The position numbers were made by a program, and so were the translations under genes. Below the pieces are notes generated by a model. It ran no database searches. It saw only the letters and a program-made list of their open reading frames with translations, and was not told the DNA's origin. DNA of 64,000 nt, from the NCBI GenBank assembly GCA_944319915.1, contig CALUEY010000002.1, forward strand, positions 140,331-204,330, written 5' to 3'. Below, piece by piece: positions 1 through 64,000 of this stretch (position 1 is its first letter; each line of letters begins with the position of its first letter). The stretch is from an uncultured Prevotella sp. (GTDB taxonomy: Bacteria; Bacteroidota; Bacteroidia; Bacteroidales; Bacteroidaceae).

Positions 1-513
1 GCGTTCGTTGAAATTAAAGTTGGATTCTTTCTTGTCGCCAAGCAGGAATCCCACCTGCGGCCCAACTTGAAAGTAAAATTGGAACCCCTTGCGTTCGCGC
101 CCCCAACCCAAGCGGGCGAACAGAGGTACCTGCACGTAAGTGAGCGTGCGCTGGAATTCTTCGGGCCTCCCGGTTACTTGGTTGATTACCGGTTGGTCGT
201 CAACGGTGAGGATGTCTTCTTTCCATCCCGCTTGCGCAAAGTTCACTTCGCCCACCAGGGCGCACACGCTTTTGAAGTACTTCTCGCAGGTGTAGCGCAC
301 TGTTAGGCCGCCGGTAAGCCCCCCGAGCATCCCTTGCGGTATGTCAGGGTTGAACCCCACGTTGCTAAGCATATACCCCCCGTTTACTCCTACGCTCAGT
401 TCGCTGCGGTGCTCGCCTATCTGTGCGTTGGCGGCAAGCGGCATGATGATGGCGAGGAAAATAGCAATGGCAGTTCGCTGAAGCCAGCTTGTTTTCTTGT
501 TTACCGCTCTCAT
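1..513 (-). CDS. Outer-membrane beta-barrel protein (PorT/OMP_b-brl_2-like), C-terminus outside the window
   Basis: Reading the minus strand gives an open frame that runs off the left edge. It opens with MRAVNKKTSWLQR, then a hydrophobic stretch ending in PLAANA, a good signal peptide with cleavage before QIGEHRSELS. The mature part has alternating polar/hydrophobic strands and Gly-rich turns (GVNGGYML, GGLTGGLTVRY, YFQVGPQVGFLLGD), typical of the small barrel family that includes PorT. An ATG seven codons upstream (ending at 534) is in frame, but it would add acidic residues to the signal peptide, so I prefer 513. It follows the LysM protein by about 40 bases on the same strand and is probably co-transcribed. 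Barrel assignment is by pattern; the specific role is unknown. Confidence 0.75.
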   Translation of the reverse strand, partial: MRAVNKKTSWLQRTAIAIFLAIIMPLAANAQIGEHRSELSVGVNGGYMLSNVGFNPDIPQGMLGGLTGGLTVRYTCEKYFKSVCALVGEVNFAQAGWKEDILTVDDQPVINQVTGRPEEFQRTLTYVQVPLFARLGWGRERKGFQFYFQVGPQVGFLLGDKKESNFNFNER

Positions 514-555
514 GCGGAGGTCAGTGTCTTGCATAAACGTCTGCAAATGATAGCG

Positions 556-1935
556 TTAGAAGTTGATGGTTTCCACCTTGTGGCCCGGAGTGTAGTGAAC
601 GAACAGTATGCTCCGGTTTTGGTAGCCTCCGTTGCCTATCCGTTCAAAATGCAGCGGTGTCTGTATTGGGGTGTAGCCTGCCATGCCTCGTGCGCCGTTG
701 AACTTGTCGCCATACAAGTGGAGCCCCTTGATGAAATAGTAGGCTTGGTCAAACCCGGTGATGGCGAAGCGTGGCAAAGCTTGCATCATGTCCTCATGGA
801 AGTTCCATCTGTATTTCTGTTCAATGCGGGCTGTACGTGCCGACAGTGGGTTCATGTAGAAAGAGGCCGGGATGTAAACGTTGAACTTGTAATAATTGTC
901 AAGGTCATACTTCGTGTACATCATCCATTCTGTATATCCAAACATGCTTACGGCCAGGTTGGGGTCGTTCATGGTGAGGTTGCTGAGCTTGGCGAAAGCG
1001 ATGTTGAGTTGCGGGGATCGGCCAGAGTTGAGTATGACAACGTTTGGCTGCTCCTTGCTGAACGCTTTAGCGAAGTATGCCTCGCTTGACTTCAGGTTAG
1101 TGATGGAATACTTCCGCCCCATGCTTTCAAGGCGTTTCCTAAGCCCGAACGTGAAGATGCCTTTCTTGCTTGTGGTGTCGTTGCAGTCTATGAACACGGC
1201 GTGATATCCAGCGAATTTCTCCAGAAAACGGGCTATTACGGCTTCGTTGTATTCGTTTGCGTCTTGGTAAACTTGGAAGATGTTGGGGTTCGACTTTACC
1301 TCTGGGGCGTTGATGGAGAAAGGAATCAGCACTTTTATGTCGTGCTTCTTGGCAAAGTCAGACAAGGCTTTCACCTGCGTGGAATAAAGCGGGCCGATGA
1401 TGAGGTCGCATCTTGCGGCGTCCTTATCCTTCAAGGTGTTCTTTATGTCGGCCCCTTCTGGCACGTTCCAAGCGTGCATGTCGACTGAAATGCCGTTGTG
1501 CTTAAGGCTGTCGCAGGCCATCAGCACACCGCGGTAATATTCCACCATGCGCCTGCCGTCGCCATTGTCGTCGTGCAGGGGGAGCATCACGCCAACCCTT
1601 ATGGCGCGGTTGCGGATGTCGTCGGCTTGCTTGTTGGCAGGGTGTTGTGCCTCCGTTTCTTTATTAGAGGAAGTGGTTTGCGCTGTTTGTGCTGCTTTGG
1701 GATATGGTATGAACACATAGTCGCCTTTCTTCAGCTTGTAGTCTGGTTGTTTCATTTCCGGGTTGGCATCCTTCAGCTCCTCAATGGTGATGCCATTGTC
1801 GCGGGCTATCCCGAAGATGGTTTCCTTGCGCTTCACCTTGTGGATGTCTTTCCATTTTGTGGTTTGTGCCAAGGCCGTTTCGGCAATGAAAGCAATGCCG
1901 AGCATCAGCAGCAAATATCTCAGACGTAACTTCAT
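556..1935 (-). CDS. LysM domain plus periplasmic-binding (type I) fold protein
   Basis: 459 residues. A signal peptide (about 1-23, ending ALAQ) is followed by a LysM domain at about 31-77 (KVKRKETIFGIARDNGIT, GDYVFIPYPK), a linker rich in T, Q and A, then from about 113 a domain resembling the ligand-binding fold of branched-chain amino-acid receptors (IRVGVMLPLHDDNGDGRRM, DLIIGPLYS, FIDCNDTTSK). LysM suggests anchoring to peptidoglycan, so the binding domain probably sits in the periplasm. No ABC transporter genes are nearby, so a transport role is not supported; sensing or scaffolding is as likely. The barrel gene follows closely on the same strand. Confidence 0.85.
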   Translation of the reverse strand: MKLRLRYLLLMLGIAFIAETALAQTTKWKDIHKVKRKETIFGIARDNGITIEELKDANPEMKQPDYKLKKGDYVFIPYPKAAQTAQTTSSNKETEAQHPANKQADDIRNRAIRVGVMLPLHDDNGDGRRMVEYYRGVLMACDSLKHNGISVDMHAWNVPEGADIKNTLKDKDAARCDLIIGPLYSTQVKALSDFAKKHDIKVLIPFSINAPEVKSNPNIFQVYQDANEYNEAVIARFLEKFAGYHAVFIDCNDTTSKKGIFTFGLRKRLESMGRKYSITNLKSSEAYFAKAFSKEQPNVVILNSGRSPQLNIAFAKLSNLTMNDPNLAVSMFGYTEWMMYTKYDLDNYYKFNVYIPASFYMNPLSARTARIEQKYRWNFHEDMMQALPRFAITGFDQAYYFIKGLHLYGDKFNGARGMAGYTPIQTPLHFERIGNGGYQNRSILFVHYTPGHKVETINF

Positions 1936-2003
1936 ATCTCTGTTATTTTCGATAATCGCCTACAAAATTACCAAAAAAGCGCGGATAAATCAACATAAAT
2001 AGC

Positions 2004-2011
2004 TAATTTTG
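2004..2011 (+). promoter_or_regulatory. Promoter -7 box (TAATTTTG) for the T9SS protein/uvrA pair
   Basis: TAATTTTG matches the Bacteroidota -7 consensus TAnnTTTG. It lies 20 bases before the ATG at 2032, giving a short leader. No clear TTG is seen 19-21 bases upstream, so support is from the -7 box and position only. Confidence 0.5.
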
Positions 2012-2031
2012 CACATTATATTTTGCATACG

Positions 2032-2709
2032 ATGAGAATCAGGCTAATATTAACAATGTCTTTGCTGGCGTTGCTGTCTACCGTGGCAAAGGCCGATTTT
2101 GCCCCAACGGCTTATTATACAGTTGATGGTGTTGACATGGAGTCGACCGACGTAATCAATGACGCACAGGCACCGCTTTTGGTCACCTTCAGGGCAAACC
2201 CCTCAAACCTCGGCGATGTCACCCCAACCTACGAGTGGCGTTTCACCCGTGAGGGCAGCACCGAGCCGTTCATGGTTAGGTATGAGGAGGAAACTACATA
2301 CGAGTTTCGGGAGTCTGGGTCAACGAGCGTTTCGCTCTATGTGGCTTATAGCGACTCTACGGAGGCTGAGCTGATTTCCACCATCAGGGTGAGCGTGAGC
2401 ACGAGCGTGCTTGAGATGCCCAATGCTTTCTCGCCAAACGGCGATGGCATCAACGACATTTACAAAGCGAAGGACACCCACAAGAGCATAGTGGAGTTTC
2501 ATGCCTACATCTTTAATAGGTGGGGCCAGAAGATATTCGACTGGACAAGCATAGACGACGGTTGGGACGGGACGTTCCATGGCAAACCCGTAGGCGCCGG
2601 CGTGTATTTCGTGCTCGTTAAGGCCAAGGGAGCCGACGGCACTGAATACAACATAAAGAAAGACGTTAACCTCATGCGCGACTACACCGAGGGAGGGGTG
2701 CAGCAATGA
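2032..2709 (+). CDS. Secreted protein with T9SS type B (CHU_C/gliding-associated) C-terminal sorting domain
   Basis: 225 residues from the ATG at 2032; a TTG three codons earlier is in frame but unlikely. A signal peptide ends about residue 21 (TVAKADF). Residues about 25-125 look like a PKD/Ig-like beta domain (YEWRFTREGS, YEFRESGSTSVSLYV). Residues about 128-225 carry the hallmarks of the type B sorting domain: NAFSPNGDGINDIYKAK, FHAYIFNRWGQKIFDW, GWDGTFHGKPVGAGVYFVLV. The protein should therefore be exported by Sec and then through the type IX secretion system to the surface. It is small for a T9SS cargo, with little beyond one beta domain. Its stop overlaps the uvrA start (ATGA), an odd partner for a DNA-repair gene. 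Confidence 0.88.
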   Translation: MRIRLILTMSLLALLSTVAKADFAPTAYYTVDGVDMESTDVINDAQAPLLVTFRANPSNLGDVTPTYEWRFTREGSTEPFMVRYEEETTYEFRESGSTSVSLYVAYSDSTEAELISTIRVSVSTSVLEMPNAFSPNGDGINDIYKAKDTHKSIVEFHAYIFNRWGQKIFDWTSIDDGWDGTFHGKPVGAGVYFVLVKAKGADGTEYNIKKDVNLMRDYTEGGVQQ

Positions 2710-5561
2710 ACCGCAACGCAAATGATGCCGTGCTCCGCGAAGACGGGCAGATAAATGTATGGGGGGCGCGTGTCCACAACCTGAAGAACATCAATGTAGT
2801 CATTCCGCGCAACAGCCTTACCGTTGTCACGGGCTTGTCGGGGTCGGGAAAGTCGTCGCTTGCGTTCGACACCATTTATGCCGAGGGGCAAAGGCGATAC
2901 CTTGAGACCTTCTCCGCCTATGCGCGCAATTTCCTTGGCGGGCTCGAACGCCCCGATGTAGACAAGATAACGGGCCTTAGCCCTGTGATAAGCATAGAGC
3001 AGAAGACCACCAACAAGAATCCGCGCTCCACCGTAGGCACAACCACTGAGATATACGATTTCCTGCGCCTGCTTTTCGCCCGCGCCGGCAAGGCTTACAG
3101 CTATGCCACGGGCGAGGAGATGGTGAAGTACACCGAGGAGAAGGTGCTTGAGATGATCATGCACGGGTATGCCGGGAAGAAGATAATGATACTCGCTCCG
3201 CTCGTGCGCAGCCGCAAGGGGCATTACCGCGAGCTGTTCGAGAGCATGAGGCGCAAGGGCTACCTCAACATACGGGTTGATGGCGAGGTGCTTGAGATAA
3301 CGCGCGGCATGAAGGTCGACCGCTACAAGAACCACGACATAGAAGTGGTGATCGACAAGCTCCGGGTGCAGCCAAAGGACGACGACCGCCTCAAGAAAAG
3401 CGTCTCCATCGCCATGAAGCAGGGCGACGGCCTGATAATGGTGCTCGATGGTGACAGTGGCGAGGCCAAGTATTACTCAAAGCGGCTCATGTGTCCCACC
3501 ACGGGCATCTCCTACAGCGACCCCGCGCCTAACAATTTCTCGTTCAATTCACCGCAGGGGGCCTGCCCGCGCTGCAAGGGGTTGGGCTACATAAACGAGA
3601 TAGACATCAACAAGGTTATTCCCGACCGCTCGCTGAGCATTTACAAGGGAGCCATCGTTCCGCTCGGCAAGTATCGCAACCAGATGATATTCTGGCAGAT
3701 AGACGCCATCCTCCATAAGTATGGCTGCGACATAAAGACACCTGTGAGCCAGATGCCCGACGAAGCACTGGGCGAAATCCTCAACGGCTCGATAGAGAGC
3801 GTGCGTATCGACAAGGAGCTTGTACACACGTCGAGCGATTATTTCGTGGCTTACGACGGCGTGGTGAAGTACCTCCGCAGCGTGTTCGAGGATGACGACT
3901 CTGCCAGCGGGCAGAAGTGGGCCGACCAGTTCATGGCCGTATGCCAATGCCCCGAGTGCCACGGGCAGAGGCTCAACCGCGAGTCGCTTTCCTACCGTGT
4001 GTGGAACAAGAACATCGGCGAGCTATCGGCAATGGACATCGGCGAGTTCCGCGAGTGGCTCTCAGAGGTGGAGCGGCACCTCGACAGCCAGCAGAGGCAG
4101 ATAGCGGCCGAGATATTGAAGGAGATACGCACTCGCGTTGACTTCCTGCTCGAAGTGGGGCTCGACTATCTTTCGCTCAACCGCCAGTCGGCATCGCTCT
4201 CCGGCGGCGAGAGCCAGCGCATACGCCTTGCCACGCAGATAGGCTCGCAGCTCGTCAACGTGCTCTACATACTCGACGAGCCGAGCATAGGGCTCCACCA
4301 GCGCGACAACGAGCGGCTCATACGCTCGCTCAAAGAGCTGCGCGACATAGGCAATACGGTCATCGTGGTGGAGCACGACCGCGACATGATGCTCAACGCC
4401 GACTACATCGTAGACATTGGCCCAAAGGCCGGGCGGCATGGCGGCGAGGTGGTGTTCCAGGGCACGCCCGGGCAGATGATGGGCAGCCACACGCTCACGA
4501 GCAAGTATCTCAGCGGCGAGCTTAAGATAGAAGTGCCTGCCGCCAGGCGCAAGGGCAGCGGCAAGAGCCTGTGGCTGCGCGGGGCTCGGGGCAACAACCT
4601 CAGGGGCGTTGACGTGGAGTTTCCGCTCGGCAAGCTCATCGTCGTGACGGGGGTGAGCGGCTCTGGCAAGTCAACGCTCATCAACGAGACCCTGCAGCCC
4701 ATACTCAGCCACCACTTTTACCGTTCGGCCAAGAAGCCCATGCCTTACGACAGCATTGAGGGCCTTGAGGCTATCGACAAGGTGGTAAACGTAGACCAAA
4801 GCCCGCTGGGGCGCACGCCGCGCTCCAATCCGGCCACCTACACGGGAGTGTTTGGCGACATACGTTCGTTGTTCGTCAACCTGCCCGAGGCCAAGATAAG
4901 GGGGTATAAGCCCGGTCGCTTTTCGTTCAACGTGAAGGGAGGCCGCTGCGAGGCATGCGGGGGCAATGGATACAAGACCATTGAGATGAACTTCCTGCCC
5001 GACGTGATGGTGCCTTGCGAGGTGTGCCACGGCAAGCGTTACAACCGCGAGACGCTCGAGGTGCGCTACAAGGGCAAGAGCATTGCCGACGTGCTCGACA
5101 TGACCATAAACCAGGCTGTGGAGTTCTTTGAGAACGTGCCCGACATACTCCGCAAGATAAAGACCATACAGGACGTGGGCCTTGGCTACATAAAGCTGGG
5201 CCAGCCCTCGCCAACGCTCTCGGGGGGCGAGAGCCAGCGCGTGAAACTGGCCACTGAGCTGAGCAAGCGCGACACGGGCAAGACGCTCTACATCCTCGAC
5301 GAGCCAACCACCGGACTGCACTTTGAGGACATCAGAATCCTGATGGATGTGCTGCAGAAGTTGGTTGACCGGGGCAACACGGTCATCGTGATAGAACACA
5401 ACCTCGACGTGATAAAGCTGGCCGACCATATCATCGACATGGGGCCCGAGGGCGGCCGCAAGGGCGGCTGCGTGCTTTCCGTAGGCACGCCCGAGGAGGT
5501 GGCCATGAGCGACAAGGGCTTTACGCCGCGCTTCCTGCGCCAGGAGCTTGGCCTCGGCTGA
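2706..5561 (+). CDS. uvrA: Excinuclease ABC subunit A
   Basis: 951 residues, normal for UvrA, the damage-recognition ATPase of nucleotide excision repair. Two ABC ATPase halves are visible: Walker A GLSGSGKSSLAFDTIYAEG near the N-terminus and GVSGSGKSTLINET in the second half; signatures LSGGESQRIRLATQIG and LSGGESQRVKLATEL; Walker B YILDEPSIGLHQRDN and YILDEPTTGLHFED. Zinc-binding cysteines appear in CPRCKGLGY, CPECHGQR, CEACGGNGY and CEVCHGKR. The ATG overlaps the stop of the T9SS-sorted gene by four bases, so translation is probably coupled. A strong terminator follows. No uvrB or uvrC is in the window. Confidence 0.98.
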   Translation: MNRNANDAVLREDGQINVWGARVHNLKNINVVIPRNSLTVVTGLSGSGKSSLAFDTIYAEGQRRYLETFSAYARNFLGGLERPDVDKITGLSPVISIEQKTTNKNPRSTVGTTTEIYDFLRLLFARAGKAYSYATGEEMVKYTEEKVLEMIMHGYAGKKIMILAPLVRSRKGHYRELFESMRRKGYLNIRVDGEVLEITRGMKVDRYKNHDIEVVIDKLRVQPKDDDRLKKSVSIAMKQGDGLIMVLDGDSGEAKYYSKRLMCPTTGISYSDPAPNNFSFNSPQGACPRCKGLGYINEIDINKVIPDRSLSIYKGAIVPLGKYRNQMIFWQIDAILHKYGCDIKTPVSQMPDEALGEILNGSIESVRIDKELVHTSSDYFVAYDGVVKYLRSVFEDDDSASGQKWADQFMAVCQCPECHGQRLNRESLSYRVWNKNIGELSAMDIGEFREWLSEVERHLDSQQRQIAAEILKEIRTRVDFLLEVGLDYLSLNRQSASLSGGESQRIRLATQIGSQLVNVLYILDEPSIGLHQRDNERLIRSLKELRDIGNTVIVVEHDRDMMLNADYIVDIGPKAGRHGGEVVFQGTPGQMMGSHTLTSKYLSGELKIEVPAARRKGSGKSLWLRGARGNNLRGVDVEFPLGKLIVVTGVSGSGKSTLINETLQPILSHHFYRSAKKPMPYDSIEGLEAIDKVVNVDQSPLGRTPRSNPATYTGVFGDIRSLFVNLPEAKIRGYKPGRFSFNVKGGRCEACGGNGYKTIEMNFLPDVMVPCEVCHGKRYNRETLEVRYKGKSIADVLDMTINQAVEFFENVPDILRKIKTIQDVGLGYIKLGQPSPTLSGGESQRVKLATELSKRDTGKTLYILDEPTTGLHFEDIRILMDVLQKLVDRGNTVIVIEHNLDVIKLADHIIDMGPEGGRKGGCVLSVGTPEEVAMSDKGFTPRFLRQELGLG

Positions 5562-5593
5562 GCCTGGCTGCACAGTGTGGGCGTTGAAGCAAA

Positions 5594-5624
5594 GGGGCAA
5601 GGCTTGCGGCCTTGCCCCCTTTTT
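5594..5624 (+). terminator. Rho-independent terminator after uvrA
   Basis: A 10-bp stem GGGGCAAGGC / GCCTTGCCCC with a 5-nt loop (TTGCG) is followed by C and five T. It lies 33 bases after the uvrA stop and could also help end the convergent porin transcript. Confidence 0.88.
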
Positions 5625-5653
5625 GTCATGTCAGCAATTGTGTTGGTTTGTGT

Positions 5654-6652
5654 TTAGAAGCGAGTCATGAACTCTATTACTACCTTGTCTTGTTCCGAGG
5701 GCTTGGCTATTGCCCCTTCGCGGTAGAAATATTTCTCATAGTTCAGGCGGATGTCTGATACGAATGGGGTAGAGAGGCTCAGCGTAACGCCTCCCGTTAT
5801 GCGCTGCCGGCGATAGTCGGTGGTGTAGAGCAGCCCTTCTTCGTTTAGCGTTCCGTCGCTGTGGTCGCTCATGTAGTCGTAGCGCACCAGTGGCGAAACC
5901 TTCTTTACCAGCGGCTTCTTTCCGCCCACCTTTATGTCGTAGTTCACGAAGCCGTCAAAAGAGTGCACCGCCCCGTATGCATCGTCGGCGTAGTGCTTGT
6001 ACAGGTATTCGGCCTCTACGTGCCAGCCGTTGCCGTGGTAATAGGCTCCTGCGTCATACATCATGATGTTGGTGGTCTCGGGCTTTATCTTCTGCACGCT
6101 GAGCGTCAGGTTGAACCCGCGTGGGAAGAGCAGCTGTGCCTTGGCCGAATAGTTGATGTTGTTAGTCCAGAAATCCTTTTGCTCGGTAAGGCCGGAGCCA
6201 TTGAATATTCCGGCTTCGAGTATTATAGGGAAGCCGGGGTTGAAGGTATAGCCGAGCGTGGCGCCCACGTCGCGCACGTTGCCTACCTGCTTGGCTATGA
6301 ACGAGCGGTTGGCGAAGTACTGCTGGTGGGGCGAGCGGTGGGCGTCGATGGTGAACGGCACGCGCATTTGGCCGATTGTAAAGTTGAGTGTCTTCCAAGG
6401 GGATATGCGCGTATATGCATCGAGCATCTTTATGTTGCCCTCGTCGGAGAGGTCTATCTCGGCCTTGTACGACACAGCGTCTACCACCTTGCCCGTAAGG
6501 CTGAAGCGGGCGTTGCGCACTTGGAAGCGGCCCTTGCCCTCCTCAGTTTGGTATTCGTACTTGCCGCGGATGGTTCCGTGTATTTCCGGCTTGAACTGTG
6601 CGGCGGCGTCGATGCTTGCCGTCAGTGCCAATATGGCCAATAGTTTTTTCAT
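5654..6652 (-). CDS. Outer-membrane porin of the phosphate-selective OprO/OprP type
   Basis: 332 residues. The signal peptide is MKKLLAILALTASIDAAAQ. The mature chain reads as a beta-barrel: RGKYEYQTEEGKGRFQVRNA, FSLTGKVVDAVSYKAEIDLS, NFTIGQMRVPFTID, and ends with VVIEFMTRF, a C-terminal aromatic residue as in outer-membrane barrels. The opening matches the phosphate-selective porin O/P family (Porin_O_P), but no phosphate gene is adjacent and substrate is not shown. It stands alone, converging on uvrA. A weak promoter-like box (GAACTTTG on the minus strand, near 6739-6746) lies upstream. Confidence 0.85.
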   Translation of the reverse strand: MKKLLAILALTASIDAAAQFKPEIHGTIRGKYEYQTEEGKGRFQVRNARFSLTGKVVDAVSYKAEIDLSDEGNIKMLDAYTRISPWKTLNFTIGQMRVPFTIDAHRSPHQQYFANRSFIAKQVGNVRDVGATLGYTFNPGFPIILEAGIFNGSGLTEQKDFWTNNINYSAKAQLLFPRGFNLTLSVQKIKPETTNIMMYDAGAYYHGNGWHVEAEYLYKHYADDAYGAVHSFDGFVNYDIKVGGKKPLVKKVSPLVRYDYMSDHSDGTLNEEGLLYTTDYRRQRITGGVTLSLSTPFVSDIRLNYEKYFYREGAIAKPSEQDKVVIEFMTRF

Positions 6653-6911
6653 GCGTTGGCTCTTTTTGTTGTTCCTTTAAGGCTTTTGTGCTTGGAGATT
6701 TGCTTCCTGCTGGTTTCCGCACCACTTGTCATGCGCTGCAAAGTTCGGTATTATTTGTTACAAAACGATTGCAAAGTCTTTAAAGAAAGATAAAAATGGG
6801 TGGAAACGGTTTCGGCCCTGGCTATGCCGAAGTAGAAGGGACTGTGCAGGCAAAAAGCAGTGGCGGGCTTGATTTTGCGGTGAGTGATGGTGTAATTAAT
6901 TAAATTAGTAG

Positions 6912-6919
6912 TAACTTTG
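6912..6919 (+). promoter_or_regulatory. Promoter -7 box (TAACTTTG) for mntP
   Basis: TAACTTTG fits TAnnTTTG and lies 24 bases before the ATG at 6944. No good TTG is found at the -33 position. The rest of the 290-base gap from 6653 holds no other feature I can support. Confidence 0.55.
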
Positions 6920-6943
6920 CAGCCGCTTTATGAATCAGTGTTT

Positions 6944-7522
6944 ATGAGTTTCTTCGACATTTGCCTTTTGGCATTTGCCCTGGCCATGGACTGCTTTGCG
7001 GTGTCGATGGTGAGCGGGGTCATAATGAGCCGCTTTGTGGTTGGGGTGGCCCTGCGCATGGCGGTGCTGTTTGGCCTTTTCCAGGCATTCATGCCTTTCG
7101 TTGGGTGGCTTGCCACGAGCCATTTCCGCGAATACATCGAGTCGGTTGACCATTGGATTGCCTTTGGCTTGCTGGCTTTCCTTGGCGGCAAGATGGTGCG
7201 CGACGCTTTCTCTGGCGATGACGGGTGCCGCCACTTTGCGCCTGACAGGTTGCGCACCCAGGTGGTGCTCTCTGTGGCCACGAGCATCGATGCGCTGGCC
7301 GTGGGCATCTCGTTTGCCTGCCTCGGCTACGGCAGCCTGTCGCAGTTGGGCTTGCCGCTGCTTGTCATCGGGCTTGTTTCGCTGCTCATGTCGCTTGTTG
7401 GCACAGCCCTTGGGGCTCGCTTTGGTTGCGCCATAGCCCGCAGGCTTAAGCCAGACCTCGTGGGCGGTGTCATCCTGCTGCTCATCGGCGTAAAGATATT
7501 GGTGAGCCACCTTTGCGCCTGA
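6944..7522 (+). CDS. mntP: Putative manganese efflux pump MntP
   Basis: 192 residues from ATG 6944 (MSFFDICLLAFALAMDCFAV); a TTG nine codons earlier lies inside the promoter box and is rejected. About six hydrophobic segments fill the protein. The two conserved aspartate motifs of the MntP/YebN family are present: FALAMDCFAVSM in the first helix and SVATSIDALAVGISF in the middle, reflecting the internal repeat of the family. MntP exports Mn(II) across the inner membrane. It is followed by a 348-base gap with a repeat element and then another small transporter gene on the same strand. I see no yybP-ykoY riboswitch upstream. Confidence 0.9.
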   Translation: MSFFDICLLAFALAMDCFAVSMVSGVIMSRFVVGVALRMAVLFGLFQAFMPFVGWLATSHFREYIESVDHWIAFGLLAFLGGKMVRDAFSGDDGCRHFAPDRLRTQVVLSVATSIDALAVGISFACLGYGSLSQLGLPLLVIGLVSLLMSLVGTALGARFGCAIARRLKPDLVGGVILLLIGVKILVSHLCA

Positions 7523-7655
7523 TGGCGAGGCCATGGCCGCAGGCGGCATTGCCTGTGGCGCGCCGCGGCGAGTGGGTAGGGGCGGCGTTGGGATGCCTCG
7601 TGGGCATTCGCGTTTCTTTACATAAGTGCTGTCCGGGGACTGTATTGCCGTTGTT

Positions 7656-7770
7656 GCCTTGCCAAACGTGCGCTTTTGCCCTGCCAAACGGTGCGTTTCA
7701 GACTGCGGAATGGGCTGTTTTGCTTGGCGAAAAGGCACGTGTTGCCAAGTGGCTGATTGTCAATTTCTTG
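7656..7770 (+). repeat. Copy A of the 4 x 22-nt intergenic element
   Basis: Four units begin at about 7656, 7678, 7700 and 7722. Their core hexamers (AAACGT, AAACGG, GAATGG, AAAAGG) start at 7664, 7686, 7708 and 7730, exactly 22 bases apart. The last unit reads GGCACGTGTTG and is followed by a tail CCAAGTGGCTGATTGTCAAT also recognisable in other copies. It lies in the 348-base gap between mntP and yeiH. A small hairpin (7817-7838, ACGAGG...CCTCGT) lies between the element and yeiH. Confidence 0.85.
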
Positions 7771-7870
7771 CAGATGCAGGCCATGCTGAGCTTTTGATGC
7801 TGAATTATTTTGACATACGAGGTGCTTGCGCGCCTCGTGAAACTTTGAATTCAATTAATAATAAAAATAG

Positions 7871-8911
7871 ATGATTAAACTTACAGAACAGCGGAGCAGC
7901 ATGCTGCACGGCGTGTTGCTCATGGCACTCTTTTCGTGCGCGGCGTTTTACATTGGCGGCATGGGCTTTGTAAAGGCCCTTTCGTTCAGTCCGATGATTG
8001 TGGGCATAATCCTTGGCATGCTTTACGCCAACAGCCTGCGCAACAACCTCCCCGACACGTGGGTGCCAGGGATACAGTTTTGCTCTAAGCGGGTGCTGCG
8101 TCTGGGCATAATACTTTATGGCTTCAGGCTAACCTTCCAGGACGTCATGGCGGTGGGCCTGCCGGCCATTGTGGTGGATGCCGCAATCGTGGCCTCCACG
8201 ATTGCCGTTGGGCTGCTTGTGGGCAGGCTGCTCCGGATGGATCGCGGCATAGCCTTGCTCACCTCGGTGGGCAGTGCCATCTGTGGGGCTGCGGCCATCC
8301 TCGGCACAGAGTCGGCCATAAGGGTGAAGCCCTACAAGACGGCAGTGGCCGTGGCTACGGTGGTGATTTTCGGCACTTTGGCCATGTTCCTTTACCCCAT
8401 TGCCTACCGCAGTGGATTGCTGGGCCTGCAGCCCGAGGCCATGGGCCTGTTTACTGGGGCCACGGTGCACGAGGTGGCCCACGTGGTGGGGGCAGGCAAT
8501 GCCATGGGCAAGGCTGTGGCCGACACGGCAATAATAGTGAAGATGATAAGGGTGATGATGCTCGTGCCGGTGCTCTTCGTCATTGGCTATGCCGTGCGTA
8601 GGGCGGCTGTGGCTGGTGCTGGCGACTCAAGCCGCGCCAAGGTGCAGGTGCCGTGGTTTGCGGTGCTCTTCCTCGTTGCCATTGGCTTCAACTCATTGGG
8701 GGTGCTGCCGGCGGCGGTGGTTGGTTTCATCAATGAGTTCGACACGTTCCTGCTCACCATGGCCATGGCTGCGCTGGGCGCTGAGACGAGCATCGACAAG
8801 TTTCGCCGCGCCGGAGCCAAGCCGTTTGTGCTGGCCTTGGTTCTTTTCTTTTGGCTTGTAGGTGCTGGCTATGTGTTGGTTAGTTGTCTTGTGCCTGCCA
8901 TGATGGGGTAG
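7871..8911 (+). CDS. YeiH family (UPF0324) putative sulfate exporter, membrane protein
   Basis: 346 residues, normal for the family. About ten hydrophobic segments are visible. Family features include SVGSAICGAAAILGTE, FTGATVHEVAHVVGAG and a conserved core around NSLGVLPAAVVGFI. The family is annotated as putative sulfate/anion exporters, mainly by regulator context in other bacteria; no such regulator is adjacent here, so the substrate is inferred only. The start ATG at 7871 is preceded by an A/T-rich stretch. It is followed by a strong inverted repeat shared with the convergent helicase gene. Confidence 0.85.
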   Translation: MIKLTEQRSSMLHGVLLMALFSCAAFYIGGMGFVKALSFSPMIVGIILGMLYANSLRNNLPDTWVPGIQFCSKRVLRLGIILYGFRLTFQDVMAVGLPAIVVDAAIVASTIAVGLLVGRLLRMDRGIALLTSVGSAICGAAAILGTESAIRVKPYKTAVAVATVVIFGTLAMFLYPIAYRSGLLGLQPEAMGLFTGATVHEVAHVVGAGNAMGKAVADTAIIVKMIRVMMLVPVLFVIGYAVRRAAVAGAGDSSRAKVQVPWFAVLFLVAIGFNSLGVLPAAVVGFINEFDTFLLTMAMAALGAETSIDKFRRAGAKPFVLALVLFFWLVGAGYVLVSCLVPAMMG

Positions 8912-8946
8912 GGCAGGCGAACTTGTTGCATCCTCCCCCAAAAGTG

Positions 8947-8988
8947 GGCAAGGCCGCAAGGAACAGTGGTGTTCCTTGCGGCCTTGCC
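8947..8988. terminator. Bidirectional terminator between yeiH and the helicase gene
   Basis: A perfect 19-bp inverted repeat (GGCAAGGCCGCAAGGAACA and its complement) closes a 4-nt loop between two convergent genes, 35 bases after yeiH and 18 bases after the helicase stop. T-tracts are weak on both sides, so termination is inferred from the stem and position. Confidence 0.75.
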
Positions 8989-9006
8989 TGTATAAACGTT
9001 TGTTTG

Positions 9007-10737
9007 TCAGTGCTTTTGCTTCCTTTTGGCCAGCTTTTCCATCCTGCGCCTGGCTTCTGGTGCCTCGGGGTAAAGTTCAAGGGCCTTGGCGTAGTTGGCC
9101 ACGGCGGCGTCGGTCATGTGTTCTTTCTCGCACTCCTTGCCGAGCAGGGTGTATTCTGCGGCCAGCTTCTTGAGGAATGTCTCTTTGGAGCGCAGCTCGG
9201 CCTTAAGCCGCTCAACCTCGCTGGTGAGCGACGTTATCACCCCCAGCTTGCGGCGTATGAGCCGCTTGGCAGCCGGCTTCTCTATGTCGTAGCGGCTGTG
9301 GATGGCCTTGAAGAAGTAGGCTATGAAGGTGTCGAAGTCTTGGCGGTCGAAGGCTTTTACGGCTTGGTTGTACTCGGAGTCGGCCTTGCTCTCGTGCATG
9401 GCCTGCGAGTAAATTGCGCTGTCGTTGTACTGCCTGGCGAAGCTCACCACCTCGGGGCGGACGAATATGTCTTTTTTCTTGATGGGTTCCTTGAGGGTTA
9501 TGCCTTCGAGCGAGGAGCATCGGCTCAGGGCCACGTATGCTTGTCCCCCGGCGAACACTCCCCCTGAAAAATCGATGTTTACTTGCCTGAATGTTAGCCC
9601 TTGACTTTTGTGTACGGTGATGGCCCATGCCAGGCGCATGGGAAACTGGCGGTAGGTGCCGAGCGGCTGCTCTTCTATCTTCTGTTCTTTTTCGTTGAAG
9701 GTGTAGCGTATGTTCTCCCAGATGTCGCGCTCTACGTCGTACTCGTTGCCGTCTTCGGTTATCACGGTTATTATGCCTTGGCTTTCGTCGATGCCATCGA
9801 TGACGCCGAGGGTGCCGTTAACCCACCGCTTCTCCTTGTCGTTCTTTATGAAGATGACCTGCGCGCCGGGCTTTACGTGCAGTTCCATGGGCGTTGGCAG
9901 CGACGTAAGCGGGAATTCGCCGCTTATTTCGCCGTTGAAGATGGTTGGCCTGCCCTCAAGTTGGGCAAGCTGCTGCTCGTTGATGTAGTCAACAGTGTCG
10001 CGCCTTGAGGCCAGGGTTATGGCCAGTGACCCATTGCTGGTGCTGAGGTGTCGGCCCACGCGGTCGTTGAGTGCCTGCAGCTCCTTGTCGCTGGCTGTGT
10101 TGTTGCGGATGTGGTCGAGTATGCTGATGAAGGTGCTGTCTTTCTGCCTGTACACTTTCTTCAGCTCTATGCTGACGAGCCGCATCTCGTTGAACACCTT
10201 GGCGGCAAAGAAATAGAAGGAGCTGTAGAAAGGCTGGAGCAGCCGGCGGTCGTCTTCTGTGACCACCGGCTCAAGTTGGTAGATGTCGCCCACGAGCAGC
10301 AGTTGCTTCCCTCCGAATGGCTCGCGCATGTTGCGGCAGTAGATGCGCAGCACCTTGTCGATGAAGTCGATCGTGTCGGCGCACACCATGCTTATCTCAT
10401 CTATGATGATAAGCTCGGTTTCGCGCAGCAGCTTGCAATGGTCGCCACTGTATTTGAGTGTTTTCCTGATGTTTCGCGGGCTGTAGCGGTTGTCTGTGGG
10501 GATTAGCGGGTGGAAGGGCAGGCGGAAGAAGCTGTGCAACGTGCTACCCCCGGCGTTTATGGCTGCGATGCCGGTGGGCGCGAGGATTACGTGCTTTTTC
10601 TTGGTGGTCTTGGCCACATGGCGAAGGAACGTAGACTTGCCCGTGCCCGCTTTGCCGGTAAGGAAAAGCGAGCGACGGGTGGTGTTGATTATCTTCAGGG
10701 CCGACTGCCACTCTTTGTTGACGAGGTCTAACTCCAT
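9007..10737 (-). CDS. Pif1/RecD-like superfamily 1 helicase with a C-terminal TPR-like extension
   Basis: 576 residues. The N-terminal Walker A is LFLTGKAGTGKSTFLRHVAK, followed by ILAPTGIAAINAGGSTLHSF (motif Ia, as in Pif1), LIIDEISMV (Walker B), LLVGDIYQLEPV (motif III) and the C-terminal AITVHKSQGLTF and YVALSRCSSLEGI motifs. About 130 C-terminal residues are helical and charged, ending in a TPR-like stretch (VANYAKALELYPEAPEARRR). Pif1-like enzymes unwind DNA 5' to 3'. It is the last gene of the lpx/PBP1A operon, 16 bases after PBP1A. The specific substrate is unknown. Confidence 0.88.
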   Translation of the reverse strand: MELDLVNKEWQSALKIINTTRRSLFLTGKAGTGKSTFLRHVAKTTKKKHVILAPTGIAAINAGGSTLHSFFRLPFHPLIPTDNRYSPRNIRKTLKYSGDHCKLLRETELIIIDEISMVCADTIDFIDKVLRIYCRNMREPFGGKQLLLVGDIYQLEPVVTEDDRRLLQPFYSSFYFFAAKVFNEMRLVSIELKKVYRQKDSTFISILDHIRNNTASDKELQALNDRVGRHLSTSNGSLAITLASRRDTVDYINEQQLAQLEGRPTIFNGEISGEFPLTSLPTPMELHVKPGAQVIFIKNDKEKRWVNGTLGVIDGIDESQGIITVITEDGNEYDVERDIWENIRYTFNEKEQKIEEQPLGTYRQFPMRLAWAITVHKSQGLTFRQVNIDFSGGVFAGGQAYVALSRCSSLEGITLKEPIKKKDIFVRPEVVSFARQYNDSAIYSQAMHESKADSEYNQAVKAFDRQDFDTFIAYFFKAIHSRYDIEKPAAKRLIRRKLGVITSLTSEVERLKAELRSKETFLKKLAAEYTLLGKECEKEHMTDAAVANYAKALELYPEAPEARRRMEKLAKRKQKH

Positions 10738-10753
10738 CGTGAGCTGTGGGCTA

Positions 10754-13285
10754 TCAGAAGTAAACGTCCTCGTAGGTAGGCTTGCGTGCGGGTTTTTCTT
10801 TCCTGCCTGGCGCGGCCTGCGGCTTGTTTCCGTCGGCGTGGCCTGCCTTGGGGCTTGCCTCGCCTACTTGCTCATCGCCGCCAAGGCCGCCATCGATGGT
10901 TATGCTTTGCTCCCTTATCAACGCGCCGATGCTGTCGACGGATATTGAGTCGGTATCCTTCTTCTGCCTGTAGTAGCTTGCGCAGTTGTACATGTCGTAC
11001 TCAATCTCGTCGGTAGGCTGGGCAAACTTGCCGTGGTATCTCTGGAATGACGGGTCGCTGAGCACGGATTCGAGGAAGTAGCCGCAGATGGGCAAAGCCG
11101 TGCGGCTTCCCTGCCCGAGTGCGCCAGTGCGGAAGTGTATGCTGCGGTATTCGCCGCCTACCCACGCACCAACCACGAGCTTGGGGCTTACGCCCACGAA
11201 CCATGCATCGGAGTGGTTGTTTGACGTGCCGGTCTTGCCGCCGAACTCGGTGTCGCTGAACTTGCCTACATAGCGCCACAGGCTCATGCTCGTGGCCCCG
11301 GGTTCACGCAGTCCGCCGAGCAGCAACTGCTGCAAGAGGAATGCGCTCCTGTAGGGTATGGCCTGGTGCTGCTCGGTCGGGGCGGTGTAAATCTCGTTCC
11401 CGTCGCGGTCGAGTATCCTCGTGACGAGTATCGGCTCGTGTGCCTTCCCGTCGTTTACGGCTGTGCTGTATGCGTTAACAAGCTCAAGCAGGTTTACGTC
11501 GCTTGAGCCGAGGGCGAGCGAGGGGGTGTTGTCAAGCGGACTGTCGATGCCCATGGCCTGCGCCGTGTTGGCAATGTTGTCTATGCCTACTTCCTGCCCG
11601 AGCTTTACTGCTACGGAGTTTATGCTCTGCGCAAAGGCAGCCTTCAGCGGCATGGAGTCGCCGGTGAAGTAGCCGTTGGCGTTGGTAGGCGCCCATGTCA
11701 CCTCTTTCTTCTGCTGCTTGTCATACACCTTCATGCTGAAATATTCATCGCGGCGCTTGTCGCAGGGGGTAAGGCCTTGGTTCATGGCCTCTGCGTAGAC
11801 AAAGAGCTTGAACGTGGAGCCTGGCTGGCGCATGGCGGTAACCTTGTCGTACTTCCATGTGTTGAAGTCTACGTCGCCCACCCAGGCTTTCACGTGGCCT
11901 GTGCCTGGCTCCATGGCAACGAAGCCGCAGTGCATGAAGCGCTCCATGTAGCGTATGGAATCCATCGTGCTAAGCTCCATCTCGATTGTTCCTTTGTCAT
12001 AGTCGAACACTTTGACGGTGTGTGGCTTGTTGAGCCAATATGTTATGGAGTCGGGGTCGTTGGGGTATTTCTCGGCGAGGTGCTTGTATATAGGCAGCTT
12101 CTTTGCGAGGTTCTCGATGAAGTTTGGTATCTCCTTGTGGTGCTCGTCCTGCCACGGATTTGTTTTGCCCCAGTGGTTGTTGAAGTTGCGCTGCACCACT
12201 TTCATTTGCTTGCGGGCTGCCTCCTCGGCGTATTTCTGCATCTTTGTGTCAATCGTGGTGTATATCTTCAGGCCACTGTTGTAGAGGTCGTAGCCGTTTT
12301 CCTTGCACCAGTCGCGCAGGTAGTTGGCCACGGCCTCGCGGAAATACGTGGCCTGTCCGTCGTAGGTGCTTTCCACGCTGTAGTCCAGGGCAATGGGTAT
12401 GTTCTTCAGCGAGTCGTATTGTTCCGCCGTGAGGTCGCCGTGCATTACCATGTTGTTTAGCACAGTGTTCCGGCGACGGAGGCTGTTCTCGGGGTGGAGG
12501 CGGGGATTGTAGTATGTCGTTGCCTTCAGCATCCCTACAAGGACTGCTGCCTGTTCAGGCTTAAGCTCGGCTGGGGTGATGCCAAAATAGGTCTTGCAGG
12601 CAGTCTTGATTCCAAAGGCGTTGGAGCCAAAGTCTACCGTGTTGGCATACATCGTGAGGATTTCTTTCTTGTCGAACTGGCTCTCCAGCTTCACTGCTGT
12701 TATCCATTCCTTGCTCTTCATGATGAGGATCTTCAGGCCGGGAATGTTTCCGAGCAGGCCGGTGGAGTATTGTGTGCGGACGCGGAACATGTTCTTTGCC
12801 AGCTGCTGGGTGATTGTGGATGCTCCGCGGGCGTCGTTGTGCAGTGCATAATCCTTGATGGCGGCGAACACTCCTTGGAAGTCAATGCCGAAATGGCTGT
12901 AGAATCGCTCGTCCTCAGTGTCGACAAGGGCTTTCCAAAACACGGGGTTCACTTCTTCATATTCTACTGGGGTGCGGTTCTCGCTGAAGAACTTGCCAAT
13001 CATTACGCTGTCTGCGCTGTATATTTCGGTCGCCTGGTTGGTCATGGGATTCTTTATTGTCTCCATGTCGGGAGACTTCCCGAAGAGCCAAAGGAAGTTG
13101 ATGTCAACGGCGCCGAGGTACAAGAGGAACGCAACAATTAATGAAGCGAATGCTGAAAGTGCCTTTACGTACCAAGGCCTTCCTTTATACAAGCCTTTGT
13201 ACCAGTGCCAGCTTTTGCTTGTTATCTTCCTGCAAAAGCCAAAAAACGCCATGGCTTTGCTGTTGTTCTTCCTTGTCTTGCTCAT
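10754..13285 (-). CDS. Penicillin-binding protein 1A (bifunctional transglycosylase/transpeptidase)
   Basis: 843 residues from the ATG at 13285, which overlaps the miaA stop (ATGA); the frame extends upstream but that part lies within miaA. A cytoplasmic basic tail precedes one membrane helix (YVKALSAFASLIVAFLLYLG). The glycosyltransferase domain (GT51) shows EDERFYSHFGIDFQGVF and RGASTITQQLAKNMF. The transpeptidase domain shows the serine motif RQPGSTFKLFVYAE, the SxN motif AQSINSVAVKLG and KTGTSNNHSDAWFVG. It polymerises and cross-links peptidoglycan at the inner-membrane outer face. The C-terminus has a low-complexity tail (GKAR/PAR-rich). It belongs to the operon with the lipid A genes. 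Confidence 0.96.
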   Translation of the reverse strand: MSKTRKNNSKAMAFFGFCRKITSKSWHWYKGLYKGRPWYVKALSAFASLIVAFLLYLGAVDINFLWLFGKSPDMETIKNPMTNQATEIYSADSVMIGKFFSENRTPVEYEEVNPVFWKALVDTEDERFYSHFGIDFQGVFAAIKDYALHNDARGASTITQQLAKNMFRVRTQYSTGLLGNIPGLKILIMKSKEWITAVKLESQFDKKEILTMYANTVDFGSNAFGIKTACKTYFGITPAELKPEQAAVLVGMLKATTYYNPRLHPENSLRRRNTVLNNMVMHGDLTAEQYDSLKNIPIALDYSVESTYDGQATYFREAVANYLRDWCKENGYDLYNSGLKIYTTIDTKMQKYAEEAARKQMKVVQRNFNNHWGKTNPWQDEHHKEIPNFIENLAKKLPIYKHLAEKYPNDPDSITYWLNKPHTVKVFDYDKGTIEMELSTMDSIRYMERFMHCGFVAMEPGTGHVKAWVGDVDFNTWKYDKVTAMRQPGSTFKLFVYAEAMNQGLTPCDKRRDEYFSMKVYDKQQKKEVTWAPTNANGYFTGDSMPLKAAFAQSINSVAVKLGQEVGIDNIANTAQAMGIDSPLDNTPSLALGSSDVNLLELVNAYSTAVNDGKAHEPILVTRILDRDGNEIYTAPTEQHQAIPYRSAFLLQQLLLGGLREPGATSMSLWRYVGKFSDTEFGGKTGTSNNHSDAWFVGVSPKLVVGAWVGGEYRSIHFRTGALGQGSRTALPICGYFLESVLSDPSFQRYHGKFAQPTDEIEYDMYNCASYYRQKKDTDSISVDSIGALIREQSITIDGGLGGDEQVGEASPKAGHADGNKPQAAPGRKEKPARKPTYEDVYF

Positions 13286-14193
13286 AGTTCGGAAATGAAA
13301 TTCATAATGGAGTCTTTCTCGTTGGGACTGAACCAGCGTGCCGATGCATCGCGCTTGAACCAAGTAAGCTGTTTCCGGGCGTACCTGCGGGTGTTCCCCT
13401 TGATGCGGCTCACGGCTTCATCAAGTGGGTATTTGCCGTCGAAATGCTCAAAGAGTTCTTTGTATCCTACGGTGTTCAGCGCGTTTAGCCCCCTTTGGGG
13501 ATATAGCGAACGGGCTTCTTCAAGCAGGCCGGAGTCCATCATCGTGTCAACCCTTGCGTTGATTCGGGCGTAGAGTTCTTCCCTTGGTAGGTTCAAAACA
13601 ATCTTTTTCGTGTTGAAGTTTCGTGCTTTCTTGCTGTTCTTTCTGAACGAGGAATATGGCTTGCCTGTCTGCAAGCAGATTTCAAGACCATGCACAACGC
13701 GGCGCGTGTTCTTCTTGTCCACGATGCTATAATACTCCGGGTCAAGTCGCTTAAGTTCCTCGCAGAGAGCCTCTAACCCCTCTTTTGCCAATCTTTCCTT
13801 TACCAGGCTGCGGGTCTCTGGCGTTATTGTGGGAATGTCATCGATGCCGTTGCACACGGCATCGATGTACATCATGCTCCCTCCGCTCATAAGTGCGAAG
13901 CGTTGCCCTTGCCGCTCTTGCTGTTGCGAGAACAGCTGTTCGAGCAGCCTTATGGCATCTTGCTCGTACATGGCGGCATTGTAGTAGTCGTCCAGACGCA
14001 GGTTGCCGACAAAATAGTGCTTCACCCGTGCGGTTTGCTTAGCCGTTGGCGCTGCCGTGCCGATGCTCATCCCATTGTACATCTGCCGTGAGTCGGCGTT
14101 GATTATGGGTATGCCCAATGTTTCGGCGATTTCAAGGCAAAGCTCAGTCTTGCCCACGGCCGTTGGCCCCGTGACCACTATCAGCGTGTCCAT
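13282..14193 (-). CDS. miaA: tRNA dimethylallyltransferase
   Basis: 303 residues, the usual length. P-loop VVTGPTAVGKTELCLEIAE at the N-terminus, then INADSRQMYNGMSIGTAAP and GGSMMYIDAVCNGID, all MiaA signatures. It transfers a dimethylallyl group to N6 of A37 in tRNAs that read UNN codons. It lies directly against lpxA (no gap) and overlaps PBP1A by four bases, so it is translated from the cell-envelope operon. Confidence 0.97.
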   Translation of the reverse strand: MDTLIVVTGPTAVGKTELCLEIAETLGIPIINADSRQMYNGMSIGTAAPTAKQTARVKHYFVGNLRLDDYYNAAMYEQDAIRLLEQLFSQQQERQGQRFALMSGGSMMYIDAVCNGIDDIPTITPETRSLVKERLAKEGLEALCEELKRLDPEYYSIVDKKNTRRVVHGLEICLQTGKPYSSFRKNSKKARNFNTKKIVLNLPREELYARINARVDTMMDSGLLEEARSLYPQRGLNALNTVGYKELFEHFDGKYPLDEAVSRIKGNTRRYARKQLTWFKRDASARWFSPNEKDSIMNFISEL

Positions 14194-14964
14194 TTACCGG
14201 ATGATGCCCCGTTTGGAGTTCTCGATGAATGTGCAGATGTATTCCACCTCCTTTACTCCAGGGTATTTTGCCCGGGCTTCCTGGATGCCATCCTTTATTA
14301 TGCCGTTGGCATATATGATGCGGTATGTGTCGTGGATGGTCTCTATGGTCTCGTTGTCGAAACCGCGTCGGCGCAGCCCTATGATGTTGATGCCGCAGTA
14401 CCTTGTTGGCTCCTTGCCTGCTATGATGAACGGCGGGATGTCCTGGCTGAAACGGCAGCCGCCTTGTATCATCACGTGGCCGCCGATGCTGCAGAACTGA
14501 TGGCAGAGCACCGTTGCGCTGATGATGGCGTTGTCGTCGATGGTCACCTCGCCGGCGATTTTCGTGGAGTTGCCTATTATCAGCCCGCTTCCGGCAACGC
14601 AGTCGTGCGCTATGTGGACATTCTCCATGAACAGGTTGCCCGAGCCGATGATGGTCTTGCCTTTGCTGGCCGTCCCGCGGCTGATGGTGACGCTTTCCCT
14701 GATGCTGTTGTTGTCTCCGATTTCGCACGTTGTCCGCTCGCCTTTGTATTTAAGGTCTTGCGGTTTGGTGCTTATGCTTGCCCCGGAAAAGAACTCGTTG
14801 TTGTTCCCGATGCGCGCTCCGGCGTGGATTGTTACGCTGTTGTAGAATTTGTTGTTGTCGCCGATGACAGTGTCCTTGTCTATGCAGCAGAATGGGCCGA
14901 TGAAGTTGTTGTCGCCAAGTTTGGCTTCCGGGTCCACTATCGCCATTGGACTTATGATGTTCAT
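14194..14964 (-). CDS. lpxA: Acyl-ACP--UDP-N-acetylglucosamine O-acyltransferase
   Basis: 256 residues, normal size. Left-handed beta-helix hexapeptide repeats dominate (VIGDNNKFYNSVTI, KIAGEVTIDDNAII), and the catalytic histidine motif NVHIAHDCVAGSG is present. A helical C-terminal domain follows (NETIETIHDTYRII). LpxA performs the first step of lipid A synthesis in the cytoplasm. It sits 11 bases after the lpxC-fabZ fusion and directly before miaA. Confidence 0.97.
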   Translation of the reverse strand: MNIISPMAIVDPEAKLGDNNFIGPFCCIDKDTVIGDNNKFYNSVTIHAGARIGNNNEFFSGASISTKPQDLKYKGERTTCEIGDNNSIRESVTISRGTASKGKTIIGSGNLFMENVHIAHDCVAGSGLIIGNSTKIAGEVTIDDNAIISATVLCHQFCSIGGHVMIQGGCRFSQDIPPFIIAGKEPTRYCGINIIGLRRRGFDNETIETIHDTYRIIYANGIIKDGIQEARAKYPGVKEVEYICTFIENSKRGIIR

Positions 14965-14975
14965 GTGCTCAGTTC

Positions 14976-16358
14976 TTATTTGTTCTTAACGATTTGTGCT
15001 GTGAAAGTGGCTTCAACTACTACGCGGTCGCCCACGAAACCATATCCCTTCATTGACGATACGCCGTGGCGTACTGGGGCAAGCAAGTCCACCTTGAACA
15101 GGAGTGTGTCGCCCGGAACTACCTTTTGGCGGAACTTCACGTCGTCTATCTTCATGAAATACGTAGACCACCGCTCCGGCTCGTCCACTGTGTTGAGTAC
15201 CAACAGACCGCCGCACTGTGCCATTGCCTCTATCTGCAATACACCCGGCATCACGGGTTCTTGCGGGAAGTGGCCTTGGAAGAAAGGCTCGTTGCTGGTT
15301 ATGTTTTTCACGCCAACGATGCTTGTGGCTCCGAGCGAGATGACCTTGTCCACCAGCTGCATGGGGTAACGGTGTGGCAAAAGCTCCCTGATTTTGTTGA
15401 TGTCCATCACCGGCTCCTCGTTCTGGTCGTATATTGGGGCTTGCACCTCATGCTTGCGTATGTCGCGGCGCATTTGCCTTGCAAACTTGTTGTTGATGGT
15501 GTGGCCTGGCCGTGTGGCTATGATGCGGCCCTTGATGGGCTTGCCTATCAGTGCCATGTCGCCTATGATGTCGAGCAGCTTGTGGCGAGTGCATTCGTTT
15601 TCCCATACGAGAGGCTTGTGCTGTATGTAGCCTAACTCGGTGGCGTCGCGGTGCTCCACGTTGAGCATGTCGGCCAGCTTGTCGAGCTGTTCCTGCGATA
15701 TTTGCTTTTCGTACATCACGATGGCGTTGTCGAGGTCGCCTCCCTTGATGAGGTTTGCCTTGAGCAGCGGCTCGATGTCGCGCACGAACACGAATGTGCG
15801 GGCGGGGGCGATTTCGGTCGTGAAGTCCTCTACCCGGTCGAGAGTGGCAAACTGGCTGTTGATGAACTTCGAGTTGAAGGAGCACATGGCCGTAAGGCTG
15901 AACTCGTCGTCGGGCAGGATTGTTATGCACGAACCGCTCTCCTCGTCTTTCACCTCGATTTTCTTCCTTATCACATACCAGTCTTTCGGTGCGTTGAGCT
16001 CTTCTACGCCCACTTCCCTTATCTTCTCCACGAACATGGCGGCACTGCCGTCAAGGATGGGGAACTCCGGCCCGTTTACTTGTATCAGGCAGTTGTCTAT
16101 GCCGAGCGCGTAGAGAGCGGCAAGTCCGTGTTCCACCGTTGACACCCTGACGTCGCCCTTGCCTATTACCGTGCCGCGCTGAGTGTCTACCACGTTTTCG
16201 GCCACGGCGTCGATGGTTGGCATGCCTTCGAGGTCGATGCGTTGTATTTTGTAACCTGTGTTTTCAGGGGCGGGGTTGAATGTAACCGTAAGGCTCAACC
16301 CTGTGTGCAGACCTTTCCCGCACAGCGAGAAGCTGCCTTTCAGCGTCATCTGTTTCAT
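14976..16358 (-). CDS. lpxC-fabZ: Bifunctional UDP-3-O-acyl-GlcNAc deacetylase / 3-hydroxyacyl-ACP dehydratase (LpxC-FabZ fusion)
   Basis: 460 residues, with two enzymes in one chain. LpxC occupies about 1-300: LKGSFSLCGKGLHTGLSLTV, the zinc-site motif VSTVEHGLAALYALGIDN and HKLLDIIGDMALIGKPI (second zinc His and Asp). FabZ occupies about 315-460: LLPHRYPMQLVDKV and GHFPQEPVMPGVLQIEAMAQ. LpxC commits substrate to lipid A; FabZ serves fatty-acid elongation, which competes for the same 3-hydroxyacyl-ACP pool. The fusion is known from Bacteroidota. It is 12 bases after lpxD and 11 before lpxA. Confidence 0.97.
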   Translation of the reverse strand: MKQMTLKGSFSLCGKGLHTGLSLTVTFNPAPENTGYKIQRIDLEGMPTIDAVAENVVDTQRGTVIGKGDVRVSTVEHGLAALYALGIDNCLIQVNGPEFPILDGSAAMFVEKIREVGVEELNAPKDWYVIRKKIEVKDEESGSCITILPDDEFSLTAMCSFNSKFINSQFATLDRVEDFTTEIAPARTFVFVRDIEPLLKANLIKGGDLDNAIVMYEKQISQEQLDKLADMLNVEHRDATELGYIQHKPLVWENECTRHKLLDIIGDMALIGKPIKGRIIATRPGHTINNKFARQMRRDIRKHEVQAPIYDQNEEPVMDINKIRELLPHRYPMQLVDKVISLGATSIVGVKNITSNEPFFQGHFPQEPVMPGVLQIEAMAQCGGLLVLNTVDEPERWSTYFMKIDDVKFRQKVVPGDTLLFKVDLLAPVRHGVSSMKGYGFVGDRVVVEATFTAQIVKNK

Positions 16359-16370
16359 CCTTGGTAGTGC

Positions 16371-17402
16371 TTATTTGTTTTTTAATTCTTCCAATTGTTT
16401 TTTCAGCTCGTTTATTTCCCTGTACATCTCGGGCAACTTGCGGAATATGGCTTGAGACTTGAAGTAGGCCTTGGGCTCCATTGGCGGCGTGCCTATGAGC
16501 GTTTGGTTGCCCTTGATGTTGCCTGGCACTCCCGACTGCGCCCCGAGCGACGTCCTGTCGCCGATGTGGATGTGGCCTGCCAGGCCAACCTGCCCGCCGA
16601 ACATGCACCACGAGCCTATTTTCGTGCTACCGGCTATGCCCACTTGGGCAGACATCACCGTGTTTTCGCCCACCTCTACGTTGTGAGCCACCTGTATGAG
16701 GTTGTCGAGTTTCACCCCTTTCTTTATCACTGTGCTGCCCATGGTAGAGCGGTCGATGCAGGTGTTGGCGCCTATCTCCACGTCGTCCTCGATGGTTACG
16801 ATGCCTATTTGCGGTATCTTGTCGTAGCCCTCAGGCCCTGGGGCGAAGCCGAACCCATCGGCACCAATCACAGCGCCGGCGTGTATCGTGACGTTGTTGC
16901 CCACCTTGCAGTCATGGTAGATGGTGACGTTGGGGTATAGCAGACAGTTGCTGCCCACTGTTGCGCCGTCGCCCACGACGGTGTGGGGGTATATCTGTGT
17001 GCCGTCGCCGATGCTGGCTCCGTCGCCGATGCAGGCAAAAGGCCCTATGTAAACGTCTTCGCCGATCGTTGCCGACGGCGATATTGAGGCGAGCGGGTCG
17101 ATGCCTTTCTTCTTTGGCTTGTACGACTCATATAATTGAAGCAGCTTGGCCACGCACTCGTATGCGTTGTCCACCCTTATGAGCGTGGCCTTCACCGGCT
17201 TTTCTATTTCCAAGTTGCTGTCTATGAGCACTATTGTCGATTCGGTGTCATAGATGTAATGTATGTATTTGGGGTTTGAGAGGAATGATATCGCTCCCTT
17301 TTTGCCTTCTTCGATTTTTGCGAACGAGTTTACCGTGGCGTTTTCGTCGCCTTCCACTCTTCCGTTTATGAAACTTGCTATTTGCTTGGCTGAAAATTCC
17401 AT
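16371..17402 (-). CDS. lpxD: UDP-3-O-(3-hydroxyacyl)glucosamine N-acyltransferase
   Basis: 343 residues. An N-terminal uridine-binding domain ([17 protein letters not shown]) is followed by hexapeptide repeats ([39 protein letters not shown]) with the catalytic histidine in [13 protein letters not shown]. The C-terminal helix ([14 protein letters not shown]) is present. LpxD adds the second acyl chain in lipid A synthesis. It is the first of three consecutive lipid A genes, 50 bases after the HD gene. Confidence 0.97.
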
Positions 17403-17452
17403 ATTGTTAGTTATGTTGGGCTTATTAATTCTGCAAATATAGCAATATTTAT

Positions 17453-18673
17453 TTATATACGCTGATAACAGAGGTAATATTTTCTTATTTTTTTAGAAAG
17501 AAGTTCCTCGTTCAGCAGTTCGGAGGCTTCTGATATGTCTTTTGTGGTGCCGTCTTTGTATATGATTGTAATGCTGTCGTCCTCCATGTCGTACATGTCT
17601 TTCTCCACGGTGTTCTGGGCAACGAAATATCCCGTGTCGGCCTTGTCGATGCCGAGGCTTTGGGCAATGCCGCTGCGTATGCCGTCGGTGTAGTCGGCCG
17701 GGAAAGGCGTTGTGCTCACTTCCACCTTGAACACCTTGCGGTTCACCATGTCGTCGGCCAGCGTGGCAAGTATCTTGTCATCGTGGTGCATCCACACCTT
17801 GAGCGCGCTCCAGATGTCGTTGTCGTCGAGTTCCTGGTAAACATGGAGCGTTTCGGGATGTGCGGCAAACCATGCGGCGTCCACATCGTGGCGCAGGAAG
17901 TAGTGCAGGGCCGGGGCGGCAAACACCTCGTGGCCGCTGCGCACAAGGGCTTTTGCCCTGTTGAGCGCGCTTACGAGCACGCTTTCGTAGGCCACGGCGG
18001 TCTTGTGCAGGTAAACCTGCCAGTACATCAGCCTGCGCGAGGTGAGGTAGTTCTCGATTGAGAAGATGCCCTTGTGCTCCACCACGAGGCTGTCGTCATG
18101 TACGTTGAGCATCTTTATGATGCGCGCGCTGCCTATGTTGCCCTCGTTTACGCCGGTGAAGAAGCAGTCGCGCCTGAGGTAGTCGAGCCGGTCCATGTCG
18201 AGCTGGCTGCTTATCAGCTGGTGGAGGAACTTCTTGGGATAGTCGTTCTTGAAAATCTTCAGAGCCAGGTTGAGCTGCCCTCCAAGGTCGCGGTTCATCT
18301 GCTCCATCATCAATAGCGAGATGTCCTCGTGCGAGATGCTCTTGATGAGCGTGTTTTCGAGTACGTGGCTGAACGGTCCGTGGCCAATGTCGTGCATGAG
18401 TATGGCAGCTTCCACGGCTTCGGCCTCGCTGTCGAAGATGAAGTTCCCCTTCTGCAGCAGGGTGTTGATGGCCTCGCTCATCAGGTGGAATGCGCCCAGA
18501 GAGTGCTGGAAGCGCGAGTGCCTCGCCCCCGGGTAGACCACAGAGGCAAGCCCCAGCTGGTTGATGCGCGTAAGACGTTGCATGAGCGGGTGCTGCACGA
18601 TGCTGAGCAGCAGTCCGCGAGGTATCTTTATGAACCCGAACACTGGGTCGTTGATGATTTTGTAATCGCTCAT
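17453..18673 (-). CDS. HD-domain phosphohydrolase (dNTPase/SAMHD1-like)
   Basis: 406 residues from ATG 18673 ([18 protein letters not shown]); the frame extends 22 codons further but the extra residues are low-complexity. Metal-binding HD features are clear: [16 protein letters not shown] (first His) and [19 protein letters not shown] (HD pair). [21 protein letters not shown] is typical of the YdhJ/SAMHD1-related group. The family hydrolyses nucleotides; the substrate here is not known. It precedes lpxD by 50 bases and may head the lipid A operon. Confidence 0.9.
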
Positions 18674-18843
18674 GGACTTGGCGGTTTTCGTAGTGTAGGC
18701 AGAGTTCCCACTGCCGTTCGTCGTTGTGGCAGGGTACACTTGTTTGTTGCCGTTGTGCCGTGTTTGGGGTAGCCGTTCGGTGGCTTGCTTGGCTTGACTT
18801 TTTTCTTACATAGCGACTCTTCGCAATTCACTGGTAGCGCCTT

Positions 18844-18955
18844 GCCTTGCCAAAAGGCCTGTTTCGCCTTGTCAAACGGCCTCTTTCGCACTGCTGAACA
18901 GCCCGTTTGGCAGGGAGAAACGGCACATATTGTAAGTTGTTGGTGCCCAGGCTTG
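18844..18955 (+). repeat. Copy B of the 4 x 22-nt intergenic element
   Basis: Core hexamers AAAAGG, AAACGG, GAACAG and AAACGG start at 18852, 18874, 18896 and 18918, a strict 22-base step. The last unit ends GGCACATATTG, followed by TAAGTTGTTGGTG, similar to the tail of other copies. Units 2 and 3 can pair over nine bases (GTCAAACGG with CCGTTTGGC, one G-U). It occupies the 389-base gap between the HD gene and pyrF (18674-19062), in which I see no gene. Confidence 0.85.
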
Positions 18956-19062
18956 TGGGCAAACCCCGAAAGTTTGTCGCATTGTTTTACAAAAATGAGG
19001 ATACCGCCACAGGCATGGCGCGGTGAGCGAAGCCATTTCCTGTCCTTGCGGTTGCCCCGGCC

Positions 19063-19884
19063 TCAGAGCTGCGCCAGAACGCCAGCCATGGCGGCTTGCA
19101 GCTCACGGGCCTTCTCGGCGGCTGCTGATGCAAAGCTTTCGCCACTGTCGGCATAGATGATGCCGCGCGACGAGTTGACCAGCAGGCCGCAGTCCTTTGT
19201 AATTCCGTGGCGGCATACTTCTTCAAGGCTTCCGCCTTGTGCGCCTACGCCCGGCACGAGCAGGAAGTGGGTGGGGGCCACGCGGCGTATGTCGGCAAAC
19301 ATGCTGCCTTGCGTTGCGCCTACCACGTACATCATGTCTTTGTCTGTTCCCCAGCCTTGCGAAGCCTTGATTACTTTCTCGAACAGCCGCTCACCGTTGC
19401 TGTCGGCCGTGAGCTGGAAATCGTGCGAGCCCTTGTTGCTCGTCAGCGCGAGCAGTATCACCCACTTGCCCTTGTAGGCGAGGAAGGGCGTCACGCTGTC
19501 TTCGCCCATGTACGGGGCCACGGTAAGCGCGTCGACGCCATACTCTTCGAAGAATGTCCGGGCATACATCGCCGACGTGTTGCCAATGTCTCCGCGCTTG
19601 GCGTCGGCTATGACGAAGTGCTGCGGGTAGGTGGCCTTGATGTAGGCCACGGTCTTTTCAAACGCGGCCATGCCCTTAAGCCCGGCCGACTCGTAGAAGG
19701 CGAGGTTTGGCTTGTAGGCCACGCAGAATGGCGCTGTGGCGTCTATCACGGCCTTGTTGAAGGCGAAGATGGGGTCCTCGTGGCCCATTAGGTGTTGCGG
19801 TATTTTCTTCAGGTCGGTGTCGAGACCCACGCACAAGAATGTTTTCTTGGCGAATATCTGTTCTGTCAGTTCGTGTCTGTCCAT
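19063..19884 (-). CDS. pyrF: Orotidine 5'-phosphate decarboxylase
   Basis: 273 residues, the longer type 2 form. The catalytic motif is [32 protein letters not shown] at the N-terminus and [12 protein letters not shown] and [13 protein letters not shown] at the phosphate site support the call. It makes UMP in pyrimidine synthesis. It is the last gene of the phoH-purC-menG-aroE-purM-prfA-pyrF run, 22 bases after prfA. Confidence 0.97.
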
Positions 19885-19906
19885 GTCGTAAGTATAGTTG
19901 GTGCTG

Positions 19907-21025
19907 TTACAGTTCGCTTGCTTTCATCCTCTCGGCGTTCTCTGCCACGGTCAGAGCGTCTATCATGCCCTGTATGTCTCCGCCGAGGAAGCCTTGCAGG
20001 TCGTGCGTGGTGTAGCCAATGCGGTGGTCGGTGACGCGCCCTTGCGGAAAGTTGTAGGTGCGTATCTTGGCGCTGCGGTCGCCTGTTGACACGAGCGTCT
20101 TGCGGCGGCTGGCTATGTCGTCGATGTATTTCTGGTGCTCGCGGTCGTATATGAATGTGCGCAGCCTCGACAAGGCGCGCTCCTTGTTCTTGGGCTGGTC
20201 GCGCGTCTCGGTGCATTCTATGAGTATTTCCTCGGTCTCGCCTGTGTTGGGGTTCTTCCATGGGTAGCGCAGGCGCACTCCAGATTCCACTTTGTTCACG
20301 TTCTGGCCTCCGGCTCCCGAGCTGCGGAAGGTGTCCCACTTGATGTCGCCCTCGTTGATGTTCACCTCAAACTTGTCGGCCTCGGGCAGCACGGCCACGG
20401 TGGCGGCGCTGGTGTGCATGCGGCCTTGCGTCTCCGTGGCTGGCACTCGCTGCACGCGGTGTACGCCCGACTCGTATTTCAATGTGCCGTACACGCTTTC
20501 GCCGCTCACTGCGAAGTCTATTTCCTTGAAGCCGCCAACGGCACCCTCGCTGACGCTTGTCACTGAGAGCGACCACCCCTTGGAGTCGCAGAACTTCTTG
20601 TACATCTGGAACAGGTCGCCGGCAAAGAGGGCTGCTTCGTCGCCGCCGGTGCCTGCGCGTATCTCCATCTGCACGTTCTTGGCGTCTTCAGGGTCCTTGG
20701 GAACCAATGCGAGCTTTATCTCGTCTTCTATCTTTGGTTGCAGCGCCTCGTTGGCCGAGAGTTCCTCGCGGGCCATCTCTTTCATTTCGGGGTCGCTTTC
20801 GTTGGCCAGTATGTCCTTGGCCTCGGCTATGGAGTTGAGGCACGCCACGTATCTTTTCCTTGCGTCCATGATGTAGCCCAGGTCCTTGTATTCGCGTGTA
20901 AGCTTCACGTAGCGTTCCTGGTCGGCAATCACCGCAGGGTCGGTTATGAGCGTTGCCACTTCCTCATATCGGCTCACAAGGCCGTCGAGCTTTTCGAGTA
21001 TGCTGTTGTCGGGCATAAAAGTCAT
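19907..21025 (-). CDS. prfA: Peptide chain release factor 1
   Basis: 372 residues (369 if the ATG at 21016 is used). The GGQ motif is seen in [20 protein letters not shown] and the family segments [20 protein letters not shown] and [18 protein letters not shown] are present. It ends translation at UAA and UAG. The first ATG (21025) overlaps the purM stop by four bases, favouring the longer start by coupling. Confidence 0.97.
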
Positions 21026-22194
21026 TGATATTCAAATGTTCCGTATTCGCTTTCGATGGTAAGGCCCTTGCGCCCTTCCTCTATGCGGCCCACCACTTGC
21101 GCCGCAATGCCGAAGCTCTGGCTCGTCTCGATGATGCTCTGTGCAAGCTCCGGGCTGACGTATATCTCCATCCTGTGGCCCATGTTGAACACCTTGTACA
21201 TCTCTTTCCAGTCGGTGTTGCTTTCCTCGTGGATGATCCTGAACAGCGGCGGCACGTCGAACATGTTGTCCTTCACCACGTGGCAGTTGTCGCCCACGAA
21301 GTGGAGCACCTTGGTCTGCGCCCCGCCCGTGCAGTGAACCATGCCGTGAATCTCGTGGCGGTGGGCATCGAGTATTTTCTTTATCACCGGGGCATAGGTG
21401 CGTGTGGGCGATAGCACCAGCTGGCCGGCGTTCACTTCCAGTCCGCTTATTTCCTGGTCGAGGTGGTAGTGGCCGCTGTAAACAAGCTCTTCTGGCACGG
21501 CGTGGTCATAGCTTTCGGGATATTTCTCCGCCAGGTACTTGGCAAATACGTCGTGGCGCGCGCTGGTGAGGCCGTTGCTGCCCATTCCACCATTGTATGA
21601 GTCCTCGTAAGTGGCCTTGCCGAACGATGCCAGGCCCACGATGACGTCGCCAGGACGGATGTTGGCGTTGTCTATGACATCGGCCCGCTTCATGCGGCAC
21701 GTCACCGTGGTGTCCACCACTATGGTGCGCACGAGGTCGCCCACGTCGGCCGTCTCTCCGCCTGTTGCATATATGCCAATGCCCATTCCGCGCATCTGCC
21801 GGAGCAGGTCGTCGGTGCCGTTGATGATTGCAGAGATCACCTCTCCGGGTACAAGCATCTTGTTGCGGCCGATAGTGCTCGACACGAGTATGTTGTCCAC
21901 TGCCCCAACGCAGAGCAGGTCGTCGGTGTTCATGATGAGGGAGTCTTGCGCTATGCCCCTCCATACGCCCAGGTCGCCCGTTTCCTTCCAGTAAGCGTAG
22001 GCGAGCGACGACTTAGTGCCGGCCCCGTCGGCGTGCATTATGTTGCAATATTCAGGGTCGCCTCCCAGTATGTCGGGTATTATCTTGCAGAACGCCTGCG
22101 GGAATATTCCCTTGTCTATGTTCTTGATGGCGTTGTGTACGTCTTCTTTGGCAGCGCTGACTCCGCGCATCATGTAGCGATTGGTGTTGTCCAT
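21022..22194 (-). CDS. purM: Phosphoribosylformylglycinamidine cyclo-ligase (AIR synthetase)
   Basis: 390 residues from ATG 22194 (MDNTNRYMMRGVSAAKEDVH). The frame extends to 22248, where it overlaps the aroE stop as ATGA, so 22248 is an alternative start, but the extra 18 residues look like non-conserved leader. Family features include HADGAGTKSSLAYAYWKETG, TGGETADVGDLVR and GDVIVGLASFGKATYED. It forms the imidazole ring in purine synthesis. The C-terminal half is somewhat long, as in Bacteroidales homologues. Confidence 0.93.
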   Translation of the reverse strand: MDNTNRYMMRGVSAAKEDVHNAIKNIDKGIFPQAFCKIIPDILGGDPEYCNIMHADGAGTKSSLAYAYWKETGDLGVWRGIAQDSLIMNTDDLLCVGAVDNILVSSTIGRNKMLVPGEVISAIINGTDDLLRQMRGMGIGIYATGGETADVGDLVRTIVVDTTVTCRMKRADVIDNANIRPGDVIVGLASFGKATYEDSYNGGMGSNGLTSARHDVFAKYLAEKYPESYDHAVPEELVYSGHYHLDQEISGLEVNAGQLVLSPTRTYAPVIKKILDAHRHEIHGMVHCTGGAQTKVLHFVGDNCHVVKDNMFDVPPLFRIIHEESNTDWKEMYKVFNMGHRMEIYVSPELAQSIIETSQSFGIAAQVVGRIEEGRKGLTIESEYGTFEYQ

Positions 22195-22244
22195 ATGCCT
22201 TTGTTGTTGAGTGTGTGGTTTGCTTGAGTGTAGTGCTTTGGGCG

Positions 22245-22994
22245 TCATTCGCCTTTCCCGGTCCAGAAGTCCCAGCTCGCGAAGGCCTGCAGCAGCAGCA
22301 TCTCAAGGCCGTTTTTTGTTGTTGCGCCCTGTTCGGCGCCCTTCTTCATGAAGAGTGTCGTGTCGGGGTTGTATATCAAGTCGTACAGGATGGTGTGGCT
22401 GTCCATGGCCTCGTAAGGCAGCTTGGGGCACTCCTCCGTGTTTGGGTACATACCGCATGGGGTGCAGTTGACTATGACGTTGTACTCCTTTATTATTTCG
22501 GCGGTGACGTCTTCGTATTGTATTGTGCCCGGGCGCTGGTACCGGCTTACGGCCACGGTCTCCATTCCGAGCGACTTCAGCCCGTAGTCGATGGCTTTAG
22601 AGGCTCCTCCTGTACCAAGTATGAGGGCTTTCTTGTGGTATTGGTCGATCATTGGCTCTATGCTCTTGGTGAAGCCTATCACGTCGGAGTTGTAGCCTTT
22701 CAGCGACACGTTGCTGCCCTCGCGTACTATCTTTATTACGTTTACCGCCCCTATGGCCGTTGCCTCGGGGCTTATGAAGTCGAGGAAAGGCATCACTTTC
22801 TGCTTGTAGGGTATGGTTACGTTGAGTCCGCGTAGATTGGGGTTGGAGTCGATAATCTCCGGCAGCAAGTCTACCGTCGGTATTTCAAAGTTCTCGTAGG
22901 AGGCGTCTATGCATTCGTCCTTGAACTTTTGGTTGAAGTAGCTCTTGGAGAAAGAGTGCTCGAGCGGGAAGCCGATAAGACCGTATTTATCCAT
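22245..22994 (-). CDS. aroE: Shikimate dehydrogenase
   Basis: 249 residues. The N-terminal substrate motif YGLIGFPLEHSFSKSYFN is the shikimate-binding SxS site; GLNVTIPYKQKVMPFLD holds the catalytic lysine; LILGTGGASKAIDYGLKSLG is the nucleotide-binding loop. It reduces 3-dehydroshikimate with NADPH. The gene lies 11 bases after menG and ends beside purM. Confidence 0.95.
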   Translation of the reverse strand: MDKYGLIGFPLEHSFSKSYFNQKFKDECIDASYENFEIPTVDLLPEIIDSNPNLRGLNVTIPYKQKVMPFLDFISPEATAIGAVNVIKIVREGSNVSLKGYNSDVIGFTKSIEPMIDQYHKKALILGTGGASKAIDYGLKSLGMETVAVSRYQRPGTIQYEDVTAEIIKEYNVIVNCTPCGMYPNTEECPKLPYEAMDSHTILYDLIYNPDTTLFMKKGAEQGATTKNGLEMLLLQAFASWDFWTGKGE

Positions 22995-23005
22995 ATTGCT
23001 GTTGT

Positions 23006-23740
23006 TTATTTTGTCGCGAGGTACATTGTGCAGATGCCAGATGTAAGCCTCTTGAATGAAGCAGACTTGAAGCCGGCGGCTTTCAGTATGCCTACCATTG
23101 CCTCGCCTTGCGGGAATGCCTCAATCGTGGCGGTGAGGTAGCTGTATGCTTTCCTGTCTTTTGATATCATCCTGCCGTATGCTGGCAGGATGGTGTGGGT
23201 GTAGATCTTGAAGAGCTGCTTCATCGGGAAGCGCGTGGGGGCGGTCAGTTCTATTATGCAGAGCGCGCCGCCAGGCTTCAGTACCCTGCACATCTCCTTC
23301 AGCCCCATGTCCAGATCTTCAAAATTGCGTATGCCGAATGCGGCCGTCACGGCATCGAAGCTTCCGTTGGCAAACGGGAGCTGCATGCAGTCGCCTTTCA
23401 CGAACGATATGGTGCCGCCGAGTCCGGCCTGCTGGGCTTTTCTGCTGCCTATGGCCATCATCCCTTCGCTGATGTCTACCCCAACGAGCTTCGAGGGGTT
23501 GAGCATCTTGGCTGCAAGGATGGCAAAGTCGCCTGTGCCGGTGGCCACGTCGAGGATGGTGCGCGGGCTGCGTTGCCTGAGCTGCTTTATGGCCTTGCGC
23601 CTCCACCATTTGTCAATGTCCCAGGACAGCCTGTGGTTAAGCGTATCATAAGAGTGGGCAATCTGGTCAAACATAAGCTCGACCTGCTTGCCCTTGCTCT
23701 CGTTGCTGCCGTATGGCTTTATTTCCTCTTGCTTGTACAT
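23006..23740 (-). CDS. menG: Demethylmenaquinone methyltransferase (UbiE/MenG)
   Basis: 244 residues. The SAM-binding motif is [18 protein letters not shown], preceded by the family segment [20 protein letters not shown] and followed by [20 protein letters not shown]. It performs the last step of menaquinone synthesis, fitting an anaerobe with menaquinone-based respiration. It sits between purC (40 bases) and aroE (11 bases) on the same strand. Confidence 0.95.
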
Positions 23741-23780
23741 TGGCTATGCCTTGGCGTTGGCTGTTGGCGTGGCGGCAGGC

Positions 23781-24728
23781 TCACCTTGCCTTGAGGTAAG
23801 CGGCCACGTTATTCTCTATCCTGGCGGCGATGTCGCCCTCTTCGGCTGCCTTGTCGAACTTCTCGCCGGTGATGTGCTCGTAGAGCTCGATGTATCTCTC
23901 GCTCACGCTCTCGGCGTATTCGTCGGTGATTTCCGGCATTACCTGGCCCGGCTGGTTCATGAAGTCGTGCTCTATCAGCCACTGGCGCACAAACTCCTTA
24001 GACAGCTGGCGCTGCGGCTCGCCTTTTTCGAACTTCTCCTCATACCCGTCGGCATAGAAATAGCGGCTTGAGTCGGGTGTGTGGATTTCGTCGATGAGGT
24101 ATATCTTGCCGTCTCTCTTTCCGAATTCGTATTTCGTGTCGACAAGTATCAGCCCTTGCTTGGCTGCTATCTGCTGCCCCCTTGCGAAGAGCTTGCGCGT
24201 GTAGTCCTCCACTACTGCGTAGTCTTCTGCGCTCATGATGCCTTGGGCTATTATCTCATCCTTTGATATGTTGAGGTCGTGGCCCTCGTCGGCTTTGGTC
24301 GTGGGGGTTATGATGGGTTCGGGGAACCTTTGGTTTTCCTTCATGCCTTCGGGCAGCTTCACCCCGCATATCTCGCGGCAGCCCTTCTGGTATTCGCGCC
24401 ATGCCGAGCCGGTGAGTATGGAGCGGATTATCATCTCCACGCGGAAGCCTTCGCATTTGAGGCCCACGGTGACCATGGGGTCGGGGGTGGCGAGCTTCCA
24501 GTTGGGGCAGATGTCGCTTGTGGCGTCGAGGAACTTGGCGGCGATTTGGTTTAGAACCTGGCCTTTGAACGGTATTCCCTTTGGCAGCACAACGTCGAAG
24601 GCCGATATGCGGTCGGTTGCAACCATTACCATCAAGTCGTCGTTGATGTTGTACACGTCGCGCACTTTTCCGTGGTACACGCTCTTTTGGCCTTCAAAGT
24701 TGAAATCAGTCCTTGTTAATGCTTTCAT
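23781..24728 (-). CDS. purC: Phosphoribosylaminoimidazole-succinocarboxamide synthase (SAICAR synthetase)
   Basis: 315 residues, the longer form. Signatures: [59 protein letters not shown] and [20 protein letters not shown]. It joins aspartate to CAIR in purine synthesis. Its start overlaps the end of phoH by 23 bases, so the two are probably co-translated. Confidence 0.97.
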
Positions 24729-25689
24729 TGTTGCTATTGTGTTTTGTTTTCCTTTCCCTGTCGTAGTCTTCGTATGCGTTCACTATGCGCGTTACGAGCT
24801 TGTGGCGCACGATGTCTTTCTCGTTGAGCCGCACGACCCCTATGCCGTCGATGCCTTGCAGTATGTGCAGCGCTTCTTTCAGTCCGCTGCTTTGCTCGCG
24901 TGGCAGGTCAACTTGCGTCAGGTCGCCTGTGATTATCATTTTCGTGTTCCAGCCCATTCGGGTGAGGAACATCCTTATCTGGGCGGGGGTGGTGTTCTGT
25001 GCTTCGTCGAGTATCACCACTGCGTCGCTCAGCGTCCGCCCCCGCATGAATGCGAGCGGCGCAATCTGTATGACGTGCTTTTCCATGAGGTCTTGCAGCC
25101 TTGCTGCGGGTATCATGTCCTCGAGGGCGTCGTACAGTGGCTGCAGGTATGGGTCTATCTTGTCTTTCATGTCGCCGGGCAGGAAGCCGAGCTTTTCGCC
25201 TGCTTCCACTGCGGGGCGGCTAAGCACTATTTTCTTTATGGCCTTCTCCTTCAGGGCCTTGACAGCCAGGGCTATGCTCAAGTATGTCTTGCCCGTTCCT
25301 GCCGGGCCTACGGCGAACACCATGTCGTTGTGTGCATAGCTGTCGATGAGCTTCTGCTGGTTGGCGCTCCTGGCCTTCACCGGCCTGCCGCCCACGCTGT
25401 ACACCACCACGCCTTCGGGTATCTCGTCCTGGGTCTTGTGCCCGTTGATGATGTCGAGGATGTCTTCGGCTTTCAAGGAGTTGAACTTCAGTATGTGCTT
25501 GCGCATGCTTTCTATGTTCGACTCGAACTTGCCCATCTGCTCCTCGTCGCCCAGCACGCGTATCACGTTGTCGCGGCCCACAATCCTTAATTTGGGGAAC
25601 AAGGCCTTTATCATCTGCAGGTGAACATTGTTCACGCCGTAGAATATCACTGGGTCGATGTCTTCAAGGACGATATGCTTCTCTATCAA
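24706..25689 (-). CDS. phoH: PhoH family ATPase, TTG start
   Basis: 327 residues. The P-loop is [20 protein letters not shown] and the Walker [21 protein letters not shown], both typical of PhoH; an N-terminal RNA-binding-like region ([19 protein letters not shown]) precedes them. The start codon is TTG at 25689 ([14 protein letters not shown]), because the first in-frame ATG would remove about 25 residues that fit the family. A -7 box (minus-strand TAATTTTG at 25716-25723) lies 27 bases upstream. PhoH proteins are NTPases tied to RNA handling and phosphate stress; its role here is not shown. It heads the seven-gene purine/pyrimidine operon. Confidence 0.93.
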
Positions 25690-25715
25690 TTTGGTGCTTG
25701 ATTGATTTCAACCTG

Positions 25716-25723
25716 CAAAATTA
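25716..25723 (-). promoter_or_regulatory. Promoter -7 box (TAATTTTG) for the phoH operon
   Basis: On the minus strand this reads TAATTTTG, a match to TAnnTTTG, 27 bases before the phoH start. A -33 TTG at the usual distance is not obvious. Confidence 0.5.
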
Positions 25724-25831
25724 CAGAAAGTTTTCAATATCTTGCCACTTTTTATGCTCTTTTTCAGTGTATTATTGACTTGTTTTTGTTTTTGGCCGCG
25801 ATGTTGCTTTGATGGATATCCGCAATTTTGC

Positions 25832-25847
25832 CATATTTGCAAATATG
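25832..25847. promoter_or_regulatory. Perfect 16-bp palindrome, possible operator
   Basis: CATATTTGCAAATATG is its own reverse complement. It lies in the divergent gap between phoH and the DUF5715-like gene, about 58 bases before the first core hexamer of repeat copy D. A dimeric regulator site is possible; there is no further support. Confidence 0.35.
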
Positions 25848-25896
25848 CAACTAAACAGCTCCCTCCAGCTCCATGTTTTCAGGCAGACCTTATTCC

Positions 25897-26010
25897 GCGC
25901 GATGAAACGGCCTGTTTGGGGCTGCAATATGGCCCGTTTTGGTGGCTAAAACGGCTTTCGGAGGCTAAAAGCGGTACGTTTTGCAAAGCGCTGGATGCCA
26001 GGCATATAGC
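25897..26010 (+). repeat. Copy D of the 4 x 22-nt intergenic element
   Basis: Core hexamers AAACGG, ATATGG and AAACGG start at 25905, 25927 and 25949 (22-base step). The fourth core (AAGCGGTACGTTTTG) is shifted two bases to the left. CCGTTTT of unit 2 and AAAACGG of unit 3 form a perfect 7-bp hairpin with a 7-nt loop. The tail reads GCAAAGCGCTGGATGCCA. The 542-base divergent gap 25690-26231 otherwise holds two palindromes and promoter boxes. Confidence 0.8.
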
Positions 26011-26033
26011 CGCCGCGATGTATGTTGCCTCCG

Positions 26034-26051
26034 TTAACATAAAAATGTTAA
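26034..26051. repeat. 18-nt 7-4-7 palindrome beside copy D
   Basis: TTAACAT, AAAA, ATGTTAA: two 7-nt arms around four A. Flanks are CCG on the left and TCGC on the right. The same arms and flanks occur beside copy E with the four central bases as T. Could form a small hairpin or bind a dimer. Confidence 0.6.
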
Positions 26052-26194
26052 TCGCCCTGTGGAGCTTCTGGCTGTGGTATGGCTAATTGGCATCCTAACG
26101 CGATTTAGGTTTAATTCCGCCTTTCTGGCGATTGTTTTTCCCCGGCTAAAAACTCATTTTCTTTCAAAGGCGGTTTCGTTTGGAATAAAAGTGT

Positions 26195-26202
26195 TAACTT
26201 TG
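26195..26202 (+). promoter_or_regulatory. Promoter -7 box (TAACTTTG) for the DUF5715-like gene
   Basis: TAACTTTG lies 29 bases before ATG 26232. A TTTG at 26179-26182 is too close to be a standard -33 element. Confidence 0.55.
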
Positions 26203-26231
26203 CATCCGCGTTATTGGCGCGGCAAATCATC

Positions 26232-27026
26232 ATGAAGATAACTAAAAGCAGATATTTGCAGGGATTCCTTGCCTCGGTGCTCGTGCTGGCCCTTGCCAGG
26301 TGCGTGTTCCCCGGCATTGCGGAGCCTGTGGGCAAGTGCAGCACCGCCGCTGCCGACTCAGTGGCCGGCAGCATCGGCAGGCCCGGAGCGTTGACGCCGG
26401 GCGACGGCGGCGGTGGGGCAAGCCGTAGTCCTTATGTCAGGGGCGGCAAAGCCAAGCATAGGATATACAGCGTTCCGTCGTTCAAGCGGACGTTTCCCGA
26501 CAACAACGATGTGCAGCTTGAGGCTGCGGTCCGCAATGGGGTGAAGCCCGTGGCCGACCGCAACGAGGCTGAGCGCCGCATGGCTGAGCTTGTGTATGTG
26601 GGCAGCAATCCTTATTATTATGTAGACCCGCTGCGCAGCAGCATCCCCTATCTTGTGCCAAAGGCGGCCTTGCTTTTGCAGGACATCGGCCGGGCGTATT
26701 TCGACAGCCTTTACATCAAGGGAATACCGTTGCACAAGATTATCGTGACGAGCGTGCTCCGGACCAAGGCCGACGTGGCCCGGCTGCGCACGAGGAACGG
26801 CAATGCCACCGAAAACAGTTGCCACCTTTACGGCACTACGTTCGACATCTGCTACAACCGCTACAAGACCGTGGAAGACCCTGCCGGCCCGTCGAGGCGC
26901 CCAGTGCGTAACGACACGCTCAAGTGGGTGCTGAGCGAGGTGCTCCGCGATTTCAGGGAAAGTGGGCGTTGCTACGTCAAGTATGAGGTGAAGCAAGGTT
27001 GTTTCCACATGACCGTGATCAATTGA
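26232..27026 (+). CDS. DUF5715-like secreted protein
   Basis: 264 residues from ATG 26232 (MKITKSRYLQGFLASVLVLA); a TTG six codons upstream is less likely. The N-terminus has a hydrophobic signal/anchor. A disordered Gly/Pro/Ala linker spans about 30-75. The C-terminal domain has recognisable blocks YVDPLRSSIPYLVPKAALLL, IIVTSVLRTKADVARLRTRN, NSCHLYGTTFDICYNRY and YVKYEVKQGCFHMTV. I connect these with the Bacteroidales DUF5715 family from memory. The SVLRT...H..G..FD pattern is reminiscent of VanY/peptidase M15-like metal sites, so a peptidoglycan-directed peptidase-like fold is a reasonable guess, not proven. It stands alone. Confidence 0.75.
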   Translation: MKITKSRYLQGFLASVLVLALARCVFPGIAEPVGKCSTAAADSVAGSIGRPGALTPGDGGGGASRSPYVRGGKAKHRIYSVPSFKRTFPDNNDVQLEAAVRNGVKPVADRNEAERRMAELVYVGSNPYYYVDPLRSSIPYLVPKAALLLQDIGRAYFDSLYIKGIPLHKIIVTSVLRTKADVARLRTRNGNATENSCHLYGTTFDICYNRYKTVEDPAGPSRRPVRNDTLKWVLSEVLRDFRESGRCYVKYEVKQGCFHMTVIN

Positions 27027-27141
27027 GGCTGGGGCGACGCCTTCATCATCGCTTTGTCATGGTTTAGGCAATGCGGTTGAGGCAGCGCGTTGTGCTTTTC
27101 GCCAAGTGCCTTGGTGTGCTTGCATCGTATCGTATGTTATG

Positions 27142-27200
27142 AAGGAAGCCTCCCTGCGCTTATGTTGCATTGGCGTGCAACGGCGCAAGGAGGCTTCCTT
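27142..27200 (-). terminator. Terminator after hppA
   Basis: AAGGAAGCCTCC (27142-27153) pairs perfectly with GGAGGCTTCCTT (27189-27200); the loop holds a second hairpin (TTGCA...TGCAA). It lies 36 bases beyond the hppA stop. The following T-tract is weak. It may also stop the convergent DUF5715-like transcript. Confidence 0.7.
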
Positions 27201-27235
27201 GTTGCTGATTGTTGTGGCTATGCGTGGTGCAGTTG

Positions 27236-29437
27236 TCAGATGCAGGCAACGGTGAGGCCCGCCATCACGATGCTGACCATCGACATGAGCTTTATCAGGA
27301 TGTTGAGCGACGGGCCTGAAGTGTCCTTGAATGGGTCGCCCACAGTGTCGCCCACTATCGTGGCCTTGTGGCATTCAGAGCCTTTGCCGCCAAAGTGTCC
27401 TTCCTCTACCATCTTCTTGGCGTTGTCCCACGCCCCGCCGGAGTTTGCCATGAACACGGCCAGGGTGAAGCCAGTGGTAAGTCCGCCTACGAGCAAGCCC
27501 ATCACCCCTCCTACGCCGAGCACCACTCCTACCACAATGGGTATTATGATGGCGAGCAGGCTTGGGAACACCATCTCGTGCTGGGCCGACTTCGTGCTTA
27601 TCTCTACGCAGCGCCCGTAGTCGGGCGTAGCCTTGCCTTCAAGTATCCCTTTAATTTCCCTGAACTGCTTGCGCACCTCGTTGACCATGGTCTGCGCGGC
27701 TCGGCCCACGGCCCCCATGGTGAGTCCGCAGAAGAGGAATGCGGCCATTCCGCCGATGAACGCCCCAACCAGAACTTTGGGGTTCATGAGGTTTACTTGG
27801 AAGAATTCCATGAAGTCGGTCATGTTTGCTGTTGATGGGTCAAACAGCTTGCCTGCGCTGTCGATGAATGACTGCCCCTCGTTGGCGGCCCGCTGCATGG
27901 CAATCTTTATTTCCTCTACGTATGATGCGAGCAGCGCAAGGGCCGTGAGCGCCGCGCTGCCTATGGCGAAGCCCTTGCCTGTGGCCGCCGTAGTGTTGCC
28001 GAGCGCGTCGAGCGCATCGGTGCGCTGGCGCACTTCCTCGCCCAGCTCGCTCATTTCGGCGTTGCCCCCGGCGTTGTCGGCTATCGGGCCGTAAGCGTCG
28101 GTGGCGAGTGTTATTCCCAGTGTAGACAGCATTCCAACTGAGGCGATGCCTATGCCGTAAAGGCCCTTTGATATGCTGTCGGCGCTCATCGAGAGGTCAA
28201 AGCCGTTTGCGAAGAGGTAGCTCAGCATTATGGCCGCCGAGATTGTTACCACCGGCACCATCGTCGATATCATGCCGGTGCCTATGCCCTTGATGATGAC
28301 CGTAGCCGGGCCTGTCTGCGATGCCTCGGCTATTTTCCTCGTGGGCTTGTAGCTGTGGCTTGTGTAATACTCCGTGGCCTGGCCTATTATCACGCCGGCT
28401 GCAAGTCCGCTGAGCACCGAGAGCGATACGCCAGTCCAGTTGTCAAGCTGCAGCAGGTACATGATGGCGAATGTGGCTACGGCTATCAGCGCAGCCGACA
28501 CATTGGTGCCGAGGCTCAGCGAGTGGAGCAGCTCTTTCATCGTGGCCCCTTCCTTGGTGCGCACGAGGAATATGCCGGCCAGCGACAGGAATATGCCCAC
28601 CGCAGCGATCATCATCGGGGCAATCACCGCTTTCAGCTGCATGTCTGCATTCAGGGCGAATGCCGTTGCCCCGATGGCCGCGGTGCTGAGGATGCTGCCG
28701 CAGTAGCTCTCGTAGAGGTCGGCTCCCATCCCGGCCACGTCGCCCACGTTGTCGCCCACGTTGTCGGCTATGGTTGCCGGGTTGCGCGGGTCGTCCTCAG
28801 GTATGTTTGCCTCCACTTTGCCCACGAGGTCGGCCCCCACGTCGGCCGCCTTTGTGTATATTCCGCCGCCCACGCGGGCAAACAGTGCTTGGGTTGATGC
28901 GCCCATGCCGAACGTGAGCATTGTGGTGGTTATGGTTACGAGCGACATGTGCTCGCCGCAGTAAAAGTTTTCGAGCACGACGAACCACAAGGCGATGTCG
29001 AGCAGGCCCAGCCCTACCACCACGAGCCCCATGACCGCCCCGCTCCTGAAGGCTATCTTCAGTCCGCGGTCAAGCCCCTTGCGGGCTGCGTTGGCCGTGC
29101 GCGCCGAGGCGTATGTGGCAGTCTTCATGCCGAAGAAGCCCGCCAGGCCCGAAAAGAATCCACCGGTGAGGAACGCGAATGGTACCCACGGATTCTGCAC
29201 GTGCATCACATAGGCCATGAATGCAAATATCAGTGCCAGCACAACGAACACGAGGCATACCACTTTATATTGCTGCTTGAGGTATGCCATTGCGCCCCGC
29301 CTTACGTGGCCGGCTATTTCACGCATCCTGGGGGTGCCTTCGTCCTCTTTCATCATTTGGCGGAAGAATATCCACGCCATTCCGAGTGCGCACACAGACG
29401 CCGCTGGGATAATCCAAAATACAAACGGAATGTTCAT
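27236..29437 (-). CDS. hppA: Membrane-bound ion-translocating pyrophosphatase
   Basis: 733 residues with about 16 hydrophobic segments. Catalytic motifs are complete: YTKAADVGADLVGKVEANI, DNVGDNVGDVAGMGADLYES and ATDAYGPIADNAGGNAEMSE. The segment GNTTAATGKGFAIGSAAL has Ala where K+-independent enzymes carry Lys, so this should be the K+-dependent class. Related Bacteroides enzymes are known to pump both Na+ and H+; which ion moves here cannot be read with certainty. It hydrolyses PPi on the cytoplasmic side and builds an ion gradient. The PPi-PFK gene about 5 kb away uses the same PPi pool. Confidence 0.97.
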   Translation of the reverse strand: MNIPFVFWIIPAASVCALGMAWIFFRQMMKEDEGTPRMREIAGHVRRGAMAYLKQQYKVVCLVFVVLALIFAFMAYVMHVQNPWVPFAFLTGGFFSGLAGFFGMKTATYASARTANAARKGLDRGLKIAFRSGAVMGLVVVGLGLLDIALWFVVLENFYCGEHMSLVTITTTMLTFGMGASTQALFARVGGGIYTKAADVGADLVGKVEANIPEDDPRNPATIADNVGDNVGDVAGMGADLYESYCGSILSTAAIGATAFALNADMQLKAVIAPMMIAAVGIFLSLAGIFLVRTKEGATMKELLHSLSLGTNVSAALIAVATFAIMYLLQLDNWTGVSLSVLSGLAAGVIIGQATEYYTSHSYKPTRKIAEASQTGPATVIIKGIGTGMISTMVPVVTISAAIMLSYLFANGFDLSMSADSISKGLYGIGIASVGMLSTLGITLATDAYGPIADNAGGNAEMSELGEEVRQRTDALDALGNTTAATGKGFAIGSAALTALALLASYVEEIKIAMQRAANEGQSFIDSAGKLFDPSTANMTDFMEFFQVNLMNPKVLVGAFIGGMAAFLFCGLTMGAVGRAAQTMVNEVRKQFREIKGILEGKATPDYGRCVEISTKSAQHEMVFPSLLAIIIPIVVGVVLGVGGVMGLLVGGLTTGFTLAVFMANSGGAWDNAKKMVEEGHFGGKGSECHKATIVGDTVGDPFKDTSGPSLNILIKLMSMVSIVMAGLTVACI

Positions 29438-29486
29438 AGTCGTAGTATGTTTTAGTTATTGATGTTTTGTTTTAGGCAGATGCAAA

Positions 29487-29526
29487 AGGCGCACGTGATG
29501 TTGGCCTGAGCCAGCTCCGTGCGCCT
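29487..29526 (-). terminator. Terminator after the acidic unknown gene
   Basis: AGGCGCACG (29487-29495) pairs with CGTGCGCCT (29518-29526); inside, TGGC and GCCA pair again. On the minus strand the stem is followed by TTTTG. It starts 8 bases after the stop of the gene at 29535. Confidence 0.75.
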
Positions 29527-29534
29527 CGTGTTTG

Positions 29535-30329
29535 TCAGTCTTCCGGCTCAAAGTCGCTTATGCCGTCGGCTTCTTCTTCCGGGTCGGTGTCTATTTCGAA
29601 CGTTGTGCGGTAGTTGTCTTCCGTGATGTTGTCTTCGTTGAATATCTCATCGGCATCCGGCTCGTCGTTTTCCTCCTCCGCGTCGTCATAGTCTTCGTCT
29701 TGCAAGTCATCGCCGTCCTTGGCCTGGAGCGTCAGCCGTGGTTTCTCCATCTCAGGCTTAGCCTTGGCGAAGATGGCTTCCACCCATGTGCCTTTGGCTA
29801 TCTCGAGCACCTCGTATCCGTCGGCCACTTTCTTGTCGAACGTGCCGCCGGGCTTGTGCAGCCTGTCTTTGGGCAGCGTGGTTGTGGAAATGTCAAAGCC
29901 GCTCTCAATGATGTCTTTTATGCTCTGCGACAGAGAGTCCCAGCCTCCGCCGAAGTTTCGGTTAAGCACTTCTATGAGCTTTGCGGCCGATATGTGGTGT
30001 ATGTTCTCGTAGGTCAGGTCGGTGACGCGCATTATCGGGCGTTTCTTCACTGCCCATGTGGCCTGCGTGTTCTCGTCAATCTTTATGTGCCCAACCTTGT
30101 AGCCTTGCTTTTCGTATTTCGTCTTTATCGTTGCTGAGTCGTCTTTTATCTCTTCTATTGTGAAAGCCCCGCGCATTATGTCGGTGTAGTGGCGCAGGTT
30201 GTCTTTCAGGTCTGCGTCCTTGTCAATGCCGTCGAGCAAGCGGAAGATGTCGTTCTCCTGCAAGTCCCAAACATTGTTCTTGGTCAATGTCTTCAGAGTA
30301 AGTGCTTTTTTGGCTCCTTGTGATTTCAT
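29535..30329 (-). CDS. Unrecognised protein with acidic C-terminal tail
   Basis: 264 residues from ATG 30329 (MKSQGAKKALTLKTLTKNN). I do not recognise the family. There is no signal peptide or membrane helix. The N-terminal two thirds look globular with conserved-looking patches (HYTDIMRGAFTIEEIKDDS, EVLNRNFGGGWDSLSQSIKD, DGYEVLEIAKGTWVEAIF). The last 70 residues are very acidic and low-complexity (DDAEEENDEPDADEIFNEDN). Likely cytoplasmic. It has its own promoter and terminator, so it is a single-gene unit between hppA and the amidase operon. Confidence 0.75.
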   Translation of the reverse strand: MKSQGAKKALTLKTLTKNNVWDLQENDIFRLLDGIDKDADLKDNLRHYTDIMRGAFTIEEIKDDSATIKTKYEKQGYKVGHIKIDENTQATWAVKKRPIMRVTDLTYENIHHISAAKLIEVLNRNFGGGWDSLSQSIKDIIESGFDISTTTLPKDRLHKPGGTFDKKVADGYEVLEIAKGTWVEAIFAKAKPEMEKPRLTLQAKDGDDLQDEDYDDAEEENDEPDADEIFNEDNITEDNYRTTFEIDTDPEEEADGISDFEPED

Positions 30330-30361
30330 TATTCTGTTTGCTTGTATTGTTTTTGATGTTG

Positions 30362-30392
30362 CAAATGTAAATACTTTATTTCTTATGTACAA
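30362..30392 (-). promoter_or_regulatory. Promoter (TTG - 20 nt - TACATTTG) for the acidic unknown gene
   Basis: On the minus strand TTG (30390-30392), 20 bases, then TACATTTG (30362-30369) fit both elements of the Bacteroidota promoter with the usual spacing. The predicted start lies about 25 bases before ATG 30329. Confidence 0.75.
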
Positions 30393-30500
30393 GTTTTTGC
30401 AGATAATTTTTGCGGTTGCGCCTTGCCCTTTGTGGCGGCGGAGATGCTTCCGTGTGGCCGGTTCATTGTGCTTGTGTTTGGTTGGCAGCAGGCATGCTTG

Positions 30501-33401
30501 TCACTCGAGCAGGAAGTTTAGGATGCCTTGCATTATTGCCTTGCGTTTGTCTGCGTCGATGATGCATTCAAAGGGGAATCCCATTGCCAGCGATCGGTAG
30601 TCAGCCCCGCGGTAGGCAACGCAAGCATCGCGTCCATCGGGATACCGCATGGCGGCGAATGCCGGCCACACAGGGCTGAGCACCTCGGGCGAAGTCACGC
30701 AATAATGCTTGCCGTTGATTTCGTCATATATCCTCATGGTTGTGTTCATCCCATAAATTGAGTCGCCCCGCGTGGTGCTGTTGCCTGCATAGCTGAACTT
30801 CAGCAAGTCTGCCGTGAACTGCCTTTCGGCAGGCTTCTGCATGTCGCTGCCCAAGTAAGCCCCGCTTACGAGCAGTGCGCCGCCTCGCGATGCATATTCT
30901 TTCAGCTTGCCTTGCATTGTCGTTGAGAATGTCTTGTAGTATTGCAGGCTGTGTCCGTCGTTGCGTTCGAGGCCCAGCAGTATGTCGGCCATCTGGTAGC
31001 GGGCAAGGCTCACGCTGCCGCTTTCCACGGCTCCGTATGAGCAGCTCAATATGTTGTACCGCTTGTTTGCCGCCATTGCTTCAGCATGGCAGCGCACATA
31101 GTCCATGTCATTGCCTGCGATGGTCTTTCCTGCGAAGTCGTCGTTGCTCCAGCCGAGTCCGCTTTCATCTTCTATCCCCATGCGGTTGCGGTCGAAGTTC
31201 ACCTGCCTGCCCACCCATCCGCAGGTAGGCCCGAGCGTCACCCCAGGGTCTGCGTCGAAGTCAAAGCCTTGCCCCGAAGCATCGTCAAGCACAGCCGGCG
31301 ACGACAGACGTCTGAATCCGTTCACGATAATCACGCTCTTTCCCGCCCCGGGGTTGTACATGGCGCACAGCACCTCGGTGGGGAAGCTCTTTCCGCCGCG
31401 TGTCACTGCCGCCACTTTGAAGCTGTATAGCACGCCCGGTTCGAGCTTCATGTTGAGGCTGTTCCGGCCGCGTATGTATGTGCCGTTGTCGAAGTCGGAA
31501 TGTCCGTATGCCGTGTACACTATGTAGCCAGTGGGGCGCGATGTCGCCTCCTGCGGGTCGTCCACGGGCGTCCAGCGCAGTACGGCCTCGCCTTTTTCGT
31601 CCATCTCGATGCTGAAGTCCTTCGGGGTTAGTGGCGTTACGGCGTAAGGCCTTCCGTGCTGGTCGGCAATGTAGCGCAGGATTGTCTTGTAAATCGACCT
31701 TGCGAGGGTGAACTTGAAATTTGGGTCTTGGCCGTAACGCATATCGGGGAAGTTCTGGTGCGACATCGTTTCAAGGATTGCGCTCGGCACTCCCGGCAGT
31801 CTCGTTTCCGAATAGTTGCGGTCCAGCAGGTCGCGCTTGTTCCAACGGCCATACTTGTATTGCAGGTCGCGCGCCGCGTTCGACAGCAGTGCGGCGGCGA
31901 AGTCGCGCGAGGCGAGGCGCGAGATGCCCGCGTTGAGCCTTCCGCCGTTGAAGCCGGTGGTGCAGATGGCCAGCGAGCCAACAATCCCCAAGCCGTCCTT
32001 TGCAAATCCGGCGTCGCTGTGTATGGCCAGCGATAGTTCCAGCGGAACCTTCTTCCCGTCGGTTGTGGGCATGTAGCACGAGCCGCCACCGAGATAGTTC
32101 GTCATTAGCGAGCGCGTGTTTATGTCGTCGGCATAGTCGTTTGTTCCGCCTCGCGTGCTGTAAACAGAGTAGGGCATGCCGGCCCATTGGGCGTAGTAAC
32201 GCGCCCCCTCGAGGCATCGTGGCAGTCCGCTGGTGCTTCCACCGCGCTCTATGTTGCCCATGCCGCCCCCGAAGCGCACCGCATCGGCGGTGACGACACC
32301 TCTGCCTGAGCTTTGGTTGGTGAGCACCACGCGGTTATATTCGCTGCTGCCGGCGTCAAAGTCGAACGTTCCAAGGTAGACCCAAGTGCCTCCGCCCATC
32401 TGCTGGTTTACCCTGAATTCGGTCTGTTCACCTTTGTGCCACACCGTGTAGTGCGCGTCGTCAACGCTGTTCTCCATCGTTTGGTAACTCACGTAAACGG
32501 CGTACCTTCCCTCTTCGGGGAAGTTTGGCTGGTAAGAAACGATGCTGTATTTCTTCTTGCTTCCCGTAGCCTTGGCCATGCGTGCGGTGCCGGCGGCAAA
32601 CGGGTTTTCGCCGTCGGAATACCACCCTGGGTGCTGCGCGAAGCCTTTCGTTGCTGTTGTAGTCCACGGGTTCTTAGAACTTACCTCAATGTAGCGTGTG
32701 CCGTGCGTGGCATCGTCGTTGTCAATTACCACCTCGTGGGTCTGAATGTCGCGTTCGCGTGGCGTAAACACCACAGCCCCTGCATTCTCGAGCATTGGTA
32801 TCAGGTATGGCACCACAATGCTTGGAGTAAACAAGTCTTCAGTGGTCCCGAATAGTTTAGGGCGCTGCCATCGCCATTTGCCTTCCTTTTGGTCGTAGTA
32901 TCGGCCATGGCTGGCCCACAAGGCGATGTGCCTGTTGTGCAGCCCGTGGGTGGGGGTGTAAGGCGACGAGGCATTGCTCACCCACGGCTCACCCTCATAT
33001 TCAATGTCGCCCCACAGGTTGGCCACGCCCCTTTTCCTCGTCAGCCTGTGCGGAACGAGGTCTTCTATGGGCATGCCGTTGGTCACAATCGTTATGCTGT
33101 ACTTCCTGTAAGGCTTTGGCAAGGTTTTCCTTATCCGCTTGTATATGTCGTTGACGGTCTTTTCCGAAAACTCCTGCGCGGCAAAGGTGCCGTCGGCCGT
33201 GATTGTAATGGCCTTCCTGCTGTTGTCCACGTTGCATCCCGTCATCCGCGGGGCTTGCGGCAGTTCCTGCTTCTTTGGCTTGTATTTTGCGAAATATTCC
33301 TCGAGCTTCTGCTCCATTTTTCTTTCTTGCCCTGCATTTTGGGCAATGCAGGCAGGTCCGGTGCAGAGCAAGAAAGCTATGATGTGGTATCGTATGTTCA
33401 T
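30501..33401 (-). CDS. Secreted amidase_3-like protein with inserted golvesin-like domain and FnIII domain
   Basis: 966 residues from ATG 33401; an in-frame GTG at 33410 overlaps the upstream stop. The signal peptide is MNIRYHIIAFLLCTGPACIA. The amidase-like fold is interrupted: its first part (about 105-225, with HIALWASHGRYYDQ) is separated from the rest (about 400-585, YSVYSTRGGTNDYADDINTR, LSLAIHSDAGF, PSAILETMSHQNFPDMRYG) by a golvesin C-terminal-like beta domain (about 285-385, GRYAVYVSYQTMENS, TADAVRFGGG). His, His and Glu of a zinc amidase site are visible. A fibronectin III domain follows (about 590-700), then an unknown 260-residue region. Homologues are often labelled xanthan lyase, which the sequence does not support. 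It ends a three-gene operon. Confidence 0.8.
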   Translation of the reverse strand: MNIRYHIIAFLLCTGPACIAQNAGQERKMEQKLEEYFAKYKPKKQELPQAPRMTGCNVDNSRKAITITADGTFAAQEFSEKTVNDIYKRIRKTLPKPYRKYSITIVTNGMPIEDLVPHRLTRKRGVANLWGDIEYEGEPWVSNASSPYTPTHGLHNRHIALWASHGRYYDQKEGKWRWQRPKLFGTTEDLFTPSIVVPYLIPMLENAGAVVFTPRERDIQTHEVVIDNDDATHGTRYIEVSSKNPWTTTATKGFAQHPGWYSDGENPFAAGTARMAKATGSKKKYSIVSYQPNFPEEGRYAVYVSYQTMENSVDDAHYTVWHKGEQTEFRVNQQMGGGTWVYLGTFDFDAGSSEYNRVVLTNQSSGRGVVTADAVRFGGGMGNIERGGSTSGLPRCLEGARYYAQWAGMPYSVYSTRGGTNDYADDINTRSLMTNYLGGGSCYMPTTDGKKVPLELSLAIHSDAGFAKDGLGIVGSLAICTTGFNGGRLNAGISRLASRDFAAALLSNAARDLQYKYGRWNKRDLLDRNYSETRLPGVPSAILETMSHQNFPDMRYGQDPNFKFTLARSIYKTILRYIADQHGRPYAVTPLTPKDFSIEMDEKGEAVLRWTPVDDPQEATSRPTGYIVYTAYGHSDFDNGTYIRGRNSLNMKLEPGVLYSFKVAAVTRGGKSFPTEVLCAMYNPGAGKSVIIVNGFRRLSSPAVLDDASGQGFDFDADPGVTLGPTCGWVGRQVNFDRNRMGIEDESGLGWSNDDFAGKTIAGNDMDYVRCHAEAMAANKRYNILSCSYGAVESGSVSLARYQMADILLGLERNDGHSLQYYKTFSTTMQGKLKEYASRGGALLVSGAYLGSDMQKPAERQFTADLLKFSYAGNSTTRGDSIYGMNTTMRIYDEINGKHYCVTSPEVLSPVWPAFAAMRYPDGRDACVAYRGADYRSLAMGFPFECIIDADKRKAIMQGILNFLLE

Positions 33402-33406
33402 TTGTG

Positions 33407-33961
33407 TCACACTTCTCCAGTGGTGAAGTTTTCGGGTTTCCGGCCTTCAAATCTCTTGAAATAAAGTTTTATTTCGCGCATCTGTCCGTCGATGTCGCCG
33501 TTCGGAACGATTGTCTTTGTGCATTCTATCAGTTTCCTGCGGTAGTCCACGCCGTAAAGCAAGATGGGCATGCCGGCCTTTGCGGCTATGTAGTAGAAGC
33601 CCTTCTTCCAGTCGGGGGTGGGCGAGCGGGTGCCTTCCGGCGTTATGCATAGGTGGAAACTGCGCGCTTTCCGGGCCTCCTCGGCCAGGTTGTCGGTCAT
33701 GTTTGTGTGCCGCGAACGCCACACAGGTATCCCCCCCAGCTTGCGGAACAAGCCACCGAGAGGCCAGAAGAACCATTCCTTTTTCATAAGGAAATTGCTC
33801 TTTATTCCCTCGGCGCGCGAGTACAGCAAGCCGATTATGAAGTCCCAGTTGCTTGTGTGCGGTGCAAGGCAGATGATGTATTTGTTGGGGTGGGCTTCCG
33901 TTATGTTGGTTTTCCACCCCAACCGCTTGTACAGCACCCAGCTGCATAGTTGTTTAAGCAT
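33407..33961 (-). CDS. Lysophospholipid acyltransferase (PlsC-like)
   Basis: 184 residues from ATG 33961 (MLKQLCSWVLYKRLGWK); the open frame continues upstream only as a shadow of the preceding gene. The acyltransferase motif I is APHTSNWDFIIG (the HX4D type reads HTSNWD), and the substrate block ITPEGTRSP is the conserved EGTRS. A hydrophobic patch (FFWPLGGLFRKLGGIPV) fits membrane contact. The family acylates lysophosphatidic acid or related lipids; the exact acceptor is unknown. It is 14 bases after the small unknown gene and meets the amidase gene closely. Confidence 0.88.
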   Translation of the reverse strand: MLKQLCSWVLYKRLGWKTNITEAHPNKYIICLAPHTSNWDFIIGLLYSRAEGIKSNFLMKKEWFFWPLGGLFRKLGGIPVWRSRHTNMTDNLAEEARKARSFHLCITPEGTRSPTPDWKKGFYYIAAKAGMPILLYGVDYRRKLIECTKTIVPNGDIDGQMREIKLYFKRFEGRKPENFTTGEV

Positions 33962-33975
33962 GTCTTCTTTGGGCC

Positions 33976-34248
33976 TTATTCTGATATGCTTATCTGGTCT
34001 GCCAGTTCGGTTGTCTGCGCCTTGAACTTGCCGATGAGGTCCTTGAAATAAGCCTTTGCGGTCATTCCTGGCTCTGCGTGCGACACCCTGCTGATGAAGT
34101 CGCTCTCCATCTTTATGATGGAGTGCATCAGCGTCTCCGCGTTTTCTTTCTCGTTTTGTGTGCCATATAGCGACATTGCTATGCATTCAGCAAAAAGGTC
34201 TGTGCATATTTGGCTGATATTGCGCTTTAAGGTTCTTCTGTTTGCCAT
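33976..34248 (-). CDS. Small unrecognised cytoplasmic protein
   Basis: 90 residues from ATG 34248 (MANRRTLKRNISQICTDLFA). The composition is helical and charged with no signal peptide or membrane segment: AECIAMSLYGTQNEKENAET, IIKMESDFISRVSHAEPGMT, AYFKDLIGKFKAQTTELADQ. I do not recognise the family. It is the first gene of the operon with the acyltransferase and the amidase-like protein; the upstream open frame lacks coding character. Confidence 0.7.
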   Translation of the reverse strand: MANRRTLKRNISQICTDLFAECIAMSLYGTQNEKENAETLMHSIIKMESDFISRVSHAEPGMTAKAYFKDLIGKFKAQTTELADQISISE

Positions 34249-34361
34249 ATCGATTAGTCCTCCTTTGTTGTTGATTTGTTTTGTTGTTTCTTTGCAGAAA
34301 ATAAGCTGCGCCCGGGAAACAGGAAGCAAGCTTCCTTTCCGCTCGCTTGCATTATCTTTTG

Positions 34362-34391
34362 CGAAGATACGTATTTTATTGCGATGGGCAA
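34362..34391 (-). promoter_or_regulatory. Near-consensus promoter (TTG - 19 nt - TATCTTCG) for the acyltransferase operon
   Basis: On the minus strand TTG (34389-34391) is followed after 19 bases by TATCTTCG (34362-34369), one mismatch to TAnnTTTG. It lies about 115 bases before ATG 34248. A hairpin (AGGAAGC AA GCTTCCT, 34321-34336) lies in the resulting leader. Confidence 0.5.
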
Positions 34392-34465
34392 TGACTTTCG
34401 GTGAAAAAAATATTAAAATGATGCCATAGGCATCTTTCCTTGGCCTCATTCTGATAAAATTTGTT

Positions 34466-34473
34466 TATATTTG
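34466..34473 (+). promoter_or_regulatory. Promoter -7 box (TATATTTG) for the PPi-PFK gene
   Basis: TATATTTG lies 44 bases before ATG 34518. A TTG at 34440-34442 is 23 bases upstream, slightly far for the -33 element. Confidence 0.6.
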
Positions 34474-34517
34474 CGGATACAAATCCACATACATTATATA
34501 ACATATAAGATACAGTT

Positions 34518-36161
34518 ATGGAAAAAAGCGCGTTGCAGGCCGCAAGAGCTGCATACCAGCCAAAGTTGCCCAAAGCCCTCAAGGGGAGTGTCATCGCAAA
34601 GGAAGGCGAGCCTACCCAGAGCGTGGCAGACAGGGAAGAGATTAAAAAGTTGTTCCCCAACACTTACGGGATGCCGGTTGTAGAGTTCGCCGAGAGTGGC
34701 GAGGCAAACAGCTGCCGGGTGAATGTTGGCGTGATACTCAGTGGAGGCCAGGCCCCAGGCGGCCACAATGTGATTACCGGATTGTTCGACCAGCTGAAAA
34801 GGCTCAACCCCGAAAACCGCCTCTACGGCTTCATACTCGGGCCAAGCGGACTGGTTGAGCATAACTATCAGGAGCTTACCAAGGACATCATCGACGAATA
34901 CCGCAACACCGGAGGCTTCGACATGATAGGGTCGGGGCGCACCAAGCTGGAGACCGTGGAGCAGTTTGAGAAAGGCCTTGAGATACTGCGGGAGCTTGAC
35001 ATAAAGGCCCTTGTCATCATCGGTGGCGACGACTCGAACACCAACGCCTGCGTGCTGGCCGAGTATTATGCGGCCAACAACTGCGGGGTGCAGGTCATTG
35101 GCTGCCCAAAGACCATTGACGGCGACCTTAAGAACAGCCAGATAGAGATATCATTCGGCTTCGACACTGCCACCAAGACTTACTCTGAGCTTGTGGGCAA
35201 CATAGAGCGCGACTGCAACTCGGCGCGCAAGTACTGGCACTTCATCAAGGTGATGGGGCGCAGCGCAAGCCACATTGCCCTTGAGTGCGCGCTGCAGTGC
35301 CAGCCCAACGTGTGCCTCGTTTCCGAGGAAGTGGAAAAGAACGACATGACGCTCAACCAGGTTGTCGACTACCTTTGCGGGGTAATCGCCCACCGTGCTG
35401 CCAACGGGTGCAACTTCGGCACGGTAATCGTGCCTGAAGGCCTGATAGAGTTCATACCGGCAATAGGCCGCCTCATCGACGAGCTAAACGACTTGCTGGC
35501 CGCCCACGGCCACGAGTACCGCGACCTCGACGTGCAGGCGCAGCGCGAATACATCATTGCACACCTGTCTGCCGAGAACGTAGCCACCTTCGAGACGCTC
35601 CCCGTAGAGGTGGCCCGCCAGCTATCGCTCGACCGCGACCCGCACGGCAACGTGCAGGTTTCGCTCATCGAGACCGAGAAACTGCTTTCGGATATGTGCG
35701 CCGCAAGGCTCGAGAAGATGAAGGCCGAGGGCAAGTTTGTGGGCAATTTTGCAGCCCAGCACCACTTCTTTGGCTACGAGGGGCGTTGTGCAGCTCCGTC
35801 TAATTTCGATGCCGACTACTGCTATGCCTTAGGCACGAGCGCCGCGCAGCTGATAGCCGTAGGCAAGACCGGCTACATGGCGATAGTGAAGAACACCACG
35901 CGCCCCACCGAAGAGTGGGTGGCTGGCGGCGTGCCTATCACCATGATGATGAACATGGAGCGCCGCAACGGCAAGATGAAGCCCGTGATACGCAAGGCGC
36001 TGGTAGACCTCGAAGGCAATCCTTTCAAGACCTTCGTGGCCAACCGCGACCGTTGGGCCAAGGAAACGTGCTACGTATATCCCGGCCCGATACAATACTG
36101 GGGGCCTGCCGACGTGTGCGACAAGCCTACCATGACGCTCGCGCTCGAGCACGCCGACTGA
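34518..36161 (+). CDS. pfp: Diphosphate--fructose-6-phosphate 1-phosphotransferase (PPi-PFK)
   Basis: 547 residues, the long PPi-dependent class. Active-site blocks: [36 protein letters not shown] and [12 protein letters not shown]. The second Asp in GGDDS and the Lys of PKTIDGD are the residues that mark PPi rather than ATP use. [19 protein letters not shown] is also typical. It converts fructose 6-phosphate to the bisphosphate reversibly, using PPi. The gene stands alone with its own promoter. With hppA it suggests an economy in which PPi drives both glycolysis and ion pumping. Confidence 0.97.
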
Positions 36162-36182
36162 CAATTTTAGTTGTAGGCAAGC

Positions 36183-36234
36183 GGCATCACGCACTGTTGC
36201 GGCTTTTTGTGGCGCACTGGCGGTGCGTGATGCC
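36183..36234 (+). terminator. Possible terminator/hairpin between pfp and the GH25 gene
   Basis: GGCATCACGCAC (36183-36194) pairs perfectly with GTGCGTGATGCC (36223-36234) around a 28-nt loop with internal pairing. No T-run follows, so termination is uncertain. A GTG that could extend the GH25 frame lies in the 3' arm. Confidence 0.5.
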
Positions 36235-36261
36235 ATTCTGTCTGCCTTGCTTAAGCCTGCA

Positions 36262-37167
36262 ATGTCTGCCTCGTCATCCAAGCATACCGAAAAGCGGAAG
36301 CGCGCCCGCAGGCCCTCACCCGGCCGGCAGGCGCGCCGCTCCCGTTTCCATTCGCCTTATCTGTGGGTGCTCCGCAAGTTGCCAGGCTGGCCGTGGTTGC
36401 TTGGTGGCGGCTTGGTTGTGGGGCTGTATGTGTGGGCTTTCTATTATTTCTTTGTAAGCCCTTTTGGTTTCCGGTGGCGGGCATTGTATGGCGACGCATC
36501 CTATCCCGAGGGCTATGAAATCCACGGCATCGACGTGAGCCACCACCAGGGGGCCATCGACTGGGCCGTGCTTCGCAACAACGGCATGATAGGCCGCTAC
36601 CCCGTGCGCTTTGTCATGATAAAGGCCACCGAGGGGGCCAGCAACGTAGACAGTCGCTTCAGTGAAAATTTCCATCAGGCGCGCGAGTATGGCTTTGTGC
36701 GCGGGGCTTACCACTTCTGGAGCACCGCGTCGAGTGGGCGGGCGCAGGCGGAGCATTTCCTGCGCACCGTGGAGCTTGAAGAGGGCGACCTGCCGCCGGT
36801 GCTCGACGTGGAGCGCAAGGCCAAGTCGCAGACGCCGCAGCAGTTTAAGGAGAGCGTGCTGACTTGGCTGCGCCTTGTCGAGGCACATTACGGCGTCAAG
36901 CCGATAATTTATACATATTATAAATTCAAGACGGCCTACCTTGGCGACTCCATCTTCGACGCCTATCCATATTGGATTGCGCATTATTATGTAGACTCGG
37001 TGGAGTATAAGGGCAAGTGGAAGTTCTGGCAGCACACAGACTGTGGGCGCCTGCCCGGCATCAAGGGCTACGTTGATTTCGACATTTACAATGGCAGTTA
37101 CTACGACTTGCAGCAGCTCACCATAGGCAGTCGCGAGGATGAGGAAGATGAGTCGTGGTATGACTGA
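36262..37167 (+). CDS. GH25 lysozyme-like muramidase with N-terminal membrane anchor
   Basis: 301 residues from ATG 36262 (MSASSSKHTEKRKRARRPS). A GTG 13 codons upstream lies inside a hairpin and is less likely. A basic cytoplasmic tail is followed by one membrane helix (PWLLGGGLVVGLYVWAFYYF). The GH25 domain begins at GIDVSHHQGAIDWAVL and continues with FVMIKATEGASNVDSRF, GAYHFWSTASSGRAQAEHF, the acidic pair LPPVLDVERK, and YWIAHYYVDS. The enzyme should cut MurNAc-GlcNAc bonds in peptidoglycan at the periplasmic face. The C-terminus ends in an acidic stretch (REDEEDESWYD). Confidence 0.92.
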   Translation: MSASSSKHTEKRKRARRPSPGRQARRSRFHSPYLWVLRKLPGWPWLLGGGLVVGLYVWAFYYFFVSPFGFRWRALYGDASYPEGYEIHGIDVSHHQGAIDWAVLRNNGMIGRYPVRFVMIKATEGASNVDSRFSENFHQAREYGFVRGAYHFWSTASSGRAQAEHFLRTVELEEGDLPPVLDVERKAKSQTPQQFKESVLTWLRLVEAHYGVKPIIYTYYKFKTAYLGDSIFDAYPYWIAHYYVDSVEYKGKWKFWQHTDCGRLPGIKGYVDFDIYNGSYYDLQQLTIGSREDEEDESWYD

Positions 37168-37276
37168 CGTGTAGCGGCATGGCCTACGGCTTGCCTTGCC
37201 TTTGATTGCCGCCTTGCCGTCTCTTCGTCAATGTTCTTTACAAAATCATTCATTGTGGCATGGCCTTGCAGCGCCG

Positions 37277-37395
37277 GCATTGCCAAACGGCCTCTTTGGG
37301 ATTGCCAAACGGCCGGTTTCGCGTTGCCGAACGGCCCCTTTTGCATTGTAAAACGGCACGTTTGGTAACTTGCAGGAAACCAATCGGTTACCTAC
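37277..37395 (+). repeat. Copy C of the 4 x 22-nt intergenic element
   Basis: The best conserved copy. Core hexamers AAACGG, AAACGG, GAACGG and AAACGG start at 37285, 37307, 37329 and 37351. Units begin GCATTGCC, GGATTGCC, GCGTTGCC and GCATTGTA. The last unit ends GGCACGTTTGG and leads into the tail TAACTTGCAGG. It lies between the GH25 gene and the HNH remnant. Confidence 0.9.
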
Positions 37396-37452
37396 GATGG
37401 TTGATGCAGGGAAATAACTTTACTATTTATACGCTACGCCTTTCCTTGCGAC

Positions 37453-37629
37453 ATGAAGCTGGCGGCGTGGGAGCGCCAGGGTCATGCCTGCGTGCTGTGC
37501 CACCGTGAATTCGACTTCGAGTTAATGGAGGGCGACCACATCACGCCTTGGCGCGACGGTGGGCGCACTGTGGCGGAGAACTGCCAGATGCTCTGCCGCG
37601 AGTGCAACCGCCGCAAGGGCGGCAGGTGA
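37453..37629 (+). pseudogene. Small HNH endonuclease domain, probably a 5'-truncated remnant
   Basis: A 58-residue open frame from ATG 37453. It contains a full zinc-supported HNH core: CVLC (13-16), the GDHITPW block (27-33), GGRTVAENCQMLC (36-48) and CRECNRRKGG (48-57). The same frame stays open for 16 codons upstream and encodes RYAFPCD, which resembles the residues before HNH domains at the C-terminus of larger nucleases (DUF262-type). Nothing of such an N-terminal domain is found upstream, where repeat copy C lies instead. So this is most likely the tail end of a lost nuclease gene; a free-standing tiny HNH protein is possible, since a near-promoter (TAACTTTA, 37415-37422) precedes it. 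Confidence 0.75.
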
Positions 37630-37649
37630 GTTGCCTGGGGAGGCAGGGG

Positions 37650-38522
37650 CTATCTTGCCGCCGGGCCTTTGCGGAACTCCAGGCAGGCCCAGTGGCCTGA
37701 GCTGGCTGTGTGGGCCGGGCTTAGCCCCAGGGCTTCGGCGCAGCGGGTTATGGCTTGGGCGTCGCTTTCATAGAAACCGCTGAGCAGCAGCAGCGCGCCC
37801 TCGGCCATGGCCTCGCAGAAGCGGGGCATGTCGGCAAGGAGAATGTTGCAGTTGATGTTGGCCGCCACCACGTTGAACTTCCCCTCTGTCCTGTCTATGG
37901 CCGAGGCGTCGCCCTGCAAGGCCGTAAACCTGTCGGCAACGCCGTTGGCCGTGGCGTTGTGGCGCGAGTTCTCCACGCTCCACTCATCGATGTCATAGCC
38001 CACGGCCATGGCCGCCCCCATCTTCAGCGCGGCTATGGCCAGTATGCCCGTGCCGCAGCCGCAGTCGAGCATGCGCTTGCCGGTCATGTCGGCGGCCAGG
38101 AGCCTTTCCACCATCATGCGCGTAGTCTCGTGGGTGCCTGTGCCGAAAGCCAGCTTGGCGTCTATTCCTATCGTTATGTCGTAGTGGCTTTGTGGCAGGT
38201 GGCGGCCGTCGTGTATGCAGCAGCGGTCGCCAATGGCTATAGGCTCAAAGCCTTCCTGCTCCCACTGCTCGTTCCAGTCGCGGTATTCGGCTTCCTTTAT
38301 GGTGTAACTTACCTTTACCCCTGGCATGGGGAAATTGTTTGCAAGGTCGTCGAGAGCAGTGCGGTCGAGCAGCGTGGTCTGCACGTAGCCTTTGGTTCCG
38401 CCGTCGGTTTCCTCAAAAGCCTCAAAGCCGGCGTCACCAGCCATGGCGGCGATGAGGTCGCGTGCGTCCTGAAGGCCATCGCCCTTGGGCGACACGCTGA
38501 ATTCCACTTCGTAGTATCTCAT
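37650..38522 (-). CDS. prmA: Ribosomal protein L11 methyltransferase
   Basis: 290 residues from ATG 38522 (MRYYEVEFSVSPKGDGLQDA); the frame upstream is not coding. SAM motif: MLDCGCGTGILAIAALKMGA, preceded by AFGTGTHETTRMMVERLLA and followed by VVAANINCNILLADMPRFCE, all PrmA signatures. It methylates lysines of L11. It converges on the HNH remnant. A -7 box on the minus strand (TATTTTTG, 38549-38556) lies 27 bases upstream. Confidence 0.95.
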   Translation of the reverse strand: MRYYEVEFSVSPKGDGLQDARDLIAAMAGDAGFEAFEETDGGTKGYVQTTLLDRTALDDLANNFPMPGVKVSYTIKEAEYRDWNEQWEQEGFEPIAIGDRCCIHDGRHLPQSHYDITIGIDAKLAFGTGTHETTRMMVERLLAADMTGKRMLDCGCGTGILAIAALKMGAAMAVGYDIDEWSVENSRHNATANGVADRFTALQGDASAIDRTEGKFNVVAANINCNILLADMPRFCEAMAEGALLLLSGFYESDAQAITRCAEALGLSPAHTASSGHWACLEFRKGPAAR

Positions 38523-38598
38523 GAAAGCATTGATGTTAATTAGCCTTGCAAAAATACAAAAAATAGGGGAATCCCTACGCAAGTTTAGGTTTTTTCCG

Positions 38599-38629
38599 TA
38601 ATTTTGCAAGAGAAGACAATGTAATTTTG
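38599..38629 (+). promoter_or_regulatory. Two TAATTTTG boxes before the Tyr/Trp-rich secreted protein gene
   Basis: TAATTTTG occurs at 38599-38606 and again at 38622-38629. Either could be the -7 box for the gene at 38670; -33 elements are not clear. Confidence 0.5.
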
Positions 38630-38669
38630 CATTGATAGTTAATGAACAATAAAGAAAGGGAGGTTGTAT

Positions 38670-39494
38670 ATGAACAAGCTGGCAATGGCACTGGCCGCCG
38701 CATGGCTGGTTCCCGTGGTGGCCATATCTCAGGATGACTTGTATTTCGTGCCGGAGGAAGAGCACGAGGAGCGCGCGGCTGAAGTGCGCGAACTGCCTGT
38801 GGAGACGTATTACAGCGGCAGTCAGCGCGATGTGGATGAGTACAATCGCCGAGGCTCATACGTGCAGCAGATAGACTCTGCCGGAAATGACATCATAGAC
38901 TTTGACGGGGCCGTGGGCGTTTACCCCGACACCTTAGGCGACTATGCCTGCACGAGGCAGATGAGCCGTTTCGACGATTATTCGTGGTATGACCCTTATT
39001 GGGCGGGCTACAACGACGGGCGCTGGGACAGCTGGTGGTGGAACGATCCGTGGTATTACTCATATTGGTACGGCCCGTGGTTCTATGCCGGTTGGGGCTA
39101 CTATCCATGGCATTACCACGCATGGTATCCCTATCACCACCATTGGTACGTTGGGTCTTACTACAGGCCGTACCGTGGCATTACCGGCACGGCCAACCAT
39201 GGCTTCGTGAACCGGGGAGGGCGGTGGAACGGCGGCACCGGCTACCGTGGCTCAACAGCAGGCCGCAGAGGCACGTCGGGCGGCAGCAGAAAATACATAC
39301 GCAATTTCTCGGGCAATCGCAGCTCTAACAGGGTTAGCTCTTCTACTTCAACGCGCCGTCCGTCATACAGCAACGGCAATTCGTTTGGTGGCAGCCGCAG
39401 TGGCGGAGGCTTCAGTGGCAGCCGCAGCGGTGGGGGCAGTCGCGTGGGCGGCGGCAGCCGTGGCGGTGGCGGCGGTTTCCGCGGCCGCAGGTGA
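38670..39494 (+). CDS. Secreted low-complexity protein: Tyr/Trp/His-rich middle, Gly/Ser/Arg-rich C-terminus
   Basis: 274 residues from ATG 38670. Signal peptide MNKLAMALAAAWLVPVVAIS. Residues about 20-100 are acidic and regular. From about 105 to 170 almost every second residue is Y, W or H (WDSWWWNDPWYYSYWYGPW, HYHAWYPYHHHWYVGSYY). From about 180 to the end the chain is Gly/Ser/Arg-rich with repeated SRSGGG and GGSR blocks, ending GGFRGRR. I do not recognise a family beyond general resemblance to exported aromatic/Gly-rich proteins. A cell-surface adhesive, matrix or metal-binding role is possible. The FadL-like gene starts 48 bases later, so they may share a transcript. Confidence 0.75.
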   Translation: MNKLAMALAAAWLVPVVAISQDDLYFVPEEEHEERAAEVRELPVETYYSGSQRDVDEYNRRGSYVQQIDSAGNDIIDFDGAVGVYPDTLGDYACTRQMSRFDDYSWYDPYWAGYNDGRWDSWWWNDPWYYSYWYGPWFYAGWGYYPWHYHAWYPYHHHWYVGSYYRPYRGITGTANHGFVNRGGRWNGGTGYRGSTAGRRGTSGGSRKYIRNFSGNRSSNRVSSSTSTRRPSYSNGNSFGGSRSGGGFSGSRSGGGSRVGGGSRGGGGGFRGRR

Positions 39495-39542
39495 TTGTTG
39501 ATAGTTCAATGAATGTGTTTTCAGTTATTAAGGAGTTTTGTC

Positions 39543-41129
39543 ATGAAGAAAATCATATTGCCATTGGTGGCCGTGCTCACGGCAGCTGCGGCCACGGCGC
39601 AGGAAACTTACGAGAACGCGCGCTTGGCCACGGAAGACCTTAACGGCACGGCGCGCTACGTGGGAATGGGCGGGGCCATGGATGCGCTTGGCGCCGACCT
39701 ATCTACCATAGGCACCAACCCGGCCGGCATCGGCCTTTTCCGCCACTCGCAGGCCAAGGTGTCGTTTGGCTTCGTTTCGCAGCAAGGGGCTGAGGGCTTT
39801 GCCGGTGCCGACAAGACGAACATGAGCTTCGACCAGGCTGGCTTCGTCTACACGTTCCGCACGGCGCGCAAGTCGTTCGTAAACTTTGCGTTCAACTACC
39901 ACAAGAGCACCAACTTCAACCAGATACTCTCGGCATCCAACCGTCTCAGCGGGGCTTCGCAGAACAAGCTGTCGTACCTGAAAGGGGCTAACGATATGTT
40001 TGGCGTGTTTTATGACGTTGACCACTATGTGGGTAACAACAATCTGTTCAACTCTGTTGATTACATATATTACAACGGATTCCTCGTGTCGCACGATGGT
40101 GAGACTGGCGAGCCATCGTTTGGCTACAACGAGGCCACGGGCTACGCCTTCAACCGCGCCAACGGCGGCTACATAGGCGAATATGACTTTAACATCAGCG
40201 GCAACATCAACGACAGGGTGTATCTCGGCCTCACCGTTGGCATCCATGATGTGAACTACAATGGCTACGGCGAATATTCGGAGGACTTGATCGATGCCCA
40301 AGGGTCGTCGATTGGTGGGGTTACCGTGGCCGATGACCGAGTGATATCAGGCACGGGCTTCAACCTTAAGATGGGCGTGATATTCCGCCCGGTGGAAAAC
40401 TCGCCGTTCAGGATAGGCCTTTCGGTGGCCACGCCTACGTGGTATGACCTGACCACGAGCAACCACACCGTATTGGTGAACAATTCGTCAATGGGCGAGT
40501 GGGACACGTATGCGAGCACCGAGGCTTATGACTTTAAGCTCAACACGCCTTGGAAATTCGGGCTGAGCCTCGGCACCACGGTGGGTAACTACCTCGCCAT
40601 CGGCGCAAGCTACGACTATGCCGACTATGGCAACCTCGACTCGCGCATCAACGAGGGCGAAGGGTTCGACTGGACTCATGATGGGTATTACGAAACCAGC
40701 ACCAGCGACCGGGCCATGAACACGCACACAGAGCACACGCTGAAGGGCGTGAGCACGGTGAAGGTGGGCTTGGAGTATAAACCCGACGCCGCGCTGGCCA
40801 TACGCCTTGGTTACAACTATGTGTCGCCGATGTACAACAAGAACGGGTTCAAGGACTATTCCATCGATTCTCCCGGAACATACTATGCCTCGGCAACCGA
40901 CTACACAAACTGGAAGTCGACGAACCGCATCACTTGCGGAGTGGGCTATACGGTGAAGAAGTTCTCGTTCGACATGGCGTATCAGTATTCGGTGCAGAAA
41001 GGCGACTTCCATCCGTTTGCCGACTTTGGCACTCCCGACATGGCAGTTGATGAGCGCAACATAGGCACGGCTACGGGCGTTGACAACAAGCGCCATCAGG
41101 TGCTCTTCACCTTGGGATATTCGTTCTGA
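39543..41129 (+). CDS. Outer-membrane OmpP1/FadL/TodX-family barrel protein
   Basis: 528 residues from ATG 39543. Signal peptide MKKIILPLVAVLTAAAATAQ. The N-terminal hatch-like segment TARYVGMGGAMDALGADLST followed by NPAGIGLF is the typical opening of this family. The rest alternates as beta-strands and ends HQVLFTLGYSF with a terminal aromatic residue. FadL-type channels pass hydrophobic compounds through the outer membrane; the substrate here is unknown. A strong terminator follows. Confidence 0.88.
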   Translation: MKKIILPLVAVLTAAAATAQETYENARLATEDLNGTARYVGMGGAMDALGADLSTIGTNPAGIGLFRHSQAKVSFGFVSQQGAEGFAGADKTNMSFDQAGFVYTFRTARKSFVNFAFNYHKSTNFNQILSASNRLSGASQNKLSYLKGANDMFGVFYDVDHYVGNNNLFNSVDYIYYNGFLVSHDGETGEPSFGYNEATGYAFNRANGGYIGEYDFNISGNINDRVYLGLTVGIHDVNYNGYGEYSEDLIDAQGSSIGGVTVADDRVISGTGFNLKMGVIFRPVENSPFRIGLSVATPTWYDLTTSNHTVLVNNSSMGEWDTYASTEAYDFKLNTPWKFGLSLGTTVGNYLAIGASYDYADYGNLDSRINEGEGFDWTHDGYYETSTSDRAMNTHTEHTLKGVSTVKVGLEYKPDAALAIRLGYNYVSPMYNKNGFKDYSIDSPGTYYASATDYTNWKSTNRITCGVGYTVKKFSFDMAYQYSVQKGDFHPFADFGTPDMAVDERNIGTATGVDNKRHQVLFTLGYSF

Positions 41130-41201
41130 GCCAGCCTTTGCCGCCGCATTGACCACAGGCCTACAATTAGGCAGCTTGCCGGCCAAGGCCTGGCATAGAG
41201 G

Positions 41202-41238
41202 GCAAGCCCCTGCCTGCTCAGGGCAGGGGCTTGCTTTG
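41202..41238 (+). terminator. Terminator after the FadL-like gene
   Basis: GCAAGCCCCTGCC (41202-41214) pairs with GGCAGGGGCTTGC (41222-41234), a perfect 13-bp stem with a 7-nt loop, followed by TTTG. Confidence 0.85.
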
Positions 41239-41322
41239 CGTTGTGGCTCGCGCAGAGGGCCGTATATGCAAGGTGCAAGCGTCATTTCTTGACTTTTATT
41301 CGTTCGTTTCGGCTATTTTGTG

Positions 41323-41330
41323 TAACTTTG
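41323..41330 (+). promoter_or_regulatory. Promoter -7 box (TAACTTTG) for fur-purA-hisS
   Basis: TAACTTTG lies 26 bases before ATG 41356 in an A/T-rich stretch. The -33 element is unclear. Confidence 0.6.
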
Positions 41331-41355
41331 TGCGGTTTATGAGTTCAACAGTGAG

Positions 41356-41856
41356 ATGAAAGAAAGCTCAAAGGCATCATTGCACCAGATATTGAGCGAT
41401 TATCTGGAACTTAACAATTATCGCAAGACACCCGAGCGGTTTGCGATACTCGATGCCGTTTACAGCATAAACGGCCACTTCACGTTGGACGAGCTTAACG
41501 CAAAGCTGGAAGAAGAATGCCATTTCCCGGTAAGCAGAGCCACTCTTTACAACACGCTGAAGCTGTTCATGGAGTCGAGGCTCGTGATGCGCCACCGCTT
41601 TCAGGGCGCAACCAAGTATGAGGCGTGCTACTACAACGGGTGCCACAGCCACCAGGTGTGCACCATATGCGGAAAGGTGGTGGAGATAAAGTCGCCGGAG
41701 GTTAGCGCGGCCATCAACGACCTGCACCTCAAAAGGTTCCGCAAAGATGGATTCTCACTATATATATATGGTGTATGCAGTGCCTGCCAGGCTCGCCTTA
41801 CACGCAAGAAAGGCAACGAAACGAAACAGAAACCACAAAAGGAAAAGAAACAATAA
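41356..41856 (+). CDS. Fur-family transcriptional regulator
   Basis: 166 residues. A winged-helix N-terminal half (NYRKTPERFAILDAVYSING, FPVSRATLYNTLKLFMES) is followed by the metal/dimer half with CHSHQVCTICGKVVEI (two Cys as CxxC at 102-105) and a second CxxC at 141-144 (CSACQARL). The structural zinc site is therefore complete. Whether it senses iron, zinc or peroxide cannot be told from sequence alone. A Lys-rich tail ends the protein. Its stop overlaps the purA start by one base (TAATG), so the three genes fur-purA-hisS are coupled. Confidence 0.93.
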   Translation: MKESSKASLHQILSDYLELNNYRKTPERFAILDAVYSINGHFTLDELNAKLEEECHFPVSRATLYNTLKLFMESRLVMRHRFQGATKYEACYYNGCHSHQVCTICGKVVEIKSPEVSAAINDLHLKRFRKDGFSLYIYGVCSACQARLTRKKGNETKQKPQKEKKQ

Positions 41857-43127
41857 TGAACAAAGGAAAAGTAGACGTCCTGCTGGGCTTGCAGTGGGGC
41901 GATGAAGGAAAGGGAAAGGTCGTCGACGTGCTTACGCCGCAGTATGATGTCGTGGCGCGTTTCCAGGGCGGCCCCAATGCCGGCCATACGCTGGAGTTTG
42001 AGGGGCAGAAGTATGTCCTTCGCAGCATTCCTTCCGGTATTTTCCAAGGAGGGAAAGTTAACATCATAGGCAACGGTGTGGTGCTTGCTCCTGACTTGTT
42101 TATGGAGGAGGCCAAGGCTCTCGAAGAGAGCGGGCATGACTTGCGAGGCCACTTGCACATATCGAAGAAAGCCCACCTAATAATGCCTACACACAGGGTG
42201 CTCGACGCAGCTTACGAGGCTGCCAAGGGTAAGAGCAAGGTGGGTACCACGGGCAAGGGCATTGGCCCTACGTATACTGACAAGATATCGAGGAACGGCC
42301 TCCGAGTGGGCGACATCTTCGAGAATTTTGACCAAAGGTACAGGGCTTGCAAGGCTCGCCACGAGGCCATACTGAAGTCGATGGGCTATGAGTATGACAT
42401 TGCAGAGGTTGAGAAGAAGTGGATGGAGGGCATCGAATACCTCCGCAACTTCAAGATAGTGGATTCGGAGCACGAGGTGAACAACCTGCTGCGCGAGGGC
42501 AAGAGCGTGCTGTGCGAAGGTGCCCAGGGTACGATGCTCGATGTGGACTTCGGCTCTTATCCTTACGTTACGTCGTCGAACACCATCTGCGGCGGTGCTT
42601 GCACGGGCCTGGGCATAGGGCCAGGGAAGATAGGCGACGTATATGGCATCATGAAGGCTTATTGCACCCGCGTTGGCGCAGGGCCGTTCCCCACGGAGCT
42701 TTTCGATGAGGTGGGCGACACCATCAGGCAACTTGGACATGAGTATGGTGCCGTGACAGGCCGCGAGCGCAGGTGCGGGTGGATAGACCTCGTTGCGCTT
42801 CGCTATGCTATCATGGTGAACGGTGTCACTCAGCTCATAATGATGAAGAGCGACGTGCTTGACGGCTTTGACACCATAAAGGCTTGCGTTGCATACAAAC
42901 AGCACGGCAGGCAGATAGATTATTTCCCCTATAACATTGAGGAAGGCATAGAGCCGGTTTACAAGGAACTGCGCGGCTGGAAGACCGACATGACCAAGTT
43001 CACCTCCGAGGACGAGTTCCCGAAGGAGTTCCGTGAGTATATTGCTTTCCTTGAGGCAGAGCTTGAGACTCCAATCAAGATAATATCGATAGGACCCGAC
43101 CGAGAACAGACAATCGTGAGAGACTGA
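41856..43127 (+). CDS. purA: Adenylosuccinate synthase
   Basis: 423 residues from ATG 41856 ([20 protein letters not shown]); the longer frame lies within the fur gene. The GTP site [16 protein letters not shown], the IMP-site block [20 protein letters not shown] and [20 protein letters not shown] are all present. It starts AMP synthesis from IMP. Its stop overlaps the hisS start (TGATG). Confidence 0.98.
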
Positions 43128-44494
43128 TGGCACAGAAACCAAGCATACCCAAAGGCACGCGCGACTTCTCCACCGTGGAGATGGCCAAGCGCAATTATAT
43201 CTTTGACACCATAAAGGGCGTGTTTGCGCTCTATGGCTACCAGCAGATAGAGACTCCGGCTATGGAAACCTTGCAGACGCTGATGGGCAAGTATGGGGAG
43301 GAGGGCGACAAGCTCCTCTTCAAGGTGCTGAACAGCGGCGACTACCTGAGCAAGGTGACGGACGAGGAACTTTGCTCGCGCAATTCCCTTCATCTTGCGC
43401 CGCGCTTGTGCGAGAAAGGGCTGCGCTACGACCTCACCGTACCGTTTGCCCGCTATGTGGTGATGCACCGCGATGAACTGCAGCTGCCTTTCAAGCGTTA
43501 CCAGATACAGCCTGTGTGGCGTGCAGACCGCCCACAGAAAGGGCGTTACCGCGAGTTCTACCAGTGCGATGCAGATGTGGTGGGGAGCGACTCCCTCCTC
43601 AACGAGGTGGAGCTGATGCAGATGGTGGACACAGTGTTCAGCCGCTTTGGCATCCGCGTGGCCATAAAAATCAACAACCGCAAGATTCTCACGGGCATCG
43701 CCGAGGTTATAGGTGAGGCCGACAAGATAGTCGACATCACCGTGGCGATAGACAAGCTCGACAAGATTGGGCTTGACAACGTCAACGCCGAGCTTCGCGC
43801 TGCCGGTATATCCGATGGCGCAATAGCAAAGTTGCAGCCTATAATAAACCTTGCGGGGAGCAACGACGAGAAGCTGGCCGTGATTGAGCGTGTGCTTGCT
43901 GGCAGCGACTCAGGCTTGAAAGGGGTGGGCGAGACGCGCTTCATCCTCGATACCCTTAAGCGTACTGGCCTTAAGAACGCCATTGAGCTTGACCTAACGT
44001 TGGCCCGCGGCCTGAACTACTACACAGGCGCCATCTTTGAGGTGAAGGCCCTCGACACCCCTATGGGCAGCATCACCGGTGGCGGGCGTTACGATAATCT
44101 CACAGGCATCTTCGGCATGCCGGGGCTTAGCGGAGTGGGAATCTCGTTTGGCGCCGACCGCATCTTCGACGTGCTCAATGCCCTGGAGCTTTATCCCGTT
44201 GATGCCGTGAATGGCACACAGCTCCTGTTTGTCAATTTCGGCGAGAAGGAAATGGATTACTGCCTTCCGCTGGCCGCCCAGGCACGGGCAGCCGGCATAA
44301 GGACGGAGCTTTACCCCGATGCTGCCAAGATGAAGAAGCAGATGGCGTATGCCAACGCCAAGGGCATACGCTTCGTGGCGATGGCGGGCGACAACGAGGT
44401 GAGCCAAGGTAAGTTGACGCTAAAGGACATGGCGACCGGGGAGCAGCGCTTGATAGACGCTTCTGCCCTTGTCGCTGAGGTGAAAGGCAAATGA
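43127..44494 (+). CDS. hisS: Histidine--tRNA ligase
   Basis: 455 residues. Class II motifs: [20 protein letters not shown] near the start, [20 protein letters not shown] (motif 2), and [20 protein letters not shown] with [13 protein letters not shown] (motif 3); the histidine-specific block [14 protein letters not shown] is present. A C-terminal anticodon-binding domain follows ([20 protein letters not shown]). Coupled to purA by one overlapping base. Confidence 0.98.
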
Positions 44495-44563
44495 ACAAAC
44501 ACGGTAGGGTGCTGGCCGACTTCGGGCAGGCTGCGCCTTGCCTTTAACTAAAAACTAAAACGA

Positions 44564-45574
44564 ATGAAAAAACTCAGACTGATAGCTTATGCAGCCATTG
44601 TGGTTCTTGTGATGTCTGCATTCAAGCGCGACAACGTGGTGACTATCTTCATGATAGGCGACTCTACCATGGCAAACAAAAGCCTTAAGGACGGAAACCT
44701 TGAGCGGGGGTGGGGGATGGCCCTGCCTTGCTATTTTGACGATGGGGTAGTGGTGGATAACCATGCCGTGAACGGCCGCTCGTCGAAAAGCTTCATCAAC
44801 GAAGGCCGATGGCAGAAGGTGCTCGACAAGATTAAGCCCGGCGACTATGTGTTCATACAGTTCGGCCACAACGACGAGAAGCCGAAGCCCGACCGCCACA
44901 CAGACCCTGGCACTACTTTCGACGAGAACCTGCGCAAGTTCGTGCGCGAGACCCGCGAGAAAGGTGGCAAGCCGGTGCTGTTCAACTGTGTGGTGCGCCG
45001 CAATTTCATGAAGGAGGCTCCCAAGATTGACGATGACGAGGCTTTGCGCAAGACAACCGGCATGACGAAGGGCCAAAAGCCAGAGGATGAGGGTGACATA
45101 CTCGTTGACACACACGGCGACTATCGCTTCTCCCCGCGCAACGTGGCCAAGGAAATGAACGTGCCTTTTGTTGATGCCAACAAAATTACCCACGACCTTG
45201 AGCAGGGCCTTGGCCGCGAAAAGTCGAAGAAGCTCCACATGTGGTTCTACCCCGGCGAGGTTCCGTCAATCCCCAAGGGCCGTCAGGACAACACCCATTA
45301 CAATGTAAATGGGGCGCACGTGGTTGCCCGCCTGCTTGCTGAGGCCGTGACCAAGGAGGTGCCAGAGCTGAAGAGGCATCTCGTTAATTATGACCTCTCG
45401 GTGGCAAGCAACGGCGTAGGTGATTATTTCACGGTGCAGGAAGCTGTCGATAATGCTCCGAGCGGCAAGCCCACTACCATTCAGCTCTTCAGCGGAGAGT
45501 GGGCCAAGCCCGCCATCCCGGCCGACAAGGAAATCAAGTTCGTGCTGCGCGAGGGGGCTAAGTGGAAAGAATAA
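44564..45574 (+). CDS. SGNH-hydrolase (rhamnogalacturonan acetylesterase-like) with a truncated pectinesterase tail
   Basis: 336 residues. A short hydrophobic N-terminus (LRLIAYAAIVVLVMSAF) is followed by the esterase domain: FMIGDSTMANKS (Ser34), FIQFGHNDEKPKPD (Asn103) and DNTHYN (Asp242, His245), the blocks of rhamnogalacturonan acetylesterases. Residues 277-336 switch to another family: DLSVASNGVGDYFTVQEAVD and NAPSGKPTTIQLFSG resemble the opening of pectin methylesterase domains. That domain normally runs about 300 residues; here it ends after about 60 at GAKWKE. The likely history is loss of the distal part of an acetylesterase-methylesterase fusion. The esterase part looks intact. The substrate is probably pectin-derived. 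Confidence 0.85.
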   Translation: MKKLRLIAYAAIVVLVMSAFKRDNVVTIFMIGDSTMANKSLKDGNLERGWGMALPCYFDDGVVVDNHAVNGRSSKSFINEGRWQKVLDKIKPGDYVFIQFGHNDEKPKPDRHTDPGTTFDENLRKFVRETREKGGKPVLFNCVVRRNFMKEAPKIDDDEALRKTTGMTKGQKPEDEGDILVDTHGDYRFSPRNVAKEMNVPFVDANKITHDLEQGLGREKSKKLHMWFYPGEVPSIPKGRQDNTHYNVNGAHVVARLLAEAVTKEVPELKRHLVNYDLSVASNGVGDYFTVQEAVDNAPSGKPTTIQLFSGEWAKPAIPADKEIKFVLREGAKWKE

Positions 45575-45599
45575 AAATAACATAAAACTCCGCTTGCGC

Positions 45600-45630
45600 T
45601 TGCAGGAATCTTTATTTATGACTATCTTTG
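45600..45630 (+). promoter_or_regulatory. Promoter (TTG - 20 nt - TATCTTTG) for rubrerythrin
   Basis: TTG (45600-45602), 20 bases, TATCTTTG (45623-45630): both elements of the Bacteroidota promoter at standard spacing, about 30 bases before ATG 45661. Confidence 0.8.
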
Positions 45631-45660
45631 CATGACATAAACAACTAAACAATTACTATT

Positions 45661-46224
45661 ATGAAGAAGAAGTTTATTTGCACCGTGTGTGGTTACATAC
45701 ACGAGGGCGAGTCAGCCCCAGAGCAGTGTCCTATCTGCAAGGCCCCGGCATCAAAGTTCGTAGAGCTGAATGACAACGGGCAGGCTACGTTTGCCACGAT
45801 GCACATCCTCGGTGCAGCCCGCAAGGAGGGTGCCAACGAGGAGATGATCAAAGACCTTGAGGCCCACTTCAATGGCGAGTGCGGCGAGGTTGGTATGTAC
45901 CTTGCCATGAGCCGTCAGGCCGATCGCGAGGGCTACCCCGAGATAGCAGAGGCATACAAGCGCTACGCTTTCGAGGAGGCAGAGCACGCTTCCAAGTTTG
46001 CCGAGCTTCTGGGCGATGTCCTCAAGGACACCAAGAGCAACCTCAAGGCCCGCATTGCGGCTGAGAAGGGTGCTTGCGAGGACAAGTTCCGCATTGCCAA
46101 GAACGCCAAGGCCGCTGGCATGGATGCCACCCACGACACCGTGCACGAGATGGCCAAGGACGAGGCTCGCCACTGCGCTGGTTTCATCGGCCTCTATGAG
46201 CGCTATTTCGGCGACAAGAAGTAA
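45661..46224 (+). CDS. Rubrerythrin with N-terminal rubredoxin domain (reverse rubrerythrin)
   Basis: 187 residues. The rubredoxin-like iron site comes first ([10 protein letters not shown], Cys7/10; CPICKAP, Cys23/26), and a ferritin-like di-iron domain follows ([60 protein letters not shown]). In classical rubrerythrin the order is the opposite. The enzyme reduces hydrogen peroxide in anaerobes using electrons from NAD(P)H partners. It has its own clear promoter and an unusual terminator that overlaps the next gene. Confidence 0.93.
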
Positions 46225-46313
46225 AGCCTTGCAGCCCATCTTCATTTACCGCAGTTACCCGAACTACTCCACATTGTTGGTTGTAAGTAGGCTTGCGGCA
46301 CAATAAAAAGAAA

Positions 46314-46358
46314 GAATGACCGTTTTATCAGTTAAGATGAAACGGTTATTCTTTTTTT
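46314..46358 (+). terminator. Intrinsic terminator containing the start codon of the next gene
   Basis: A 16-bp stem (46314-46329 with 46336-46351; 14 Watson-Crick and 2 G-U pairs) closes the loop AGTTAA and is followed by seven T (46352-46358). It is the natural end of the rubrerythrin transcript, 90 bases after its stop. The 3' arm holds ATG 46337, and the arm plus T-run encode the first residues MKRLFFF of the lipoprotein. Confidence 0.88.
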
Positions 46359-47815
46359 GCCTCGTCATGGTATCAGCCATGGTTATAGCATCGTGCGACG
46401 ACAACGACTCGTTCACAACAGACCGCTCGGCCCTGCTGACTTTCTCGCGCGACACGGTCTCCATGGACACTGTGTTCAGCACGGTGCCCACTTCCACATA
46501 CACATTCTGGGTGTACAACCACAACGACGACGGCATAAGGCTGAACCGTGTGCGCCTTAAGCGCGGCAACCAAAGCGGCTTCCGTGTAAACGTCGACGGC
46601 TCTTTCCTCGACAACTCCTTAGGCAGCTTCGTGCGCGACCTTGAGGTGCGCGGCGGCGACAGCATCCGTGTCTTCGTTGAGCTAACCTCGGCCTTGAACA
46701 ATTCTGGCAGTCCCCAGCTCGTTGAGGACCAGCTCGTGTTCACCCTTGAGAGCGGCGTGGAGCAGGAAGTATGCCTGCGGGCATATTCCTGGGATGCCAC
46801 GATGCTGCGCAACGCCGTGATAAGCCGCGACACCACCATCAGCTCAGCCAAGCCCATCGTGGTGTATGGCGGCTTGCGCGTAGACAGTGGCGTCACGCTT
46901 ACCGTCAACGCCCCCGCCACCCTCTACTTCCACGCCGGTGCCGGCATCGATGTCTACGGACGGCTTGTGGTAAACGGTGCTGCGGGCAACGATGTCGTGA
47001 TGCGTGGCGATCGCACCGACCGTATGTTCGATTACTTGCCCTACGACCGCGTCAGCGGCCAGTGGCGGGGCATCCGCTTCCATTCCTCCTCCACTGGCAA
47101 CGCCATGGCCTATGCCGACATCCACAGTGCCACCGACGGCATAGTGTGCGACTCTGCCGCGTTTGATTCCACCGCCTTGCGCCTTGCCCTAACCTGCGTC
47201 ACCATACACAACTGCCAAGGGGCGGGCTTGGCGGCTTACAATTCCAATGTGAGCCTCGTCAACTGCCAGGTGACCAACACCCTTGGCGACTGTGTGGCCA
47301 TCTATGGCGGCCGGGCCACGCTGTTGTATTGCACCCTGGCGCAGTTCTACCCATTCGATGCCGACCGGGGCGTGGCCCTGCGCTTCTCGTGCCGCCATGG
47401 CGGCCACGACTATCCGCTCCACCTCCTTTCCTGCACCAACACCCTCGTCACCGGCTATGCCGACGACGAGCTTATGGGCGAGGCGGGCGACTCGTTAGTG
47501 GCTTTCAACTATCGGTTTGCCAACAGCATCCTGCGCACCCCAGCCATAACAGACACTGCCATGCTGGCTCGCTTCGTCGATGTGGCGTTCGAGTCTCCTG
47601 GCGACTCAGTCGAGGGCGACGCTCACTTCCTCACCGTTGATGCCGACCTGCAGCTTTATGACTTCCACCTCGACTCCCTTTCCACCGCCATAGGCCGCGC
47701 CGCAGCGGTGGAGGGATGCCCCTTCGACCGCGACGGAGCCTCACGCGGCTCGCTGCCCGACATTGGCTGCTATCAGTGGCGTCCTGCCGCCCGGGCTACA
47801 TCTGCCCGTTGGTGA
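46337..47815 (+). CDS. Lipoprotein with predicted right-handed beta-helix
   Basis: 492 residues from ATG 46337; ATG 46316 in the same frame is an alternative that adds seven residues. The signal sequence ends in the lipobox VIASC (MKRLFFFCLVMVSAMVIASC). An N-terminal beta region (FSTVPTSTYTFWVYNHNDDG) precedes a long parallel-helix-like part with repeated short strands (ITGL-type turns such as GIVCDSAAFDSTALRLALTC, NSNVSLVNCQVTNTLGDCVA). Such folds often bind or cut polysaccharides, but no catalytic residues can be named. Both candidate starts lie inside the terminator hairpin. The 3' end overlaps the convergent cytidine deaminase gene by 20 bases. Confidence 0.8.
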   Translation: MKRLFFFCLVMVSAMVIASCDDNDSFTTDRSALLTFSRDTVSMDTVFSTVPTSTYTFWVYNHNDDGIRLNRVRLKRGNQSGFRVNVDGSFLDNSLGSFVRDLEVRGGDSIRVFVELTSALNNSGSPQLVEDQLVFTLESGVEQEVCLRAYSWDATMLRNAVISRDTTISSAKPIVVYGGLRVDSGVTLTVNAPATLYFHAGAGIDVYGRLVVNGAAGNDVVMRGDRTDRMFDYLPYDRVSGQWRGIRFHSSSTGNAMAYADIHSATDGIVCDSAAFDSTALRLALTCVTIHNCQGAGLAAYNSNVSLVNCQVTNTLGDCVAIYGGRATLLYCTLAQFYPFDADRGVALRFSCRHGGHDYPLHLLSCTNTLVTGYADDELMGEAGDSLVAFNYRFANSILRTPAITDTAMLARFVDVAFESPGDSVEGDAHFLTVDADLQLYDFHLDSLSTAIGRAAAVEGCPFDRDGASRGSLPDIGCYQWRPAARATSARW

Positions 47816-48272
47816 ACGACAGCGGCAGCAGCCCCTCAATGCCGTCTATCACGAACACGTGGCGCGTGCCGTATAGCAGCAGGCGCACTTTGCGCCCGTG
47901 CCTTGCCTCCGTTTCCACAAGGGCCTGCCTGCAGCTGCCGCACGGCGTCACAGGCTCAGCCGTAAGGCCACGCTCACCACGCGCCGCTATGGCTATGGCC
48001 ACAACGGGCGTTTCCGGGTGGGTGGCCCCGGCGGCGAACAAGGCGGTGCGCTCGGCGCATATCGTGACAGAAAATGCGGCGTTCTCCTGGTTGCACCCAG
48101 TAATCACCTCACCTGTTTGCAGCAGCACTGCGCTGCCCACACGGAAGTGCGAGTAAGGTACATAAGAGTTGTCCGTAGCCTTGATGGCAGCTTCCACCAG
48201 CTGCCGCTCGGCATCGCCGAGTTCGTCCATCGAATACACCCCGATGGCCGTCTTGATGATTTTTTCCTCCAT
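47796..48272 (-). CDS. cdd: Cytidine deaminase
   Basis: 158 residues. Zinc-site motifs are intact: the Cys-Ala-Glu block TICAERTALFAAGA and PCGSCRQALVE. SHFRVGSAVLLQTGEVITGC is the conserved substrate region. It converts cytidine to uridine in nucleoside salvage. It converges on the lipoprotein gene with a 20-base overlap. A -7 box on the minus strand (TAAATTTG, 48292-48299) lies 20 bases upstream. Confidence 0.96.
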   Translation of the reverse strand: MEEKIIKTAIGVYSMDELGDAERQLVEAAIKATDNSYVPYSHFRVGSAVLLQTGEVITGCNQENAAFSVTICAERTALFAAGATHPETPVVAIAIAARGERGLTAEPVTPCGSCRQALVETEARHGRKVRLLLYGTRHVFVIDGIEGLLPLSFTNGQM

Positions 48273-48291
48273 AATAAAGCTAATTTTCTCG

Positions 48292-48340
48292 CAAATTTAA
48301 TGAAAAATCGGCATTAACTGAATAGTTTTGCTTACTTTTG
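48292..48340. promoter_or_regulatory. Divergent promoter region between cdd and the glucosaminidase gene
   Basis: On the minus strand TAAATTTG (48292-48299) fits cdd. On the plus strand TAGTTTTG (48323-48330) and TACTTTTG (48333-48340) fit the gene at 48366. All match TAnnTTTG; -33 elements are not clear. Confidence 0.55.
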
Positions 48341-48365
48341 CACGCAAAAAGCAAATCAATCCCTT

Positions 48366-49274
48366 ATGCACAGGCTCATACTCCTCACGCTGCTCCTCAC
48401 GCTGTCGGTGTCGCTCCCGGCGCAGATAAGGTGGAACAGCAGCTACCAGCAATACTTCGACCAATATAAAGACCTGGCCATCGAGCAGATGCTCAAGTAC
48501 CGCATACCCGCCAGCATAACCCTCGCCCAGGGCGTGTTTGAGTCGGGGGCGGGCAAGAGCGCCCTCGCCCGGAAGGCCAACAACCACTTCGGCATCAAGT
48601 GCCACGGTTGGCGCGGGGCTACCACCTATGCAACCGACGACGCCCCCAACGAGTGCTTCCGCGCTTACAAGAACGTATACGAGAGCTATGAGGACCACTC
48701 ACGCTTCCTCGCCACAGGCCGCCGCTACCGCCGCCTCTTCAGCCTCCGCCTCACCGACTACAAGGGGTGGGCCCGCGGCCTCAAGGCAGCTGGCTACGCC
48801 ACCAACCCCGCTTACGCCGACAAGTTGATAGACATCATACAGCTATATAAGCTTTACCGCTACGACACGGCCAAGGGCTACGACAAGTTCTTTGCACGCC
48901 GTGCCAAGGACACGCCGCAGAGCGGCCCGCTCCATCCCGTCTATGCCTTCAACAAGAACTACTACGTAAAGGCCCGCCAAGGCGACACTTTCAGCAGCCT
49001 CGCCCGCGAGCTGGGCATATCCGCCCGCAAGCTGGCCAAGTATAACGAGCTGCCGCGCGGCACAGTACTCTCCGAGGGCGACATCGTTTACCTTAAGAAG
49101 AAGCAGTCCAAGGCACCTAAGGATTACAAGGACCGCCTCCACTACGTAAGGCCCGGCGAGTCGATGCACAGCATAGCCCAGCTCTACGGCCTGCGCCTCA
49201 AGAGCCTCTACAAGCTAAACCGGCTGCCCAAGAACTACCAGATACGCGTGGGAGACGGACTGCTGCTTAGGTAA
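48366..49274 (+). CDS. Glucosaminidase (GH73) with two LysM domains
   Basis: 302 residues. Signal peptide MHRLILLTLLLTLSVSLPAQ. GH73-type domain at about 25-160: YKDLAIEQMLKYRIPASITL, AQGVFESGAGKSALARKANN (catalytic Glu in FESGAGKS) and HFGIKCHGWRG. Two LysM repeats follow, YYVKARQGDTFSSLARELGI and LHYVRPGESMHSIAQLYGLR. It should cut the GlcNAc side of peptidoglycan strands in the periplasm. A hairpin follows the gene. Confidence 0.93.
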   Translation: MHRLILLTLLLTLSVSLPAQIRWNSSYQQYFDQYKDLAIEQMLKYRIPASITLAQGVFESGAGKSALARKANNHFGIKCHGWRGATTYATDDAPNECFRAYKNVYESYEDHSRFLATGRRYRRLFSLRLTDYKGWARGLKAAGYATNPAYADKLIDIIQLYKLYRYDTAKGYDKFFARRAKDTPQSGPLHPVYAFNKNYYVKARQGDTFSSLARELGISARKLAKYNELPRGTVLSEGDIVYLKKKQSKAPKDYKDRLHYVRPGESMHSIAQLYGLRLKSLYKLNRLPKNYQIRVGDGLLLR

Positions 49275-49331
49275 CACCATGGCAAGCCATGGGCTGTTCT
49301 TGCGGGTGTTTGTCGCGTGGCCCGCCAGCGC

Positions 49332-49393
49332 AAAAAGATGCACCGACACCTTGACTGCCCCTTGGGGAATCATGGTGCCGGTGCATCTTTGTC
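49332..49393 (+). terminator. Terminator after the glucosaminidase gene
   Basis: AAAGATGCACCG (49334-49345) pairs with CGGTGCATCTTT (49379-49390), extended inward by ACACC/GGTGC and a CCCC/GGGG inner stem. The 3' side ends in TTTG. It lies about 60 bases after the stop. Confidence 0.75.
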
Positions 49394-49495
49394 TATACAA
49401 GAATCGATTGGTTGAAGGAGCCTCTTGCAATTTCGTGGCAATGAATTAAGCGAATTGCCATGCGCCATGCTGCCAGTGAACGCAACTCATTGCCG

Positions 49496-49513
49496 TTAAC
49501 ATTTTTATGTTAA
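49496..49513. repeat. 18-nt 7-4-7 palindrome beside copy E
   Basis: TTAACAT, TTTT, ATGTTAA. Arms and both flanks (CCG left, TCGC right) match the palindrome beside copy D; only the four central bases are inverted. It lies upstream of copy E, whereas in D it lies downstream. Confidence 0.6.
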
Positions 49514-49580
49514 TCGCAATCGCAATGCTTGTCCTTGCTAAACACTTGGCATTCAGTGAATTGCATATGTATGCCGATTC

Positions 49581-49670
49581 GCGTTCCGAAACGGTGCGTT
49601 TGGGCGGGTGAAACAGGCCATATTGCAGCCCGATATGGCCTGTTTCATCCTGCGATATGTGGCATATTAA
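49581..49670 (+). repeat. Copy E of the 4 x 22-nt intergenic element, with an 18-bp hairpin
   Basis: Core hexamers AAACGG, AAACAG, ATATGG and ATATGT start at 49589, 49611, 49633 and 49655, exactly 22 apart although the bases differ most from the other copies. Units 2 and 3 are reverse complements: 49606-49623 pairs with 49633-49650 over 18 bp (one G-U) with a 9-nt loop. The tail is not conserved here. It lies in the 454-base convergent gap between the glucosaminidase gene and ispE (49275-49728). Confidence 0.85.
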
Positions 49671-49728
49671 AAAACATCATGGCGCGGAGCGTTTTTACTT
49701 CCATATATGCAACTATGCTTTCCATTCT

Positions 49729-50559
49729 TCATTCAATCTTGCATACGTAGGTGAATGCGCCGGGGAAAGCCTGGGCCAAATTTGCTTCTTTGCGGAAGAG
49801 AGCGTAGACGCTGCTGCCGCTGCCGGTCATGGAGGCGTAGGCTGCGCCGAGGTCGTAGAGCCGCTGTTTTATATGGCCTATCTCGGGGTGGAGTGCGAAG
49901 ACGCTCTGCTCGAAGTCGTTTGTCAGGCGGCCTCGCCACGCCTCAACGGGCAGGGCCACCACTTGGCGGCAACTTTCAGCCCGGGGGTGCGGGCTGACGC
50001 GGGCGAATGCCTCTCGCGTGGACACGGGTATGCCAGGGCAAACAATGCCGAGTGTCCACCCAGCGAGGCTCAGGTGGATGGGAGTGAGCCTGTCGCCGAT
50101 GCCCTCGGCGTAGGCGGCGCTGCCGTAGACGAAGAAGGGGCAGTCGGCACCGAGTGTGGCGGCAAGTTGGGCCAGGGCCTGGCTGTCAATGCCCAGGCTG
50201 CAGGCTCGGTTGAGCAGCTTGAGCATGGCGGCGCAGTCGCTCGAGCCTCCGCCCATGCCAGCCTGCGATGGTATGGCCTTGTGGAGGTGGGCGTGGATGC
50301 GCGGCAGTGGATGGCTGGCCCGGAGCAGGTTGTAGGCCCTGACCACGAGGTTTTGCTGTTCGTCGCCGCCTGGGTTGAACCCGGTCACCTTGAGGTCGCA
50401 GTCGGCGGCTGAGGGGAAGCCGTCGTCCATGGGGTGGATTTCGAGGGCGTCGGCCAGTGGCACGGGATAGAACACAGTCTCGAGGTCGTGGTAGCCGTCG
50501 GGGCGGCGGCCCACGATGTTGAGGCCAAGGTTAATCTTTGCTTGGGGAAAGTCTATCAT
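49729..50559 (-). CDS. ispE: 4-diphosphocytidyl-2-C-methyl-D-erythritol kinase
   Basis: 276 residues. GHMP-kinase features: an N-terminal DFPQAKINLGLNIVGRRPDG block (substrate Lys) and the ATP loop AIPSQAGMGGGSSDCAAMLK; MTGSGSSVYALF near the C-terminus is the third GHMP motif. It acts in the non-mevalonate isoprenoid pathway. It stands alone; a -7 box on the minus strand (TACCTTTG, 50628-50635) lies about 70 bases upstream. Confidence 0.96.
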   Translation of the reverse strand: MIDFPQAKINLGLNIVGRRPDGYHDLETVFYPVPLADALEIHPMDDGFPSAADCDLKVTGFNPGGDEQQNLVVRAYNLLRASHPLPRIHAHLHKAIPSQAGMGGGSSDCAAMLKLLNRACSLGIDSQALAQLAATLGADCPFFVYGSAAYAEGIGDRLTPIHLSLAGWTLGIVCPGIPVSTREAFARVSPHPRAESCRQVVALPVEAWRGRLTNDFEQSVFALHPEIGHIKQRLYDLGAAYASMTGSGSSVYALFRKEANLAQAFPGAFTYVCKIE

Positions 50560-50910
50560 TTTTTTTCTTCTTGATGTTTTGTCTTTTTTGCGACAGGCCG
50601 GCCATGGCCATTGACGCCGCGTCGCTGCAAAGGTAGCAAAAAGTTTTTGAATATCCGCAAGGCCCTTCTATTACATGGCAAAGATAAAGCAAACGATGGC
50701 AATGGGAACCTGCCCGCCGATTGCCGAGTGCAGCTTATTTTTATGCAAGGTAATGCATCAGCCTGGCAATCCGATTATACAAATAAGCCCTTTGTTTGCA
50801 CATTTTACGGTTATTAGCCCTTGCGCCACTAAACAGGGCTGTGCGCCATGAAGAAAAGCCGCATAACGCGTTTAGTGCGGGCAGTATGTCACAAAATATT
50901 GCGTCATTCC
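50560..50910. other. Intergenic stretch without a gene
   Basis: Between the divergent ispE and ridA genes. It holds the ispE promoter box near 50628 and an inverted repeat CACTAAAC (50828-50835) / GTTTAGTG (50870-50877). Short open frames here have no coding character. I see no RNA gene. Confidence 0.5.
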
Positions 50911-50941
50911 TTGCAAGATTGGCGAATATCCATTATCTTTG
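50911..50941 (+). promoter_or_regulatory. Promoter (TTG - 20 nt - TATCTTTG) for ridA-queC, with a long leader
   Basis: TTG (50911-50913), 20 bases, TATCTTTG (50934-50941): a full match to both promoter elements. The start codon at 51061 is about 110 bases further, leaving a GC-rich leader that could fold. Confidence 0.8.
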
Positions 50942-51060
50942 TGCTTGGGATGGGGCGGCTCGGCGAGCCTCGGGCCGTTTCGCCCTGCGGCCTTGCTCTT
51001 GGCAGGGAAACAAAGGAAAGAGTAAAACGCAACATTGTTATTTTAAAACTTAAACACAAC

Positions 51061-51435
51061 ATGAAAGTATTGAATACTGTAGAGGCCCCGGCGGCCATTG
51101 GGCCGTACAGCCAGGCCACTGAGGCAGGCGGATTTGTTTATGTGTCGGGGCAGCTGCCCATAAACCCCGCCACGGGCGCATTTCCCGCAGGAGGCATAAA
51201 GGAGCAGACGCGCCAGTCGATAGAGAATGCGCAGGCCATACTGCGCTCGGCGGGCCTCGGTCTTGCCAATGTGGTGAAGACAACGGTGCTGCTGGCCGAC
51301 ATTGCCGACTTTGGCGCGATGAACGAGGTTTACGCCCGCTACTTCAGCGAGCCTTTCCCGGCCCGCTCGGCCTTTGCCGTGAGGGCTCTGCCCAAGGGAG
51401 CTTTGGTGGAGATTGAGATGGTGGCTGCGCGATGA
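51061..51435 (+). CDS. ridA: RidA-family enamine/imine deaminase
   Basis: 124 residues from ATG 51061 (MKVLNTVEAPAAIGPYSQAT); the upstream frame is leader. Family blocks: AIGPYSQATEAGGFVYVSGQ, VKTTVLLADIADFGAMNEVY, and FPARSAFAVRALPKGALVEI, which carries the Arg that binds the carboxylate. RidA removes reactive enamines made by PLP enzymes. The stop overlaps queC by four bases (ATGA). Confidence 0.93.
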   Translation: MKVLNTVEAPAAIGPYSQATEAGGFVYVSGQLPINPATGAFPAGGIKEQTRQSIENAQAILRSAGLGLANVVKTTVLLADIADFGAMNEVYARYFSEPFPARSAFAVRALPKGALVEIEMVAAR

Positions 51436-52091
51436 TGGGGAAGGACGCACTATTGGTGCTGAGCGGCGGCATGGACAGCGTGACGCTGCTCTACGACATG
51501 ATGGAGAGCATAGCCATGGCCGTGTCGTTTGACTATGGCAGCCGCCACAACTGTCGCGAGCTGCCGCTTGCCGCCATGCATTGCCGCAGGCTGAGCATCC
51601 CTCACGTGGTTATAGACCTCGGCTTCATCGGCAGCTGTTTCAAGAGCTCGCTTCTCGTGGGCGGCGAGCCTGTACCCGAGGGCCATTACGAAGAGGAGAA
51701 CATGAAGTCGACGGTGGTGCCATTCCGCAATGGCATAATGCTCGCTGTGGCCGTGGGCCTGGCGGAGAGCAACGGGCTGAAGCGCGTGCTGCTGGCCAAC
51801 CATGGGGGCGACCACGCCATTTATCCCGACTGCCGCCCGGAGTTCATCGGGGCGATTGATGCCGCTGCCCGCGCCGGCACTTATGAGGGGGTGCGCGTGG
51901 AGGGGCCTTACACCAACTTGACCAAGGCCGACATAGCCCGCAGGGGCAAGGCCCTGGGCTTGGACTATGCCGAGACATGGTCGTGCTACAAGGGCGGTGA
52001 GCGCCACTGCGGTCGCTGTGGCACCTGCGTGGAGCGCCGGGAGGCTTTGTCCGAGGCAGGCATCATCGACACTACTGAGTATGAGTCGTGA
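51432..52091 (+). CDS. queC: 7-cyano-7-deazaguanine synthase
   Basis: 219 residues. The ATP-pyrophosphatase loop LVLSGGMDSVTLLYDM and the C-terminal zinc cluster CYKGGERHCGRCGTCVERRE are intact. It makes preQ0 on the way to queuosine in tRNA or to deazaguanine modification. No other queuosine gene is in the window. It is co-translated with ridA by a 4-base overlap, an arrangement with no clear metabolic link. Confidence 0.95.
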   Translation: MMGKDALLVLSGGMDSVTLLYDMMESIAMAVSFDYGSRHNCRELPLAAMHCRRLSIPHVVIDLGFIGSCFKSSLLVGGEPVPEGHYEEENMKSTVVPFRNGIMLAVAVGLAESNGLKRVLLANHGGDHAIYPDCRPEFIGAIDAAARAGTYEGVRVEGPYTNLTKADIARRGKALGLDYAETWSCYKGGERHCGRCGTCVERREALSEAGIIDTTEYES

Positions 52092-52222
52092 ATTAGGAGT
52101 TTTGAATTAGGAGTTAGGAATTGTGCTGTATGCAGCCCCCATATGCTGCCTTTGGTCATTTGTCTGTCTCCAGTCTTCATCCTCCGCATATTCTTTTAAC
52201 TTTTAACCTTTAACTTTTAACT
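52092..52222 (+). repeat. Short tandem AT-rich repeats before ftcD
   Basis: Two repeats of GAATTAGGAGTT-like sequence (52091-52120) and, just before ftcD, a run of TTTTAAC/CTTTAAC heptamers (about 52194-52224). They differ in base composition from both neighbouring genes. The last heptamer merges into TAACTTTG at 52218-52225, which overlaps the ftcD start codon. Confidence 0.7.
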
Positions 52223-53938
52223 TTGGAAAGACGTATAATAGAGTGCGTTCCCAATTTCAGCGAGGGGCGCGACATGGCAGTGATAAGGCAGATAACGGCA
52301 GAGGTGGAGGCCGTAGAAGGCGTAAGGCTGCTCGATGTAGATCCTGGCGAGGCCACCAACCGCACTGTGGTGACTTTTGCGGGCGAGCCAGAGGCCGTAG
52401 TAGAGGCTGCCTTTAGGGCGGCGCGCAAGGCTGCCGAACTTATCGATATGCGCCGCCACCACGGCGCCCACCCGCGCATCGGGGCTACCGATGTGCTGCC
52501 GCTTGTGCCTGTGAGCGGTGTTACGCTTGAGGAGTGTGCCGAAATGGCCCGGAGCCTTGCCCGGCGCCTTGCTGACGAACTGGGCATACCATGCTACTGT
52601 TATGAGGCTGCGGCTCTGCGGCCTGAGCGGAAGAACCTTGCCGTGTGCCGCAAGGGTGAGTATGAGGCTGTGGCAGAGCGCATGGCCGACGAGGCCGAGC
52701 GGCCCGACTTCGGAGCGAGGCCCTACGACGAGGCCATGGCCCGCACGGGGTGCACTGTGGTGGGGGCGAGGGATTTCCTCATCGCGGTAAACTTCAACCT
52801 CAACACCACGTCAACCCGCAGGGCCAACGCGGTGGCTTTTGATGTAAGGGAGAAAGGGCGCCCCGAGCGCAAGGGCAATCCCATTATGGGCGAGATAGTG
52901 CGCGACGCCGCCGGCAACCCAGTGATGCGCCCTGGCACACTGAAGGGCACGAAAGCTATTGGCTGGTACATAAAGGAGTATGGCATAGCCCAGGTGTCGA
53001 TGAACATCACCGACCTACGGGCCACGCCGTTGCACGTTGCCTTCGAGGAGGTGTGCCGCTGCGCCGCAGCCCGTGGCTTGCGTGTCACCGGCACCGAGAT
53101 TGTGGGGCTGGTGCCAGAGCGTTCGCTGATAGAGGCCGGGCGCTATTTCCTGTGCAAGCAGCACCGCTCAGTGGGCATACCCAAGGAGGATGTCGTCAAG
53201 ATTGCTGTGAAGTCGCTCGGGTTAGGCGACCTAAAGCCTTTCGTGCCAGGGGAAAAGGTGATAGAGAGCCTGCTCGACGGCCCGGCTGCCAAGGCCGCGC
53301 CAATCCTTACGCAGCTCAGCGTAGAGGAGTTTGCCCACGAGACGCTGCGTGAGTCGCCAGCTCCGGGCGGCGGCTCGGTATCGGCATACATGGGTGCGCT
53401 GGGCGCTGCCCTCGGTGGCATGGTGGCCAATCTCTCGGCCCACAAGCCTGGATGGGACGACCGCTGGGAGGTGTTCAGCCAGTGGGCTGAGCGCGGAGCG
53501 GAGCTTGAGGCTGAGCTGCTGCGGCTTGTGGACGAGGACACGGCGGCTTTCAATCGCATAATGGAGGCTTTCGCCATGCCGAAGGGTACTGAGGCCGAGA
53601 GGCAGGCGCGTTCGCAGGCCATACAGGCTGCAACGCTCTTGGCAGCCGAGGTGCCGCTCGCCACGATGAGGGCAGCGGCCAAGGTGTTCGACGTATGCCG
53701 CTCTATGGTGCAGACGGGCAACCCTAACAGCGTGTCTGACGCCGGGGTGGGGGCACTTGCTGCACGGGCCGCAGTGCTCGGCGCTGGGCTTAACGTCAAG
53801 ATCAATGCCGCATCGCTGAAGGACAGGCAGACCGCAGAATCGCTCGTATCCGAGGCTGATGCCCTCATGGAAGGGGCTGTAAAGGCCGAGCTGGAGATTC
53901 TTGCGATGGTTAAAAAAGTAATCGACAAAAACTCATGA
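52223..53938 (+). CDS. ftcD: Glutamate formimidoyltransferase / formimidotetrahydrofolate cyclodeaminase, TTG start
   Basis: 571 residues. The formiminotransferase part (about 1-330) starts RIIECVPNFSEGRDMAVIRQ, with MRRHHGAHPRIGATDVLPLV and AIGWYIKEYGIAQVSMNITD. The cyclodeaminase part (about 365-571) begins FAHETLRESPAPGGGSVSAY. Together they move the formimino group from histidine breakdown to folate and release ammonia. A TTG at 52223 is the only start that keeps the conserved N-terminus, because a stop lies four codons upstream and the next ATG is inside the conserved block. It heads the hut genes and replaces hutG or hutF routes. Confidence 0.94.
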   Translation: MERRIIECVPNFSEGRDMAVIRQITAEVEAVEGVRLLDVDPGEATNRTVVTFAGEPEAVVEAAFRAARKAAELIDMRRHHGAHPRIGATDVLPLVPVSGVTLEECAEMARSLARRLADELGIPCYCYEAAALRPERKNLAVCRKGEYEAVAERMADEAERPDFGARPYDEAMARTGCTVVGARDFLIAVNFNLNTTSTRRANAVAFDVREKGRPERKGNPIMGEIVRDAAGNPVMRPGTLKGTKAIGWYIKEYGIAQVSMNITDLRATPLHVAFEEVCRCAAARGLRVTGTEIVGLVPERSLIEAGRYFLCKQHRSVGIPKEDVVKIAVKSLGLGDLKPFVPGEKVIESLLDGPAAKAAPILTQLSVEEFAHETLRESPAPGGGSVSAYMGALGAALGGMVANLSAHKPGWDDRWEVFSQWAERGAELEAELLRLVDEDTAAFNRIMEAFAMPKGTEAERQARSQAIQAATLLAAEVPLATMRAAAKVFDVCRSMVQTGNPNSVSDAGVGALAARAAVLGAGLNVKINAASLKDRQTAESLVSEADALMEGAVKAELEILAMVKKVIDKNS

Positions 53939-53941
53939 TTT

Positions 53942-55963
53942 ATGGATAAAGAACAATTTGCCGCCGATATCAGGGCTGGAATACCCGATGTGCTGCCGGC
54001 CCCCATGCCTTACGACCCAGACATTAACCATGCCCCGAGGCGCAAGGACATCCTTACGCCATCGGAAAAACGGCTTGCGCTGCGCAATGCGCTGAGGTAT
54101 TTCCCAAAGAAGTTCCATGCCACCTTGGCCAAAGAGTTTGCCGAGGAGCTTGAGGCGTATGGCCGCATTTACATGTATCGCTTCCGGCCGAGGTACGAGA
54201 TGTATGCCCGACCCATTGACGAGTACCCGCACCGTTCGCTGCAGGCTGCGGCCATAATGCTGATGATACAGAACAACCTCAACCCAGCTGTGGCGCAGCA
54301 CCCGCACGAACTAATAATATATGGTGGAAACGGGGCCATATTCCAGAATTGGGCGCAGTACAGGTTGACGATGAAATATCTCAGCGAGATGACCGACGAG
54401 CAGACCCTCGTGATGTATTCCGGGCATCCGCTGGGCCTCTTCCCCTCGCACAGGAATGCTCCGAGGGTAGTGGTGACTAACGGCATGGTGATACCCAACT
54501 ACTCCAAGCCCGACGACTGGGAACGCATGAATGCCCTTGGCGTGAGCCAGTATGGGCAGATGACGGCCGGCTCTTATATGTACATTGGCCCGCAGGGAAT
54601 AGTGCACGGCACAACCATCACCGTGCTCAATGCCGCCCGCATGAAGATGGGGCATGAGGCGGGGCGGACCGACATCCATGGGATGCTCTTTGTATCGTCT
54701 GGCCTCGGCGGAATGTCGGGCGCGCAACCAAAGGCCGGCAACATTGCCGGGGTAGTGAGTGTCGTGGCCGAGATCAATCCGCTTGCGGCCCGCAAGCGCT
54801 ATGAGCAGGGCTGGGTGGACGAGCTTCACGATGACCTCGGCGAGCTTATCCCGGCCATACGCAAGGCCGTGGCGGAGAGGAGGACGGTGTCGATGGCGTA
54901 TATAGGCAATGTGGTTGACTTATGGGAGCGGCTTGCCGAAGAAGGCATCAACGTAGACCTTGGCAGCGACCAAACCTCGCTCCACAACCCGTGGGCCGGT
55001 GGCTACTATCCCGTTGGCATGACTCTCGACGAGTCGAAACGGATGATGGCTGACGACCCTGCCGAGTTCCGCCTTAGGGTGCAGGCTTCGCTCCGCCGCC
55101 AAGTGGCAGCCATCAACAAGCTGGCTGCCCGCGGGATGTATTTCTTCGATTATGGCAACGCCTTCTTGCTGCAGTCGCAGCGCGCTGGCGCCGACATAAT
55201 GGGGGCTGATGGCAACTTCAGGTATCCATCATACGTGCAGGACATCATGGGGCCGATGTTCTTCGATTATGGCTTCGGGCCTTTCCGCTGGGTGTGCACT
55301 TCGGGCGACCCGGCTGACCTTGCTGTGACCGACCGCATCGCCACTGAGGTGTTAGAGGGTATCAGGCATACGGCACCAACAGAAATTGCCCACCAGCTCG
55401 ACGACAACATCCACTGGATACGGGAAGCTGGCCGGAACAACCTTGTGGTAGGCTCGCAAGCCCGCATTCTCTATGCCGACGCCGAAGGCCGGACCAAGAT
55501 TGCGCTGGCCTTCAACGAGGCAATACGCCGGGGCGAGATTAGCCGCCCCGTGGTGTTGGGGCGCGACCACCACGATGTGTCTGGTACCGACTCGCCATTC
55601 CGTGAAACAAGCAACATTTACGACGGCTCGCAGTTCTGCGCCGACATGGCCGTGCAGAACGTCATTGGAGACGCTTTCCGGGGGGCTACGTGGGTGTCGC
55701 TCCACAACGGTGGCGGAGTTGGTTGGGGCGAGGTAATCAATGGTGGCTTCGGCATGGTAATCGATGGTGGCGAGGACAGCGACCGCCACATACGCGAGAT
55801 GCTCTTCTGGGACGTAAACAACGGCATTGCCCGCCGCAGCTGGGCACGCAACGAAGGCTCCATGCGCAGCATCGAGCGCGAGATGTTGCGCACACCGGGG
55901 CTGACTGTCACCATGCCCAACCTCGTTGACGATAGTGTGCTCGACAATTTAATTAAGAATTAA
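53942..55963 (+). CDS. hutU: Urocanate hydratase, long form
   Basis: 673 residues, about 115 more than the classical enzyme. The NAD-binding and catalytic core is recognisable: LIIYGGNGAIFQNWAQYRLT, YSGHPLGLFPSHRNAPRVVV, TAGSYMYIGPQGIVHGTTIT, SSGLGGMSGAQPKAGNIAG and WVSLHNGGGVGWGEVINGGF. Extra length is at the N-terminus and in the middle (TSLHNPWAGGYYPVGMTL onward). It turns urocanate into imidazolonepropionate. The gene starts 3 bases after ftcD ends. Confidence 0.96.
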   Translation: MDKEQFAADIRAGIPDVLPAPMPYDPDINHAPRRKDILTPSEKRLALRNALRYFPKKFHATLAKEFAEELEAYGRIYMYRFRPRYEMYARPIDEYPHRSLQAAAIMLMIQNNLNPAVAQHPHELIIYGGNGAIFQNWAQYRLTMKYLSEMTDEQTLVMYSGHPLGLFPSHRNAPRVVVTNGMVIPNYSKPDDWERMNALGVSQYGQMTAGSYMYIGPQGIVHGTTITVLNAARMKMGHEAGRTDIHGMLFVSSGLGGMSGAQPKAGNIAGVVSVVAEINPLAARKRYEQGWVDELHDDLGELIPAIRKAVAERRTVSMAYIGNVVDLWERLAEEGINVDLGSDQTSLHNPWAGGYYPVGMTLDESKRMMADDPAEFRLRVQASLRRQVAAINKLAARGMYFFDYGNAFLLQSQRAGADIMGADGNFRYPSYVQDIMGPMFFDYGFGPFRWVCTSGDPADLAVTDRIATEVLEGIRHTAPTEIAHQLDDNIHWIREAGRNNLVVGSQARILYADAEGRTKIALAFNEAIRRGEISRPVVLGRDHHDVSGTDSPFRETSNIYDGSQFCADMAVQNVIGDAFRGATWVSLHNGGGVGWGEVINGGFGMVIDGGEDSDRHIREMLFWDVNNGIARRSWARNEGSMRSIEREMLRTPGLTVTMPNLVDDSVLDNLIKN

Positions 55964-56000
55964 AAATAAAGAATCAAGAAAAACTCAAATAATCCCCTCC

Positions 56001-57491
56001 ATGGTTCATGAGATATCTGCCGGACACCTCACTATAGAGCGTATCGGCGAAATAATAGGCAAGGGCTACAAGCTGAAGCTCAGCGACGACGCCAAGTGCA
56101 GGATTGTGCGCTGCCGCGAATACCTCGACAGCAAGATAGCCGAGAACAACTCACCCATCTATGGCGTAACGACGGGCTTCGGCTCGCTTTGCAATGTATC
56201 CATCGGCAAGGACCACCTCGCCCAGTTGCAGATAAACCTCATGATGTCGCATGCCTGCGGCACGGGCGAGCGTGTGCCTAACGAGGTGGTGAAGATAATG
56301 CTGCTGCTCAAGGTGCAGTCGCTAAGCTATGGGTATTCCGGCTGCAAGCTCGACACAGTGGAGCGCCTTGTTGACTTCTTCAACAACGACGTTTACCCCG
56401 TGGTATACATGCAAGGCTCCCTTGGGGCATCGGGCGACCTCGTGCCGCTGGCGCATCTTTCGCTTCCGCTCGTGGGGCTGGGCGAGGTAGAGTTCCGCGG
56501 CAAGGTGATGAGCGGCGCCGAGGCACTGCGCAAAAATGGATGGAAGCCCATACAGCTGGCTTCAAAGGAAGGGCTGGCGCTGCTCAACGGCACGCAGAAC
56601 ATGAGTGCCTTCGCCGTGTGGGCCATACTTAATGCCACGCGGCTTTGCGGCTGGGCCGATGCCATCTCGGCCATGTCGCTCGATGCTTATTGCGGACTTG
56701 TGGAGCCTTTCACTGACGCGGTGCACCAAGTGAGGCCCCACCATGGGCAGATAGAGACCGCAAGGCGCATGCGAGCCTTGCTCGGCGGCAGCGAGATAGT
56801 GGCCAAGCCAAAGGAGTACGTGCAGGACCCCTATTCTTTCCGTTGCATACCGCAGGTGCATGGCGCGGTGAAAGACACGCTGGCCTATGTCCGCTCGGTT
56901 ATTGACATTGAGATAAATTCGGCCACAGACAACCCCACGGTATGTCCCGATGACGACATCATCATCTCCGCAGGCAACTTCCACGGCGAGCCGATAGCCC
57001 TGCCCATGGACTTCCTTGCCATTGCCGTAAGCGAGCTGGCCAACATTTCCGAGCGCCGCATCTACAAGCTCGTTTCCGGCACAAGGGGGCTGCCCAGCTT
57101 CCTCGTGGCCAACCCGGGCGTAAACAGCGGGTTCATGATCACGCAGTACACGGCGGCGTCGGTCGTAAGCCTCAACAAGTGTCTCTGCGCCCCTGCCTCG
57201 GTAGACAGCATACCCTCGAGCCAAGGGCAAGAAGACCACGTCAGCATGGGGGCCAATGCCGCCCTCAAGCTATACAAGGTGGTGCTCAACACCGAGAGGG
57301 TGCTGGCCATCGAGCTGTTCAACGCCGCCCAGGCCCTCGACTTCCGCCGCCCGCTCAAGTCGTCGGCGGCAGTCGAGTCGGTGCACGCCGCCTACCGCCG
57401 CGTGGTGCCTTTCATCGTCAATGACGAAGTGATGTATCCCCACATATCCCGTTCGATAGACTTCCTCAGAGACAATGCGCCTGCTTGTTGA
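56001..57491 (+). CDS. hutH: Histidine ammonia-lyase
   Basis: 496 residues. The Ala-Ser-Gly triad that forms the MIO cofactor is in GSLGASGDLVPLAHLSLPLV; YGVTTGFGSLCNVSIGKDHL and LLNGTQNMSAFAVWAILNAT are typical. It removes ammonia from histidine to give urocanate, the first step of the pathway. It is 37 bases after hutU, and its end overlaps hutI by 17 bases. Confidence 0.97.
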   Translation: MVHEISAGHLTIERIGEIIGKGYKLKLSDDAKCRIVRCREYLDSKIAENNSPIYGVTTGFGSLCNVSIGKDHLAQLQINLMMSHACGTGERVPNEVVKIMLLLKVQSLSYGYSGCKLDTVERLVDFFNNDVYPVVYMQGSLGASGDLVPLAHLSLPLVGLGEVEFRGKVMSGAEALRKNGWKPIQLASKEGLALLNGTQNMSAFAVWAILNATRLCGWADAISAMSLDAYCGLVEPFTDAVHQVRPHHGQIETARRMRALLGGSEIVAKPKEYVQDPYSFRCIPQVHGAVKDTLAYVRSVIDIEINSATDNPTVCPDDDIIISAGNFHGEPIALPMDFLAIAVSELANISERRIYKLVSGTRGLPSFLVANPGVNSGFMITQYTAASVVSLNKCLCAPASVDSIPSSQGQEDHVSMGANAALKLYKVVLNTERVLAIELFNAAQALDFRRPLKSSAAVESVHAAYRRVVPFIVNDEVMYPHISRSIDFLRDNAPAC

Positions 57492-58713
57492 GAACATATC
57501 ACGGCTTGCCGGCATTGGCAACGAAGGGCGGCTGCGCCTTTGCGGGGCCGGCATGTCGGTGCTCAATGAACTCAACAATGCATGGCTTCTCGTTGAAGAC
57601 GGGCGCTTTGCAGCCTTCGGCGGGAAAGGAGGCATCCCGCCGGAGGGGCTGCGGGCCGACGTAGTGGTGGATGCACGCGGCGGAACAGTGCTTCCGTCGT
57701 GGTGTGATCCGCATACCCACATCGTATATGCGGGCAGCCGCGAGGGAGAGTTCGTTGACAAGATTCGCGGGTTGAGCTATGCCGAGATAGCCCGCAGGGG
57801 AGGGGGCATACTTAATTCGGCCGACCTGCTCCATACGCTCACCGAAAACCAACTGTACGCCCAGGCCATGCGCCGCGTGCGCGAGGTGATGCTGAAAGGC
57901 ACCGGGTGCATAGAGATAAAGAGCGGATATGGGCTCAATACGGTCGACGAACTCAAGATGCTCCGCGTGATACGCCGCATCGGCGAGAGAGTTCCGGCCC
58001 GCGTGGTGTCCACTTTCCTGGGTGCCCACGCCATAGGCCGTGGCTACAGCCATGCCGAATACGTAGACCTTGTCGTTGACGAGATGATGCCAGAGGTGGG
58101 GCGCGAGCGGCTGGCCGACTTTGTCGACGTGTTCTGCGACGAAGGTTTCTTCACACCCGAAGACACCGACCGCATACTCGATGCTGCCGCCCGCTGGGGC
58201 ATGAAGCCAAAGATTCATGTCGACGAGCTTGCTTCCATCGGCGGGTTGCAGGTGGGAGTGAGGCACGGGGCTCTGTCTGTCGACCACCTGGAGCACATGA
58301 CCGATGGCGAGTTTGGCATCCTTCGGGGCAGCGCCACCATGCCCACGGCACTGCCAGGCACGTCGTTCTTCCTCAACATGCCCTATGCTCCGGCCCGCAA
58401 GATGATCGACAGCGGTCTGCCGGTGGCCATCGCCAGTGACTACAACCCTGGCTCCACGCCATCGGGCGACATGAAGTTCGTCGTTTCGCTGGCCTGCATA
58501 AAGATGCGCCTGCTGCCCGCCGAGGCCATCAATGCCGCCACCCTTAATTCGGCGTGTGCCATGGGATTGAGTTCGGAATACGGGTCGATAGACGTCGGCA
58601 AGGTAGCTAACTTCTTCATAACCGAGCCAGTTCCCTCGATAGACTTTATCCCTTATGCCTACACCACACCCGTTGTCAGCCGTGTGTTTCTTGCCGGCAA
58701 GGAGGTGGAGTGA
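57475..58713 (+). CDS. hutI: Imidazolonepropionase
   Basis: 412 residues. Amidohydrolase metal site: WCDPHTHIVYAGSREGEFVD; later ligands in FLGAHAIGRGYSHAEYVDLV, KIHVDELASIGG and VAIASDYNPGSTPSGDMKFV. It opens the imidazolone ring to give formiminoglutamate, which FtcD then uses. It overlaps hutH by 17 bases. No terminator is evident in the 158 bases that follow. Confidence 0.97.
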   Translation: MRLLVENISRLAGIGNEGRLRLCGAGMSVLNELNNAWLLVEDGRFAAFGGKGGIPPEGLRADVVVDARGGTVLPSWCDPHTHIVYAGSREGEFVDKIRGLSYAEIARRGGGILNSADLLHTLTENQLYAQAMRRVREVMLKGTGCIEIKSGYGLNTVDELKMLRVIRRIGERVPARVVSTFLGAHAIGRGYSHAEYVDLVVDEMMPEVGRERLADFVDVFCDEGFFTPEDTDRILDAAARWGMKPKIHVDELASIGGLQVGVRHGALSVDHLEHMTDGEFGILRGSATMPTALPGTSFFLNMPYAPARKMIDSGLPVAIASDYNPGSTPSGDMKFVVSLACIKMRLLPAEAINAATLNSACAMGLSSEYGSIDVGKVANFFITEPVPSIDFIPYAYTTPVVSRVFLAGKEVE

Positions 58714-58871
58714 TGTTGGTGGCCCGGCGATGGCGGCCGGAAACATTGGGCGGGAGCCGCTCCGCACTGCTGCCTACCGTGGCGTAGGGTGGCAGGCGTG
58801 GCGGCTTTCTGCATCCGTGTGCGTGGGCCGCGGGCTTCATGTCTCAAGGCCGCGGCCTGTGCGTTCTGGCG

Positions 58872-59390
58872 TTATCTGACTTTTTCCTGCCCATGCACGC
58901 CGGGGAGGAGTCGTTTTATCATCAGGAAGTTTGTCAGGCACAGGTCTACCGCCTTGCGTTTCTGCTTCTTTATGGCAATGTATCCGTGGTGCTCAAAGAA
59001 TGGCCGTGCCGTTATGCTCACCTCCGTGGTTATCTCTTTTATGCCCCTCGCCCGGGCGTAATCCTCCAGCTCATAGAGCATGGCCGTGCCGGCCTTGTGC
59101 CTCTGCCAGGCAGTGTTCACATACATTAGCTCCAGGTGTCCGTTGTCAGCAATGGCCGCAAAGCCGGCCAGCTTCCCCTCTTCAGTTGTGGCCACAATGG
59201 CGTGCAGTGTCTCCACCAGCCGTTCCCACAGCCCTTGTTTGTTGGCGCACGCAGCCCAGTCGGCCTTCTCTTCTTTGCAGTAGTCTTTGTCGTCGATGCC
59301 CTTCACCGTCTGCCTGAACATCTCTTTCATCTCCGCCACGTCGGCCGGTGTGGCCTGGCGCAGCCTCCATTGTTTAGTCTGCATAGTCAT
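58872..59390 (-). CDS. GNAT-family N-acetyltransferase
   Basis: 172 residues. The acetyl-CoA motif is in LELMYVNTAWQRHKAGTAML (the Q/RxxGxG/A type reads QRHKAGTA), followed by LEDYARARGIKEITTEVSIT and the C-terminal ARPFFEHHGYIAIKKQKR, all standard GNAT blocks. The substrate is unknown. It stands alone, converging on hutI, with a promoter box placed inside an inverted repeat. Confidence 0.9.
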   Translation of the reverse strand: MTMQTKQWRLRQATPADVAEMKEMFRQTVKGIDDKDYCKEEKADWAACANKQGLWERLVETLHAIVATTEEGKLAGFAAIADNGHLELMYVNTAWQRHKAGTAMLYELEDYARARGIKEITTEVSITARPFFEHHGYIAIKKQKRKAVDLCLTNFLMIKRLLPGVHGQEKVR

Positions 59391-59483
59391 GCCTGATGTC
59401 TTTAAGCTGTTTTGCCGCCTGCGGCTGATGCCGGGAGCCGCATTCCTGTGTCGCGGCCAGCCCGGCGCTGTGCCAGTTTCAGC

Positions 59484-59526
59484 AGGCGGCTCACAAAGTT
59501 ACGCATAATATGTGTGAAAGCCGCCT
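59484..59526 (-). promoter_or_regulatory. GNAT gene promoter box nested in an inverted repeat
   Basis: On the minus strand TAACTTTG (59494-59501) matches the -7 box. It lies between AGGCGGCT (59484-59491) and AGCCGCCT (59519-59526), which are reverse complements. The repeat could be an operator spanning the core promoter. Confidence 0.5.
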
Positions 59527-59601
59527 CAGCCTGCTATTTTCCCATTTCGTTGTATTATAAATGTTTACAATATGCATCCGATACGGCTATCCTGCCGTTT
59601 C

Positions 59602-59722
59602 ATTCCGCTAAACGGTGCTTATTGCAGTGTGGAACGGCTTGTTTCGTGCTGCAAAAGCGGCCGTTTTGGGGTGCAAAAACAACCTATGCTACAACTTGCT
59701 GACACTCAATATGTTTGCCCGT
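59602..59722 (+). repeat. Copy F of the 4 x 22-nt intergenic element
   Basis: Core hexamers AAACGG and GAACGG start at 59610 and 59632; the third (AAAGCGG) is at 59654 with one inserted base and the fourth is degenerate (AAAACAACC at 59676). The tail CAACTTGCTGACACTCAAT matches the tails of copies A and C best. Confidence 0.75.
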
Positions 59723-59736
59723 GATGCCAAAATCTT

Positions 59737-59754
59737 GAAATGTTTTTACATTTC
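59737..59754. repeat. 18-nt 7-4-7 palindrome beside copy F
   Basis: GAAATGT, TTTT, ACATTTC. It has the same 7-4-7 design as those beside D and E, with different arm bases. It lies downstream of copy F. Confidence 0.5.
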
Positions 59755-60335
59755 GCATCTTCCACGATGGTGAGCTGGTAAGCCTATGTGTGCATTATGA
59801 GCCGTTCCCAGTATTCAGAGGCAGATGCCTCATTATGTTAAATATACGCGTGTTCGGGATAAGAAATTATCTGAAAAGTTGGTATTTTCGCAAATATTTT
59901 GCACCTCTATAGTTGCAAGTCAAACAGTTACAAAAGATATAAGCGATGATTACCAAAGGCAAAAGTTACGGAGAAAACGGGTAATCGAGAAGTTTTCCAC
60001 TTTCTATTTAGCCATTTCACAAGAAAATTGTATCGTTGCAGCAATAGTTATCGCCACGCCTCCCAACGATGCGTACCACGGCGGGACATCGTTTTTATAT
60101 TCAAACACTTTTATATTCAAACACTCCGCAAATGGGATTAAAGGATGGAATTCCATGCAAATTGGCGCGAAGAACCCTTGTGGAAAGACTAAGCACAAAC
60201 ATTCAAAAAACGCCCCTTTTCGTAGGTTTATGAAAATGTAATAAGTCTGATATCAGGGATGCAGCAACCAAATGATAATATTTCAGCAACTTACGTACAA
60301 ATTAGATATTCACTTCTGATTGTTTTTGAATATTA
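59755..60335. other. AT-rich stretch without a convincing gene
   Basis: The composition turns AT-rich here. A 138-codon open frame (59825-60241) has an odd residue mix, no recognisable domain and a repeated nucleotide segment (TTTATATTCAAACACT twice near 60094-60125), so I do not call it a gene. No RNA gene is evident. Confidence 0.5.
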
Positions 60336-60373
60336 AACAAAAAGCACCAACAATCGTAAGACTGTTGATGCTT
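60336..60373 (-). terminator. Terminator after the small lipoprotein gene
   Basis: On the minus strand AAGCATCAACA pairs with TGTTGGTGCTT (one mismatch or wobble) around a 10-nt loop and is followed by TTT. It lies 21 bases after the stop at 60395. Confidence 0.82.
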
Positions 60374-60394
60374 ATAAATGATGTTTTTCTGTGC

Positions 60395-60907
60395 TTAATA
60401 CTCGAACATCAATGTTGCAGTTCCCTTGAATGTGTAGGAACTGTTACCATTGCTCATTCTTAGATTGTCAAAATTGACAGTAATCTCGCTTTCACTTGGA
60501 TTTGTATTAGTTATTACGGCTTTTCCCGAGATATATTTAAACGAATCCTCTAAATCTATGATTGAGCCATCTTCCTCTTCATTTAAAGGTGTAAGGGCTA
60601 AATCCATTTCTGCGAAATCATCGCCAACTTGAGGACACGTTGCATTGCGATAGGAGAATGTGTAATACTCCACATTTTTAACTCCGTTGCTCTCTTTGTC
60701 AACAGCAACTGTGAAATCGCCTTTCCTTAGCGTTTCATTCCAATCACCCATAAAGCTGAAAGCGGATAGGTTGTAGCTCACACCGTTAATTTCAATGGTA
60801 TTGCTACCATTGTTGTTTGTTGGGTCATCATCGTCACTGCAAGAAGCGAAAGCGAAAGACGAAATGGCAAATAAAGCCACCATGAATTTAAATAAGTACT
60901 TCTTCAT
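60395..60907 (-). CDS. Small lipoprotein, unrecognised
   Basis: 170 residues. Signal with lipobox: MKKYLFKFMVALFAISSFAF then ASC. Acidic linker (SDDDDPTNNNGSN) after the cysteine suggests transport to the outer-membrane surface, as in Bacteroidota lipoprotein export signals. The mature part is mostly beta (YYTFSYRNATCPQVGDDF, SYTFKGTATLMFEY). No family recognised. It is the last gene of an AT-rich minus-strand run, 9 bases after the WG-repeat gene. Confidence 0.8.
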   Translation of the reverse strand: MKKYLFKFMVALFAISSFAFASCSDDDDPTNNNGSNTIEINGVSYNLSAFSFMGDWNETLRKGDFTVAVDKESNGVKNVEYYTFSYRNATCPQVGDDFAEMDLALTPLNEEEDGSIIDLEDSFKYISGKAVITNTNPSESEITVNFDNLRMSNGNSSYTFKGTATLMFEY

Positions 60908-60916
60908 AACTCTAAA

Positions 60917-62614
60917 TTATTTTGCGTAATAAGGATATCCGTCATTCATATCTACAATATTCCCTTCTTGTGGTTGCACAAGAAAGTTCATTTCACCACT
61001 TGGAATTATAGATATTTTAATAATAGCCTTGTTTGTGTTGAAGCTAACGACTTGCGGTGCGCCCGAATATTGTCTGCGACCATTCAGATAAATGCCATCC
61101 CAATCTATTTTGATACGAACATTATTTTTACTTCCGTAAAAAGTCTTTCCTACAACATAGGACATAACATCAGATGAAGTGCGGAAAGTTGTTCTTTGAT
61201 TTGTACTCCGATTCGTTGAATATGAGTCGTTACTTGAGCTTTCAAAACGCTGCATAGGTGTTTCCTCATCCACCATAAGGCGTTGATTTCCTGCATCTAT
61301 TATCACGTAAGAAGCATATCCGTCATGTCTGTCATAAACAATATGATCACCCTCTATGGTATATGTTCCTGTATAAACAGGGCGACCGTTGCTAAAAACC
61401 GCAATATAGTCACCAGAAATGCCAAGCCGCACTTCTCCATAAGGGGTATTACATTTCCAATTACCTTGAATCCAAGACTTCACACTTTCCATCTGGCGTT
61501 GTTCTGCTTCTTCCTTTTCACGTCTTAGTTTTTCTTGATTTTTTTCCATTTCAGCATTCATTGCAGCTGTCTCGATTTTATCATAGTCTTGCTTAGTAAA
61601 GGTTTCGTGCCCGTACAAATCAACATACCCATAGATGCCGACATAATCATCAGAATACCATTCTTCCATGCCGTGCCCCCTTTGACCATATTCTAACGTA
61701 GCAACAGCAACGCCGCAAGAGAAATCGCCAAGAGTCGTATATTTTGCCTGCACTATGATATTTCCGATGCTGTCTTTATAACCGACTTTATCGCCTTCAT
61801 AGTACCTTACATACAAATCCTTTTTACTACTTTCTTTGGGCTTTTCTACTTGATTACCCTCTTTATCTATGTAAATAATATCGGCGAAAACACCTTCAGA
61901 AGGCTCTTTCGCTGGGATGTGTACTTCACAGACTCCATTTTTGAATTGTGGCAGATTTCTGTTTATATTAAAATCCCATATAAACTTATTGGATAGCGCT
62001 TCTATATATTTTCCATCCTTATCAATAAAGTTTAATTTTCCATCTAAATAGACACTTGCTACTGATTCTGAAAAACTACCTGCCTGCTGAAATTGTGGCT
62101 TGATAACAATTTCTCCTTTTGTGTTGATATATCCGTATTTGCCATTCTTATCTATTATGACCGCCATGCCTTCGGAAAAATCAAAGCCATAATTCCCATA
62201 TTCAGTGCCTTTGTATATGCAAGGGATTACTTCATCGCCTTTTGCATCAATATATCCCCATAAGCCGTTGCGTTGTACAAGTGCAAGACCTTCGTGAAAA
62301 CTCCCCAACTTATCATACTTCCGTATTTTGTTTGCAAATTGCTCTGTAATGACAATGGTCGGCTCTGCCTGTGCCTTTGTAAAATAGAAGGACAAGCCTC
62401 CACCAAGCAAAGCCAACAGCAATACAACCACAACGACATAAACATTTTTACGACTTTTCTTTTTAGGCAAGATGTCATTTTCCTGTTCATATATATTACC
62501 GTCTTGTTGTGTGTAAGTATTATTAGACTTAGCTATGGGATTGCCACATTTGGGACATGACTCTGCTCTATCAGAAACCATTTGCCCACATTCGCTGCAT
62601 TTAATAAGTGCCAT
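60917..62614 (-). CDS. Zinc-ribbon, single-membrane-span protein with WG repeats
   Basis: 565 residues. The N-terminal zinc ribbon has CSEC (7-10) and CPKC (20-23). One membrane helix follows (about 57-78, NVYVVVVVLLLALLGGGLSF). WG-type repeats begin near 100: GLALVQRNGLWGYIDAKGDE, GMAVIIDKNGKYGYINTKGE, and further degenerate copies to about 320. A charged coiled segment (about 345-375, EKNQEKLRREKEEAEQRQME) and a beta-rich C-terminal domain complete it. The zinc ribbon should be cytoplasmic and the repeats outside. Function is unknown. Its start overlaps the end of the upstream lipoprotein gene by 14 bases. Confidence 0.82.
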   Translation of the reverse strand: MALIKCSECGQMVSDRAESCPKCGNPIAKSNNTYTQQDGNIYEQENDILPKKKSRKNVYVVVVVLLLALLGGGLSFYFTKAQAEPTIVITEQFANKIRKYDKLGSFHEGLALVQRNGLWGYIDAKGDEVIPCIYKGTEYGNYGFDFSEGMAVIIDKNGKYGYINTKGEIVIKPQFQQAGSFSESVASVYLDGKLNFIDKDGKYIEALSNKFIWDFNINRNLPQFKNGVCEVHIPAKEPSEGVFADIIYIDKEGNQVEKPKESSKKDLYVRYYEGDKVGYKDSIGNIIVQAKYTTLGDFSCGVAVATLEYGQRGHGMEEWYSDDYVGIYGYVDLYGHETFTKQDYDKIETAAMNAEMEKNQEKLRREKEEAEQRQMESVKSWIQGNWKCNTPYGEVRLGISGDYIAVFSNGRPVYTGTYTIEGDHIVYDRHDGYASYVIIDAGNQRLMVDEETPMQRFESSSNDSYSTNRSTNQRTTFRTSSDVMSYVVGKTFYGSKNNVRIKIDWDGIYLNGRRQYSGAPQVVSFNTNKAIIKISIIPSGEMNFLVQPQEGNIVDMNDGYPYYAK

Positions 62615-63320
62615 CTGCTTCTGTATTTTGTTCGATAACTATTGCTGAAAGAACACAATCTTCCACATCATTTAGTGTAAGGTACGAGTCGTTAATGTTC
62701 ACTTCTCCGTATTCAGATTCAGTTTTTTCTTTATTTATTTTCTTTGCTGATGCAACCAACATTATATTGGAAGGAATATCGGCAACTTCAAACTCCAAAA
62801 CATCCGCTTCTGCTCCCTCTGCAAATTTTATGTCAGCTCCAAATTTATCTGCCATATCTTTTGCAGTCATACCAACATAGATGCCATTGTCCATCTTCAA
62901 CTTTGGGGAATACACAACAATCTTTCCAACATTTGTTGAATATATGCCGTTATCCATTAAGGAATAACATTCAAGAGCCGCCATTAACTCATCATTATCA
63001 TACAACAAGAGATAAGGCGTTCCTTCACCAAGAGCCATTTGCTTTATCCCCATTTTATTGTAAAAGCCACATTTTGTTTCATTGCAGGAGGTGATTTCTT
63101 CTTTTGTAGGAGGCCAACTACTTTCCTCAACAATCAAGCATTCAGCCAATGGCGTACCTATTTTCAATTCGCCAACACCTTGTTCTGTGACGGTTGGAAA
63201 ACTCTTGTTTGTTGAACTTAAATCCTTTGTCTGTTCACCACTTTTCGAAGATTGAGAATTGCATCCGAACAACAATAATGTTGAAAGAGCAACTGAAAAA
63301 TAAAGTTTTGAATGTTTCAT
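62601..63320 (-). CDS. Lipoprotein, unrecognised
   Basis: 239 residues. Lipobox at LLLFGC after MKHSKLYFSVALST. A Ser/Thr/Lys-rich linker leads to a globular part with VGELKIGTPLAECLIVEESS, LLLYDNDELMAALECYSLMD and GIYVGMTAKDMADKFGADIK. The last block resembles motifs of proteins that fold like BamE/SmpA (VGMT..D), but this is a weak likeness. Four cysteines occur in the mature part. Located between two zinc-ribbon/membrane genes on the same strand, overlapping one of them. Confidence 0.78.
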   Translation of the reverse strand: MKHSKLYFSVALSTLLLFGCNSQSSKSGEQTKDLSSTNKSFPTVTEQGVGELKIGTPLAECLIVEESSWPPTKEEITSCNETKCGFYNKMGIKQMALGEGTPYLLLYDNDELMAALECYSLMDNGIYSTNVGKIVVYSPKLKMDNGIYVGMTAKDMADKFGADIKFAEGAEADVLEFEVADIPSNIMLVASAKKINKEKTESEYGEVNINDSYLTLNDVEDCVLSAIVIEQNTEADGTY

Positions 63321-63347
63321 GATTCCGTGTATTTATCCGTCAATTAT

Positions 63348-64000
63348 TCAATTTCTTTTATCAAGTGAAACACTAAGTTCTTTTGACCCGTCTATTGCGA
63401 ATCCATCATAGTTTTGTCCGTCAATTTGGATTTGAAACTTGTTCATTCCGTCTTTCCCTGTAAAAACATATTCATTCCCAACAATTTCACCGTCCATTTT
63501 TATTTTGCCACCCAAATCAACATTTGTGTATATGCATTCCGATAGATTGTCGCCATCCTTCACAAATGCCAATTCAATGGGATAAGTACCGTTTGCATCT
63601 GTCATTGAGCCATAAAGTGTTATGTTCTCCAATGCTTCAGTTGCGCATGAATCAGATACAACAAAGTTGTCATTCTCCGTTGCAACAGCCAAAGATTCTG
63701 AAAGCAATTCGTCTTGTTTGATTGCTTCAGTGTCGGCAATAGCTGTTGTGTCTTGTTGTTGGCCGTTTGAGCCGTTATTACTGTTTAGCAAAGCAAACAA
63801 TACGCCACATCCGATAATAACAACTACAACAATAGCAATTATAATACCTTTCTTACTACCTCTTCGTTGAGGTTGAGGATTGTCGTTTGCAACTTCCTCT
63901 TTGGAAGTTTTCAATGTTGTAGTATGAGTTTCTACGGATTGTTTAGCTTCTTCTTGTTCTTGCTCCATTGACAAGCGCACAGAGTAGCCACATTTAGGGC
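63348..64000 (-). CDS. Zinc-ribbon, single-membrane-span protein, N-terminus outside the window
   Basis: The frame runs off the right edge. The residues before the first in-window GTG read PKCGYSV, so a zinc ribbon of the CPKCG type probably opens the protein. An acidic/Gln-rich linker, a membrane helix (GIIIAIVVVVIIGCGVLFAL) and a beta-rich extracytoplasmic domain follow (ENITLYGSMTDANGTYPIEL, GNEYVFTGKDGMNKFQIQID). The layout is the same as in the WG-repeat protein two genes downstream. No family name can be given. Confidence 0.78.
   Translation of the reverse strand, partial: PKCGYSVRLSMEQEQEEAKQSVETHTTTLKTSKEEVANDNPQPQRRGSKKGIIIAIVVVVIIGCGVLFALLNSNNGSNGQQQDTTAIADTEAIKQDELLSESLAVATENDNFVVSDSCATEALENITLYGSMTDANGTYPIELAFVKDGDNLSECIYTNVDLGGKIKMDGEIVGNEYVFTGKDGMNKFQIQIDGQNYDGFAIDGSKELSVSLDKRN

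Follow-up and report, generated by a model that had tools for sequence, protein, structure and literature searches.

Palindromic sites of a single protein are dispersed over the chromosome in the cases of SlmA, Noc (nucleoid occlusion) and ParB with parS, where they occur as single sites. The BIME/REP sequences of enterobacteria and Pseudomonas, including the IHF-binding BIMEs, have a protein-binding role. Such a role is also described in a report on BIME/REP (PMC2817692). Among the Bacteroidales, the BrickBuilt MITE of Porphyromonas gingivalis is intergenic and consists of a 23-nt tandem repeat between a leader and a tail (PMC4596501). Its unit is given there as AGAYCATARTATCCTCTCRTRTG, with 18 full repeats in one element and 19 copies in strain ATCC 33277, and its TIRs, of the GAGACCTTTGCA type, resemble those of IS5-family elements (PMC4596501). 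Finally, phased A-tract signals and curved DNA have been reported in prokaryotic genomes (PMC3940949).

Here we describe a repeated element in a window of 64,000 nucleotides, the whole stretch of Prevotella DNA that was analysed. A first-pass annotation had noted six copies of an element made of four 22-nt units, and six copies are indeed found at those places, with lattice scores far above chance. The half-site is a 10-bp sequence, TGCnAAACGG, which alternates with its own reverse complement in the register of an exact 11-bp lattice. The resulting array is about 88 bases long, intergenic, and recurs every several kilobases in some Prevotella. The natural unit is better read as eight alternating half-sites on this lattice; the four 22-bp units survive as four such pairs, although the count is mostly, and not always, four. 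The arrays of the window and the features beside them are as follows.

7660..7747, no strand: array A; half-site scores 12, 5, 15, 7, 9, 11, 9, 4; lattice neighbours -1 and -14
18848..18935, no strand: array B; eight half-sites, scores 11, 11, 13, 10, 7, 15, 6, 4
25897..25984, no strand: array C, degenerate; scores 8, 10, 9, 10, 9, then -23; indel after five in register
37281..37368, no strand: array D; eight half-sites, scores 15, 8, 15, 9, 11, 12, 14, 10
49574..49661, no strand: array E, flanks opposite in orientation; eight half-sites, scores 6, 13, 6, 10, 9, 5, 7, 7
59595..59682, no strand: array F; eight half-sites, scores 7, 10, 4, 10, 6, 8, 12, 4
7746..7756, minus strand: IHF-like motif TCARNNNNTTR at array A, offset -32
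49553..49563, plus strand: IHF-like motif at array E, offset -32
59692..59702, minus strand: IHF-like motif at array F, offset -32
18987..18990, minus strand: end box (GTAA core) of element B, offset -78
18806..18809, minus strand: end box (GTAA core) of element B, offset +103
37420..37423, minus strand: end box of element D, offset -78
37238..37241, minus strand: end box of element D, offset +104
59746..59749, minus strand: end box of element F, offset -79
59565..59568, minus strand: end box of element F, offset +102
7618..7621, minus strand: end box of element A, offset +103

Exactly eight half-sites score positive in each of arrays A, B, D, E and F, and the next lattice position on either side is negative. 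An inexact step had been assigned to D and F, but both hold eight half-sites in register; the broken copy is C, in which five good half-sites are followed by an indel. A common orientation of all copies had also been proposed. Dyad-symmetric units, however, give the array no clear orientation and, judged by the flanks, A, B, C, D and F agree while E is opposite. On contigs C1 and C2 of the window genome, 36 elements have 8-half-site lattice scores of 45 to 93, whereas the best of twelve scores in a Markov-1 random-sequence control was -21.9. When the real sequence was read backwards, as a cruder control, five scores between 25 and 47 arose, which we take to be the arrays themselves in reverse. 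The ends of the lattice are sharp, and the half-site count in 37 elements of this genome is narrow (8 in 19, 7 in 11, 6 in 4 and 9 in 3). A CRISPR array was rejected, as there are no spacers and the units are contiguous and diverged.

Like the sites of SlmA, Noc and ParB, the arrays are palindromic and scattered over the chromosome, but they comprise about four dyads and differ in half-site spacing. With BIME/REP they share many intergenic copies, short alternating motifs, a lineage-specific sequence and, beside some copies, an IHF-like motif. They differ from BIME/REP in their narrow half-site number, in their even spacing in two species, in avoiding hairpin palindromes, and in that G084 and G017, the most array-rich genomes, have no RAYT (Y1) match. 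Our transposase search covered the Y1 family, PF01797, which 13 of the 21 array-rich genomes searched lack (among them G336, G383 and G058 as well as the two just named) and which is no commoner there (8/21) than in others (11/21); one partial match was found in the window genome (E 1.7e-8) and one in G089. RAYT-driven REP/BIME is disfavoured by this absence, these two genomes excepted. Nor do we find the REP/BIME stem-loop palindrome: the N position of the half-site lacks complementarity in the window genome, and five of the six genomes compared avoid cores that are palindromic. The likeness to BrickBuilt lies in an intergenic tandem repeat of nearly the same period in a host that is also of the Bacteroidales. 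The arrays, however, mostly have 6-10 alternating half-sites, and their unit, period and ends differ from the published letters, that is, from the 23-nt unit and the TIR type given there; membership in that family was rejected on these grounds. Like phased A-tracts, the A/T runs of the arrays keep step with the helix, recurring about every 11 bp, but those signals are a statistical tendency, and the arrays are discrete, sequence-specific and under selection. No description of the arrays was found in the literature searched and Rfam, at gathering thresholds, gave no match in the window, in keeping with the earlier remark that no named element of this structure was known to its author.

The regions beside the array are also patterned. 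In the window genome, 17 of 36 elements have an IHF-like motif (consensus TCARNNNNTTR) at offset -31 or -32. End boxes with a GTAA core lie at offset -78 in 14 of the 36 and at +103 in 19, both reading in the same direction. In G084, 14 of 18 elements measure exactly 186 bp between inverted ends TGTAAA and TTTACA, with some conserved sequence outside these ends; the 14 aligned copies are 0.73-0.88 identical, with no near-identical pairs.

Further copies are many: 68 arrays lie in 744 kb of the window genome, none of them inside genes predicted by our own caller. On C1 and C2 they occupy 14 of 45 divergent, 12 of 127 co-directional (net length at least 60) and 9 of 36 convergent gaps; the 30 arrays of C3 and C5 lie in 6 divergent, 20 co-directional and 4 convergent gaps. 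This distribution over all three gap types bears out the view that they are not simple promoters or terminators. The arrays had been said to sit in the longest gaps. The gaps that hold them are indeed long, with a median net length of 486 bp compared with 156 bp in the remaining gaps of 60 bp or more, yet the shortest measures 133 bp. The neighbours share no common family: the Pfam scan took 65 of the 67 listed flanking proteins (two were left out of the alignment, and the 58 listed for G383 lay outside the scan) and assigned them to 105 families, none with more than three members.

Spacing in the window genome is even. No interval under 4.5 kb occurs among the 64 of C1, C2, C3 and C5, where about 20 would be expected. 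For C1 and C2 (35 intervals, the shortest 4,661 bp, where about 10 below 4.5 kb were expected), none of 20,000 randomisations among the real intergenic gaps reproduced this, under each of four null models. The same holds for C3 and C5, a later check set (29 intervals, the shortest 4,550 bp, where 10-11 below 4.5 kb were expected; 0 of 5,000 randomisations with either of two null models). This direct scan, which rejected as arrays the single half-site matches at C3:61412, C3:76830 and C5:66938, supersedes an earlier set of 58 intervals (minimum 4,562 bp) among the matches listed on other contigs, from which C35 and C36, with one long interval each, had been left out. G058 is also evenly spaced, with 60 intervals of mean 6.2 kb and minimum 1.9 kb, and a CV of 0.41 against 0.78-0.88 expected (0 of 5,000 randomisations). 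G089 is borderline (14 intervals, CV P=0.088; short intervals few, P=0.005). In G383 spacing is not even by CV (34 intervals, P=0.91), with few short intervals (P=0.02), and in G084 it is not even (16 intervals, CV P=0.43); even spacing as a universal trait is rejected by G084 and, by CV, by G383. A study of E. coli counts 400-500 supercoiled domains per chromosome (PMC3820752), and the array spacing is of the order of such domains.

When orthologous gaps were compared, the sister genome was found to keep 15 of 16 comparable arrays. The mean score of these 15 arrays is 81 in the sister and 72 in the window genome, whereas randomly placed substitutions in equal number would leave 21; retention is significant (P<0.05) in 12 of the 13 arrays with any change. 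This supports the suggestion of the first-pass annotation that the geometry reflects selection and not recent copying. In 12 aligned arrays the two genomes differ at 3-10% of the three A positions, 12-21% of the other conserved positions, 27% of spacer bases and 36.5% of free N positions. Whole arrays diverge by 17.1%, against 13.2% for other intergenic DNA, and their own flanks by 18-19%. That is, constraint is limited to the pattern inside the array, and arrays overall diverge about like other intergenic DNA. There is purifying selection on the half-sites, as a sequence-specific protein-docking array requires.

Among the relatives compared, the gap of array B has an array in G089 and G058 and weaker ones in G285 and G133 (6-site scores 68, 72, 38 and 41, respectively). 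Array C adjoins the same gene in G089, G058, G236 and G195 and is absent from G285 and G133. In these two of six relatives compared, the gap still has a box like TAnnTTTG, a Bacteroidetes promoter motif; its persistence there also speaks against the arrays being promoters. Reciprocal best proteins linked the window genome to G058 by only 29 pairs, with 12 gaps open to comparison, since most of the fetched contigs lack synteny; both genomes have arrays in 1 of these gaps, G058 only in 2, and neither in 9.

Across the genus, the general pattern gave at least 30 matches in 25 of 398 genomes and any match in 164; therefore, the function of the arrays cannot be essential to the genus. In a family search of 301 genomes, none of the 279 from other genera had more than three matches. 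Relatives keep the lattice frame and size, with a core triplet that differs from species to species, which is what a protein whose specificity drifts would be expected to produce. Half-sites number 9 in 16 of 18 arrays of G084, 8 or 9 in 57 of 62 of G058, and 8, 9 or 10 in 16, 8 and 6 of the 36 counted in G383. The arrays of G383 cluster in one section of its second replicon: C2:1-260 kb holds 36 and C2:600-660 kb only 1, and samples of C1 amounting to 320 kb gave 2. Those of G084, in the listed subset of matches, lie on both replicons without an obvious large gap. Queried with one G084 element, no phage record matched, and only two plasmid records did, both from Prevotella nigrescens, the better a 568-kb replicon; phage and plasmid origins were rejected. 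The number of HU/IHF-family proteins does not separate array-rich from array-poor genomes (37 genomes, the window genome being outside the set) and was rejected as a clue to the protein partner; no binding protein for the arrays was found.

Every unit is nearly palindromic, which could reflect RNA hairpins or bidirectional terminators, and G084 shows a slight excess over chance in the agreement of N positions across dyads (0.70 and 0.67 vs 0.61). We find this explanation hardly credible: in the window genome agreement does not exceed chance (0.26 and 0.30 vs 0.32), divergent gaps also hold arrays, Rfam is silent in the window, and perfect palindromes are avoided, so that the earlier exclusion of terminators holds here too. 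Specifically, identical core triplets in both halves are rarer than under random pairing in five of six genomes, namely G000 (9/109, 26.9 expected), its sister G089 (0/48, 10.3), which is not independent of it in this test, G084 (0/67, 16.1), G383 (0/133, 41.2) and G058 (16/230, 66.6). Such avoidance would also suit the core sites of a site-specific recombinase, with inverted arms (TGCnAAA) around a mostly asymmetric 7-bp core. That is very improbable, however, as avoiding long perfect palindromes is a simpler cause, G195 lacks the avoidance (11/20 vs 9.9 expected), and hundreds of active sites would rearrange a genome whose arrays are in fact syntenic with those of its sister.

Half-sites of ordinary operator size, dyad-symmetric and intergenic, might instead be the operators through which a global transcription regulator controls a regulon, at roughly 200 sites, and the excess in divergent over co-directional gaps on C1 and C2 agrees with this. 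We judge it unlikely, given the arrays in convergent gaps, the predominance of co-directional gaps on C3 and C5, the lack of a common family among flanking proteins, an even spacing that a regulon does not predict, and the promoter-like box that outlasts array C. A possibility to be taken more seriously, though still a doubtful one, is that of miniature mobile elements, MITE- or BIME-like, whose array and end boxes serve a transposase in trans and which spread in bursts and then persisted; target immunity or the loss of close neighbours would produce the even spacing. The fixed 186-bp units with inverted ends in G084, the presence or absence of arrays in gaps B and C between species, match counts from none to hundreds within one genus, and a second, longer composite repeat in G058 with an array inside all point this way. 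The distribution of Y1, the lack of near-identical pairs in G084, the arrays shared with the sister genome and the selection on the lattice point the other way, and inspection by eye of the sequence next to the G084 ends revealed no target-site duplication; the array-free gap C of G285 and G133 is too diverged to show one.

We give about even chances to the proposal that the element is a docking array of a dimeric, sequence-specific DNA-binding protein, whose likeliest job would be to structure the chromosome. Some eight half-sites alternating every 11 bp would place about four adjacent dimers along almost the same face of the helix; together with a bend site, IHF-like in some species, and the end boxes, they would form a nucleoprotein complex spanning roughly 180-190 bp. 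Certain species would keep a complex of this kind every several kilobases of intergenic DNA, where it might anchor or bound supercoiled loops. The exact lattice with its sharp ends, the narrow half-site number, the selection, the even spacing in two species and its likeness to the E. coli domains, the lack of a shared neighbour family and the species-varying triplet speak for this proposal. Against it speak the failure to find a binding protein, the divergence of whole arrays, the spacing in G084, G383 and G089, the clustering in G383, the patchy occurrence in the genus and the HU/IHF counts. More tentatively, and with somewhat less than even confidence, we envisage a genus-specific system of beads along the whole chromosome, in which evenly spaced arrays of eight half-sites would seat a protein of their own, whose DNA code evolves fast, and would mark off loops of about 5-12 kb, a sequence-encoded map of topological domains. 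The observation that started this work is confirmed in part, and its interpretation is supported; of the outcomes named beforehand as refuting it, namely no further copies, widely scattered unit counts or a match to a described repeat family, none occurred in the searches made here.

The usual view of supercoiling domains in bacteria is that no fixed sequence marks their borders. The arrays suggest an undescribed chromosome-structuring system, and a regular, intergenic, selected element with a species-varying code offers a direct handle on whether DNA encodes chromosome architecture. They also provide a natural experiment on how DNA and protein coevolve, spread over many species of a major genus of the gut and mouth.

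All six copies (A to F) that the first-pass annotation had located in the window are present, and aligning them by their dyads gives the organization of the element. The half-site is a 10-bp TGCnAAACGG, which alternates with its own reverse complement, with 1 base in between. The array thus advances by exactly 11 bp per half-site, so that one pair of half-sites makes up the 22-nt unit proposed previously. The proposal of four units per copy holds for five of the six copies, which have exactly eight positive in-register half-sites, but not for copy C, in which five good half-sites are followed by an indel. Lattice positions on either side of the eight half-sites score negative, likewise in five of the six. 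Palindromes are avoided in the 7-bp core in five of the six genomes tested; this avoidance was not seen in G195, another Prevotella genome (20 dyads).

To assess abundance, a trained half-site matrix was scanned over contigs C1 (1-240000), C2 (331-204330), C3 (1-160000) and C5 (1-140000) of the window's genome. C1 and C2 contain 36 full-lattice elements, or 37 if shorter runs are admitted, and C3 and C5 contain 31 further arrays, of which four score weakly over eight sites (1 to 25). The total is 68 arrays over 744 kb, a density that would correspond to about 240 in 2.63 Mb. Lattice scores of the 36 elements range from 45 to 93, and in Markov-1 random sequence the highest of twelve values was -21.9. 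When the real sequence was reversed, five values from 25 to 47 were obtained, taken to be the arrays themselves read backwards. A 28-base pattern has 99 matches in the window's genome and 264 in G058, a second Prevotella genome; its backward version has none in either.

Contig C2 and the sister genome G089 share long matching blocks, mostly of 88-93% identity. For three of the 19 C2 arrays examined, G089 has no corresponding stretch; among the 16 that are comparable, 15 have an array at the same place, the exception being C2:85320. In an alignment of 12 arrays, differences between the two genomes are fewest at the three A positions (3-10% of cases), amount to 12-21% at the remaining conserved positions, and rise to 27% at the spacer base and 36.5% at the free N position. 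Divergence is 8.3% in coding sequence near arrays, 13.2% in other intergenic DNA, 18-19% in element flanks and 17.1% in whole arrays. That is, the array does not evolve slowly as a block; rather, it is the pattern that is kept. The mean lattice score is 72 in the window's genome and 81 in the G089 orthologues (each the top-scoring lattice within 400 bp, a slight bias in favor of G089), as against 21 when the observed substitutions are placed randomly. Score retention in G089 is significant (P<0.05) for 12 of 13 changed arrays. These values bear out the earlier suggestion of selection on geometry. Two arrays, at C2:62283 and 69665, match their G089 orthologues at all 88 bases; other intergenic DNA is about 13% different.

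Orthologous gaps were also compared in six relatives. The gap holding copy B has an array in the window's genome, G089 and G058, and a weaker one in G285 and G133; there is none in G195, and a neighboring gene is missing from G236. The gap holding copy C has arrays in the window's genome, G089 and G236, and none in G285 or G133. In G058 and G195 an array adjoins the gap C gene, in sequence that stops short of the other neighbor.

Along C1 and C2, the 35 intervals between arrays have a mean of 12.0 kb and a minimum of 4,661 bp. None is under 4.5 kb, where about 10 would be expected from random choice among real intergenic gaps, and the observed minimum was matched in none of 20,000 randomizations under each of four null models. 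C3 and C5, scanned later, gave the same picture: the 29 intervals average 9.9 kb, the shortest being 4,550 bp, and the 10-11 intervals below 4.5 kb expected by chance are again lacking (0 of 5,000 randomizations, two null models); the coefficient of variation (CV) stands out less there, at 0.63 (P 0.01-0.02). G058 has 62 arrays within 400 kb, separated by 6.2 kb on average (minimum 1.9 kb), with a CV of 0.41 versus 0.78-0.88 expected (0 of 5,000). Short intervals are scarce in the G089 set (P=0.005), but its CV gives P=0.088; in G383 they are few (P=0.02), with a CV P of 0.91. No evenness of array spacing was found in G084. Even spacing is thus a trait of some species. In G383, 36 arrays crowd part of the second replicon (C2:1-260000, 260 kb), and C1 has two in 320 kb of samples.

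With a simple gene caller, no array lies inside a gene among 37 on C1 and C2, 31 on C3 and C5, and 62 in G058. Array-bearing gaps are divergent, co-directional and convergent in 14, 12 and 9 cases on C1 and C2, in 6, 20 and 4 on C3 and C5, and in 19, 28 and 15 in G058. The neighbors have no family in common, as 65 proteins fall into 105 Pfam families, each in at most three members. Prevotella nigrescens NZ_CP082843 has 12 arrays in 100 kb, of 5 to 9 half-sites each; 10 lie outside annotated genes and two overlap short hypothetical proteins, in a gene table that is incomplete. Separately, a perfect 16-bp tandem repeat at window 60093-60125 lies close to the start of a stretch with ORFs missed by the codon model; the stretch is perhaps acquired DNA.

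Flanks were aligned for 36 elements of the window's genome, with orientation and register picked for maximal likeness. GTAA-type end boxes occur at -78 in 14 and at +103 in 19, and the IHF-like motif TCARNNNNTTR occurs at -31 or -32 in 17. This motif is found at -31 in 10 of 18 G084 elements and, with one extra spacer base permitted, at -9 or -10 in 37 of 62 in G058; in the flank comparison, G383 elements are without it. In G084, 14 of 18 elements are bounded by an inverted pair of ends, TGTAAA and TTTACA, at a distance of exactly 186 bp. G058 C22 carries a longer composite repeat between genes, several hundred bases in length, with the array mid-repeat (near 8473, 15969, 27790 and 33392); six are so classed, one of which, at 86131, resembles the ordinary kind. 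At G084 C2:318411-318976 a short HU-family gene adjoins a longer HU-domain frame, and such tandem pairs occur in many of 37 genomes searched.

The AAACGG form reaches at least 90 matches per strand in 7 of 398 genomes of the genus. The general frame with a free center has at least 30 matches in 25 of the 398 and any match in 164. Centers are CGG-type in the window's genome and G058, GCG/CAG/CCT-type in G084, and ACC/GTA/AGG-type in G383. Exact matches in a named genome collection comprise seven stretches, all from uncultured Prevotella MAGs, and 279 sampled genomes from other genera of the family have at most three matches each. Beyond the genus, a trace of the frame may be present in G503, in a TTTAGC form (C2:11978-12014 and C16:104234), with three matches at two loci, one mismatch each.

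An RNA structure is disfavored, since the free N positions in the window's genome show no complementarity and palindromes are avoided; G084 has a slight excess of agreement at that position across dyads. The arrays may have a mobile origin. REPs driven by a RAYT are disfavored, as the Y1 family is absent from 13 of 21 array-rich genomes; the window's genome has one partial match. The BrickBuilt MITE of P. gingivalis (PMC4596501) has a similar period, but its unit, ends and repeat number are all different. The passages searched in PMC3733652, on GTAG and CGTC repeats, do not mention Prevotella, and those of PMC5771137 treat P. gingivalis repeats. We found no description of the arrays in the open-licence papers searched, in agreement with the first-pass annotation, which knew of no named element with this structure.

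The lattice resembles a series of protein contacts, is under selection, is narrow in size, and is evenly placed in two species. The helical repeat of relaxed DNA is slightly shorter than 11 bp. Because the 11-bp step slightly exceeds it, one may speculate that an array could keep the bound DNA underwound. We infer that the arrays are bound by a dimeric protein, with about four dimers per array, and that they would serve to structure the chromosome.
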